Under the pieces are notes generated by a model, which saw nothing but the letters and a program-made list of their open reading frames with translations, ran no database searches and had not been told where the DNA came from. Position numbers and translations under genes: made by a program. Shown piece by piece: positions 1 through 64,000 of a stretch of 64,000 nt of DNA. The stretch is from assembly GCA_963402885.1 (NCBI GenBank), contig OY727099.1, positions 16,201,001 to 16,265,000 on the forward strand. Reading direction: 5' to 3'. Position 1 is the stretch's first letter. Each line of letters opens with the position of its first letter. This DNA is from Antedon bifida (Eukaryota; Echinodermata; Crinoidea; Comatulida; Antedonidae).

Positions 1-2
1 CA

Positions 3-903
3 CATCTTGAAAAGGGGTTATGTGAAGGAGAATTAACCTCCGTAGAATGCGAAGAAGCGATACGGAGTATGAAACTAAATAAAGCGCCAGGTACTGATGG
101 TCTCACGGTAGAATCAGACATTATGGCCCAAGATTGGCGTATTAGTCTGCAATGCTCTCAATCTATGTTTAAAGAATGGAGCACTATCAAATACGCAAAA
201 AGAGGAGTAATAAATTTAATATTTAAAAAAGGTGATCACGAAGACCTAAACAATTGGAGACCCATAACTCTCTTAAACACTGACTATAAAATTGCCGCCT
301 TTGTTTTAACAAAAAGGCTACAAAATGTTATTAAAACAATTGTGAGTAATGATCAAAAAGGGTACATTAGAGGCCGTTTTGGTGGTGAAAACATCAGATT
401 GATCGAAGATGTAATTGAATATATGGATACTAGCAAGTTATCAGGGGCATTATTAAGTTTAGACTTTAGAAAATCTTTTGACACAGCAGACAGAACTTTT
501 CTTGTTAACACTTTGTACCATTTCAATTTTGGACCGTCTTTTATTGCATGGGTCAGAGTTCTATAATTATGCTGAAACAGAATGTATTATTTTAAACAAT
601 GGATGGTGCTCAAAAAGCTTTAAAATGTTTAGAGGTATAAGACAAGGTTGTCCTTTATCTGCACTTCTGTTCATCTTGGTCGCTGAAATTATGGCGTTAA
701 AGATAAAACAGGATAAACTCATTAAAGGTATACTTTTACCAAACCTAGTTGTCGAGGTCAAAATTGCACAACTTGCAGACGACACGGTCTTATTTATGAA
801 AGATGAGAACAGCATAAAAAAGTGTATTGATGTTGTTATCAAATTTGGTAGTGTATCTGGGTTAAGACTTAACAAAGAAAAAACAAATGCCATGTGGCTT
901 TGA
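3..903 (+). pseudogene. Reverse transcriptase domain of L1/Tx1-like ORF2, frameshifted
   Basis: Reverse transcriptase would copy the element's RNA at a nicked target. The frame is open from base 3 with no start codon, so it continues from upstream. Motifs appear in the expected order: KAPGTDG (about 84-104), NWRPITLLN, motif A as LDFRKSFD (about 458-481), motif B as GIRQGCPLSALLF (about 634-672) and motif C as LADD (772-783). LADD replaces the usual YADD but keeps both aspartates. Frame 3 ends at a TAA near 565, and the same protein resumes in frame 1 from about 560, so a small indel separates the halves. Frame 1 then stops at TGA 901-903, at a place where related proteins usually continue; a single substitution of a glycine codon would explain it. 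Confidence 0.85.
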
Positions 904-2209
904 AAATGGAAGAAAAAGGACAACCTATTGGACATTAATTGGATTTCTGACGGTTTTAAAGTTTTAGGTATTTATATTGGCCATGACAAAGAATTTTGTT
1001 TTGCTAAAAATTGGTCCGAAAAAATCTATTCGTTACAAAACACGATTAAATCGTGGCGAAAAAGAAATCTGACCATTTTTGTAAAAATAATTATCTTAAA
1101 GACGCTTGGCCTGTCGAAACTTGTTTATGTTGCAAGTATTATAGACACGCCTGAAAGTGTTCTAAAACGTGTTGATAACATACTTTTTGACTTTTTGTGG
1201 GATGGAAAAAGAGAAAAGGTTAAAAGAGTAGTTCTTATTAACGAATATGAAAGTGGTGGTGTTAAAGCGCCTGATTTCAGGTCACAGGTTAAATCTTTAA
1301 AAATATCTTGGCTTAAAAGATTGTATAACAATGAGGATTCAAAGTGGAAATGTCTGCCAAACACGTATTTTAATAGAATAGGCCCAAAAGATATTATTGA
1401 AAACATATCATATATTGATAAGAAAAATGCTATTTTTAAAGCCATACCCGATTTCTATAAATCTATACTATGTATTTTAGTCAAACTTAATTGTGGTATG
1501 ACTAAACGTCAATTATGTTATGATGATATATTGCATCAACAACTCTGGTATAACAAAATGATTTTATACAATGACATGTCATTATTTTTTAGAAACTGGA
1601 TAAGATCAGGTGTGCGAAATATTAAGGATATTGTAATTGAGAATAGGTTCATTAACGCAAATGAATTACTTGATATGCTTAGGTATAAATCAAACTGGAT
1701 TGCTGAATGGCAAATTGTATTAAACGCAATTCCAAAAGAATGGAAAGAGAAAATCTTTTTAAGGGATAAAAACCAAAAGCACTCAAAAACAACACACGTT
1801 CGATGTTTGAATATGAGTAGCAAACAAATATGTTCTTTCTTTATTAAGGAAAAATGTCTAGAACCATCCAAAAGTAAAACAAAATGGGAAACATATTTTA
1901 ACATGGAGAACGATTGGTCTCTAACATGGAAAAGAAAAATTAAAGATATTAAAGATAACAAACTTAAACAGTTGAACATAAAACTATTGCATTGTATAAC
2001 ACCTACCAAAAGAAGGCTGTTAAAATGGAAAATAAGCAACACATATACTTGCCTACAATGCAACATAGTAGAGGATGATGCACATTTCTTTTATGAATGC
2101 ACTGAAGTAAAACCCTTATGGGAATATATTAACGTTTACACCGTGCACAAATTTGGGATCGAGGCAAATTATCGAAACATTGTACTAGGTACAGGAAACA
2201 AATATGTAT
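904..2209 (+). pseudogene. C-terminal region of L1/Tx1-like ORF2 with zinc-knuckle-like motif
   Basis: This continues the same frame after the TGA at 901-903, beginning with a thumb-like stretch (KVLGIYIG near 958). Further on are segments typical of L1/Tx1 C-termini: a Trp/Arg-rich helix (SWRKRN), NILFDFLWDGKR and ESGGVKAPDF. A Cys/His cluster, CLQC followed by HFFYEC, lies at about 2050-2100, with PLWEYI just after it. The frame formally stays open to 2301. Its last ~30 codons, however, read through an ATTT-type repeat and into the 3' region of the opposite-strand LINE, so the native C-terminus ends at about 2209. The open frame after the stop suggests a fairly recent inactivation. Confidence 0.8.
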
Positions 2210-2237
2210 TTTATTTATTTTTATTTATTTATTTATT
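2210..2237 (-). repeat. A/T-rich microsatellite tail of the minus-strand LINE
   Basis: This is an ATTT-type repeat on the plus strand (AAAT on the minus strand) at the junction between the two LINEs. Its position directly beyond the minus-strand 3' untranslated region, and inside the plus-strand ORF, identifies it as the insertion tail. Confidence 0.7.
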
Positions 2238-2348
2238 AAGGTATAAAAACATCAAATTCCAACCAGCAGCAAGAGCTGAAAAGGTTGGATTACAATCATA
2301 AACTGAGAAATAAAATACATCAAAGAAGATCTAAACTAAACATTAAAC

Positions 2349-5267
2349 TTAAAGGATTCGTGCTAAGTGTGGAATAGTAGACCGCCTATATCTTTCAGTG
2401 CGACATCTGCAAGAATCCAACTTTGAACTAGTATTGCTCCTTAACGATCTTGAATGCCTATCAGATTTATATGCTGGTAACATATTTCTAAATTTGGTAG
2501 ATTCTAAAAGACTCTTGCCAAAATTGAGAAGAATCTGCTCTCTACGGGACTTTAAAGAAGGCAAACCTACTTGCTCTAAGGCTAATTCATAGCTAACATA
2601 ATGTGGGCTCAAAATTATGCGCAAAGCCCGTTTTTGAATTTTTTCTATTAAATTAGATTGCTGAACAGTTAATGATGAATGCCAAACCTGGCAGGCATAT
2701 TCCAGCACAGGTCTGATATATGATGTAAATACTGTAACCAGGTCACTGACTGGTGCACTAGACCTTTTCAGGATACATAGTGAAAATAGTCTACGTGAGG
2801 CTCTTGATGTTATATCATTAACATTTGAACCCCATTTGAGGTCATTTTGGATTATTACACCAAGCAGTTTTAACTTACTAACTATTGGAAGATTAAAGTT
2901 ATCAATAGTGTAAACTAAATTAAGCTGCCGTTGCTTTAAAAAGTTAAATTCAATTACTTGGCATTTAGCTGGTTTTGGTAGAACATCATTAGATGCACAC
3001 CACTCACTGACACTATTAAGGACACTTTGTAAGTTAGAGGAAGCACCACGTTTGGTTACTTCCCCTAGAGTCAGGTCATCCACAAATTTCCAACGTCTAC
3101 AACTTTCAATGGCAGCATCATTTACTAGAACCAAAAAAAGTATAGGTCCCAGTTTGGTTCCCTGTGGTACTCCACAAGAGATTGATTTGGTGGAAGAAAT
3201 GTGCGTGCCAAGTTTGGTAGTATGAGTTCTTTCACACAGAAAGCTGCAGACGATGGAAACAATGGATGACCTAACTCCAAGTTTAATTAATTTATCTATA
3301 ATAATTGTATGATTGACTCTATCAAATGCCTTAGTAAAATCAATTGTACAGAGTTCAACTGATTGTTTGGGCTTGTCAAGACTTTGATAAACATAATTTA
3401 ACATATCCACAAGATAATGTATAGTAGATGAACCTTTTGTATTACCATACTGCTTAGTGTCTAATTTATTATCAATATCCTCAATAATCCATTTGGCAAT
3501 AAATGCCTCAAAAATCTTAGCAAAGACCGGCGTCAATGATATTGGACGAAGATCATCAAAAGAGCGGATCTTGTTTTGTTTTGGAACTGGAACTATAGAA
3601 GCAGTTTTCCACTGACGTGGAAAGTGTCCCTCATTGAGACACGTATTAAATAATTTAGTTAGCGGGTTAGCAAGTTCAATAGCAAATTCCTTAATTATTT
3701 TAATTGGTAAGTCTGATGGGTGGCTTGATTTATTACAGTTCACTTTAGTCAAAGCCTTACGAACTTCCCATTCATGTATAACTGGTGGTTCACTTGCTGG
3801 GAGGAAGGCTGGTAGCTTGTTGATATTCAAAGCCGGAAGCTGATTACATACAAGTGCAAAATGGCTATTGATGCATTCAACGGTGTTTATAGGGTCAACA
3901 TCAGAGCCAGGAATACGACTTGATTTCTTCCTCATATTACAGAGCTTCTGGACACTGCGGTGCCATTTTCCAGGTTGGTTCCCTTTCAAGGTAGCAATAG
4001 ACTTTTCATAGAATGAAGCCTTCGCTCGTTTGACTTCCTGCTGTACCTTACAACGTAAGATTTTCCACTGGATATCCTGTCCATTTCGGTAAGCCACCTG
4101 GCGTTTCAAAATTAATTTTCTTAATTTAGTTGTAAACCAGGGCTTGTCATTCAATCTCTTGTTAGTGAAAATTTGAGGAAAATGCTCTTCAAAAGCACTG
4201 TTGAGCTCCTGATTAAAAATGTCCAAAAAATCTGAAGAGTTTTCATAAGCACTAAGATGATTCCAATCATGCAAAGTCATCCATTGTCCAAATGATCTGA
4301 TCGAGGAGTCTCTTAGTGGACGAAACAGCAAATGTGCTGGCTTGTGATTTACATCTGCAAGATTGGTTGATGGTTCCAACAAAATACAACAATGGTCACT
4401 TCGACCAACTGGTGGTAGTTCCATAGGTTCAGTAAAGATATTAGGAATGTTAACAAATATCTTATCGAGGTGCGCATTTTGTCTAGTAGGAAAGTTAACC
4501 ACCTGTTTCAAAAACAACTTAGACTCTAATTCTGAAGTATTGAGATCATTGAAATCACCACATACCATAATTCCTGCTGAAAAATCACTAGTTCTAATGC
4601 TATCAACGGTACTCGTAATGTGACTGAGAAGCTCAGTGGCATTAGCCGAATTGGGAGGGTAATAAATGACGCCAACGAACATAGTTTTAATTGCTACACC
4701 AACACTACGAAAGTCAAATTTTTTCCACAAACATTCAAATTCACAATTATCATGGATATCCATAGAGACATCACTTACTTTAATATTAACTTCATTATGT
4801 GTATAAAAGGCTACACCACCACCTCGACGTCCATTATCAGATCTGCATTTGGCGTGCATGGTGTAATCAGATAAATTCGCACCTTGAAGGCTATTAGGAT
4901 TCAGCCAAGTTTCAGTTACAGCAGCTATGCTAATTTTGTTGGTGCTCAATACAGCATGGAACTCATCCATTTTGTTATTTAGTGACCTCGCATTAGTTAA
5001 TAATATTCTGGGTAAAGCATGAGAGATGGACTTACAAGGAATATTTATTAGGTTCTTTTCTCTAAGTTTTTGTTTACATTGTTTAAATCTACCAGATATG
5101 ATTGAAATTATTTTCCTTTTAATGCGGCTACCCGCTCGGCGGCTACGATTTGGTTTCCATATTTTAAGGGTTTTTAATAAAGATACTAACAAAGAACTAA
5201 CATCTCCATTGGCCCGCTTGTTCCGTAACTGAAATAATATATGTCTATTATACACTAATTTGTTCAT
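2349..5267 (-). CDS. LINE ORF2: AP endonuclease plus reverse transcriptase, intact, 972 aa
   Basis: This protein would nick target DNA and prime reverse transcription of the element RNA from the nick. The ATG follows an in-frame TAG directly, which fixes the start. After a basic N-terminus (~80 aa), the apurinic-type endonuclease spans about residues 85-300. Its expected catalytic motifs are present: N92 in TNARS, E119 in TETW, D238 and N240 in CGDFN, and SDH at 290-292. A linker leads to the reverse transcriptase, about residues 515-770, with motif A as TIDFTKAFD (D643), motif B GVPQGTKLGP (699-708) and motif C FVDD (728-731), a variant of YADD with both aspartates. The C-terminus has the SYIRPVLEYACQVWH and IEKIQKRALRII blocks typical of CR1/Jockey-like ORF2. 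There is no RNase H and no zinc knuckle. There are no stops or frameshifts, so it may be a recently active copy. The exact clade is not determined. Confidence 0.92.
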   Translation of the reverse strand: MNKLVYNRHILFQLRNKRANGDVSSLLVSLLKTLKIWKPNRSRRAGSRIKRKIISIISGRFKQCKQKLREKNLINIPCKSISHALPRILLTNARSLNNKMDEFHAVLSTNKISIAAVTETWLNPNSLQGANLSDYTMHAKCRSDNGRRGGGVAFYTHNEVNIKVSDVSMDIHDNCEFECLWKKFDFRSVGVAIKTMFVGVIYYPPNSANATELLSHITSTVDSIRTSDFSAGIMVCGDFNDLNTSELESKLFLKQVVNFPTRQNAHLDKIFVNIPNIFTEPMELPPVGRSDHCCILLEPSTNLADVNHKPAHLLFRPLRDSSIRSFGQWMTLHDWNHLSAYENSSDFLDIFNQELNSAFEEHFPQIFTNKRLNDKPWFTTKLRKLILKRQVAYRNGQDIQWKILRCKVQQEVKRAKASFYEKSIATLKGNQPGKWHRSVQKLCNMRKKSSRIPGSDVDPINTVECINSHFALVCNQLPALNINKLPAFLPASEPPVIHEWEVRKALTKVNCNKSSHPSDLPIKIIKEFAIELANPLTKLFNTCLNEGHFPRQWKTASIVPVPKQNKIRSFDDLRPISLTPVFAKIFEAFIAKWIIEDIDNKLDTKQYGNTKGSSTIHYLVDMLNYVYQSLDKPKQSVELCTIDFTKAFDRVNHTIIIDKLIKLGVRSSIVSIVCSFLCERTHTTKLGTHISSTKSISCGVPQGTKLGPILFLVLVNDAAIESCRRWKFVDDLTLGEVTKRGASSNLQSVLNSVSEWCASNDVLPKPAKCQVIEFNFLKQRQLNLVYTIDNFNLPIVSKLKLLGVIIQNDLKWGSNVNDITSRASRRLFSLCILKRSSAPVSDLVTVFTSYIRPVLEYACQVWHSSLTVQQSNLIEKIQKRALRIILSPHYVSYELALEQVGLPSLKSRREQILLNFGKSLLESTKFRNMLPAYKSDRHSRSLRSNTSSKLDSCRCRTERYRRSTIPHLARIL

Positions 5268-5753
5268 CTAAAGGTCTAGGCCTAAAAATATTTTGAATAA
5301 AATTTATTTACAATTGACTAATTAATTTATTTACAAATTTCTAATTATTAAATATAAAAATAAAAATTCAATATATATATTTACATTAAAAGTGTTATAT
5401 TTAAATAACTATATATTTAAATTGTGTTTGTATCTAATTAAAAGTGTTGATATCAAAACAAGTTTCTAGGCCTACTGTTTCGGGTTGGTAAAACCCACTC
5501 ACAGAGCCTCTGTCAGAGGGCTGGATCTCTACAATCACCACACACCAGGCTAAAGTCTAGCTAGGCCTAGCACGAAACACTTACAAAACTGACAATTACA
5601 GAAGTACAATAAACCACTAGACAACCAGAAAGAACAAACGACAAAAAAGAAAACAGATACAATATTGAATTGATATTAACTACTTTAAAAAAAAGAAGAA
5701 AAATATAACTCAGAAACAGAGGAGTTGAGTTGAAGTGGCAACAGCTAGACAGC
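5268..5753 (-). other. Leader/5' region of the minus-strand LINE, with two hairpins
   Basis: The sequence upstream of the LINE ORF2 start is AT-rich and has no long ORF on either strand. It contains two compact inverted repeats at 5482-5496 (GGGTTGGTAAAACCC) and about 5504-5522 (arms AGCC-TCTG / CAGA-GGGCT), within a more GC-rich patch (5480-5560). This may be part of the LINE 5' untranslated or promoter region, or flanking DNA. The element's 5' end is not identifiable because the gap begins at 5754. Confidence 0.4.
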
Positions 5754-5953
5754 NNNNNNNNNNNNNNNNNNNNNNNNNNNNNNNNNNNNNNNNNNNNNNN
5801 NNNNNNNNNNNNNNNNNNNNNNNNNNNNNNNNNNNNNNNNNNNNNNNNNNNNNNNNNNNNNNNNNNNNNNNNNNNNNNNNNNNNNNNNNNNNNNNNNNNN
5901 NNNNNNNNNNNNNNNNNNNNNNNNNNNNNNNNNNNNNNNNNNNNNNNNNNNNN
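5754..5953. other. Assembly gap, exactly 200 N
   Basis: There are 200 undetermined bases. The round number suggests a conventional scaffold gap of unknown true size. Open frames crossing it are artefacts. Confidence 0.98.
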
Positions 5954-6026
5954 GCCCTCGAAAAAAAAAAGAAAAAAAAAAAAAAAAGAAAAAAAAAAGA
6001 AAAAAAAAAAAAAAAAAAAAAAAAAA
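5954..6026 (+). repeat. A-rich low-complexity tract next to the gap
   Basis: Nearly pure A with scattered G runs to 6026, directly at the right contig edge. It may be a retroelement A-tail or expanded low-complexity DNA. It is a plausible reason for the assembly break. Confidence 0.9.
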
Positions 6027-6147
6027 GACCACATGTTCTCTATTGGATGCTTCTGCGTTTACAAGGCACATACTTTGAAAAATGTAAACAAATGGACCGG
6101 ATCATTGTCTCGTCTTTTTATGGCGGAAAAAAACAAAAGATCTTACC

Positions 6148-6703
6148 TTAAAGATGTATTGTCCCTTTGTCAAATTCCAAAAAAATAAAAAATAAAAGAT
6201 TTCGAAAAAAAGTGGGTCATTTTGAAGTATCATAATAGTTATTAACTTTCACAAAAAATTAGTCGAAATAAAAATCATTTAACTGAAATACAGACGTTTT
6301 TTGGTTCAAAAAATAACTTTGACTTCCAGTCAAAGTTTTCAATCAAAACATACCTCATAATGCAACGCGCTTATTTTGGCTACTCTGTATGCATACTCAT
6401 AAAACTTCCTCGCGATCTGTGTGAAAACACCTTCTAAACCGTGAAGAGTTGTAAACAATCCTAATTAGCATCATGCATAATGTATACTCGTGGTTTGAAA
6501 TCTTTGTTTACTTTCGATCGCGACGATTTTCCAGACGAAATGTAATCAAATTAATTTAGCTTTTAATTACGTAAAATTGTTGTTTTTGACTCAAATTTTC
6601 GACTTAAAGTGAATAACTTTAATATTACTTTGATATGGCCAATTTTAATTTAGAATATTTTGACCTTCATTTTTTTGTGTTTCAAGGGACAATACACATT
6701 TAA
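6148..6703. mobile_element. Short inverted-repeat DNA element (MITE) flanked by TTAA
   Basis: TTAA stands at 6148-6151 and again at 6700-6703. Just inside, the left end reads AGATGTATTGTCCCTT and the right end, on the opposite strand, ATGTGTATTGTCCCTT. Inverted similarity continues imperfectly inward for tens of bases, for example blocks around 6212-6250 against 6610-6665. The 548-bp interior has no ORF of note and contains further inverted segments. TTAA duplication is the target preference of piggyBac-type (and some Kolobok-type) transposases, so this looks like a non-autonomous derivative. The family is inferred from the target site only. Confidence 0.7.
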
Positions 6704-7390
6704 CCACCTATTATAATTTATATTGATGTGAATCTGATTATTTAAAATATATTACATAATAATTTTGTATAATACACATAGGCAGTTTCATTTTATCTTA
6801 TATGAAATATCAACAAAAAAAATTGTATAAATTAATATTGAAAACAAAAAAGAAACGTAACGCAACATAAGTAACGCACGAGAAGATAAGCAAACAAATA
6901 TAACCATGAGACATAAAACTAGACACAGGAGTAAGAAAAGCATTTTTAATATTTTTGTTTTTGTTTTTTTTCTATATTCGTATTTTTAAAAAATGTATAT
7001 AATCTGTATATAGGGTATAAATGAATTATATGTCAAAAAATACTACCGAAAATAACGATATAACATTAGTAAATGTATCTCCTACAGTACATTTATTAGT
7101 TAAGTGTTCACAATTTTAGATGTTAAGAATTATAGAACAAAAAGAAAATACTAGAAAATTATGAAAAAAGGTGGATAACAGAAAAGAAATATTAATGTTC
7201 TGATTCCAAGAACAGTAACGTTGATAAAAAAAAAAAAAGTATATATATATATATATATATAAAACAAACAAAAGTAAGAATAACAATGAATAGTCATTAT
7301 TATTATTAGAAATAATTGTATTAATCTGTTGATGAAATGAAATGAATAAATAGTGGTTAACGCCACAAAAGAGAAAAAAAAATATTGCCA
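6704..7390. other. AT-rich unique spacer with a TA microsatellite
   Basis: No gene is supported here. A short (TA)n run lies at about 7240-7262, next to an A run. The minus-strand open frames here are low-complexity translations of T-rich DNA. The 186-bp satellite begins at the right edge. Confidence 0.6.
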
Positions 7391-8646
7391 TTGATGCGCA
7401 TATATAGTGTTAACATCATCTTATAGAGCCATAGTAACTAGTTATGTCAAAAAATAAAATGGTCATAATTTGAACATTTTTCAAAAATTTCACTGCGGGG
7501 GACCGAAGAAATTTTTCCATAAAATGTCCAAAATTTCCACTTTTTAAAATTCGATAATTATGCTATAATATTGCCATTTATGCACATATATTGTTGTAAC
7601 ATCATCTTATAGAGCCATAGTAACTAGTTGTGTAAAAAAATAAAAGGGTCGAAATTTGGCAATTTTTCGAAAATTTCACTGCGGGGGACTGAAGGAATTT
7701 TTTTCGAAAAATGTCCAAAATTTCCACTTTTTAAACTTTAATAATTATGCTATAATATTGTCATTTATTCACATATATTGTGGTAACGTGTTAATATAAT
7801 CTTATAGAGCCAGAGTAACCAGTTATGTTAAAAAATAAATGGGTCGAAATTTTTTCTATTTTTCGAAAATTTTACGGCAGGAGACCCAAGGAATTGTTCA
7901 AAAAATGTCCAAAATTTCCACTTTTTAAACTTCAATAATTATGCTATAATATTGCCATTTATGCACATATATTGTGGTAACATCATCTTATAGAGCCATA
8001 GTAACTAGTTATGTTAAAAAATAAGAGGGTCGAAATTTTGCCATTTTTCGAAAATTTCAATGCGGGGGAAAAAATGAATTACTTCGAAAAATGACAAAAA
8101 TGTCCACTTTTTAAAATTCGATAATTATGTTATAATATTGTCATTTATGCACATTTATTTTGTTAACATCATTTTATAGACCCATAATAACTAGTTATGT
8201 CAAAAAATAAAAGGGACGAAATTTTGCCATTTTTCGAAAATTACACTGCGGTGGACCAAAGGAATTTTTTCGAAAAATGTCAAAAAATTCCACTTTTTAA
8301 AATTCGATAATTATGCTATAATATTGCCATTTATGCACATATATTGTGTTAACATAATCTTATAGACCCGTAGTAACTAGTTATGTCAAAAAATAAAAGG
8401 GTCGAAATTTGATCATTTTTTGAAAATTAAACTGCAGGGGACCAAAGAAATTTTATAGAAAAATTTTTAAAATTCAATAATTATGCTATAATAATGCAAT
8501 TTATGCACATATATTGTGGTAACATCATCTTATAGAGCGTGTAAAAAATTAAAAGGGTCTAAATTTGGCAATTTTTCGAAAATTTCACTGCGGAGAGACC
8601 GAAAGAACTTTTTACTCGATAATTATCCTATAATATTGCCATTTAT
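7391..8646 (+). repeat. 186-bp satellite array, plus orientation, first segment
   Basis: About seven divergent monomers of ~186 bp (for example, successive ACTAG sites at 7437 and 7623). Landmarks within each monomer are TTATAGAGCCATAGTAACTA, then GTCAAAAAATAAAAGG, a TTTTTCGAAAAT palindrome, a GC-rich CACTGCGGGGGACC core, a second TTTTTTCGAAAAAT palindrome, and AATTATGCTATAATATTGCC. Monomers here are more divergent than those further in, as expected at an array edge. Confidence 0.93.
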
Positions 8647-9977
8647 GCGATATAATAGCAGCGTGCTCATCATAGTCAATTTTACTGATTTCAGACGCCG
8701 TTTTAACATATTTAGTCACTCGAATTAACTATTTTGCACTATTGAAAAACAGCATTATAACGTCAAGCTTATTTTAACTGGTTTCGGAGGTGTTTACGAT
8801 ATCAACAGCGAAAAACCAAGCAGGCCTAGCTAGGCCTATTCAGATTTTCGCCGTCATCGCCTGTACCCTACTGATGGGTGTTCATCAGGCCGTGTATGGC
8901 AGCGGTGCATCGACATTGGGGCTGGCGTTAGTAGTAAACTAGCCTAGACAAGTTTGGCGCCTTGCAGAGTAACAGCTTGCTAGCTACTTACATTGTATTG
9001 ACGATTTAATACATTTGTTTGTTTTATAACTTGGAAGATTCGCTGTAATGTTTGGACTTGAATCCAATGAGTTTAAAAAACATTTAAGATGAAAGGACTG
9101 GACAATAAATTAAATAAATAATTAAGAGCCGATTGGATATATAAAATGTAAAAAGAAAATTATTTATTGACAATAAAGCTAGGCCCAGTAGTAGTAGGCC
9201 TACAACCATAATAAAATTAAGGCCTATAGCCTAAAAAAATATAGAAAATACAATTGAATTTAGGACGTGAATTGTTTTTGACTTGTCTATTTTACTATGG
9301 AATAAACAAATACAGGCTACAGCTATTGCAGAACACTTTACTTTGAATATTAAAATCGTTTTTATTCCAATTTACGACATGCTGTGTGTAAAATGAAAAT
9401 AACCTCACAAAAATGTAAACAACTTTTTATTTCCGCGCGTAGAGCGTATAACATCTAGCGCGTTGACCAATAACGTTTGTTATTGCGATGATGCGCCATA
9501 GCAACACACGCAGTTCGCTGTTCCAGAAACTTCGAAGAACCGAATTTTCTGAAATTGTCATAGTAAATCAAAGTTTTCATTGGTTCCTTCTTCAAACTCC
9601 GCCCTAAAACTTCCATATTTGGAATGTCAAATGGATGAGCTTTATTTTGATGTGTGACCTTTCAACATTGTGCAGCGAACTGGCGATCAAAATGTCGTCA
9701 AACTCTGCAACTTTCAACTGAATTTACGCAAAATTTTAGCGTAGATCATGAATAAATTGTTAGGCTTGAGGAAAATACATGTTTTTAAAACTCTCTTTTT
9801 TCATAATTTTAATTAAATTTCGGGAGTTTAAATCAGGTAGACGTATTCTTAAATAGTGAAATATTTCGAAAATGCAAAAACATGTAATCTGCCAGGGTAG
9901 TCGATTTGGACGTATTTTGACTGATCACTTGAATTTTGAATTGCCGACAAAGAGAGGGTTTTGCGAGATCGGGTCAC
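8647..9977 (-). mobile_element. Truncated inverted copy of the 1.5-kb terminal-inverted-repeat element
   Basis: This segment is the reverse complement of most of 19071-20300. Its right end is the element terminus (GATCGGGTCACA, ending at about 9977). Its left end stops inside the element, near TGCGA at 8647, losing about 250 bp including the other terminal repeat. Relative to the full copy it has ~85 extra bases near 8715-8800, between two similar TTTTAAC sites, so the full copy probably carries a small deletion there. Satellite in the same orientation flanks both sides. No transposase ORF is visible. Confidence 0.85.
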
Positions 9978-12900
9978 AATTATGCTATAATAATGCAATT
10001 TATGCACATATATTGTGGTAACATCATCTTATAGATCCATAGTAACTAGTTGTGTAAAAAATTAAAAGGGTCTAAATTTTGCCGTTTTTCGAAAATTTCA
10101 CTGCGGTGGTCCAAAGGAATTTTTTCGAAAAATGGCAAAATTGTCCACTTTTTTAAATTCGATAATTATGCTATAATATTGTCATTTATTCACATTTATT
10201 TTGATAACATCTTCTTATAGAGCTATAATAACTAGTTATGTCAAAAAATAAAAAGGTCTAAATTTGGCAATTTTTCGAAAATTTCACTGCGGGGGGACCG
10301 AAAGAATTTTTTTGAAAAATTTCCAAAATTTAGACCCTTTTATTTTTTAACATCTTCTTATGGAGCCATAAAAACTAGTTATGTCAAAAAATAAAAGGAT
10401 CAGAATTTGACCAAATTTCAAAAATTTCACTGCGTGGAACCGAAGGAATTATTTCGAAAAATGTCAAAATATTTCCAATTTTTAAGATTCGATAATTATG
10501 CTATAATATTGCCATTTATACAAATATATTGTGGTAACAGCATCTTATAGAGCCATAGTAACTAGTTATGTCAAAAAATAAAAAGGTCGAAATTTGGCAA
10601 TTTTTCGAAAATTTCACTGCTGGGGGACCGAAAGAATTGTTTTGAAAAACTTCCAAAATTTAGACCCTTTTATTTTTTAACATCTTCTTATGGAGCCATA
10701 AAAACTAGTTATGTCAAAAAATAAAAGGATAAGAATTTGACCATTTTTCGAAAATTTCACTGCGTGGGACCGAAGGAATTTTTTCGAAAAATGTCAAAAA
10801 ATTTCACTTTTTAAAATTCGATAATTATGCTATAATATTGCCATTTATGCACATATATTGTGGTAACAGCATCTTATAGAGCCACAGTAACTAGTTATAT
10901 CAAAAAATAAAAGAGACGAAATTTGGCCATTTTTCGAAAATTAAACTGCGGTGGACCGAAGGAATTTTTTCGAAAAATGTCAAAAAATTCCACTTTTTAA
11001 AATTCGATAATTATGCTATAATATTGCCATTTATGCACATATATTGTGTTAACATCATCTTATAGACCCGTAGTAACTAGTTATGTGAAAAAATAAAATG
11101 GTCGAAATTTGATCATTTAAAAAAAATTAAACTGCAGGGGACCAAAGAAATTTTGTAGAAAAATTGCAAAAATGGCCACTTTTTAAAATTCAATAATTAT
11201 GCTATAATAATGCAATTTATGAACATATATTGTGGTAACATCATCTTATAGAGCCATAGTAACTAGTTGTGTAAAAAAATAAAAGGGTCTAAATTTTGAC
11301 ATTTTTCGAAAATTTCACTGCGGGGGTCCAAAGGAATTATTTCGAAAAATATCAAAAAATTTCCACTTTTTAAAATTCGATAATTATGCTATAATATTGC
11401 CATTTATACACATATATTGTGGTAACATCATCTTATAGATCCATAGTAACTAGTTGTGTAAAAAATTAAAAGGGTCTAAATTTTGCCGTTTTTCGAAAAT
11501 TTCACTGCGGTGGTCCAAAGGAATTTTTTCGAAAAATGGCAAAAATGTCCACTTTTTAAAATTCGATAATTATGCTATAATATTGCAATTTATGCACATA
11601 TATTGTGTTAACATCTTCTTATAGAGCTATAATAACTAGTTATGTCAAAAAATTAAAAAGGTCTAAATTTGGCAATTTTTCGAAAATTTCACTGCGGGGG
11701 GACCGAAAGAATTTTTTTGAAAAATTTCCAAAATTTAGACCCTTTTATTTTTTAACATCTTCTTATGGAGCCATAAAAACTAGTTATGTCAAAAAATAAA
11801 AGGATCAGAATTTGACCAAATTTCAAAAATTTCACTGCGTGGAACTGAAGGAATTATTTCGAAAAATGTCAAAATATTTCCAATTTTTAAGATTCGATAA
11901 TTATGCTATAATATTGCCATTTATACACATATATTGTGGTAACAGCATCTTATAGAGCCATAGTAACTAGTTATGTCAAAAAATAAAAAGGTCGAAATTT
12001 GGCAATTTTTCGAAAATTTCACTACTGGGGGACCGAAAGAATTGTTTTGAAAAATTTCCAAAATTTAGACCCTTTTATTTTTGAACATCTTCTTATGGAG
12101 CCATAAAAACTAGTTATGTCAAAAAATAAAAGGGTAAGAATTTGACCATTTTTCGAAAATTTCACTGCGTGGGACCGAAGGAATTTTTTCGAAAAATGTC
12201 AAAAAATTTCACTTTTTAAAATTCGATAATTATGCTATAATATTGCCATTTATGCACATATATTGTGGTAACAGCATCTTATAAAGCCACAGTAACTAGT
12301 TATATCAAAAAATAAAAGAGACGAAATTTGGCCATTTTTCGAAAATTAAACTGCGGTGGACCGAAGGAATTTTTTCGAAAAATGTCAAAAAATTCCACTT
12401 TTTAAAATTCGATAATTATGCTATAATATTGCCATTTATGCACATATATTGTGTTAACATCATCTTATAGACCCATAGTAACTAGTTATGTGAAAAAATA
12501 AAATGGTCGAAATTTGATCATTTAAAAAAAATTAAACTGAAGGGACCAAAGAAATTTTGTAGAAAAATTGCAAAAATGGCCACTTTTTAAAATTCAATAA
12601 TTATGCTATAATAATGCAATTTATGAACATATATTGTGGTAACATCATCTTATAGAGCCATAGTAACTAGTTGTGTAAAAAAATAAAAGGGTCTAAATTT
12701 TGACATTTTTCGAAAATTTCACTGCGGGGGTCCAAAGGAATTATTTCGAAAAATATCAAAAAATTTCCACTTTTTAAAATTCGATAATTATGCTATAATA
12801 TTGCCATTTATACACATATATTGTGGTAATAGCATCTTATAGAGCCATAGTAACTAGTTATGTCAAAAAACAAAAGTGTCGAAATTTGATCATTTTTTGA

Positions 12901-15900
12901 AAATTACACTGCGGGGGACAAAAGAAATTTTTTAGAAAAATTGCAAAAATTTCCACGTTTTAACTTTCGATGATTATGCTATAATATTGCCATTGATGCA
13001 CATATATAGTGTTAACATCATCTTATAGAGCCATAGTAACTAGTTATGTCAAAAAATAAAAGGGTCGAAATTTGGCCATTTTACGAAAATTTCACGGCGG
13101 GGGAACAAAGAAATTTTGTAGAAATATTGCAAAAATGTCCACTTCATAAAATTCAATAATTATGCTATAATATTGCAATTTATGCACATATATTGTGTTA
13201 ACATCGTCTTATGGAGCCATAAAAACTAGTTATGTCAAAAAATAAAAGGGTCGAAATTTGGCAATTTTTCGAAAATTTCACTGCGGGGGGACTGAAGGAA
13301 TTTTTTCAAAAAATGTCAACAACTTCCACTTTTTAAACATCAATAATTATGTTATAATATTGCCATTTATGCACATACATTGTTGTAACATCATCTTATA
13401 GATCCATAGTAACTAGTTGTGTAAAAAAATAAAAAGGTCTAAATTTTGTCATTTTTCGAAAATTTCACTGCGGGGGACCAAAGGAATTTTTTCGAAAAAT
13501 GGCAAAACTGTCCACTTTTTAAAATTCAATAATTATGCTATAATATTGCAATTTATGCACATATATTGTGTTAACATCATCTTATGGAGCCATAGTAACT
13601 AGTTATGTCAAAAAACAAAAGTGTCGAAATTTGATCATTTTTTGAAAATTACACTGCGGGGGACAAAAGACATTTTTTAGAAAAATTGCAAAAATTTCCA
13701 CGTTTTAACTTTCGATGATTATGCTATAATATTGCCATTGATGCACATATATAGTGTTAACATCATCTTATAGAGCCATAGTAACTAGTTGTGTAAAAAA
13801 ATAAAAAGGTCTAAATTTTGTCATTTTTCGAAAATTTCACTGCGGGGGACCAAAGGAATTTTTTCGAAAAATGGCAAAACTGTCCACTTTTTAAAATTCA
13901 ATAATTATGCTATAATATTGCAATTTATGCACATATATTGTGTTAACATCATCTTATGGAGCAATAAAAACTAGTTATGTCAAAAAATATAAGGGTCAGA
14001 ATTTAACAATTTTCCCGAAAATTTCACTGCGGGGGACCGAAGAAATTTTGTAGAAAAATTGCAAAAATGGCCACTTTTTAAAATTCAATAATTATGCTAT
14101 AATAATGCAATTTATGAACATATATTGTGGTAACATCATCTTATAGAGCCATAGTAACTAGTTGTGTAAAAAAATAAAAGGGTCTAAATTTTGACATTTT
14201 TCGAAAATTTCACTGCGGGGGTCCAAAGGAATTATTTCGAAAAATATCAAAAAATTTCCACTTTTTAAAATTCGATAATTATGCTATAATATTGCCATTT
14301 ATACACATATATTGTGGTAATAGCATCTTATAGAGCCATAGTAACTAGTTATGTCAAAAAACAAAAGTGTCGAAATTTGATCATTTTCAAATTACACTGC
14401 GGGGGACAAAAGAAATTTTTTAGAAAAATTGCAAAAATTTCCACGTTTTAACTTTCGATGATTATGCTATAATATTGCCATTGATGCACATATATAGTGT
14501 TAACATCATCTTATAGAGCCATAGTAACTAGTTATGTCAAAAAATGAAAGGGTCGAAATTTGGCCATTTTACGAAAATTTCACGGCGGGGGAACAAAGAA
14601 ATTTTGTAGAAATATTGCAAAAATGTCCACTTCATAAAATTCAATAATTATGCTATAATATTGCAATTTATGCACATATATTGTGTTAACATCGTCTTAT
14701 GGAGCCATAAAAACTAGTTATGTCAAAAAATAAGAGGGTCGAAATTTGGCAATTTTTCGAAAATTTCACTGCGGGGAGACTGAAGGAATTTTTTCAAAAA
14801 ATGTCAACAACTTCCACTTTTTAAACATCAATAATTATGTTATAATATTGCCATTTATGCACATACATTGTTGTAACATCATCTTATAGAGCCATAGTAA
14901 CTAGTTGTGTAAAAAAATAAAAAGGTCTAAATTTTGTCATTTTTCGAAAATTTCACTGCGGGGGACCAAAGGAATTTTTTCGAAAAATGGCAAAAATGTC
15001 CACTTTTTAAAATTCAATAATTATGCTATAATATTGCAATTTATGCACATATATTGTGTTAACATCATCTTATGGAGCCATAAAAACTAGTTATATCAAA
15101 AAATATAAGGGTCAGAATTTAACAATTTTCCGAAAATTTCACTGCGGGGGACCGAAGGAATTTTTTCAAAAAATGTCTAAAATTTCCACTTTTTAAACTT
15201 CAATAATTATGTTATAATATTCCCATTTATGCACATATATTGTTGTAACATCATCTTATAGAGACATAGTAACTAGTTGTGTAAAAAAATAATAAGGTCT
15301 AAATTTTGCCATTTTTCGAAAATTTCACTGCGGGGACCAAAGGATTTTTTTCGAAAAATGGCAAAAATGTCCACTTTTTAAAATTCAATAATTATGCTAT
15401 AATATTGCAATTTATGCACATATATTGTGTTAACATCATCTTATGGAGCCATAAAAACTAGTTATGTCAAAAAATAAAAGGGTCATAATTTGAGCATTTT
15501 TCGAAAATTTCATTGCGGGGGACCGAAGAAATTTTTCCATAAAATGTCAAAAATTTCACTTTTTAAACTTCAATAATCATGCTATAATATTGCCATTTAT
15601 GCACATATATTGTTGTAACATCATCTTATAGAGCCATAGTAACTAGTTGTGTAAAAAAATAAAAGGGTCGAAATTTGAGCATTTTTTGAAAATTACACTG
15701 CGGGGGACCAAAGGAATTTTTTCGAAAAATGTCAAAAATGTCCACTTTTTAAAATTCGATAACTATGCTATAATATTGTAATGTATGCACATATATTGTG
15801 TTAACATCATCTTATGGAGCGATAAAAACTAGTTATTTAAAAAAATAATAAGGTCTAAATTTTGCCATTTTTCGAAAATTTCACTGCGGGGACCAAAGGA

Positions 15901-18900
15901 TTTTTTTCGAAAAATGGCAAAAATGTCCACTTTTTAAAATTCAATAATTATGCTATAATATTGCAATTTATGCACATATATTGTGTTAACATCATCTTAT
16001 GGAGCCATAAAAACTAGTTATGTCAAAAAATAAAAGGGTCAAAATTTGAGCATTTTTCGAAAATTTCATTGCGGGGGACCGAAGAAATTTTTCCATAAAA
16101 TGTCAAAAATTTCACTTTTTAAACTTCAATAATCATGCTATAATATTGCCATTTATGCACATATATTGTTGTAACATCATCTTATAGAGCCATAGTAACT
16201 AGTTGTGTAAAAAAATAAAAGGGTCGAAATTTGACCATTTTTTTGAAAATTACACTGCGGGGGACCAAAGGAATTTTTTCGAAAAATGTCAAAAATGTCC
16301 ACTTTTTAAAATTCGATAACTATGCTATAATATTGTAATGTATGCACATATATTGTGTTAACATCATCTTATGGAGCGATAAAAACTAGTTATTTAAAAA
16401 AATAAAAGGGTCAGAATTTGACCATTTTTCGAAAATTTCACTGCAGGGAACCGAAGGAATTTTTTCAAAAAATGTCAAAAATTTCCACTTTTTAAACTTC
16501 AATAATTATGCTATAATATTGCCATTGATGCACATATATAGTGTTAACATCATCTTATAGAGCCATAGTAACTAGTTATGTCAAAAAATAAAAGGGTCGA
16601 AATTTGACCATTTTACGAAAATTTTACGCTGGGGAACAAAGAAATTTTGTAGAAATATTGCAAAAATGTCTACTTTATAAAATTCAATAATTATGCTATA
16701 ATATTGCAATTTATGCACATATATTGTGTTAACATCATCTAATGTAGACATAAAAACTAGTTATGTCAAAAAATAAAAGGGTCAAAATTTGACCATTTTC
16801 CGAAAATTTCACTGCGGTGGACCGAAGAAATTTTTCCATAAAATGTCAAAAATTTCACTTTTGAAACTTTAATAATCATGCTATGATATTGCCATTTATG
16901 CACATATATTGTGGCAACATCATCTTATAGAGCCATAGTAACTAGTTGTGTAAAAAAATAATAAGGTCTAAATTTTGCCATTTTTCGAAAATTTCACTGC
17001 GGGGGACCAAAGGATTTTTTTCGAAAAATGGCAAAAATGTCCACCTTTTAAAATTCAATAATTATGCTATAATATTGCAATTTATGCACATATATTGTGT
17101 TAACATCATCTTATGGAGCCATAAAAACTAGTTATGTCAAAAAATAAAAGGGTCATAATTTGAACATTTTTCGAAAATTTCACTGCGGTGGACCGAAGAA
17201 ATTTTTCCATAAAATGTCAAAAATTTCACTTTTGAAACTTTAATAATCATGCTATGATATTGCCATTTATGCACATATATTGTGGCAACATCATCTTATA
17301 GAGCCATAGTAACTAGTTGTGTAAAAAAATAATAAGGTCTAAATTTTGCCATTTTTCGAAAATTTCACTGCGGGGGACCAAAGGATTTTTTTCGAAAAAT
17401 GGCAAAAATGTCCACCTTTTAAAATTCAATAATTATGCTATAATATTGCAATTTATGCACATATATTGTGTTAACATCATCTTATGGAGCCATAAAAACT
17501 AGTTATGTCAAAAAATAAAAGGGTCATAATTTGAACATTTTTCGAAAATTTCACTGCGGTGGACCGAAGAAATTTTTCCATAAAATGTCAAAAATTTCAC
17601 TTTAATAATCATGCTATGATATTGCCATTTATGCACATATATTGTGGCAACATCATCTTATAGAGCCATAGTAACTAGTTGTGTAAAAAAATAATAAGGT
17701 CTAAATTTTGCCATTTTTCGAAAATTTCACTGCGGGGGACCAAAGGATTTTTTTCGAAAAATGGCAAAAATGTCCACCTTTTAAAATTCAATAATTATGC
17801 TATAATATTGCCATTTATGCACATATATTGTGGTACATCATCTTATAGAGCCATAGTAACTAGTTATGTCAAAAAATAAAAGGGTCGAAATTTTGCCATT
17901 TTACGAAAATTTTTCGGCTGGGGATCAAAGAAATTTTGTAGAAAAATTTCAAAAATGACAACTTTTTAAAATTCAATAATTATGCTGTATTATTGCAATG
18001 TATGCACATATATTGTGTTAACATCATCTTATGGAGCCATAAAAACTAGTTATTTCAAAAAATAAAAGGGTCATAATTTGACCATTTTTCGAAAATTTCA
18101 CTGCGGGGGACTGATGAAATTTTTTCAAAAAATGTAAAAAAATTCCAATTTTTAAAATTCAATAATCATGCTATAATATTGCCATTTATGCACATATATT
18201 GTTGTAACATCATCTTATAGAGCCATAGTAACTAGTTGTGTAAAAAAATAAAAGGGTCGAAATTTGACCATTTTTTTTGAAAATTACACTGAAGGGGACC
18301 GAAGTAATTTTTTCAAAAAATGTCAAAAATGTTCACTTTTTAAACTTTAATAATCATGCTATGATATTGCCATTTATGCACATATATTGTGGCAACATCA
18401 TCTTATAGAGCCATAGTAACTAGTTGTGTAGAAAAATAATAGGGACTAAATTTTGCCATTTTTCGAAAATTTAAATGCGGGGCTCCGAAGGAATTTTTTC
18501 GAAAAATGACAAAATTGTCCCCTTTTTAAAATTCGATAATTATGCTATAATATTGTCATTTATGCACATTTATTTTGAAAACATCATCTTTTAGCGCCAT
18601 AACAACTAGTTATGTCAAAAAATAAAAAGGGCGAAATTTAGCAATTTATCGAAAATTTTATTGCGGGGGACCAAAGGATTTTCGAAAAATGTCCAAAATT
18701 TAGACCCTTTTATTTTTTAACATCATCTTATGGAGCCATAAAAATTAGTTATGTCAAAAAATAAAAGGGTCAGAATTTGACCATTTTTCGAAAATTTCAC
18801 TGCGGGGGACCGAAGGAATTTTTTCAAAAAATGTCAAAATTTCCACTTTTTAAACTTCAGTAATTATGCTATAATATTGCCATTGATGCACATATATAGT

Positions 18901-19070
18901 GTTAACATCATCTTATAGAGCCATAGTAACTAGTTATGTCAAAAAATAAAAGGATCGAAATTTGACCATTTTTCGAAAATTTCAATGCGGCGGACCAAAG
19001 GATTTTTTTCGAAAAATGGCAAAAATGTCCACTTTTTAAAATTCAATAATTATGCTATAATATTGCAATT
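9978..19070 (+). repeat. 186-bp satellite array, plus orientation, main left arm
   Basis: About 49 monomers in head-to-tail order. Two monomer types often alternate, one with ACTAGTTGTGTAAAAAAAT and one with ACTAGTTATGTCAAAAAATA, giving dimers of ~372 bp (very similar copies start near 16920, 17290 and 17655). A longer repeat of ~1.4 kb is seen at about 10180-11585 and 11585-12985, with a related block near 14045. Some monomers are fused through a shortened unit containing AAATTTAGACCCTTTTATTT (about 10325, 10665, 11715, 12060, 18700). Recurrent 61-codon open frames are by-products of a 186-bp period divisible by three. Confidence 0.95.
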
Positions 19071-19105
19071 TGTGACCCGATCTCGCAAAACCCTCTCTTT
19101 ATCGG
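19071..19105 (+). repeat. Left terminal inverted repeat of the 1.5-kb element
   Basis: It begins TGTGACCCGATCTCGCAAAA and ends near TTATCGG. It matches the reverse complement of 20538-20572 with about five differences, and it is also present, inverted, at 9943-9977. Confidence 0.85.
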
Positions 19106-20537
19106 CAAGTCAAAATTCACGTAATCAGTCAAAATACGTCCAAATCGACTACCCTGGCAGATTACATTTTTGCATTTTCGAAATATTTCACTATTTAAGA
19201 ATACGCCTACCTGATTTAAACTCCCGAAATTTAATTAAAATTATGAAAAAAGAGAGTTTTAAAAACATGTATTTTCCTCAAGCCTAAATTCAGTTGAAAG
19301 TTGCCGAGTTTGACGACATTTTGATCGCCAGTTCGCTGCACAATGTTGAAAGGTCACATCAAAATAAAGCTCATCCATTTGACATTCCAAATATGGAAGT
19401 TTTAAGGCGGAGTTTAAAGAAGGAACCAATGAAAACTTTGATTTACTATGACATAATTTCAGAAAATTCGGTTCTTCGAAGTTTCTGGAACAGCGAACTG
19501 CGTGTGTTGCTATTGCGCATCATCGCAATAACAAACGTTATTGGTCAACGCGCTAGATGTTATACGCTCTACGCGCGGAAATAAAAAGTTGTTTACATTT
19601 TTTGACGTTATTTTCATTTTACACACAGCATGTCGTAAATTGGAATAAAAACGATTTTAATATTCAAAGTAAAGTGTTCGGCGTGTTCTGCAATAGCTGT
19701 AGCCTGTACTTGTTTATTCTATAGTAAAATAGACAAGTCAAAAACAATTCACGTCATAAATTCAATTGTATTTTCTATATTTTTTTGGGCTAGGCCTTAA
19801 TTTGATTATGGTTGTAGGCCTACTACTACTACTGGGCCTAGCTTTATTGTCAATAAATAGTTTTCTTTATACATTTTATATATCCAATCGGCTCTTAATT
19901 ATTTATTTAATTTATTGTCCAGTCCTTTCATCTTAAATGTTTTTTAAACTCATTGGATTCAAGTCCAAACATTACAGCGAATCGTCCACGTTATAAAAAA
20001 AACCAAATGTATTAAATCGTCAATACAATGTTAGTAGCTACCAAGCTGTGACTCTGCAAGGCGCCAACTTGTCTAGGCTAGTTTACTACTAACGCCAGCC
20101 CCAATGTCGATGCACCGCTGCCATACACGGCCTGATGAACACCCATCAGTAGGTCTTACACTAACAGGCGATGACGGCGAAAATCTGAATAGGCCTAGCA
20201 AGGCCTAGGCTAGGCCTGCTTGGTTTTTCGCTGTTGATATCGTAAACACTAAATAGGTTAAAACGGCGTCTGAAATCAGTCAAATTGACTATGATGTGCA
20301 CGCAGCTATTATGTCGCACACACTTCCTGGTATCACGTCATTGTGCCTTAGACCACAATACCGCGTTGCTACGGAGTGAGTTTTCAGCGCGTATCAAAAA
20401 TAATTTTATTGCAAACTTCAAACGCTATTTTCTCGTAAACTAATTGAATGATTTGTAATTTTTTTGAAATAAACACCACTACAAAGGTTATGATTCAAAT
20501 AATCCAAATATATAAAAAAAATACAAAATGAATATTT

Positions 20538-20572
20538 CCGACAAAAGTAGGGTTTTGCCAGATCGGGTCACA
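20538..20572 (-). repeat. Right terminal inverted repeat of the 1.5-kb element
   Basis: It runs from CCGACAAAAG to GATCGGGTCACA and is the inverted partner of 19071-19105. The satellite resumes at 20573 in minus orientation. Confidence 0.85.
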
Positions 20573-23500
20573 TATTATAGTATAGTTATCGAATTTTAAA
20601 AAGTGGACATTTTTGCCATTTTTCGAAAAAATTCCTTTGGTCCCCCGCAGTGAAATTTTCGAAAAATGGCAAAATTTATACCTTTTTATTTTTTTACACA
20701 ACTAGTTACTATGGCTCTATAAGATGATGTTACAACAATATATGTGCATAAATGGCAATAATATAGCATGATTATTGAAGTTTAAAAAGTGGAAATTTTT
20801 GTCATTTTATGGAAAAATGTCTTCGGTCCCCTGCAGTGAAATTTTCGAAAAATGTTCAAATTATGACCCTTTTATTTTTTGACATAACTGGTTTTTATGG
20901 CTCCATAAGATGATGTTAACACAATATATGTGCATAAATTGCAATATTATAGCATAATTATTGAATTTTAAAAAGTGGACATTTTTGCCATTTTTCGAAA
21001 AAAATCCTTTGGTCCCCCGTAGTGAAATTTTCGAAAAATGGCAAAATTTAGACCTTTTTATTTTTTTACACAACTAGTTACTATGGCTCTATAAGATGAT
21101 GTTACAACAATATATGTGCATAAATTGCAATATTATAGCATGATTATTGAAGTTTAAAAAGTGGAAATTTTTGACATTTTATGGAAAAATTTCTTCGGTC
21201 CCCCGCAGTGAAATTTTCGGAAAATGTTCAAATTATGACCCTTATATTTTTTGACATAACTAGTTTTTATGGCTCCATAAGATGATGTTAACAAAATATA
21301 TGTGCATAAATTGCAATATTATAGCATAATTATTGAATTTTAAAAAGTGGACATTTTTGCCATTTTTCGAAAAAATTCCATTGGTCCCCCGCAATGAAAT
21401 TTTCGAAAAATGGCAAAATTTAGACCTTTTTATTTTTTTACACAACTAGTTACTATGGCTCTATAAGATGATGTTACAACAATATATTTGCATAAATGGC
21501 AATATTATAACATAATTATTGAAATTTAAAAAGTGGAAATTTTAAACATTTTTTGAACAATTCCTTGTGTCTCCTGCCGTGACATTTTCGAAAAATAGAA
21601 AAAATGTCGACCCATTTATTTTTTAACATAACTAGTTACTCTTGCTCTATAAGATGATATTAACACGTTACAACAATATATGTGCATAAATGACAATATT
21701 ATAGCATAATTATTGAAGTTTAAAAAGTGAAAATTTTGGACATTTTCCGCAGTGAAATTTTCGAAAAATTGCCAAATTTCGACCCTTTTAATTTTTGACA
21801 TAACTAGTTATTATGGCTCTATAAGATGATGTTAACACTATATATGTGCATCAATGGCAATATTATAGCATAATTATCGAATTTTAAAAAGTGGACATTT
21901 TTGCAATTTTTCCAAAAAATTCCTTTGGTCCCCCGCAGTGAAGTTTTTGAAAAATAATAAAGTTTAGACTCTTTTATTTTTTGACATAACTAGTTACTAT
22001 GGCTCTATAAGATGATGTTACACAATATATGTGCATAAATAGCAATATTATAGCATAATTATTGAAGTTTAAAAAGTGGAATTTTTTTTACACTTTTTGA
22101 AAAAAATTTCTTCGGTCCCCCGCAGTGAAATTTTCGAAAAATGGTCCAATTCTGACCCTTTTACTTTTTGACATAACTAGTTTTTATGGTTCCATAAGAT
22201 GATGTTTAGAAAAAAAAGGGTCTAAATTTTGGACATTTTTCAAAAAAATTCCTTCGTTCCCCGCGCAGTGAAATTTTTGAAAAATTGCCAAATTTCGACC
22301 TTTTTATTTATTGACATAACTAGTTATTATGGCTCTATAAGATGATGTTATCAAAATAAATGTGCATAAATGACAATATTATAGCATAATCATCGAATTT
22401 TAAAAAGGGGACAATTTTGCCATTTTTCGAAAAAATTCCTTTCGACCCCCGCAGTGAAATTTTCGAAAAATGGCAAAATTTAGACCCTTTTATTTTTTTA
22501 CACAACTAGTTACTATGGCTCTATAAGATGATGTTACCACAATATATGTGCATAAATGGCAATATTATAGCATGATTATTGAAGTTTAAAAATTGGAATT
22601 TTTTTACATTTTTTGAAAAAATTTCATCGGTCCCCCGCTGTGAAATTTTCGAAAAATGGTCAAATTATGACCCTTTTATTTTTTGACATAACTAGTTTTT
22701 ATGGCTCCATAAGATGATGTTAACACAATATATGTGCATAAATTGCAATATTACAGCATAATTATTGAATTTTGAAAAGTTGACATTTTTGAAATTTTTC
22801 TACAAAATTTCTTTGATCCCCCGCCGAAAAATTTTCGTAAAATGGCCAAATTTCGACCCTTTTATTTTTTGACATAACTAGTTACTATGGCTCTATAAGA
22901 TGATGTACCACAATATATGTGCATAAATGGCAATATTATAGCATAATTATCGAATTTTAAAAAGTGGAAATTTTGGACATTTTATGGAAAAATTTCTTCG
23001 GTCCCCCGCAGTGAAATTTTCGAAAAATGTTCAAATTATGACCCTTTTATTTTTTGACATAACTAGTTTTTATGGCTCCATAAGATGATGTTAACACAAT
23101 ATATGTGCATAAATTGCAATATTATAGCATAATTATTGAATTTTAAAAGGTGGACATTTTTGCCATTTTTCGAAAAAAAATTTCGAAAAATGGCAAAATT
23201 TAGACCTTATTATTTTTTTACACAACTAGTTACTATGGCTCTATAAGATGATGTTACAACAATATATGTGCATAAATGGTAATATTATAACATAATTATT
23301 GAAGTTTAAAAAGTTGAATTTTTTGACATTTTATGGAAAAATTTCTTCGGTCTCCCGCAGTGAAATTTTCGAAAAATGTTCAAATTATAACCCTTTTATT
23401 TTTTGACATAACTAGTTTTTATGGCTCCATAAGATGATGTTTACACAACATATGTGCATAAATTGCAATATTATAGCATAATTATTGAATTTTAAAAAGT

Positions 23501-24547
23501 GGACATTTTTGCCATTTTTCGAAAAAATTTCATCGGAGCCCCGCAGTTAAATTTTCGAAAAATGGCAAAATTTAGTGCCTTTTATTTTTTTACACAACTA
23601 GTTACTATGGCTCTATAAGATGATGTTAACACAATATATGTGCATAAATGGCAATATTATAGCATGATTATTGAAGTTTAAAAAGTTGAAATTTTTGACA
23701 TTTTATGGAAAAATTTCTTCGGTCTCCCGCAGTGAAATTTTCGAAAAATGTTCAAATTATAACCCTTTTATTTTTTGACATAACTAGTTTTTATGGCTCC
23801 ATAAGATGATGTTTACACAACATATGTGCATAAATTGCAATATTATAGCATAATTATTGAATTTTAAAAAGTGTACATTTTTGCAATTTTTCGAAAAAAT
23901 TCCTTTGGTCCCCCGCAGTGAAATTTTCGAAAAATGTTCAAATTATAACCCTTTTATTTTTTGACATAACTAGTTTTTATGGCTCCATAAGATGATGTTT
24001 ACACAACATATGTGCATAAATTGCAATATTATAGCATAATTATTGAATTTTAAAAAGTGGACATTTTTGCCATTTTTCGAAAAAATTTCATCGGAGCCCC
24101 GCAGTTAAATTTTCGAAAAATGGCAAAATTTAGTGCCTTTTATTTTTTTACACAACTAGTTACTATGGCTCTATAAGATGATGTTAACACAATATATGTG
24201 CATAAATGGCAATATTATAGCATGATTATTGAAGTTTAAAAAGTTGAAATTTTTGACATTTTATGGAAAAATTTCTTCGGTCTCCCGCAGTGAAATTTTC
24301 GAAAAATGTTCAAATTATAACCCTTATATTTTTTGACATAACTAGTTGTTATGGCTCCATAAGATGATGTTTACACAACATATGTGCATAAATTGCAATA
24401 TTATAGCATAATTATTGAATTTTAAAAAGTGTACATTTTTGCCATTTTTCGAAAAAATTCCTTTGGTCCCCCGCAGTGAAATTTTCGAAAAATGGCAAAA
24501 TTTAGACCTTTTTATTTTTTTGCACAACTAGTTACTATGGCTCTATA
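20573..24547 (-). repeat. 186-bp satellite array, minus orientation, segment left of the 28-kb block
   Basis: This is the same monomer as the left arm but reverse-complemented, about 21 copies. Dimer periodicity is clear (similar units near 20500, 20860, 21260). Several local duplications are nearly exact, such as the units around 23580-23820 repeated at about 24120-24360. It stops mid-monomer at 24547, in GGCTCTATA, and the monomer resumes in phase at 52634. Confidence 0.95.
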
Positions 24548-24555
24548 TATACAGA

Positions 24556-25248
24556 TCACATGGCATTTACCTGCTTGGACCCATCGATATATATCGTCGC
24601 TAGATCTATTGGCATTTGCCTGCTTGCGTTTACAGTGTAACGAGATAGGGATTTCCTATGTTAATGCACTGTTCGTATATAGCAGGAAAATGCCATAATT
24701 TCTCACAAAACCATAGATAGTGTTTTGCTATATCTTTTCTTTTAGGTAACTAATTTTGGTCGGATTTTCACATAAATATAGATAAAATGTTCCTTTTGAT
24801 CATATCACTCACCCAGCCTTCGTTAACCACCACTTTTTAAGAAATCGGTTTCTGAACTTGGCCTTCTTATCGGGTAATGTTTTTCATCGATCGTATTTGA
24901 CGACAAATGATGTTTTTCGTTTTATTATCGCCAACAATGGAAATTAAATTTTCTTTTTTGTATACGATAAAATAACATATACAGAAGAAGTGAACGTATG
25001 ATTATTATAAATGGTCAAATTTAATTTTTTTTCTTTGGTATTTTTTTGGCCAAAAAATATGGCATTTACCTGCTTGGAAATAGCACATTTGGCGATGGTC
25101 GCCGAAATACTTAACTTTAAATTTCAATTTTTTGCCAGTAGGTCTATATATGTGTGTAGTTTATAATGGTGAAGTTTTGATACGTTTTGATATTTTTTCT
25201 TTGAGATATAAGCAAATCAACCTTTGGTAGATGGCAGAAACCTGCTTA
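24556..25248 (+). repeat. Left terminal cluster of the GGCATTTACCTGCTT motif
   Basis: Copies lie at 24561-24578 (TGGCATTTACCTGCTTGG), 24609-24626 (TTGGCATTTGCCTGCTTG), 25060-25077 (TGGCATTTACCTGCTTGG) and 25232-25248 (a divergent copy, TGGCAGAAACCTGCTTA). A reverse-oriented copy, AGCAGGAAAATGCCA, is at 24681-24695. The spacing is irregular. The first copy plus ACC matches the right-end copy at 52465-52485 perfectly in inverted orientation (21 bp). This resembles the subterminal binding-site clusters of DNA transposons. Confidence 0.65.
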
Positions 25249-25618
25249 AGTCCAAATATAGCATACCTCGTAACTTTGGCTATAATTTGTTAAATCAGCT
25301 GAAACTCACGGAATGTTGTCATTTTATTATTTTTATTATATGGTATTAATATCAGAATTGTTAGTTTTTTAAAAAAATATTTATGATAAGTTTAAATTTT
25401 CCATATTTAAGGCGCTAGCTCTACTTTTCTTGATATTTTGTTGTTGAGGGCGGGGTTTTTTTGTTACCTCGACAAAAAGAGTTTTTTACGGTTAAAAAAC
25501 ATCGCTTAATTACACTTTTCAACAATAAAACAAATAATTTATTTGTTAAAAAATAATTAAAATAATATTTTACTGATCTTTATACATTAATTACACAGTA
25601 AACATGTTTAAATGTTAA
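25249..25618. other. AT-rich sequence without recognised feature
   Basis: There is no supported gene. A minus-strand splice-donor-like GAG|GTAACA lies near 25475, and a G-rich GAGGGCGGGG patch at about 25447-25456. I see nothing else. Confidence 0.4.
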
Positions 25619-26158
25619 GTTAGGGCTAGGCTTAGCCTGACCCAAAATCGAGACAAATTAAAAAACTCAACGAAAGTTATCTCCGAGTTTTTAAAAGAAT
25701 ACTTGGTTTACTAATGGTTTATTTCGTAATAAACCTTACCAAAATTAATCTAAAGTAAGTGTTAAGACATTAGTTGTTGTTTTCTTTATGGATATTAGTT
25801 CTTAAGGTTTAATATTAGGCTGATAGGCCTTATAAACTAGGCCTAGTAGGCCAGGCCCTAAATAAAGGCTAGGCCTACCTAGCCTAGGTGCTAGGCTAGA
25901 CCTTAGTTATGCCTAAAATGTTAGTACACAAGGAGAGTAGTTTATTCCCAAGCCGGTCTAGGTTAGGCCTACCTGTACTTTTTCAATTGTTTGTAAATAA
26001 GGCCTAGAGGCCTACTCTACCTATAAACATTAAACAATTAGGCTTCTGCTTTTGAGGCCTAGGCCTAGGGCCTAGGCCTACCCCCTACTAGGCTAGGCTA
26101 GGCCTACTAGGCCTAGGCTAGTTTGTTCTTGGACATTTTATGCTTATCAAACTAGACC
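25619..26158. repeat. AGGCCTA/CTAGGC-rich patch, left side of the block
   Basis: It has dense, irregular AGGCCTA, GCCTAGG and CTAGGCTA words, densest at about 26050-26125, making many short palindromes. A second patch of the same kind lies near the right end (52035-52210). The same words also occur inside the 1.5-kb element, so this may be a genome-wide compositional feature. Confidence 0.6.
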
Positions 26159-26360
26159 TATGCCCACAATCATAATTCTTACATAGTGTTATTTATAAAG
26201 CAAATAATTTATTATTATATTACTGTAGTGTTTTTGGTTAATATTATTATTTTAGACATTCAGGCTGGTTGAGTGTATTCTTCATGTTTTTTATTTATCC
26301 AATATACTACTAGGCCTAGTATTAGCAATATCTCTCTAAACTTCATTTCTTGTCTTTCAG

Positions 26361-26403
26361 ATAAATTGATGCCTCTTCAGAAACAATACCAGAATTTAGT
26401 ATG
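26361..26403 (+). other. Candidate exon with ATG
   Basis: It is preceded by a pyrimidine-rich acceptor ending TGTCTTTCAG and followed by ATG|GTAATT. An ATG at 26369 gives 11 codons plus two bases of a split codon. The frame is also open upstream to the acceptor, so it need not be the first coding exon. Confidence 0.3.
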
Positions 26404-26990
26404 GTAATTTTAAATTTATTGTATTGAGAATATTTACTTTTATTAAATATGATTACTGAATTTTTTTTTTACTATTAAAAAACAAACAGAATCATCATAC
26501 TACAAAATATAAACCAAAGGAACTTTAATCTATATCATAGCAATTTCATAATTTAACAAGTTTTTTTTCTAGTTTTATTCTTATGTAGTTTATCCAGCAA
26601 TTTCTTTAGTAACACTGTTTTTCATCAAGTTATGTGTGCATGCAGTGAACAAGGAGTGAATACTGGTAACTGGATATGTTTTTATTGGTGCATTTGTCAC
26701 TACTAACTATACTAATAATATACAAAATTGATATCCATTATATCAAAATATGTTTTATTCTTTCCCAACATTAGAAAAATACATTACATCACCGCTAACA
26801 CAATGTTCTATTTATTATTTCAAATGCTACTTCTTCTAAAACATGTCACCTTATTCGACTTAATTGTTTCTCTATAACATAAATTAATTTTATTTCATCA
26901 TCCATGTTTAATGAAAACAATGTTAAATCAGACTATTGAATATCATCTAAGTTTAGTTGTGTTTATAATGCATAACATTTTCTTTCTTAG

Positions 26991-27096
26991 AATAGAACAG
27001 TGACAAGTGTAATTATAATTGAAGGGAAATGTAAAACCATGAGGAATACCAATTAGGAAGCAACAGTAACAATACTCTGTTCTTTTAATTAAAAAG
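26991..27096 (+). other. Candidate non-coding or cassette exon
   Basis: It is bounded by TTTTCTTTCTTAG and AAAAAG|GTAAATC. Joining it to the 26361-26403 exon gives an immediate TGA, so if used it would be untranslated or truncating. Confidence 0.25.
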
Positions 27097-27242
27097 GTAA
27101 ATCATTTACTTATTATAATTGACTTTATGCCCATAGCAATTGTTAAAATCATGGATTAATATATTTCTATATGTAAGCCTATCCTTGATCATGAACTCAA
27201 AAACAGCAGACATGCTAACTGAAAAGTATAGGTATTAGTAAA

Positions 27243-27985
27243 CAATGATTAATGTAATCAGTTGAGAACACAACATTCAAGTAGTTGTACTTTTATCTGT
27301 GTTACATCTTCTCTCTATCTCTCTTTTATTATATCTCTGTTAGCTCTAACTGCATATTTTGTCTTATTAGTGTGTGAAGAAGGATAATTGATATGATTTT
27401 AGAAGAGGAAGATACCAAATAACAAGATGAGGGAAGATAAAATGAAGGGGAAACAAGAGAAGATGGTTAAATATAAGACTAGTATTATATTATAGCAATT
27501 ACTGTATAGTTTAATTATTATAAAATGAACATTAACCCATTTATTAACCCATCTATAAGATTAATATTAAATAACAGAGCACTCAAGGCAATGCCACAAT
27601 ATATAATATAACCTACCCATTTTTTTTCAAAAGAGTAACGGATGTCTTACAGTTAAAATAAAATGAGAAAGATTTGTTATGAGGAAATCTGGGGCAATTT
27701 TTGTGGAATTATTGTAAACCCAAAACTGGATTTGATTATTGAATATCAATTGATTTTGTTGTTGTTTTTTTTTATATACTTTCAGTTTCTGCTGTGGTTT
27801 CAATCAACCGCCACTTCACAAAATTCTTCAGGTAATTAATTAACTTTATGATTTTTTAAATTTAATGTTTTTTGCTTTACTAATATGTTACTTTTATTTA
27901 AACTACTAATAAACCACCATATAACTGATGCACACAATAGATGTAGTTAGTTTAATGATAGTAGGTGTAGTTATAATAGTCATTC
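27243..27985 (+). repeat. Direct duplication, copy 1 (contains the 46-bp candidate exon)
   Basis: This ~700-bp segment matches 29710-30415 at high identity, including the tract around CTAACTGCATATTTTGTCTT, an A/G-rich stretch at 27371-27465 and the candidate exon. Both copies end in the ~45-bp repeat array, so the repeated unit is probably segment plus array. Confidence 0.75.
27786..27831 (+). other. Candidate 46-bp exon, duplicated at 30232
   Basis: The acceptor is TATATACTTTCAG and the donor TTCAG|GTAATT. It completes the split codon from 26403 and encodes 15 further residues, including a Cys-Cys pair, ending in phase 0. A diverged copy lies at 30232-30272. Confidence 0.3.
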
Positions 27986-29715
27986 TTTAGTTGATTTAAA
28001 CAGAATGAATGAATGTAGCTGATCAATCATAAAAAAAATAGTTGATTATTTAGTTATTGTTTAGTAGGTGTAGTTGAAAATTACTAACTGTTTAGTTGAT
28101 TTCAACTTATTAAATGTAGTTTAATCAGTAATTGTTTAGTTGATTTGATGCTAGTAGGTGTAGTTCAAAATAAATGTAGTTTATTATTCAGTAAAATAGT
28201 TATTTAAACACAACATATTTTTGATAATTCAGTAATTGTTTAGTTGACTTGATTTATAGTATTTGTAGTTAATAGTTAGGATTGTTTAGTTGATTTAAAC
28301 ACAACAAATGTAGTTAAATGTAGTTTAATCAGTAATTGTTTAGTTGATTTAATCACAACAAATATAGTTGATTAATTAGTAAGTATCTACTTGATTCTAT
28401 GAAAGTAGATGTAGTTGATAATTAGTAAATGTTTAGTTGATTTAAACACAACAATTGTAAATTAATCAGTAAATGTTTAGTTGATTTAAACACAATAAAT
28501 GAGTTGCTTATTTAGTTATTGTTTAATTGATTTGAGGATAGTAAGTGTAGTTGAGAATTAGTCATTGTTTAGTTGATTTAAACTTATTAACTCTAGTTTA
28601 TTAGTTAATAACTGTTTACTTGTTTAGATGATAGTAGGTGTAGCTGATCAACTTATCAACACAATACATGTGGATGACTTAAACATAAATGTTGTTGATT
28701 TATCAGGAATTGCTTAGTTGATTTAAAAATAGTAGGTGTAGTTGAGAATTGTTAAGTGTTTAGTTTATTTAAACACAATAGATGTAGTTTATTATTTAGT
28801 TATTGTTTAGTTGATTTGATGATAGAAAATGTAGTTAATTTATCAGTCATTCTTTAGTTGATTTAATCACAATAAATGTAGTTTATTATTCAGTAAATAT
28901 TTAGTTATTTAAACACAATAGATGTAGTTGATTGATTAATTGGTAATTGTTTAGTTGATTTGATGATAGAAAGTGTAGTTGAGAATTATTAGGTATTTAG
29001 TATATTTCAACACAATTAATGTAGTTGCTTATTTAGTTATTGTTTAGTTGATTTGATGATAGTAAGTGTAGTTAATTTATCAGTCATTGATTAGTTGATT
29101 TAATCACAAGAAATGTAGTTTATTATTCAGTAAATATTTAGTTATTTAAACATAGATAATTTAGTAATTGTTTACTTGGTTTGGTAATAGTAGGTGTAGT
29201 TAATAGTTAAGATTGTTTAGTTGATTTAAACACAACAAATTTAGTTTAATCAGTAATTGTTTAGTTGATTTTATGATAGTAAGTGTAGTTGATGAATGTT
29301 AAATGTTTAGTTAATTTAAACACAACAAATGTAGTAATCAGTAATTGTTTAGTTGATTTTATGATAGTAAGTGTAGTTGATGAATGTTAAATGTTTAGTT
29401 AATTTAAACACAACAAATGTAGTAATCAGTAATTGTTTAGTTGATATAAACACAATACATTTAGTTGATTAGTCAGGGACTGTTTAGTTTATTTAATGAT
29501 AGTAGGTGTAATTTATTATTAGTATTTGTTTAGATGATTTAATCATAATAAATGTAGTTTAATAATTAGTAAGTGTTTACTTGTCTACATGATAGTAGGT
29601 GTAACTTAGCAGGTGTTGATTTAATCACAATACATCTAGTGGATTATTTAGTTATTGTTTAGTTGATTTAAACATAATAAATGTAGTTTAATCAATAATT
29701 GTTTAGTTGACAATT
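27927..29715 (+). repeat. Degenerate ~45-bp tandem array, first block
   Basis: Units alternate between TTTAGTTGATTTGATGATAG... and TTTAGTTGATTTAAACACAA..., each ~43-48 bp, with TGTAGTTGATAATTAGTAAT-like connectors. Divergence is high and longer blocks are duplicated: about 28556-29025 is nearly identical to 40718-41188. No coding potential. Confidence 0.85.
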
Positions 29716-30415
29716 ATTAATGTAATTATTTGAGAACACTACTTTTATCTGTGTTACATTTTATCTCTTATTACTCAGTTTATATCTGTGTTAGCTCTAA
29801 CTACATGTTTTGTCTTCTTAGAGCGTGAAGAAGATAATTGATAATATGATTTTAGAAGAGGAAGATACCAAATAACAAGATGAGGGAAGATAAAATGAAG
29901 GGGAAACAAGAGAAGATGGTTCAATATAAGACTAGTATTATATTATAGCAATTACTGTAATAGTTTAATTATTATAAAATGAACATTAACCCATTTTTAA
30001 AGTCTATCATATTATTATTAAATAATAGAGCACCCAAGTCAATGCCACAATGTATAATTTAACCCTACTCAAAAGAGTAACAGATGTCTTACAGTTAAAA
30101 TAAAATGAGAAATAGTAATTGTTATGGAAAAATCTGGGGCAATTGTTGTGGAATTATTGTAAACCCAAAACTGGATTTGATTATTGAATAATAATTGATT
30201 TTTGTTTTTTTTTTATTTTATATACTTTCAGTTTCTGCTGTGGTTTCAATCATCCTCCACATAATTCTTCAGGTAATTGATTAACTATATGATTTTTCGA
30301 GTTTTATGTTTTTTAATTTACTAACATGTTACTTTTATTTAAACTAATAATAAACCACCATATAACTGATGTACACAATAAATGTAGTTAGTTTAATGAT
30401 AGTAGGTGTAGTTGA
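29710..30415 (+). repeat. Direct duplication, copy 2
   Basis: This is the second copy of 27243-27985, with small indels, including loss of the CATTCAAGTAGTT segment present in copy 1. It contains the candidate exon at 30232-30272. Confidence 0.75.
30232..30272 (+). other. Diverged duplicate of the 46-bp candidate exon, frame lost
   Basis: Acceptor (ATATACTTTCAG) and donor (CTTCAG|GTAATT) are conserved, but a net loss of 5 bp makes it 41 bp and shifts the frame relative to 27786-27831. It looks like a decaying copy, or a non-coding exon. Confidence 0.3.
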
Positions 30416-30890
30416 TAATATTCATTCTTTAGTTAGTTTAATGATAGTAGGTGTAGTTGATAATAGTCATTCTTTAGTTAGTTTAATGATAGTAGGTGTA
30501 GTTGATGTTAGTCATTCTTTAGTTAGTTTAATGATAGTAGGTGTAGTTGATAGTTAGGATAGTTTAGTTGATTTAAACACAATAAATATAGTTAATTTTT
30601 ATGATAGTAGGTGTAGTTGATAATTAGTCATTCTTTAGTTGAATTAAACACAATGAATGTAGTTGATCAATCAGTAATTATTTACTTGATTTTATGAGAG
30701 TAGATGTAGTTGATAATTACTAATTTTTTAGATGATTAAAAAACACAATAAATGTAGTTGGTTTATTAGGAATTGTTTAGTTGATTTAATGATAGTATAT
30801 GTAGTTTATAATCAGTAATTGTTTAGCAGATTTTAAACACAATTAATGTAGTTGATTATTTAGTTAAACAATTAAAAACATCAATTTAGT
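30369..30890 (+). repeat. ~45-bp array, second block, with a regular 4-copy stretch
   Basis: Four nearly exact 45-bp units start at 30386, 30431, 30476 and 30521. The 45-bp period keeps a 62-codon repetitive frame open by chance; I do not call it a gene. The remainder is degenerate. Confidence 0.8.
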
Positions 30891-31165
30891 TTAGTTTAGT
30901 TGATTGTACTGTAGGACAAATTTAAACACAGCAATGCAGTTTAGTTGGTTGTGGAACAAAAGTGAACAGAGTTTAGTTTGGTTAATTGTTGTAGGACAAA
31001 TGTAGACACAACAATGTAGTTTAGTTTATTTGGTTGTAGGACAAATGCAGACACAGCAGTTCAGTTTAGTTAATTACCTTAGGAACAAATAAACACAAGA
31101 ATGCAGTTTAGTTTAGTTAGTTGTAGGACATAATATATTGATAAATAATATATTGACACAACATT
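30891..31165 (+). repeat. Short block related to the 92-bp array
   Basis: GTTTAGTT(G/T)GTTGTAGGACAAA-type units, as in 42356-44390, with AAACACA spacers. It grades into the 128-bp satellite at about 31166. Confidence 0.6.
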
Positions 31166-34100
31166 AAACTAGGGGTAACAAATGTAGGGGTACAGTTATT
31201 ATAGAACACAATTAAGAGTACATATTTTAGACAAATCTGAAAGTATAATAGGTTGAGAAATCATCTATTGAACAACTCAACAATACAGGACATTCAAGTA
31301 GTTCGACATGTGTAGAGGTACAGTTATTATAGAACACAATTAGGATTACATATTTTAGACAAATCTAACTGAATAAATTTTTGAGAAATCATCTATTGAA
31401 CAACTCAACAATACAGGACATTCAAGTAGTTAGACATGTGTAGGAGTACAGTTATTATAGAACATAATTAGGAGTACATATTTTAGACAAATCTAACAGA
31501 ATAAATTGTTGAGAAATTATCTATTAAACAACCCAATAATACAGGACATTCAAGTAGTTAGACATGTGTAGGGGTACAGTTATTATAGGACACAATTAGG
31601 AGTAAATATTTTAGACAAATCTGAAAGTATAATTGGTTGAGAAATCATCTATTGAACAACCCAATAATACAGGACATTCAAGTAGTTAGATATGTGTAGG
31701 GGTACAGTTATTATAGGACACAATTAGGAGTAAATATTTTAGACAAATCTGAAAGTATAATTGGTTGAGAAATCATCTATTAAACAACCCAATAATACAG
31801 GACATTCAAGTAGTTAGACATGTGTAGGGGTACAGTTATTATAGAACACAATTAGGAGTACATATTTTAGACAAATCTAACAGAATAAATTGTTGAGAAA
31901 TCATCTATTGAACAACCCAATAATACAGGACATTCAAGTAGTTAGACATGTGTAGGGGTACATTTATTATAGGACACAATTAGGAGTAAATATTTTAGAC
32001 AAATCTGAAAGTATAATTGGTTGAGAAATCATCTATTGAACAACCCAATAATACAGGACATTCAAGTAGTTAGACATGTGTACGGGTACAGTTATTATAG
32101 GACACAATTAGGAGTACATATTTTAGACAAATCTGAAAGTATAATTGGTTTAGAAATCATCTATTGAACAACCCAATAATACAGGACATTCAAGTAGTTA
32201 GACATGTGTAGGGGTACAGTTATTATAGAACACAATTAGGAGTAAATATTTTAGACAAATCTGAAAGTATAATTGGTTTAGAAATCATCTATTAAACAAC
32301 CCAATAATACAGGACATTCAAGTAGTTAGACATGTGTAGGGGTACAGTTATTATAGAACACAATTAGGAGTACATATTTTAGACAAATCTAACAGAATAA
32401 ATTGTTGAGAAATCATCTATTGAACAACCCAATAATACAGGACATTCAAGTAGTTAGACATGTGTAGGGGTACAGTTATTATAGAACACAAATTAAGAGT
32501 ACATATTGTAGACAAATCTAACAGAATAAATTGTTGAGAAATCATCTATTGAACAACCCAATAATACAGGACATTCAAGTAGATAGACATGTGTAGGGGT
32601 ACAGTTATTATAGAACACAAATTAAGAGTACATATTGTAGACAAATCTAACAGAATAAATTGTTGAGAAATCATCTATTGAACAACCCAATAATACAGGA
32701 CATTCAAGTAGTTAGACATGTGTAGGGGTACATTTATTATAGGACACAATTAGGAGTAAATATTTTAGACAAATCTGAAAGTATAATTGGTTGAGAAATC
32801 ATCTATTGAACAACCCAATAATACAGGACATTCAAGTAGTTAGACATGTGTAGGGGTACAGTTATTATAGGACACAATTAGGAGTAAATATTTTAGACAA
32901 ATCTGAAAGTATAATTGGTTGAGAAATCATCTATTGAACAACCCAATAATACAGGACATTCAAGTAGAGACATGTGTAGGGGTACAGTTATTATAGAACA
33001 CAAATTAAGAGTACATATTGTAGACAAATCTAACAGAATAAATTGTTGAGAAATCATCTATTGAACAACCCAATAATACAGGACATTCAAGTAGATAGAC
33101 ATGTGTAGGGGTACAGCTATTATAGAGCACAATTAAGAGTACATATTGTAGACAAATCTAACAGTATAATTGGTTGAGAAATCATCTATTGAACAACCCA
33201 ATAATACAGGACATTCAAGTAGTTAGACATGTGTAGGGGTACAGTTATTATAGGACACAATTAGGAGTAAATATTTTAGACAAATCTAACAGAATAAATT
33301 GTTGAGAAATCATCTATTGAACAACCCAATAATACAGGACATTCAAGTAGATAGACATGTGTAGGGGTACAGTTATTATAGAGCACAATTAAGAGTACAT
33401 ATTGTAGACAAATCTAACAGTATAATTGGTTGAGAAATCATCTATTGAACAACCCAATAATACAGGACATTCAAGTAGTTAGACATGTGTAGGGGTACAG
33501 TTATTATAGGACACAATTAGGAGTAAATATTTTAGACAAATCTGAAAGTATAATTGGTTTAGAAATCATCTATTGAACAACCCAATAATACAGGACATTC
33601 AAGTAGTTAGACATGTGTGGGGGTACAGTTATTATAGGACACAATTAGGAGTAAATATTTTAGACAAATCTGAAAGTATAATTGGTTGAGAAATCATCTA
33701 TTAAACAACCCAATAATACAGGACATTCAAGTAGTTAGACATGTGTAGGGGTACAGTTATTATAGAACACAATTAGGAGTACATATTTTAGACAAATCTA
33801 ACAGAATAAATTGTTGAGAAATCATCTATTGAACAACCCAATAATACAGGACATTCAAGTAGTTAGACATGTGTGGGGGTACAGTTATTATAGGACACAA
33901 TTAGGAGTAAATATTTTAGACAAATCTGAAAGTATAATTGGTTGAGAAATCATCTATTAAACAACCCAATAATACAGGACATTCAAGTAGTTAGACATGT
34001 GTAGGGGTACAGTTATTATAGAACACAATTAGGAGTACATATTTTAGACAAATCTAACAGAATAAATTGTTGAGAAATCATCTATTGAACAACCCAATAA

Positions 34101-37100
34101 TACAGGACATTCAAGCAGTTAGACATGTGTAGGGGTACAGTTATTATAGGACACAATTAGGAGTAAATATTTTAGACAAATCTGAAAGTATAATTGGTTT
34201 AGAAATCATCTATTGAACAACCCAATAATACAGGACATTCAAGTAGTTAGACATGTGTAGGGGTACAGTTATTATAGGACACAATTAGGAGTAAATATTT
34301 TAGACAAATCTGAAAGTATAATTGGTTGAGAAATCATCTATTGAACAACCCAATAATACAGGACATTCAAGTAGTTAGACATGTGTAGGGGTACAGTTAT
34401 TATAGAACACAAATTAAGAGTACATATTGTAGACAAATCTAACAGAATAAATTGTTGAGAAATCATCTATTGAACAACCCAATAATACAGGACATTCAAG
34501 TAGATAGACATGTGTAGGGGTACAGTTATTATAGAGCACAATTAAGAGTACATATTGTAGACAAATCTAACAGTATAATTGGTTGAGAAATCATCTATTG
34601 AACAACCCAATAATACAGGACATTCAAGTAGTTAGACATGTGTAGGGGTACAGTTATTATAGGACACAATTAGGAGTAAATATTTTAGACAAATCTGAAA
34701 GTATAATTGGTTTAGAAATCATCTATTGAACAACCCAATAATACAGGACATTCAAGTAGTTAGACATGTGTAGGGGTACAGTTATTATAGGACACAATTA
34801 GGAGTACATATTGTAGACAAATCTAACAGAATAAATTGTTGAGAAATCATCTATTGAACAACCCAATAATACAGGACATTCAAGTAGATAGACATGTGTA
34901 GGGGTACAGTTATTATAGAGCACAATTAAGAGTACATATTGTAGACAAATCTGAAAGTATAATTGGTTTAGAAATCATCTATTGAACAACCCAATAATAC
35001 AGGACATTCAAGTAGTTAGACATGTGTAGGGGTACAGTTATTATAGGACACAATTAGGAGTAAATATTTTAGACAAATCTGAAAGTATAATTGGTTGAGA
35101 AATCATCTATTAAACAACCCAATAATACAGGACATTCAAGTAGTTAGATATGTGTAGGGGTACAGTTATTATAGAACACAAATTAAGAGTACATATTTTA
35201 GACAAATCTGAAAGTATAATTGGTTGAGAAATCATCTATTGAACAACCCAATAATACAGGACATTCAAGTAGTTAGACATGTGTAGGGGTACAGTTATTA
35301 TAGAACACAAATTAAGAGTACATATTGTAGACAAATCTAACAGAATAAATTGTTGAGAAATCATCTATTGAACAACCCAATAATACAGGACATTCAAGTA
35401 GATAGACATGTGTAGGGGTACAGCTATTATAGAGCACAATTAAGAGTACATATTGTAGACAAATCTAACAGTATAATTGGTTGAGAAATCATCTATTGAA
35501 CAACCCAATAATACAGGACATTCAAGTAGTTAGACATGTGTAGGGGTACAGTTATTATAGAACACAATTAGGAGTACATATTTTAGACAAATCTAACAGA
35601 ATAAATTGTTGAGAAATCATCTATTGAACAACCCAATAATACAGGACATTCAAGCAGTTAGACATGTGTAGGGGTACAGTTATTATAGAACACAATTAGG
35701 AGTACATATTTTAGACAAATCTGAAAGTATAATTGGTTGAGAAATCATCTATTGAACAACCCAATAATACAGGACATTCAAGTAGATAGACATGTGTAGG
35801 GGTACAGTTATTATAGAACACAATTAGGAGTAAATATTTTAGACAAATCTGAAAGTATAATTGGTTGAGAAATCATCTATTGAACAACCCAATAATACAG
35901 GACATTCAAGTAGTTAGACATGTGTAGGGGTACAGTTATTATAGGACACAATTAGGAGTAAATATTTTAGACAAATCTGAAAGTATAATTGGTTTAGAAA
36001 TCATCTATTGAACAACCCAATAATACAGGACATTCAAGTAGTTAGACATGTGTAGGGGTACAGTTATTATAGGACACAATTAGGAGTACATATTTTAGAC
36101 AAATCTGAAAGTATAATTGGTTGAGAAATCATCTATTAAACAACCCAATAATACAGGACATTCAAGTAGTTAGACATGTGTAGGGGTACAGTTATTATAG
36201 AACACAATTAGGAGTACATATTTTAGACAAATCTGAAAGTATAATTGGTTGAGAAATCATCTATTGAACAACCCAATAATACAGGACATTCAAGTAGATA
36301 GACATGTGTAGGGGTACAGTTATTATAGAACACAATTAGGAGTAAATATTTTAGACAAATCTGAAAGTATAATTGGTTGAGAAATCATCTATTGAACAAC
36401 CCAATAATACAGGACATTCAAGTAGTTAGACATGTGTAGGGGTACAGTTATTATAGGACACAGTTAGGAGTAAATATTTTAGACAAATCTGAAAGTATAA
36501 TTGGTTGAGAAATCATCTATTGAACAACCCAATAATACAGGACATTCAAGTAGTTAGACATGTGTAGGGGTACAGTTATTATAGGACACAATTAGGAGTA
36601 AATATTTTAGACAAATCTGAAAGTATAATTGGTTGAGAAATCATCTATTGAACAACCCAATAATACAGGACATTCAAGTAGTTAGACATGTGTAGGGGTA
36701 CAGTTATTATAGAACACAAATTAAGAGTACATATTGTAGACAAATCTAACAGAATAAATTGTTGAGAAATCATCTATTGAACAACCCAATAATACAGGAC
36801 ATTCAAGTAGATAGACATGTGTAGGGGTACAGTTATTATAGAGCACAATTAAGAGTACATATTGTAGACAAATCTAACAGTATAATTGGTTGAGAAATCA
36901 TCTATTGAACAACCCAATAATACAGGACATTCAAGTAGTTAGACATGTGTAGGGGTACAGTTATTATAGGACACAATTAGGAGTAAATATTTTAGACAAA
37001 TCTGAAAGTATAATTGGTTTAGAAATCATCTATTGAACAACCCAATAATACAGGACATTCAAGTAGTTAGACATGTGTAGGGGTACAGTTATTATAGGAC

Positions 37101-39340
37101 ACAATTAGGAGTAAATATTTTAGACAAATCTGAAAGTATAATTGGTTGAGAAATCATCTATTAAACAACCCAATAATACAGGACATTCAAGTAGTTAGAT
37201 ATGTGTAGGGGTACAGTTATTATAGAACACAAATTAAGAGTACATATTTTAGACAAATCTGAAAGTATAATTGGTTGAGAAATCATCTATTGAACAACCC
37301 AATAATACAGGACATTCAAGTAGTTAGACATGTGTAGGGGTACAGTTATTATAGAACACAAATTAAGAGTACATATTGTAGACAAATCTAACAGAATAAA
37401 TTGTTGAGAAATCATCTATTGAACAACCCAATAATACAGGACATTCAAGTAGATAGACATGTGTAGGGGTACAGCTATTATAGAGCACAATTAAGAGTAC
37501 ATATTGTAGACAAATCTAACAGTATAATTGGTTGAGAAATCATCTATTGAACAACTCAATAATACAGGACATTCAAGTAGTTAGACATGTGTAGGGGTAC
37601 AGTTATTATAGAACACAATTAGGAGTACATATTTTAGACAAATCTAACAGAATAAATTGTTGAGAAATCATCTATTGAACAACCCAATAATACAGGACAT
37701 TCAAGCAGTTAGACATGTGTAGGGGTACAGTTATTATAGAGAACAATTAGGAGTACATATTTTAGACAAATCTAACAGAATAAATTGTTGAGACATAATC
37801 TATTGAACAACCCAATAATACAGAGCATTCAAGCAGTTAGACATGTGTAGGGGTACAGTTATTATAGAGCACAATTAAGAGTACATATTGTAGACAAATC
37901 TAACAGTATAATTGGTTGAGAAATCATCTATTGAACAATCCAATAATACAGGACATTCAAGTAGTTAGACATGTGTAGTGGTACAGTTATTATAGGACAC
38001 AATTAGGAGTAAATATTTTAGACAAATCTGAAAGTATAATTGGTTGAGAAATCATCTACTGAACAACCCAATAATACAGGACATTCAAGTAGTTAGACAT
38101 GTGTAGGGGTACAGTTATTATAGGACACAGTTAGGAGTAAGTATTTTAGACAAATCTGAAAGTATAATTGGTTGAGAAATCATCTATTGAACAACCCAAT
38201 AATACAGGACATTCAAGTAGTTAGACATGTGTAGGGGTACAGTTATTATAGAACACAAATTAAGAGTACATATTGTAGACAAATCTAACAGAATAAATTG
38301 TTGAGAAATCATCTATTGAACAACCCAATAATACAGGACATTCAAGTAGATAGACATGTGTAGGGGTACAGTTATTATAGAGCACAATTAAGAGTACATA
38401 TTGTAAACAAATCTAACAGTGTAATTGGTTGAGAAATCATCTATTGAACAACCCAATAATACAGGACATTCAAGTAGTTAGACATGTGTAGGGGTACAGT
38501 TATTATAGAACACAATTAGGAGTAAATATTTTAGACAAATCTGAAAGTATAATTGGTTTAGAAATCATCTATTGAACAACCCAATAATACAGGACATTCA
38601 AGTAGTTAGACATGTGTAGGGGTACAGTTATTATAGAACACAATTAGGAGTAAATATTTTAGACAAATCTGAAAGTATAATTGGTTGAGAAATCATCTAT
38701 TAAACAACCCAATAATACAGGACATTCAAGTAGTTAGTCATGTGTAGGGGTACAGTTATTATAGAACACAATTAGGAGTACATATTTTAGACAAATCTAA
38801 CAGAATAAATTGTTGAGAAATCATCTATTGAAAAAACCCAATAATACAGGATATTCAAGTAGATAGACATGTGTAGGGGTACAGTTATTATAGAACACAA
38901 TTAGGAGTACATATTTTAGACAAATCTAACAAAATAAATTGTTGAGAAATTATCTATTGAACAACCCAATAATACAGGACATTCAAGCAGTTAGACATGT
39001 GTAGGGGTACAGTTATTATAGAACACAATTAAGAGTACATATTTTAGACAAATCTAACAGAATAATTAGTTGAGAAATCATCTATTAAACAACCCAATAA
39101 TACAGAGCATTCAAATAGTTAGACATGTGTAGGAGTACAGTTATTATAGAACACAATTAGGAGTATATATTTTAGACAAATCTAACAGTACAATTGGTTG
39201 AGAAATTATCTATAGAACAACCCAATAATACAGGACATTCAAGTATTTAGACATGTGTAGGGGTACAGTTATTGTAGAACAAAATTAAGAGTACATATTT
39301 TAGACTTATCTAAAAGTATAATTGGTTGAGAAATTATCTA
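31166..39340 (+). repeat. 128-bp satellite array, about 64 homogeneous copies
   Basis: It is strictly head-to-tail, with GGACATTCAAGTAG sites at 31291, 31419, 31547 and 31675, exactly 128 bp apart. Variants differ at a few sites (AGTAAATATTTTAG against AGTACATATTGTAG; TCTGAAAGTATAATTGG against TCTAACAGAATAAATTG). Variant order repeats over ~2.05 kb (about 16 units): the rare GTTAGATATG variant at about 35141 recurs at about 37192, and the GCAGTTAGAC variant at about 35650 recurs at about 37704. Homogeneity is highest in the centre and falls at the right edge (38800-39340). There is no ORF. Confidence 0.95.
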
Positions 39341-42300
39341 GTAGATGATAGTAGGCATAGCTTATCAACTTATCAACACAATAAATATGGTAGATACATC
39401 AGTAATTTTGTAGTTGATTTAAGCATAAATGTTGTTGATTTATCAGGAATTGTTTAGTTGATTTAAAAATAGTAGGTGTAGTTGATAATTAATTAATGTT
39501 TAGTACAATAGATGTAGTTGATTAATTAGTAATTGTTTAGTTGATTTGATGATAGTGAGTGTAGTTGAGCATTATTAAGTGTTTAGTTTATTTAAACACA
39601 ATAAATGTAGTTTGTTATTCAGTAAATATTTAGTTATTTAAACACAAAATATAATTGATAATTCAGTAATTGTTTAGTTGATTTGATGATAGTAGGTGTT
39701 GTTAATAGTTAGGATTTTTTAGTTGATTGAAACACAACAAATGTAGTTGGTATATCAGGAAATGTTTATTCAGTTGATTTAATGATAGTAGATGTAGTTG
39801 ATAATCAGTAATTATTTAGTGGATTTAAACACAATTAATGTAGTTTATTATTTAGTTATTATATAGTTTATTTAATGATAGTAAGTGTAGTTAATTTATC
39901 AGTCATTGTTTTGATGATATTAGGTGTAGTTAATAGTTAGGATTGTTTAGTTGATTTAAACACAACACATGAAGTTTAATTGTTAATTGTTTAGTTGATT
40001 TAATCACAATAAATATTGTTTATTATTCAGTAAATATTAATTATTTAAACACAACATATAATTGATAATTCAGTAATTGTTTAGTTGATATGTTGATAGT
40101 ATGTGTAGTTAATAGTTAGAATTATTTAGTTGATTTACACACAATAAATGTAGTTGATCAATTAGTAAGTATTTACTTGATTCTATGAAAGTAGATGTAG
40201 TTGATAATTAGTAAATGTTTAGTTGATTTAAACACAACAATTGTAGTTTAATCACTTTGATAAAAGTAGGTGTAGTTGAGAATTAGTCATTGTTTAGTTG
40301 ATTTGATGATAGTAAGTGTAGTTAATTTATCAGAATTTGTTCAGTTGATTTAATCACAATAAATGTAGTTTATTATTCAGTAAATATTTAGTTATTTAAA
40401 CACAAAATATAGTTGATAATTCAGTAATTTTAGTTGATTTGATGATAGTATGTGTAATTATTAGTTAGAATTGTTTAGTTGAGTTAAACACAAAAAATGT
40501 AGTTTAATCAGTAGTTGTTTAGTTGATTTAATCAGAATAAATGTAATTTAATCAGTAATTATTTAGTTGATTTACACACAATAAATGTAGTTGATCAATT
40601 AGTAAGTATTTACTTGATTCTATGAAAGTAGATGTAGTTGATAATTAGTAAATGTTTAGTTGATTTAAACACAACAATTGTAGTTTAATCAATTTGATGA
40701 TAGTAGGTGTAATTGAGAATTAGTCATTGTTTAGTTGATTTAAACTTATTAACTCTAGTTTATTAGTTAATAACTGTTTACTTGTTTAGATGATAGTAGG
40801 TGTAGCTGATCAACTTATCAACACAATACATGTGGATGACTTAAACATAAATGTTGTTGATTTATCAGGAATTGCTTAGTTGATTTAAAAATAGTAGGTG
40901 TAGTTGAGAATTGTTAAGTGTTTAGTTTATTTAAACACAATAGATGTAGTTTATTATTTAGTTATTGTTTAGTTGATTTGATGATAGAAAATGTAGTTAA
41001 TTTATCAGTCATTCTTTAGTTGATTTAATCACAATAAATGTAGTTTATTATTCAGTAAATATTTAGTTATTTAAACACAATAGATGTACTTGATTGATTA
41101 ATTAGTAGTTGTTTAGTTGATTTGATGATAGAAAGTGTAGTTGAGAATTATTAGGTATTTTGTATATTTCAACAAAATTAATGTAGTTGATTATTTAGTA
41201 ATTGTTTAGTTCATTTAATCAGAATAAATGTAATTTAATTAGTAATTGTTTAGTTGTCTTAATAACAATAAATTTAGGTGATAATCAGTAATTGTTTAGT
41301 TGATTTAGTCACAATAAATGTAATTTAATCCGTAATTATTTAGTTGATATAAACATAATAAATGTAGTTGATTACTTAGTAATTGTTTAGTTCATTTTAT
41401 GATAGTAGGTGTAGTTGATAATCAGTCATTGTTTAGTTGATTTAAACACAATAAATGTAGTTTAATATTCAGGAATTATTCACTTGATTTTATGATAGTA
41501 GATATGGTTGATAATTAGTCAGTGTTTAGTTTATTTAAACACAATAAATGTAGTTTAATATTCAGGAATTATTCACTTGATTTTATGATAGTAGATATGG
41601 TTGATAATTAGTCAGTGTTTAGTTTATTTAAACACAATAAATGTAGTTTAATATTCAGGAATTATTCACTTGATTTTATGATAGTAGATATGGTTGATAA
41701 TTAGTCAGTGTTTAGTTTATTTAAACACAATAAATGTAGTTTAATATTCAGGAATTATTCACTTGATTTTATGATAGTAGATATGGTTGATAATTAGTCA
41801 GTGTTTAGTTTATTTAAACACAATAAATGTAGTTTAATATTCAGGAATTATTCACTTGATTTTATGATAGTAGATATGGTTGATAATTAGTCAGTGTTTA
41901 GTTTATTTAAACACAATAAATGTAGTTTAATATTCAGGAATTATTCACTTGATTTTATGATAGTAGATATGGTTGATAATTAGTCAGTGTTTAGTTTATT
42001 TAAACACAATTAATGTAGTTTAATATTCAGGAATTATTCACTTGATTTTATGATAGTAGATATGGTTGATAATTAGTCAGTGTTTAGTTTATTTGATAAT
42101 AGCAGATGTAGGAATTAGTAACTGTTTAGTTGATTTAAACTTTTTAAATGTAGTTTATTAGTTAATAAGTGTTTACTTGTTTAGATAGTAGATGTAGCTG
42201 ATCATCTTATCAACACAATAAATGTAGTTGATAATTATCAATTTTTCATTTGATTTAAACACAATAAATGGGGTCGATTAATCAGTAATTGTTTAATTGA

Positions 42301-42355
42301 TTTGATGATAGAAAGTGTAGTTGATAATTATTAATTGTGATAATTGGTTGATAAT
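39341..42355 (+). repeat. ~45-bp array, third block, with an embedded 93-bp array
   Basis: This is the same degenerate units as 27927-29715. Block 40718-41188 duplicates 28556-29025 across the 128-bp satellite, and about 40930-41410 recurs at 45893-46380. Internal duplication of ~430 bp is also seen (about 40140 and 40565). Confidence 0.85.
41434..42085 (+). repeat. 93-bp tandem array, about 7 nearly identical copies
   Basis: ATTCAGGAATTATTCACTTG occurs at 41467, 41560, 41653 and onward every 93 bp, with almost no divergence. The unit equals two of the ~45-bp units fixed together. The same 93-bp unit recurs three times each near 44715-44960, 47320-47570 and 48800-49060. Confidence 0.92.
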
Positions 42356-44390
42356 TAGTCAGTGTTGTTTTAAGGCAAAATTAAACAGAGGAATGCAGTG
42401 CAGTTTAGTTTGTTGATTTATACCAAAATTAAACAGAGGAATTAAAGTTTAGTTTAGTTGATTGTAGGACAAATGTAGACAGCAATACAGTTTAGTTGGT
42501 TGATTTATACCAAAATTAAACAGAGGAATTAAAGTTTAGTTTAGTTGATTGTAGGACAAATGTAGACAGCAATACAGGTCAGTTTAGTTGGTTGTTTTAT
42601 GACAAAATTAAACACAACAATGTAGTTTGATTTATTGGTTGTAGGACAATAAACAGAGGAATACAGTTCAGTTTAGGTAATTGTTGTAGGACAAAATTAA
42701 ACACAAAATGTAGTTTGATTTATTGGTTGTAGGACAATAAACAGAGGAATACAGTTCAGTTTAGGTAATTGTTGTAGGACAAAATTAAACACAACAATGT
42801 AGTTTGATCTATTAGTTGTAGGACAAATATAAACAGAGGAATGCAGTTCAGTTTAGTAGTTGATTTATGCCAAAATTAAACAGAGGATTTAAAGTTTAGT
42901 TTAGTTGATTGTGGGACAAATGTAGACAGCAATACAGTTCAGTTTAGTTGGTTGATTTATACCAAAATTAAACAGAGGAATGCAGTGCAGTTTAGTTAGT
43001 TGATTTATGCCAAAATTAAACAAAGGAATTAAAGTTTAGTTTAGTTGATTGTGGGACAAATGTAGACAGCAATACAGTTCAGTTTAGTTGGTTGATTTAT
43101 ACCAAAATTAAACAGAGGAATGCAGTGCAGTTTGGTTAGTTGATTTATACCAAAATTAAACAGAGGAATGCAGTGCAGTTTAGTTAGTTGATTTATGCCA
43201 AAATTAAACAAAGGAATTAAAGTTTAGTTTAGTTGATTGTGGGACAAATGTAGACAGCAATACAGTTCAGTTTAGTTGGTTGATATATACCAAAATTAAA
43301 CAGAGGAATGCAGTGCAGTTTGGTTAGTTGATTTATGCCAAAATTAAACAGAGGAATTAAAGTTTAGTTTAGTTGATTGTGAGACAAATGTAGACAGCAA
43401 TACAGTTCAGTTTAGTTGGTTGATTTATACCAAAATTAAACAGAGGAATGCAGTTTAGTTTAGTTTAGTTTAGTTGGTTGCTTTAGGACAAAATTAAACA
43501 CAACAAAGTAGTTTGATCTATTGGTTGTAAGACAAATATAAATAGATGAATGCAATTCAGTTTAGGTAATTGTTGTAGGAAAAAATTAAACACAACAATG
43601 TAGTTTGATCTATTGGTTGTAGGACAAATATAAACAGAGGAATGCAGTTCAGTTGGTTGTTTTAGGACAAAATTAAACACAACAAAGTAGTTTGATCTAT
43701 TGGTTGTAAGACAAATATAAATAGATGAATGCAATTCAGTTTAGTTAATTGTTGTAGGACAAAATTAAACACAACAATGTAGTTTGATCTATTAGTTGTA
43801 AGACAAATATAAACAGATGAATGCAGTTCAGTTTAGTTGGTTGCTTTAGGATAAAATTAAACACAACAATGTAGTTTGATCTGTTGTTGTAGGACAAATA
43901 TAAACAGATGAATGCAGTTCAGTTTAGTTGGTTGCTTTAGGAAAAAATTAAACACAACAATGTAGTTTGATCTATTGGTTGTAGGACAAATATAAACAGA
44001 GGAATGCAGTTCAGTTTAGTTGGTTGCTTTAGGATAAAATTAAACACAAAAAAGTAGTTTGATCTATTGTTGTAGGACAAATATGAACAGAGGAATGCAG
44101 TTCAGTTTAGTGGGTTGCTTTAGGATAAAATTAAACACAATGTAGTTTGATTTATTGGTTGTAGGACAAATATAAACAGAGGAATGCAGTTCAGTTTAGT
44201 TGGTTGCTTTAGGACAAAATTAAACACAACAATGTAGTTTGATCTATTAGTTGTAGGACAAATATAAACAGTGGAATGCAGTTCAGTTTAGTTGGTTGCT
44301 TTAGGATAAAATTAAACACAACAATGTAGTTTGATTTATTGGTTGTAGGACAAATATAAACAGAGGAATGCAGTTTAGTTTAGTTGCTTT
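42356..44390 (+). repeat. ~92-bp tandem array
   Basis: The unit contains GGACAAATATAAACAGAGGA, ATGCAGTTCAGTTTAGTTGG and AAAATTAAACACAACAATG, with period 91-92 bp (43913, 44003, 44094). The left part has a variant form with TTTATACCAAAATTAAACAG and GACAAATGTAGACAGCAATA. Minus-strand open frames near 43483-43734 are repeat artefacts. Confidence 0.88.
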
Positions 44391-47300
44391 AAATATAAAC
44401 ATAATAAATGTAGTTGATTATTCAATAATTGTTTACTTTATAATAGATATAGTTGATAATTGGTCATTGTTTATTTAAACCTAATACATTTAGTTTATTA
44501 AGCAGTAGTTGTTTAGTTGATTTGGTTATAGTAGATATAGTTGATAAGTATTATTGTTTAATTGATTTGATGATAGGTGTAGTTGATAATTATTAATTGT
44601 TTAGTAGATTTAAACACAATAGACTTAGTTGATTAAACAGCAATAGGTTAGTTTATTTGATATATAATAATGTAGTTGATAATTAGTCATTGTTTAGTTG
44701 ATTTAAACACAATAAATGTAGTTTAATATTCAGGAATTATTCACTTGATTTTATGATAGTAGATATGGTTGATAATTAGTCAGTGTTTAGTTTATTTAAA
44801 CACAATAAATGTAGTTTAATATTCAGGAATTATTCACTTGATTTTATGATAGTAGATATGGTTGATAATTAGTCAGTGTTTAGTTTATTTAAACACAATA
44901 AATGTAGTTTAATATTCAGGAATTATTCACTTGATTTTATGATAGTAGATATGGTTGATAATTAGTAACTGTTTAGTTGATTTAAACTTTTTAAATGTAG
45001 TTTATTAGTTAATAAGTGTTTACTTGTTTAGATAGTAGATGTAGCTGATCATCTTATCAACACAATAAATGTAGTTGATAATTATCAATTTTTCATTTGA
45101 TTTAAACACAATAAATTTAGTCGATTAATCAGTAATTGTTAAATTGATTTGATGATAGAAATTGTAGTTGATAATTATTAATTGTGATAATTGGTTGATA
45201 ATTAGTCAGTGTTGTTTAAAGGCAAAATTAAACAGAGGAGTGCAGTTTAGTTAGTTGATTTATGCCAAAATTAAACAGAGGAATAATAGTTTAGTTTAGG
45301 TGATTGTAGGACAAATGTAGACACAGCAATACAGTTTAGTTGGTTGATTTATACCAAAATTAAACAGAGGAATTAAAGTTTAGTTTAGTTGATTGTGAGA
45401 CAAATGTAGACAGCAATACAGTTCAGTTTAGTTGGTTGCTTTAGGACAAAATTAAACACAACAATGTAGTTGTATCTATTAGTTGTAGGACAAATATAAA
45501 CAGATGAATACAGTTCAGTTTAGTTGGTTGCTTTAGGATAAAATTAAACACAACAATGTAGTTTGATCTGTTGTTGTAGGACAAATATAAACAGAAGAAT
45601 GCAGTTCAGTTTAGTTGGTTGCTTTAGGATAAAATTAAACACAACAATGTAGTTTGATCTATTGGTTGTAGGACAAATATAAACAGAGGAATGCAGTTCA
45701 GTTTAGTTGGTTGCTTTAGGATAAAATTAAACACAAAAAAGTAGTTTGATCTATTGTTGTAGGACAAATATGAACAGAGGAATGCAGTTCAGTTTAGTGG
45801 GTTGCTTTAGGATAAAATTAAACACAATGTTGACAACTTAGTTGATTAAACAGCAATATGTTAGTTTATTTGATATTTAATAATGTAGTTGATAAACACA
45901 ATAGATGTAGTTTATTATTTAGTTATTGTTTAGTTGATTTGATGATAGAAAATGTAGTTAATTTATCAGTCATTCTTTAGTTGATTTAATCACAATAAAT
46001 GTAGTTTATTATTCAGTAAATATTTAGTTATTTAAACACAATAGATGTACTTGATTGATTAATTAGTAGTTGTTTAGTTGATTTGATGATAGAAAGTGTA
46101 GTTGAGAATTATTAGGTATTTTGTATATTTCAACAAAATTAATGTAGTTGATTATTTAGTAATTGTTTAGTTCATTTAATCAGAATAAATGTAATTTAAT
46201 TAGTAATTGTTTAGTTGTCTTAATAACAATAAATTTAGGTGATAATCAGTAATTGTTTAGTTGATTTAGTCACAATAAATGTAATTTAATCCGTAATTAT
46301 TTAGTTGATATAAACATAATAAATGTAGTTGATTACTTAGTAATTGTTTAGTTCATTTTATGATAGTAGGTGTAGTTGATACTGATGCTTTAGGATAAAA
46401 TTAAACACAATGTAGTTTGATTTATTGGTTGTAGGACAAATATAAACAGATGAATGCAGTTCAGTTTAGTTGGTTGCTTTAGGACAAAATTAAACACAAC
46501 AATGTAGTTTGATCTATTAGTTGTAGGACAAATATAAACAGTGGAATGCAGTTCAGTTTAGTTGGTTGCTTTAGGATAAAATTAAACACAACAATGTAGT
46601 TTGATCTATTGTTGTAGGACAAATATGAACAGAGGAATGCAGTTCAGTTTAGTGGGTTGCTTTAGGATAAAATTAAACACAATGTAGTTTGATTTATTGG
46701 TTGTAGGACAAATATAAACAGAGGAATGCAGTTCAGTTTAGTTGGTTGCTTTAGGACAAAATTAAACACAACAATGTAGTTTGATCTATTAGTTGTAGGA
46801 CAAATATAAACAGTGGAATGCAGTTCAGTTTAGTTGGTTGCTTTAGGATAAAATTAAACACAACAATGTAGTTTGATCTATTAGTTGTAGGACAAATATA
46901 AACAGTGGAATGCAGTTCAGTTTAGTTGGTTGCTTTAGGATAAAATTAAACACAACAATGTAGTTTGATTTATTGGTTGTAGGACAAATATAAACAGAGG
47001 AATGCAGTTTAGTTTAGTTGGTTTAAATATAAACATAATAAATGTAATTGATTATTCAATAATTGTTTACTTTATAATAGATATAGTTGATAATTGGTCA
47101 TTGTTTATTTAAACCTAATACATTTAGTTTATTAAGCAGTAGTTGTTTAGTTGATTTGGTGATAGTAGATATAGTTGATAAGTATTATTGTTTAACTGAT
47201 TTGATGATAGGTGTAGTTGATAATTATTAATTGTTTAGTAGATTTAAACACAATAGACTTAGTTGATTAAACAGCAATAGGTTAGTTTATTTGATATTTA

Positions 47301-49985
47301 ATAATGTAGTTGATTTAAACACAATAAATGTAGTTTAATATTCAGGAATTATTCACTTGATTTTATGATAGTAGATATGGTTGATAATTAGTCAGTGATT
47401 AGTTTATTTAAACACAATAAATGTAGTTTAATATTCAGGAATTATTCACTTGATTTTATGATAGTAGATATGGTTGATAATTAGTCAGTGTTTAGTTTAT
47501 TTAAACACAATAAATGTAGTTTAATATTCAGGAATTATTCACTTGATTTTATGATAGTAGATATGGTTGATAATTAGTAACTGTTTAGTTGATTTAAACT
47601 TTTTAAATGTAGTTTATTAGTTAATAAGTGTTTACTTGTTTAGATAGTAGATGTAGCTGATCATCTTATCAACACAATAAATGTAGTTGATAATTATCAA
47701 TTTTTCATTTGATTTAAACACAATAAACGGGATCGATTAATCAGTAATTGTTTAATTGATTTGATGATAGAAAGTGTAGTTGATAATTATTAATTGTGAT
47801 AATTGGTTGATAATTAGTCAGTGTTGTTTTAGGGCAAAATTAAACAGAGGAGTGCAATTTAGTTAGTTGATTTATGCCAAAATTAACAGAGGAATAATAG
47901 TTTAGTTTAGGTGATTGTAGGACAAATGTAGACACAGCAATACAGTTTAGTTGGTTGATTTATACCAAAATTAAACAGAGGAATTAAAGTTTAGTTTAGT
48001 TGATTGTGAGACAAATGTAGACAGCAATACAGTTCAGTTTAGTTGGTTGCTTTAGGACAAAATTAAACACAACAATGTAGTTGTATCTATTAGTTGTAGG
48101 ACAAATATAAACAGATGAATACAGTTCAGTTTAGTTGGTTGCTTTAGGATAAAATTAAACACAACAATGTAGTTTGATTTATTGGTTGTAGGACAAATAT
48201 AAACAGAGGAATGCAGTTCAGTTTAGTTGGTTGCTTTAGGACAAAATTAAACACAACAATGTAGTTTGATCTATTAGTTGTAGGACAAATATAAACAGTG
48301 GAATGCAGTTCAGTTTAGTTGGTTGCTTTAGGATAAAATTAAACACAACAATGTAGTTTGATCTATTAGTTGTAGGACAAATATAAACAGTGGAATGCAG
48401 TTCAGTTTAGTTGGTTGCTTTAGGATAAAATTAAACACAACAATGTAGTTTGATTTATTGGTTGTAGGACAAATATAAACAGAGGAATGCAGTTTAGTTT
48501 AGTTGGTTTAAATATAAACATAATAAATGTAATTGATTATTCAATAATTGTTTACTTTATAATAGATATAGTTGATAATTGGTCATTGTTTATTTAAACC
48601 TAATACATTTAGTTTATTAAGCAGTAGTTGTTTAGTTGATTTGGTGATAGTAGATATAGTTGATAAGTATTATTGTTTAACTGATTTGATGATAGGTGTA
48701 GTTGATAATTATTAATTGTTTAGTAGATTTAAACACAATAGACATAGTTGATTAAACAGCAATAGGTTAGTTTATTTGATATTTAATAATGTAGTTGATT
48801 TAAACACAATAAATGTAGTTTAATATTCAGGAATTATTCACTTGATTTTATGATAGTAGATATGGTTGATAATTAGTCAGTGATTAGTTTATTTAAACAC
48901 AATAAATGTAGTTTAATATTCAGGAATTATTCACTTGATTTTATGATAGTAGATATGGTTGATAATTAGTCAGTGTTTAGTTTATTTAAACACAATAAAT
49001 GTAGTTTAATATTCAGGAATTATTCACTTGATTTTATGATAGTAGATATGGTTGATAATTAGTAACTGTTTAGTTGATTTAAACTTTTTAAATGTAGTTT
49101 ATTAGTTAATAAGTGTTTACTTGTTTAGATAACAACTGACTAATCAAATTAAACACAACAATGTAGTTGTATCTATTAGTTGTAGGACAAATATAAACAG
49201 ATGAATACAGTTCAGTTTAGTTGGTTGCTTTAGGATAAAATTAAACACAACAATGTAGTTTGATTTATTGGTTGTAGGACAAATATAAACAGAAGAATGC
49301 AGTTCAGTTTAGTTGGTTTAAATATAAACATAATAAATGAAGTTGATTATTCATTAATTGTTTACTTGATAGTAGATATAGTTGATAATTAGTCATTGTT
49401 TATTTAAACCTAATACAGTTAGTTTATTAATCAGTAGTTGATTTGGTGATGGTAGATATAGTTGATAAGTTTTATTGTTTAATTGATTTGATGATAGGTG
49501 TAGTTGATAATTAATAATTGTTTAGTAGATTTAAACACAATAGACATAGTTGATTAAACAGCAATAGGTTAGTTTATTTGATAATAATAATGTAGTTGAT
49601 AATTAGTAATTTCAGTTGATTTAATAATAATAAATGTAGTTTAATAATCAGTAGTTGTTTAGTTAATTTGATGATAATTAGTAGGTGTAGCTGATAAATA
49701 GATAATTGGTAATTGTTTAGTAGATTTGAACATAATAAACATAGTTTATTAAACATCAATAGTTTAGTTTATTTGAGTGTAGTTGATAATTAGTAATTGT
49801 TTAGTTGGTTTAAACACAACATAGGTAGTTGATGTATCAGGGATTACTTATTTGATTTGAAATGTTGATTTAAACACAATAAATGTAGTTGATCAACCTG
49901 TAATGTTTACTTGCTTTGATGATAGTAGATGCAGATGATTAATTAGTTATTGTTTAGTTTAATAGTAAGTTTAGTTGATAATAAA
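44391..49985 (+). repeat. Mosaic of alternating 92-bp, 93-bp and ~45-bp blocks
   Basis: 92-bp-type blocks occur at about 45216-45830, 46384-47020, 47816-48505 and 49146-49318. They alternate with ~45-bp and 93-bp blocks. A composite unit of ~1485 bp is repeated nearly exactly (starting at 47021 and 48506), and a related one starts near 44386. The pattern indicates repeated segmental duplication within the array. No gene is seen. Confidence 0.85.
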
Positions 49986-50061
49986 TTTTTTTCAATGTAC
50001 ATATATGAGATAACATTTAATTTGCTGAGAACACATTCATATTATTACTGTTTAATTTTAG

Positions 50062-50154
50062 TTGTATGGAAGCAGTGACCAAGATAATCAGAAACTGAAT
50101 GGGAAAGAAGATGAAGAAAAAGAAATACCAAACACCAAGAAAGAACAGAAATAG
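50062..50154 (+). other. Candidate terminal coding exon with charged C-terminus
   Basis: The acceptor is GTTTAATTTTAG. The phase-0 frame gives 30 codons rich in Lys, Glu, Asp and Asn, ending with TAG at 50152-50154. AATAAA follows at 50231. It is the first non-repetitive sequence after the arrays. See the transcription-unit entry for the spliced model. Confidence 0.3.
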
Positions 50155-50230
50155 GCCTACATAATTATATATATATGTTGGTATGATACTTTTAATTATC
50201 TCAATTAAAACCAACCACCCATATTCATGA

Positions 50231-50236
50231 AATAAA
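50231..50236 (+). terminator. Possible polyadenylation signal AATAAA
   Basis: An AATAAA hexamer 77 bp after the candidate stop codon. In AT-rich DNA the hexamer is common, so support is weak by itself. Confidence 0.25.
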
Positions 50237-50411
50237 GTGCAAAACAAATTCTAAGCAATTGATTAAACCAAATATAAAAATCCTTACAATTAGAATATAG
50301 TGAAAACTATGTAGGCAAATCAGAAACTAATTGACTGGAAACAGAAATGTAGAAATTGACAGTTAGTTATTTTAGTCTTTTAAAATGTTTATTTTCTTTT
50401 TCTACCCACAG

Positions 50412-50537
50412 TTAGTTGATGTTTGGTCTTTGCAGCATTTGCATAGAATGAGTCAAATGCAGAAAAACAGCATTACAACAGCACCACAATCCATATTTGT
50501 ACAGTTTCGAGGCTCACTTGTTCTGGTAGTAGATTGA
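50412..50537 (+). other. Alternative candidate terminal exon, 41 open codons
   Basis: A strong acceptor (TTTTCTACCCACAG) is followed by a phase-0 frame of 41 codons ending with TGA at 50535-50537. The composition is more GC-rich and less biased than its surroundings. AATAAA lies at 50858-50863. No family is recognised. Confidence 0.3.
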
Positions 50538-50857
50538 GTCTTCCGAGACATGGGCCACATACATATAGAGGACATATAAGAAAGAGAACCTGGATTGGTG
50601 GAACTTACACAATGTAACACTTAGTGGAAAGCATGTAGTTGAACAGAGTCATATCTTTACGAAGTACTATAATGAGAACATTACTCATTAAAATGGAAGT
50701 TTACTATTGTATTATTTTGTAAAATGAACATTTATGTTTTCTTAATGCTTGCAACAAACTAAAGTTCTTTTGAGTAGTTGTTTGTGATATTTTAGATTTT
50801 TTTGATTCAATTACGGTATATTGCTATTTGTGATTAATCAAGAAGAATTATTGAAGA

Positions 50858-50863
50858 AATAAA
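50858..50863 (+). terminator. Possible polyadenylation signal AATAAA
   Basis: AATAAA within GAAGAAATAAAG, about 320 bp after the candidate stop at 50537, followed by an A/T-rich stretch. Confidence 0.25.
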
Positions 50864-51004
50864 GTTTTAAAAAATATATTGAATTAACATCTCTAATTAT
50901 TTGTAGGCCTACACCTGATCATATCCAATTTCTAAATAAAATAAAAACAAAACTGTTGATTTATCAAAGGATGTATATATAGCTACAGATAAGAAGATTG
51001 AAAT

Positions 51005-51109
51005 TTATTGGTTGCACGTTAAAGCGGATGGTTGAGCGTGGAGATCGACTTTATCACATGGGTGGAGTTGTTTCTTCTTGTCTATCAGCTGCATGGTAAA
51101 CGTCATCAT
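51005..51109 (-). other. Small minus-strand open frame, possible terminal exon
   Basis: A 34-codon frame starts with two ATG codons at 51109 and ends with TAA at 51005, and an AATAAA overlaps the stop. Local GC content is clearly above the surroundings (around 51010-51110). A splice-acceptor-like TTTACCATGCAG lies inside, so this could be the last exon of a minus-strand transcript that begins near the right edge of the block. No family is recognised. Confidence 0.22.
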
Positions 51110-51933
51110 GATTACGTTTTACCTACAATTCTTTCAAAATAATAAATAATAGTACAAGGCAAAAGTGGCAATGACTCCTAAACTAATAATACCATACAAC
51201 AGACTCTTTTAAACACAAGAATAAATCTAAATTTGCTTCAAAATGCTTATTTTGTTTTTAATTACAAATTCAAGTTGATATAACAATTACTGCCTGGATT
51301 ATTGAAAATACAGCAAAAAATGACTTCAGCCTACTTTGATTGCTTTTTAATTACCAATTCAGAGTTTGTACCAACAAAAATGAATGTTCATGCAATAATA
51401 TATTACATTAATTTACTATTTTAATTTATTCCAGACCCACCAGTGTACAAGATTGCCATAAAAATACTCTCTCCAATTTGAGTACAGATTTAGGCATAGG
51501 CCTATATATTTAAAATGACATTAAATGCTGAAATATTACAATTAAAAAAATTTATGTCAGAAAACATTTGAACTAGATCATTGTAAGACCTATACATGAG
51601 AATACTTAATTTTAAACAAATGATTTATTCAACATTTGCACACAGGAACACAACCATAATTCATAACAAAATTAATCCAATTTTAAAAATAATTTCATTT
51701 AGTGTGTAGTAGCCTAGTTCTTGGCAGAAATTGAATTTTGTACTTATGAATCCGTTTATTTTTGGATATATTAAAATAATATAAATAAGTATTCAGTAGT
51801 AGCCTACACAATTTTTAATATACAGTATACATATAAGCCTAGCCTATATAATTTAACATTACATTATTTATTTTAAATAATGTCGCTAATAATAGGCCTA
51901 TGTGTGTATGCATAGGGTACTTTGTTTGGCATT
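51110..51933. other. AT-rich unique sequence
   Basis: No repeat array and no supported gene. Scattered AGGCCTA words. Confidence 0.4.
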
Positions 51934-52256
51934 TCATAAATTCTCAGCAACTTGGTCAGGCAGTATATAAATATATTGAATTCCTGTAAATAAAAACAAG
52001 GAAAAATAATTAAGCATGCATTACTACATAGGCAAAGCTAGTTAGCCAGCCTAGGCTTAGGACAGGCACCCTAAATTAAGGCCTGTGCTAGGTAGGCGCC
52101 TAACCTAGCTTCCCAGACCTGGTCCTAGTAGGCTAGCCTAGGCCTATTCTATATACCATCTTCGCTATGATAGGCCTAACCTAAAACGTACTTTATTAGC
52201 CTAGGCCTAGCAGTCAGTATGATTTGTAATCAGAAAATAGATGTATTTTTCTTACC
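51934..52256 (-). other. Candidate minus-strand exon pair with strong splice signals
   Basis: Read on the minus strand, AGTAAGAG|GTAAGA at 52256/52255 is a near-ideal donor, and TTTTTATTTACAG at about 51984 a good acceptor. Joining them keeps one frame open from an upstream stop to TGA at 51934-51936 (about 35 codons), but no ATG is present, so further upstream coding sequence or a non-coding transcript would be required. Confidence 0.2.
52035..52210. repeat. AGGCCTA/CTAGGC-rich patch, right side of the block
   Basis: Counterpart of 25619-26158: dense GCCTAGGCC, CTAGGC and TAGGCGCC words. It lies between the candidate minus-strand donor and acceptor. Confidence 0.6.
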
Positions 52257-52366
52257 TCTTACTAAAAAAACCCAACTCAATTTTAATATCTTCGCATCGA
52301 AAGGAAGATCGGACTCTTTGTTTATTTACTTTTACAAAAATAAAGTTGATGCAGAGCCTGAAAGTC

Positions 52367-52628
52367 GGCAGGTAAAGGCCAAAGAGAAATCATAATGTTG
52401 GCGACGTATAGCAAACGCGATCGAAATTTGCCACACCGCTCAACTCAAGCAGGTCCGATGCCATGGTCCAAGCAGGTAAATGCCAGCTGGTAAATGCCAA
52501 AGGGCCTCACACACGCAGGACAGCTGCCAATGTGCTCTCATGGCGGCAGCACGCATGCCATTGAGATCTCACACAAGCAGTTGAAATGCCATTGTGCGCT
52601 CACACAGGCAGAAAAAAGTCCATTGTGA
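52367..52628 (-). repeat. Right terminal cluster of the AAGCAGGTAAATGCCA motif
   Basis: Inverted relative to the left cluster. Copies or relatives lie at 52367, 52446, 52468-52485 (CCAAGCAGGTAAATGCCA), 52486, 52513, 52544, 52574 (CAAGCAGTTGAAATGCCA) and 52603. From 52506 they form a degenerate ~30-bp direct repeat, CTCACACAnGCAG...TGCCATTGTG, of four units, the last ending 5 bp from the satellite junction. There are more copies, more tightly packed, than at the left end. Confidence 0.7.
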
Positions 52629-52633
52629 GACGG

Positions 52634-55600
52634 ATAAGATGATGTTACAACAATATATGTGCATAAATGGCAATATTATAACATAATTATTGAAGTTTAA
52701 AAAGTGGAAATTCTTGACATTTTTTGAAAAAATTCCTTCGGTCCCCCGCAGTGAAATTTTCGAAAAATTGTCCAATTCTAACCCTTTTATTTTTTGACAT
52801 AACTAGTTTTTATGGCTCCATAAGATGATGTTAAAACAATATATGTGCATACATGACAATATTATAGCATAGTTATCGAATTTCAAAAAGTGGACATTTT
52901 TGCCATTTTTCGAAAAAATTCCTTTGGTCCCCCGCAGTGAAATTTTCGAAAAATGGCAAAATTTAGACCTTTTTATTTTATTACACAACTAGTTACTATG
53001 GCTCTATAAGATGATGTTACAACAATATATGTGCATAAATGGCAATATTATAACATAATTATTGAAGTTTAAAAAGAGGAAATTTTTGACATTTTTAAAA
53101 AAAATTCTTTCGGTCCCCCGCAGTGAAATTTTAAAAAAAAATGGTCAAATTTCGACCCTTTTTATTTTTTGACATAACTAGTTACTACGGCTCTATAAGA
53201 TGATGTTATCAAAATAAATGTGCATAAATGACAATATTATAGCATAGTTATCGAATTTTAAAAAGTGGACATTTTTGCCATTTTTCGAAAAAAATCCTTT
53301 GGTCCCCCGCAGTGAAATTTTCAAAAAATAGCAAAATTTAGACCTTTTTATTTTTTTACACAACTAGTTATTATGGCTCTATAAGATGATGTTACAACAA
53401 TATATGTGCATAAATGGCAATATTATGAAATAATTATTGAAGTTTAAAAAGTGGACATTTTTTGAAAAAAATCCTATGGTCCCCCGCAGTGACATTTTCG
53501 AAAAATTGTCAAATTCTGACCCTTTTTTTTGTTGACATAACTAGTTTTTATTGCTCCAAAGGTGATGTTAACACAATATATGTGCATAAATTGTAATATT
53601 ATAGCATAATTATTGAATTTTATAAAGTGGACATTTTTTGCAATATTTCTACAAAATTTCTTTTTTCCCTCGCCGTAAACTTTTCGTAAAAATGGTCAAA
53701 TTTCGACCCTTTTATTTTTTGACAGAACTAGTTACTATGGTTCTATAAGATGATGTTAACACTATATATGTGCATCAATGGCAATATTATAGCATAATTA
53801 TCGAAAGTTAAAACGTGGAAATTTTTGCCATTTTTCTAAAAAAATTCTTTGGTCCCCCGCAGTGTAATTTTCGAAAAATGACAAAGTTTAGACCCTTTTA
53901 TTTTTTGACATAGCTAGTTACTATGGCTCTATAAGATGATGTTACCACAAAATATGTACATAAATGGCAATATTAAAGCATAATTATTGAAGTTAAAAAA
54001 GTAGAAATTTTTGACATTTTTTGAAAAAATTCCTTCGGTCCCCCGCAGTGAAATTTTCGAAAAATTGTCAAATTCTGACCCTTTTATTTTTTGACATAAC
54101 TAATTTTTATGGCTCCATAAGATGATGTTAAAAAATAAAAGGGTCTAAATTTTGGACTTTTTTCGAAAAAATTCTTTGGTCCCCCGCAGTGAAATTTTCG
54201 AAAAATGGCAAAATTTAGACACTTTTATTTTTTGACACAACTAGTTACTATGGCTCTATAAGATGATGTTAACACAATATAATGTGCATAAATGGCAATA
54301 TTATAGCATGATTATTGAAGTTTAAAAATGGATATTTTTGACATTTTATTGACAAATTTCTTCGGTCCCCCGCAGTGAAATTTTCGAAAAATGTTCAAAT
54401 TATGACCCTTTTATTTTTGGACATAACTAGTTTTTATGGCTCCATAAGATGATGTTAACACAATATATGTGCATAAATTGCAATATTATAGCATAATTAT
54501 TGAATTTTAAAAAGTGGACATTTTTGCCATTTTTTGAAAAAAATCCTTTGGTCCCCCCGCAGTAAAATTTTCGAAAAATGGCAAAATTTAGACCTTTTTA
54601 TTTTTTTCACAACTAGTTACTATGGCTCTATAAGATGATGTTACAACAATATATGTGCATAAATAGCAATATTATAGCATAGTTATCGAATTTTAAAAAA
54701 TGGACATTTTTGCCATTTTTCGAAAAAATTCCTTTGGTCCCCCACAGTGTAATTTTCAAAAAAAATTGTCAAATTTCGACCCTTTTATTTTTTGACATAA
54801 CTAGTTATTATGGCTCCATAAGATGATGTTAACACAATATATGTGCATAAATTGCAATATTATAGCAAAATTATTGAATTTTAAAAAGGGGACAATTTTG
54901 TCATTTTTCGAAAAAATTCCTTTCGAGACCCGCAGTTAAATTTTCGAAAAATGGCAAAATTTAGTCCCTTTTATTTTTCTACACAACTAGTTACTATGGC
55001 TCTATAAGATAATGTTGCCGCAATATATGTGCATAAATGGCAATATCATAGTATGATTATTAAAGTTTAAAAAATGGACATTTTTGACATTTTTTGAAGA
55101 AATTCCTTCGGTCCCCTGCAGTGAAATTTTCGAAAAATGGTCAAATTCTGACCCTTTTATTTTTTGACATAACTAGTTTTTATTGCTCCATAAGATGATG
55201 TTAACACAATATATGTTCATAAATGGCAATATTATAGCATAATTATCGAATTTTAAAAAGTGGAAATTTTGGACATTTTTCGAAAAAAAATTCCTTCTGT
55301 CCCCCTGCAGTGAAATTTTCGTAAAATTGCCAAATTTCGACCCTTTTATTTTTAGACATAACTAGTTATTATGGCTCTATAAGTTAATGTTATCAAAATA
55401 AATGTGCATAAATGACAATATTATAGCATAGTTATCAAATTTTAAAAAGTGGACATTTTTGCCATTTTTCAAAAAAATTCCTTTGGTCCCCCGCAGTGAC
55501 TTTTTCGAAAAATTGCTAAATTTCGACCTTTTTATTTTTTGACATACCTAGTTATTATGGCGCTATAAGATGATGTTATCAAAATAAATGACAATATAAT

Positions 55601-58600
55601 AGCATAATTATCGAATTTTAAAAAGGGGACAATTTTGTCATTTTTCGAAAAAATTCCTTTGGAGCCCCGCAGTTAAATTTTCGAAAAATGGCAAAATTTA
55701 GTCCCTTTTATTTTTCTACACAACTAGTTACTATGGCTCTATAAGATGATGTTGCCGCAATATATGTGCATAAATGGCAATATCATAGTATGATTATTAA
55801 AGTTTAAAAAATGGAAATTTTTGACATTTTTTGAAAAAATTCCTTCGGTCCCCTGCAGTGAAATTCTCGAAAAATGGTCAAATTCTGACCCTTTTATTTT
55901 TTGACATAACTAGTTTTTATTGCTCCATAAGATGATGTTAACACAATATATGTTCATAAATGGCAATATTATAGCATAATTATCGAATTTTAAAAAGTGG
56001 AAATTTTGGACATTTTTCGAAAAAAATTCCTTGTGTCCCACCCCCCACCCCCCCCCCCCCCCGCAGTGAAATTTTCGTAAAATTGCCAAATTTCGACCCT
56101 TTTATTTTTAGACATAACTAGTTATTATGGCTCTATAAGTTGATGTTATCAAAATAAATGTGCATAAATGACAATATTATAGCATAGTTATCAAATTTTA
56201 AAAAGTGGACATTTTTGCCATTTTTCAAAAAAATTCCTTTGGTCCCCCGCAGTGAAATTTTCGAAAAATGGCAAAATTTAGACCTTTTTATTTTTTTACA
56301 CAACTAGTTACTATGGCTCTATAAGATGATGTTACAACAATATATGTGCATAAATGGCAATATTATAACATAATCATTGAAGTTTAAAAAGTGGAAATTG
56401 TTGACATTTTTGAAAAAATTCCTTCGGTCCCCCGAAGTGAAATTTTCGAAAAATTGTCAAATTCTGACCCTTTTATATTTTGACATAACTAGTTTTTATG
56501 GCTCTATAAGATGATGTTAAAAAATAAAAGGGTCTAAATTTTGGACTTTTTTCGAAAAAATTCCTTCGGTCCCCCCGCAGTGAAATTTTCGAAAAATTGC
56601 TAAATTTCGACATTTTTATTTTTTGACATACCTAGTTATTATGGCGCTATAAGATGATGTTATCAAAATAAATGTGCATAAATGACAATATTATAGCATA
56701 ATTATCGAATTTTAAAAAGGGGACAATTTTGTCATTTTTCGAAAAAAATCCTTTGGAGCCCCGCAGTTAAATTTTCGAAAAATGGCAAAATTTAGTCCCT
56801 TTTATTTTTCTACACAACTAGTTACTATGGCTCTATAAGATGATGTTGCCGCAATATATGTGCATAAATGGCAATATCATAGCATGATTATTAAAGTTTA
56901 AAAAGTGGAAATTTTTGACATTTTTTGAAAAAATTCCTTCGGTCCCCTGCAGTGAAATTTTCGAAAAATGGTCAAATTCTGACCCTTTTATTTTTTGACA
57001 TAACTAGTTTTTATGGCTCCATAAGATGATGTTAACACAATAAAAGGTTCTATATTTTTGACATTTTTCAAAAAAAATCCCTCGGTCGCCCCGCAGTGAA
57101 ATTTTCGAAAAATTGCCAATTTTCGACCTTTTTCATTTTTGACATAACTAGTTATTATGGCTCTATAAGATGATGTTACCAAAATAAATGTGCATAAATG
57201 ACAATATTATAGCATAATTATCGAATTTTAAAAAGGGGACAATTTTGTCATTTTTCGAAAAAAATCCTTTGGAGCCCCGCAGTTAAATTTTCGAAAAATG
57301 GCAAAATTGAGACCCTTTTATTTTTTTAGACAACTAGTTACTATGGCTCTATAAGATGATGTTACAACAATATATGTGCATAAATGGCAATATTATAGCA
57401 TGATTATTGAAGTTTAAAAAGTGGAAATTTTTGACATTTTATGGACAAATTTCTTCGGTCCCCCGCAGTGAAATTTTCAAAAATGTTCAAATTATGACCC
57501 TTTTATTTTTGGACATAGCTAGTTTTTATGGCTCCATAAGATGATGTTAACACAATATATGTGCATAAATTGCAATATTATAGCATAATTATTGAATTTT
57601 AAAAAGTGGACATTTTCGCCATTTTTCGAAAAAAATCCTTTGGTCCCCCGCAGTGAAATTTTCGAAAAATGTCAAAATTTAGACCTTATTATTTTTTACA
57701 AAACTAGTTACTATGGCTCTATAAGATGATGTTACAACAATATATGTGCATAAATGGGAATATTATAACATAATTATTAAAGTTTAAAAAGTGGAAATTT
57801 TTGATATTTTTTGAAAAAATTCCTTCGGTCCACCGCTGTGAAATTTTCGGAAAATTGTCAAATTCTGACCCTTTTATTTGTTGACATAACTAATTGTTAT
57901 GGCTCCATAAGATGATGTTAAAAATTAAAAGGATCTAAATTTTGGACATTTTTCGAAAAAAATACTTCAGTCCCCCCGCAGTGAAATTTTCACCTTTTTA
58001 TTTTTTGACATAACTAGTTATTGTGGCGCTATAGGATGATGTTATCAAAATAAATGTGCATTAATGACAATATTATAGCATAATTATCGAATTTTAAAAA
58101 GGGAACAATTTTGTCATTTTTCGAAAAAATTCCTTCGGAGCCCCGCAGTTAAATTTTGGAAAAATGGCAAAATTTAGTCCCTTTTATTTTTCTACACAAC
58201 TAGTTACTATGGCTCTATAAGATGATGTTGCCGCAATATATGTGCATAAATGGCAATAGTATAGCATAATTATTGAAGTTTAAAAAGTGGAAATTTTTAT
58301 GGCTCCATAAGATGATGTTAAAAAATAAAAGGGTCTAAATTTTGGACATTTTTCGAAAAAATTGCTAAATTTCGACCTTTTTATTTTTTGACATAACTAG
58401 TTATTATGGCGCTATAAGATGATGTTATCAAAATAAATGTGCATAAATGACAATATTATAGCATAATTATCGAATTTTAAAAAGGGGACAATTTTCTCAT
58501 TTTTCAAAAAAAATTCCTTCGGAGCCCCGCAGTTAAATTTTCGAAAAATGGCAGATGTTAGTCCCTTTTATTTTTCTACACAACCAGTTACTATGGCTCT

Positions 58601-61600
58601 ATAAGATGATGTTGCCGCAATATATGTGCATAAATGGCAATATCATAGCATGATTATTAAAGTTTAAAAAGTGGAAATTTTTGACATTTTTTGAAAAAAT
58701 TCTTTCTGTCCTCTTCAGTGAAATTTTCGAAAAAAGGTCAAATTCTGACCCTCTTATTTTTTGACATAACTAGTTTTTATGGCTCCATAAGATGATGTCA
58801 ACACAATAAAAGGGTCTATATTTTGGACATTTTTCAAAAAATTCCTTCGGTCCCGCCGCAGTGAAATTTTCGAAAAATTGTCAATTTTCGACCTTTTTAT
58901 TTTTAGACATAACTAGTTATTATGGCTCTATAAGATGATGTTATCAAAATAAAGGTGCATAAATGACAATATTATAGCATAAATATCGAATTTTAAAAAG
59001 TGAATAATTTTGCCATTTTTCGAAAAAATTCCTTTGGACCCCTGCAGTGAAAATTTCGAAAAATGGCAAAATTTAGACCCTTTTATTTTTTTACACAACT
59101 AGTTACTATAGCTCTATAAGATGATGTTAACACAATATAATGTGCATAAATGGCAATATTATAGCATGATTATTAAAGATTAAAAAGTGGAAATTTTTGA
59201 CATTTTATGAAACTTTCTTCGGTTCCCTGCAGTGAAATTTTTGAAAAATGTTCAAATTATGACCCTTTTATTTTTGGACATAACTATTTTTTATGGCTCC
59301 ATAAGATGATGTTAACACAATATATGTGCATAAATTGCAATATTATAGCATAATTATTGAATTTTAAAAAGTGGACATTTTTGCAAATTTTTTGAAAAAA
59401 TTCCTTTGGTCCCCCGCAGTGAAATTTTCGAAAAATGGCAAAATTTAGACCTTTTTATTTTTTTAAACAACTAGTTACTATGGCTCTATAAGATGATGTT
59501 ATCAAAATAAATGTGCATAAATGACAATATTATAGCATAAATATCGAATTTTAAAAAGTGAATAATTTTGCCATTTTTCGAAAAAATTCCTTTGGACCCC
59601 TGCAGTGAAAATTTCGAAAAATGGCAAAAAATTTAGACCCTTTTATTTTTTTACACAACTAGTTACTATAGCTCTATAAGATGATGTTAACAAAATATAA
59701 TGTGCATAAATGGCAATATTATAGCATGATTATTAAAGATTAAAAAGTGGAAATTTTTGACATTTTATGGAAAACTTTCTTCGGTTCCCTGCAGTGAAAT
59801 TTTTGAAAAATGTTCAAATTATGACCCTTTTATTTTTTGACATAACTAGTTTTTATGGCTCCATAAGATGATGTTAACACAATATATGTGCATAAATTGC
59901 AATATTATAGCATAATTATTGAATTTTAAAAAGTGGACATTTTTGCCATTTTTTGAAAAAATTCCTTTGGTCCCCAATAGTGAAATTTTCGAAAAATGGC
60001 AACATTTAGACCTTTTTATTTTTTTACACAACTAGTTACTATGGCTCTATAAGATGATTTTACAACAATATATGTGCATAAATAGCAATATTATAACATA
60101 ATTATTGAAGTTTAAAAAGTGGAAGTTGTTGACATTTTTTGAAAAAATTCCTTCGGTCCCCCGCTGTGAAATTTTCGTAAAATTGCCAAATTTCGACCCT
60201 TTTATTTTTAGACATAACTAGTTATTATGGCTCTATAAGATGATGTTATCAAAATAAATGTGCATAAATGAAAATATTATAGCATAGTTATCAAATTTTA
60301 AAAAGTGGACATTTTTGCCATTTTTCTAAAAAATTCCTTTGGTCCCCCGCAGTGAAATTTTTGAAAAATGGCAAAATTTAGACCTTTTTATTTTTTGTTA
60401 CACAACTAGTTACTATGGCTCTATAAGATGATGTTACAACATTATATGTGCATAAATGGCAATATTATAACATAATTATTGAAGTTTAAAAAGTGGAAAT
60501 TGTTGACATTTTTTGAAAAAATTCCTTCGGTCCCCCGCAGTGAAATTTTTGAAAAATTGTCAAATTCTGACCCTTTTATTTTTTGACATAACTAGTTTTT
60601 ATGGCTCCATATGATGATGTTAACACAATATATGTGCATACATGAAAATATTATAGCATAGTTATCGAATTTCAAAAAGTGGACATTTTTGACATTTTTC
60701 GAAAAAATTCCTTTGGTCCCCCGCAGTGAAATTTTCGAAAAATGGCAAAATTTAGACCTTTTTATTTTTTTACACAACTAGTTACTATGCCTCTATAAGA
60801 TGATGTTACAACAATATATGTGAATAAATAGCAATATTATTACATAATTATTGAAGTTTAAAAAGTGGAAGTTGTTTACATTTTTTGAAAAAATTCCTTC
60901 GGTCCCCCGCAGTTAAATTTTCGAAAAATTGTCAAATTCTGACCCTTTTATTTTTTGACATAAATAGTTTTTATGGCTCTATAAGATGCTGTTAACACAA
61001 TATTTGTGCATAAATGACAATATTATAGCATAGTTATCGAATTTTAAAAAAGTGGACATTTTTGCCATTTTTCGAAAAAATTCCTTTGGTCCCCCGCAGT
61101 GAAATTTTCGAAAAATGGCAAAATTTAGACATTTTTATTTTTTTACACAACTAGTTACTATGGCTCTATAAGATGATGTTACAACCATATATGTGCATAA
61201 ATGGCAATATTATTACATAATTATTGAAGTTTAAAAAGTGGAAGTTGTTGACATTTTTTGAAAAAATTCCTTCGGTCCCCCGCAGTTAAATTTTCGAAAA
61301 ATTGTCAAATTCTGACCCTTTTATTTTTTGACATAAATAGTTTTTATGGCTCTATAAGATGATGTTAACACAATATTTGTGCATAAATGACAATATTATA
61401 GCATAGTTATCGAATTTTAAAAAAGTGGACATTTTTGCCATTTTTCGAAAAAATTCCTTTGGTCCCCCGCAGTGAAATTTTCGAAAAATGGCAAAATTTA
61501 GACATTTTTATTTTTTTACACAACTAGTTACTATGGCTCTATAAGATGATGTTACAACCATATATGTGCATAAATGGCAATATTATAGCATGCTTATTGA

Positions 61601-62631
61601 AGTTTAAAAATTGGAAATTTTTGGGAAAAATTTCTTCGGTTCCCTGCAGTGAAATTTTCGAAAAATGTTCAAATTATGACCCTTTTATTTTTTGACATAA
61701 CTAGTTTTTATAGCTCCATAAGATGATGTTAACACAATATATGTGCATAAATTGCAATATTATAGCATAATTATTGAATTTTAAAAAGTGGACATTTTTG
61801 CCATTTTTCGAAAAAATTCCTTTGGTCCAGTGAAATTTTCGAAAAATGGCAAAATTTAGACCTTTTTATTTTTTTACACAACTAGTTACTAGGCCTCTAT
61901 AAGATGATGTTACAACAATATATGTGAATAAATAGCAATATTATAACATAATTATTGAAGTTTAAAAAGTGGAAGTTGTTGACATTTTTTGAAAAAATTC
62001 CTTCGGTCCCCCGCAGTGAAATTTTCGAAAAATGGTCAAATTCTGACCCTTTTATTTTTTGACATAACTAGTTTTTATGGCTCCATAAGATGATGTTAAC
62101 ACAATATATGTGCATACATGACAATATTATAGCATAGTTATCGAATTTTAAAAAATGGACATTTTTGCCATTTTTCAAAAAAATTCCTTTGGTCACCCGC
62201 AGTGTAATTTTTTTTAAAAATGGTCAAATTTCGACCCTTTTATTTTTAGACATAACTAGTTATTATGGCTCTATAAGATGATGTTATCAAAATAAATGTG
62301 CATAAATGACAATATTATAGCATAGTTATCAAATTTTAAAAAGTGGACATTTTTGCCATTTTTCAAAAAAATTCCTTTGGTCCCCCGCAGTGAAATTTTT
62401 GAAAAATGGCAAAAATTAGACCTTTTTATTTTTTTACACAACTAGTTACTATGGCTCTATAAGATGATGTTACAACATTATATGTTCATAAATAACAATA
62501 TTATAGCATAATTATTGAAGTTTAAAAAGTGGAAATTGTTGACATTTTTTGAAAAAATTCCTTCGGTCCCCCGCAGTGAAATTTTCGAAAAATTGTCAAA
62601 TTCTGACCCTTTTATTTTTTGATATAACTAG
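52634..62631 (-). repeat. 186-bp satellite array, minus orientation, main right arm
   Basis: About 54 monomers continue in phase with 20573-24547. Local higher-order copies are frequent: ~560-bp repeats near 59000-59100 and 59560-59700, a ~372-bp repeat near 60950-61560, and a GTTGCCGCAATATATGTGCA variant at about 55014, 55753, 56847, 58228 and 58611. Shortened fusion monomers (AAAAAATAAAAGGGTCTAAA) occur near 54125, 56520 and 58320, matching those in the left arm. Confidence 0.95.
56037..56062. repeat. C-homopolymer expansion inside a satellite monomer
   Basis: The usual GTCCCCCGCAG core is expanded to a C-rich run including 15 consecutive C (56048-56062). It is unique among the monomers seen here. 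Confidence 0.9.
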
Positions 62632-63947
62632 TGTCACAAGTGACATAAAGTTGTGTATATATTTTGCAAGTCATTCTTACTTTTCCTTTTGTTTTCACTA
62701 TTTGAACCTTTCTTTTGTTTTAGGAAGCTATTGTGTGAAGCCAGTGGAGCAGAGTTGTTGTGTTGCAGAGAAGGATTGTGTGGTGTTTGCTGATTGGAGG
62801 AGAGGTATAAGGGTTAAGTTAGTGTGTGAGTTGCTGATTGGTGGAGAAGGATAAGGTGGTGATATGTGGAAAATTGAGGGAATTTTGAGGTAGATGGAAA
62901 TTGAGAGGAGACAGAGAAGGAGGGCTATGTTATGTTAAGCCAGAAAGGGATAGGTGAATATTGATATGAGAAACTAAGACGTGCAGGAGAAGAAGTAATT
63001 GAATTATGGTGAAATAGAGCTGAAGCAGAAAGGAAATAAAGAGATATACATGAAGTTAATAAATTGTGAGTTGGAGATAATTATGGTGATATAGAGCTGA
63101 AGCAGAAAGGAAATAAAGTGATATACATGAAGTTAATAAATTGTGAGTTGGAAGTAATACTATAAGGCTGTACTTAAATGTAGAACTGTTAATTGTTGAG
63201 ATTACTGAGGATTAATTGAAATTGTGAATGTAAATTGACGGAAGAAATAACTGTTGGAAACAGCAGAAGTTGTTGCATGTAAAGAATTGTTTGGAAATAT
63301 TGAAGAGTAACTGGATTGATACTGATATTATTTTACGTGGAAAAGGAGAAAGAAATAATTGGTCGGGGAGCGGATTGCAGTGCAGAACGACATCAAGAAA
63401 CATTTTAACTTTATATTTGATTTATTTATATGTCAGAAAATAGGAAGAATTATAATTGATAATACAAGCAGAACGGGAGCAGAGGCGTGGGAGTTGTTTA
63501 TTTGCAGAATCGTTTTAACTTTTATCTTTCTAATTTGTTTTGTGTCAGCGTAGGAGAGAAGGCAAGAAGGAACGATATTGTGGACATTTATTATTGTTTA
63601 ATTATTCATCTTGTGATATTATTGTATTTGAAAGGGGGGTTTCGGGGATTTATTTAAAAATAAGAAGATTGTTGATATTTTGTTTGGAAGGATTGGGAAA
63701 TTTGGGGAATTGCATAAAGTTTGTGGGGAATAGGAATACGGTATCATTGTTTGAGAATTGGTTGGGTTTTTTTTTTGTGGTTTTTTTTGGGGGTTTGAAT
63801 TATAAAAGAAAGAATTGGTTGTCAAAGATTATTATTAAATTTTACTTTTTACATTTATATGTGTACAGTTGTGGCTATTTACCGTTGTTCATCGTTGGTT
63901 ACCAGCAATTACATGTCCGAAAGAGCCGTAATTGCGGCTGTGTGACA
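62632..63947. mobile_element. Solo LTR of an LTR retrotransposon, 1316 bp
   Basis: It begins TGTCACA and ends TGTGACA, perfect 7-bp inverted termini of the TG...CA type. It is flanked by ACTAG at 62627-62631 and 63948-63952, and removing it with one ACTAG restores the satellite monomer. No primer-binding site, gag or pol follows, so it is a solo LTR left by recombination. The interior has a TATAAAAG-like box near 63800 (plus strand), hinting at plus orientation. Open frames inside lack any family resemblance. TGTCAC...GTGACA ends are frequent in Ty3/Gypsy LTRs, but the superfamily is only a guess. Confidence 0.75.
63002..63157 (+). repeat. 77-bp tandem duplication within the LTR
   Basis: TTATGGTGA-ATAGAGCTGAAGC recurs at 63004 and 63081, and the two 77-bp copies are nearly identical. 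Such duplications are common in LTR promoter regions. Confidence 0.85.
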
Positions 63948-64000
63948 ACTAGTTTTTATGGCTCTATAAGATGATGTTAACACAATATATGTGCATACAT
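63948..64000 (-). repeat. 186-bp satellite resumes, minus orientation
   Basis: The sequence ACTAGTTTTTATGGCTCTAT and onward matches the monomer in phase with the break at 62631, and it runs out of the window. Confidence 0.95.

Follow-up and report, generated by a model that had tools for sequence, protein, structure and literature searches.

The insertion in the window

The window, which is the whole 64,000-nucleotide stretch of Antedon bifida DNA that we analyzed, contains a tract of 186-bp satellite interrupted by a 28-kb block (Table 1), and this block is an inserted mobile DNA element. The left satellite ends in GGCTCTATA (24539-24547), and the right satellite restarts at ATAAGATGATG (52634) with its orientation unchanged and only ATA repeated, just as the original prediction of a block cut precisely into one satellite monomer had described. 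When the block was removed and ATA was counted once, the rebuilt monomer reached a score of 97.3% with the closest of 87 window monomers, namely those picked by a strict box; the comparison values had a median of 0.871 and a worst value of 0.325, and random monomer pairs had a median of 0.838. Among 117 satellite boxes scanned, only the junction read GGCTCTATATATA, indicating that TATACAG is part of the block. The satellite core CCCCGCAGTGAAATTTT occurred 51 times in the whole window and 0 times in the block, in agreement with the earlier statement that no 186-bp satellite lies inside.

Table 1. Features of the window copy and of the satellite that surrounds it (window positions).
Feature	Position	Strand	Remarks
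Mobile element	24548..52633	+	28,086 bp; 24547-52633 for an AT instead of an ATA duplication; both ends common to five other loci
Left copy of target overlap ATA	24545..24547	.	AT = 24545-24546
Right copy of target overlap ATA	52634..52636	.	AT = 52634-52635, constant in seven copies
Left unique edge	24548..28060	+	97.6-99.8% identity (aligned columns) among the six copies having a left edge
Left cluster of motif TGGCATTTACCTGCTTG	24561..25250	+	sites 24561, 24610, 24679 (minus), 25060, 25232
47/93-bp repeat zone	28062..31130	+	strongly G over C on plus strand
128-bp tandem array	31183..39340	+	63.7 units; range 9.2 to 30.3 across the remaining five complete copies
Second repeat zone, 47/93-bp and 92-bp repeats	39398..49776	+	
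Right unique edge	49990..52633	+	two subfamilies among seven copies
Right motif cluster, opposite orientation	52365..52633	-	sites 52365, 52469, 52483; also 31-bp subterminal repeats; terminus GACGG/AT in 7/7 copies
Putative exon-like segment	27785..27832	+	acceptor TTTCAG and donor CAG/GTAATT kept in six module copies compared
Putative splice-acceptor-like block TTCTACCCACAG and exon start	50397..50452	+	best right-edge block common with family 2, E 2e-8
Putative poly(A)-signal-like block	50853..50885	+	AATAAA at 50859-50864; common with family 2 at control level, E 0.019
Second right-edge block kept with family 2	52322..52363	+	E 3.7e-5
Host 186-bp satellite left of element	20572..24547	+	
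Host 186-bp satellite right of element	52634..62632	+	

Two independent empty sites show that insertion was precise and left no more than ATA repeated. One is the satellite monomers at the window locus, and the other is L056/L057, where the repeat harboring a second copy of the element (C11b) occurs twice without an insert. Neither of these targets is a TA microsatellite. Only AT was constant across seven right ends, and the empty sites fit equally well with a 2-bp AT duplication and with insertion at A^T that duplicated nothing. With regard to the target duplication of 2-3 bp proposed earlier, both sites show an overlap of no more than 3 bp.

Copies, termini and a sister family

Examination of the genome revealed both ends, in the same orientation and 16.6 to 22.8 kb apart, at five further places on four chromosomes, giving six two-ended loci (the window, C15, C11a and C11b at two places on C11, C9, and C1), along with a seventh copy without the left end; these counts are lower bounds, and the true numbers are at least as high. 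The flanks differed, with none of the 80-base flanks in common between copies. Other loci do, then, share both ends, and the conjecture that the block moved as one unit is supported both by this joint recurrence amid different flanks and by the same precise join at the two unrelated empty sites. All six complete copies had the same layout of left unique edge (3.5 kb), 47/93-bp repeats, 128-bp array, 47/92-bp repeats, and right unique edge (2.6 kb or more). The array comprised 63.7 units in the window, 21.7 in C15, 21.3 in C11a, 9.2 in C9, 30.3 in C1 and 20.4 in C11b. As in the earlier picture of an element carrying its own satellites, the same satellites are present in all six complete copies. 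The copies were grouped differently by their left and right edges.

The motif TGGCATTTACCTGCTTG, with up to four mismatches, was found at five sites in the left 700 bp (four plus, one minus) and at three sites, all on the minus strand, in the right 270 bp. When five mismatches were allowed, the block held 10 sites, and the expectation from five Markov shuffles was 4.6. Two of these sites also fell in its interior, and we therefore placed weight only on the close matches, namely five sites differing at 0-2 positions. The exact 17-bp motif had 20 sites genome-wide, 19 of them in the ends of these copies, where it clusters in opposite orientation at the two ends. Together with the close matches, this substantiates the inverted motif clusters noted earlier at both edges. 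The right terminus, GACGG followed by AT, was exact in all seven copies, and the left end in five of six, C11b differing by one base. The termini, AYATACAG and CCGTCTCAC, form a poor inverted repeat, with three to four extra bases at the left end. A genome search for an autonomous partner, starting from perfect matches to the 17-mer and from the right terminus, led to the seven copies and one relic. With two mismatches, the 17-mer occurred at 40 places outside the copies, compared to 14 for a reversed control (up to two mismatches), and diverged partners may be present at these places. One locus matching the terminus with one mismatch (C9:10265873) showed no motif by eye in 300 bases, and was judged a chance match.

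A second, sister family (family 2) has both ends in all six copies found, which are about 19 to 29 kb in size. Its layout and satellite are those of the first family, its ends are related, and short blocks are conserved between the two. Its copies were read in parts, and a gene may lie elsewhere in one of them. The same layout in a sister family suggests that the design has persisted, so that one can test whether the non-coding content has a role.

Coding content and a putative transcript

The original prediction described the element as non-autonomous, with no visible transposase, and this agrees with our finding that no protein was recognized in what was read. Four element ORFs had no Pfam match, the remaining ORFs were judged by eye with no protein recognized, and an Rfam search of the block gave no match. 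The longest listed ORF well inside the unique edges lies in the left edge, on the minus strand, and encodes 93 aa; it was listed in C11a, C9, C1 and C11b, and was absent from the listing in the window and C15. The start region of its last 49 codons is common with family 2. We rejected this frame as coding because family 2 stops early (by eye) and the window copy has 25 fewer bases in this stretch; it is one of the four ORFs that had no Pfam match.

The exon-like segment in the left edge varies in length by 5 bp, and is therefore not coding. The block best conserved between the families resembles a splice acceptor. In a reversed control for blocks common to both families, the best E was 0.019, as good as that of the block containing AATAAA, which consequently proves nothing alone; two further common blocks (E 0.002 and 0.005) were little better than this control. 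The earlier suggestion of "perhaps a transcribed gene" draws indirect support from the splice-site-like blocks kept within and between families. Host-gene capture was considered at C8:9865031 and C9:13627176 and rejected, since both resemble relics of related elements and no gene was recognized by eye; the motif itself is present in the C8:9865031 piece.

Mode of movement and relation to known elements

We consider it probable that the block is a giant, non-autonomous DNA transposon, complete in this copy, whose movement depends on a putative enzyme acting in trans. What we observed are defined ends, precise AT-rich insertion, six two-ended copies and one without its left end, a common layout, and no recognized protein. 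A transposase supplied in trans would bind the repeated motif WTGGCATTTACCTGCTTG, facing inward from both ends, and would then bring the ends together and insert the entire element at an AT dinucleotide; because no autonomous partner was found, a DDE enzyme acting in trans is our assumption. The internal tandem arrays would grow and shrink between moves, and could supply the homology by which copies swap halves. More tentatively, the plus strand may encode a spliced, polyadenylated non-coding transcript, with the arrays lying within its introns.

A Helitron-type rolling-circle element, read from the right end, inserting at A^T without duplication and gathering repeats inside, is an unlikely alternative. 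Helitron termini are TC at the 5' end and CTRR with a hairpin at the 3' end. The reverse reading does begin with TC, AT follows GACGG in all seven copies, and A^T is allowed by both empty sites, but the opposite end is CTGTATRTA rather than CTRR, neither end folds better than its shuffled versions (z -0.68 and -0.55), and the repeated motif is inverted between the two ends. Cg_HINE of Crassostrea gigas (PMC7492417) comprises non-autonomous Helentrons with central satellite-like arrays, a precedent in oyster that favors the rolling-circle reading, and our element shares these central tandem repeats. That paper describes further likenesses, in that Cg_HINE is non-coding, its satellite-like arrays lie between two flanks and are related or differ between elements, and some insertions are in repetitive DNA. 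However, Cg_HINE as described there has a flank consensus from 50-100 bp stretches, a preference for TT without duplication, and a 3' palindrome and microsatellite, whereas the Antedon element has edges about 3.5 and 2.6 kb long, AT at 7/7 right ends, a length of 17-29 kb, and inverted subterminal motif clusters.

Movement by a tyrosine or serine recombinase, with crossover at a short core (AT or ATA) as in comparable cargo-bearing elements, would explain the core common to both junctions, the large size, and the lack of good terminal inverted repeats. We regard it as decidedly unlikely, given that no recombinase gene was recognized in the sequence read, and that repeated inverted subterminal motifs are closer to the sites of DDE transposases. 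Copies might also have multiplied without a transposition enzyme, through segmental duplication or through circles re-integrating via TA repeats. This is consistent with the many TA-rich flanks and the exchange of parts among copies, but is very improbable in view of the exact right ends (7/7) and left ends (5/6, with C11b one base off), the lack of common 80-base flanks, and the two targets that are not TA microsatellites. Satellites are prone to misassembly, and two unrelated regions might have been joined at the satellite as an artefact; the occurrence of both ends at six loci with different flanks, and of the same join at a second, non-satellite target, makes this scarcely credible.

We compared the element to known superfamilies, and every one considered fails at least one tested feature. 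The TA duplication of Tc1/mariner is contradicted by the right flanks ATG (C15) and ATT (C9). Polinton/Maverick elements have polymerase and integrase genes and long terminal inverted repeats; they were rejected since a 6-bp duplication is expected and the overlap at the two empty sites does not exceed 3 bp, and no such ORF was seen (by eye, with four ORFs compared to Pfam). The ISL2EU elements of the PHIS superfamily, according to PMC4482050, duplicate AT in AT-rich targets, as the Antedon element may do, with the target A/AT/T, terminal inverted repeats usually starting with GG, DDE and YqaJ genes, and an average autonomous length of about 4.8 kb. In contrast, the Antedon element is far longer, no DDE or YqaJ gene was recognized in what was read, both empty sites examined read otherwise (T/AT/A and C/AT/A), and its ends, AYATACAG and CCGTCTCAC, are not inverted repeats starting with GG. 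Tetris of Drosophila virilis (PMC4079207) is also a DNA transposon linked to a satellite, but by the title of that paper is a foldback element, whereas the Antedon element has central repeats and its ends are not long inverted repeats. In a review of giant eukaryotic transposons (PMC6431247), the 20-kb limit is set on the coding region; some Antedon copies also exceed 20 kb, but they consist mostly of tandem repeats and have no recognized coding region. In keyword searches of the literature, no title among the best matches listed names such an element, although one may be in print. It is conceivable, though rather doubtful, that the two sister families represent a class of giant element not yet described, each carrying as cargo a transcription unit that is non-coding and has introns made of satellite. 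In such a class RNA, not protein, would be under selection, and the satellites would be a working part rather than by-products.

The element is a clear instance of transposons carrying satellite arrays with them, and bears on how satellite repeats spread. Copies of the two families reach 17-29 kb without a recognized protein, and so are far larger than most non-autonomous DNA transposons. Because the unit number of one array differs among very similar copies, from 9 to 64, array turnover is measurable insertion by insertion.

Insertion of the block and its copies

The 186-bp satellite that hosts the block (24548..52633) is broken after GGCTCTATA and picked up again at ATAAGATGATG, and the monomer rejoined across the block is normal, with 97.3% identity to the best match among 87 monomers compared. 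The satellite core was found 51 times in the window and not once in the block, and the extra TATA was absent from all other satellite boxes scanned. These results bear out the original prediction of a precise cut through one satellite monomer by a block that lacks this satellite.

The window spans C12:16201001-16265000, and a search of the genome (315.6 Mb, 27 contigs) located the left end (24544-24700) at five further places, with 99–100% identity, and the right end on C15, C9 and C1, at two places on C11 and at a second place on C12. Pairing of these matches gave five further copies with both ends in shared orientation, as anticipated for a mobile unit, and the 80-base flanks compared all differed between copies. 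The two C11 copies are called C11a and C11b; all copies together are called family 1, for which our counts are lower bounds. At one of the C11 places, the right end lacks a 31-bp unit and so matches 217 of the 261 bases. The second C12 copy (C12b, 17.1 Mb) yielded no left end, either within the stretch examined or by genome search. All seven copies end on the right in an exact ATCCGTCTCACAATGG; elsewhere in the genome, a single place matches this terminus with one mismatch and looks like chance.

Copies of families 1 and 2 in the genome
Copy	Left end	Right end	Length (bp)	128-bp array units
Family 1, window	24548	52633	28,086	63.7
Family 1, C15	C15:9187833		22,833	21.7
Family 1, C11a	C11:11098068		16,592	21.3
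Family 1, C9	C9:7130030		18,329	9.2
Family 1, C1	C1:15067441		20,610	30.3
Family 1, C11b	C11:11704892		19,650	20.4
Family 1, C12b		C12:17105544		
Family 2, C7	C7:13273686			
Family 2, C7	C7:11270742			
Family 2, C9	C9:16865744			
Family 2, C10	C10:14405517			
Family 2, C11	C11:2995607			
Family 2, C11	C11:4171812			

The C11b copy sits inside an ORF of another repeat, and a 249-bp segment flanking it on the left occurs at nine places with 97–100% identity (itself counted) and at one partial place with 83%. Two of the matching places, L056 and L057, were examined as empty sites and carry GCGATACATATTTATG, and the filled site reads GCGATACATA-CATACAG...GACGG-ATATTTATG. The overlap is ATA, as in the window. 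However, the right-hand bases are ATG in C15 and ATT in C9, and AT is therefore the sole constant. Two readings fit this equally well: insertion at A^T without duplication, or duplication of a 2-bp AT, the element then having AYATACAG...GACGG as its ends.

Several neighboring features were also observed. A TROVE-domain ORF (E 1.2e-19; L024:723-1118, C1:15045722-15046117) lies on the same strand about 0.7 kb from where the C1 copy ends, and the copy may therefore sit in or beside that gene. C11a comes after a reverse-transcriptase ORF (RVT_1, E 4.4e-14; L019:870-1229, C11:11097437), and may have inserted in a retrotransposon. In the window, the 186-bp satellite flips orientation between 19.0 and 20.6 kb (7381-19006 vs 20572-62632), across a stretch without listed satellite, and a 972-aa open frame at 2349-5267 (-) presumably resembles, by eye, a non-LTR retrotransposon protein with endonuclease and reverse transcriptase. 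C27 (15.8 kb) is the mitochondrial contig; by eye, its COX1 appears to fit AAA=Asn and ATA=Ile (code 9, echinoderm and flatworm) better than code 5.

Internal organization and exchange among copies

As predicted, the block carries its own satellites. All six both-ended copies have the same order, established partly from among the matches listed: a unique left edge, 47/93-bp repeats, a 128-bp array, 47/92-bp repeats and a unique right edge. Genome-wide, the motif TGGCATTTACCTGCTTG has 20 exact matches, of which 19 fall within the ends of family 1 copies and one within a relic on C8. Allowing up to two mismatches gave 73 places, 40 of them outside the copies and all at two mismatches, against 14 in a reversed control; diverged relatives of the motif may therefore exist. 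The four element ORFs that were tested matched no Pfam family, and 24000-53200 matched no Rfam family. Within the right edge, 51503-51588 is a dispersed repeat of about 85 bp (75-84%), and 25 of 43 places among the matches listed fall there.

Left edges of the six copies share 97.6-99.8% identity in aligned columns, whereas the right edges form two groups, A (window, C15, C11a, C9) and B (C1, C11b, C12b), with aligned-column identities of 99.0-99.6% within A, 98.1-99.1% within B and 92.7-93.5% between them; counting gaps, group B is 79-82% identical to the window across most of the right edge. C1, C11b and C12b share 136 right-edge variants relative to the rest, and on the left 13 variants are common to C9 and C1, 8 to the window and C11a, and 53 occur in C15 alone. 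The two halves thus differ in history, indicating that copies exchanged sequence. Partial relatives of the left edge (~90%) and right edge (~84%, with one stretch at 93% to group B), broken up by unrelated DNA, occur at L058 (C8:9865031-9868028) and L041/L042 (C9:13627176-13629714), and are likely older relics.

A second family with the same satellite

The 128-bp satellite also occurs outside family 1 copies (252 matches in the search). At six of seven satellite places among the matches listed, an exact terminus, CTCAACGGCTTTTGCTACG, lies 3.5-3.7 kb ahead of the first listed satellite match; it has exactly six exact occurrences in the genome, and the genome list places none at the seventh satellite place (C11:10.03 Mb). 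The right end, taken in full from one copy, matched these six places, and no others in the genome, at 100% (rounded) over 419 bases (747-756 bits). Lengths computed from the terminus and right-end positions are ~19.4, 20.5, 22.3, 25.8, 25.9 and 28.7 kb, and all six left flanks are TA-rich. These elements are a second family of giant elements, family 2, with the same satellite as family 1. From family 2 we examined 3 kb at the right end of one copy, 0.6 kb of a single left edge and five short pieces of left ends. As far as seen, the two families also share their layout, a left-edge block of 186 bp (70%; E 8e-21) and, by eye, subterminal 31-bp units on the right. The C9 copy of family 2 (L064, L066; C9:16865825, 16846100) lies in a TA-rich palindrome centre, its left flank being, by eye, the reverse complement of the right.

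Possible transcript, proposed mechanism and class

The top right-edge block common to both families is an acceptor-like TTCTACCCACAG with an exon start (E 2e-8), followed by 52322-52363 (E 3.7e-5) and two blocks at 0.002 and 0.005; the best E in a reversed control was 0.019, and an AATAAA block aligns between families only at this control level. Among six module copies, 10/10 bases before and 9/10 after the exon-like segment 27785-27832 are invariant, compared with 70% overall; the segment itself is 83% conserved, and its length shifts by 5 bp. A module window near 27404-27458 is more conserved (96%). The suggestion that the block may hold a transcribed gene gains indirect support: these features are compatible with a possible plus-strand RNA, spliced and non-coding. 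G exceeds C on the plus strand, with a skew of 0.33-0.48 in the 47/92-bp zones and about 0.2 in the 128-bp array. The sign of this excess agrees with plus-strand transcription, tandem units being non-independent evidence.

ISL2EU, Helitron, Helentron/HINE, Tc1/mariner and Polinton elements were considered, and each misses at least one tested feature. We infer that the best explanation is a trans-acting enzyme, which would bind the inverted motif clusters at both ends. Cg_HINE of Crassostrea gigas, non-autonomous Helentrons with central satellite-like arrays (PMC7492417), and similar satellite-carrying non-autonomous elements are the nearest analogues in kind.
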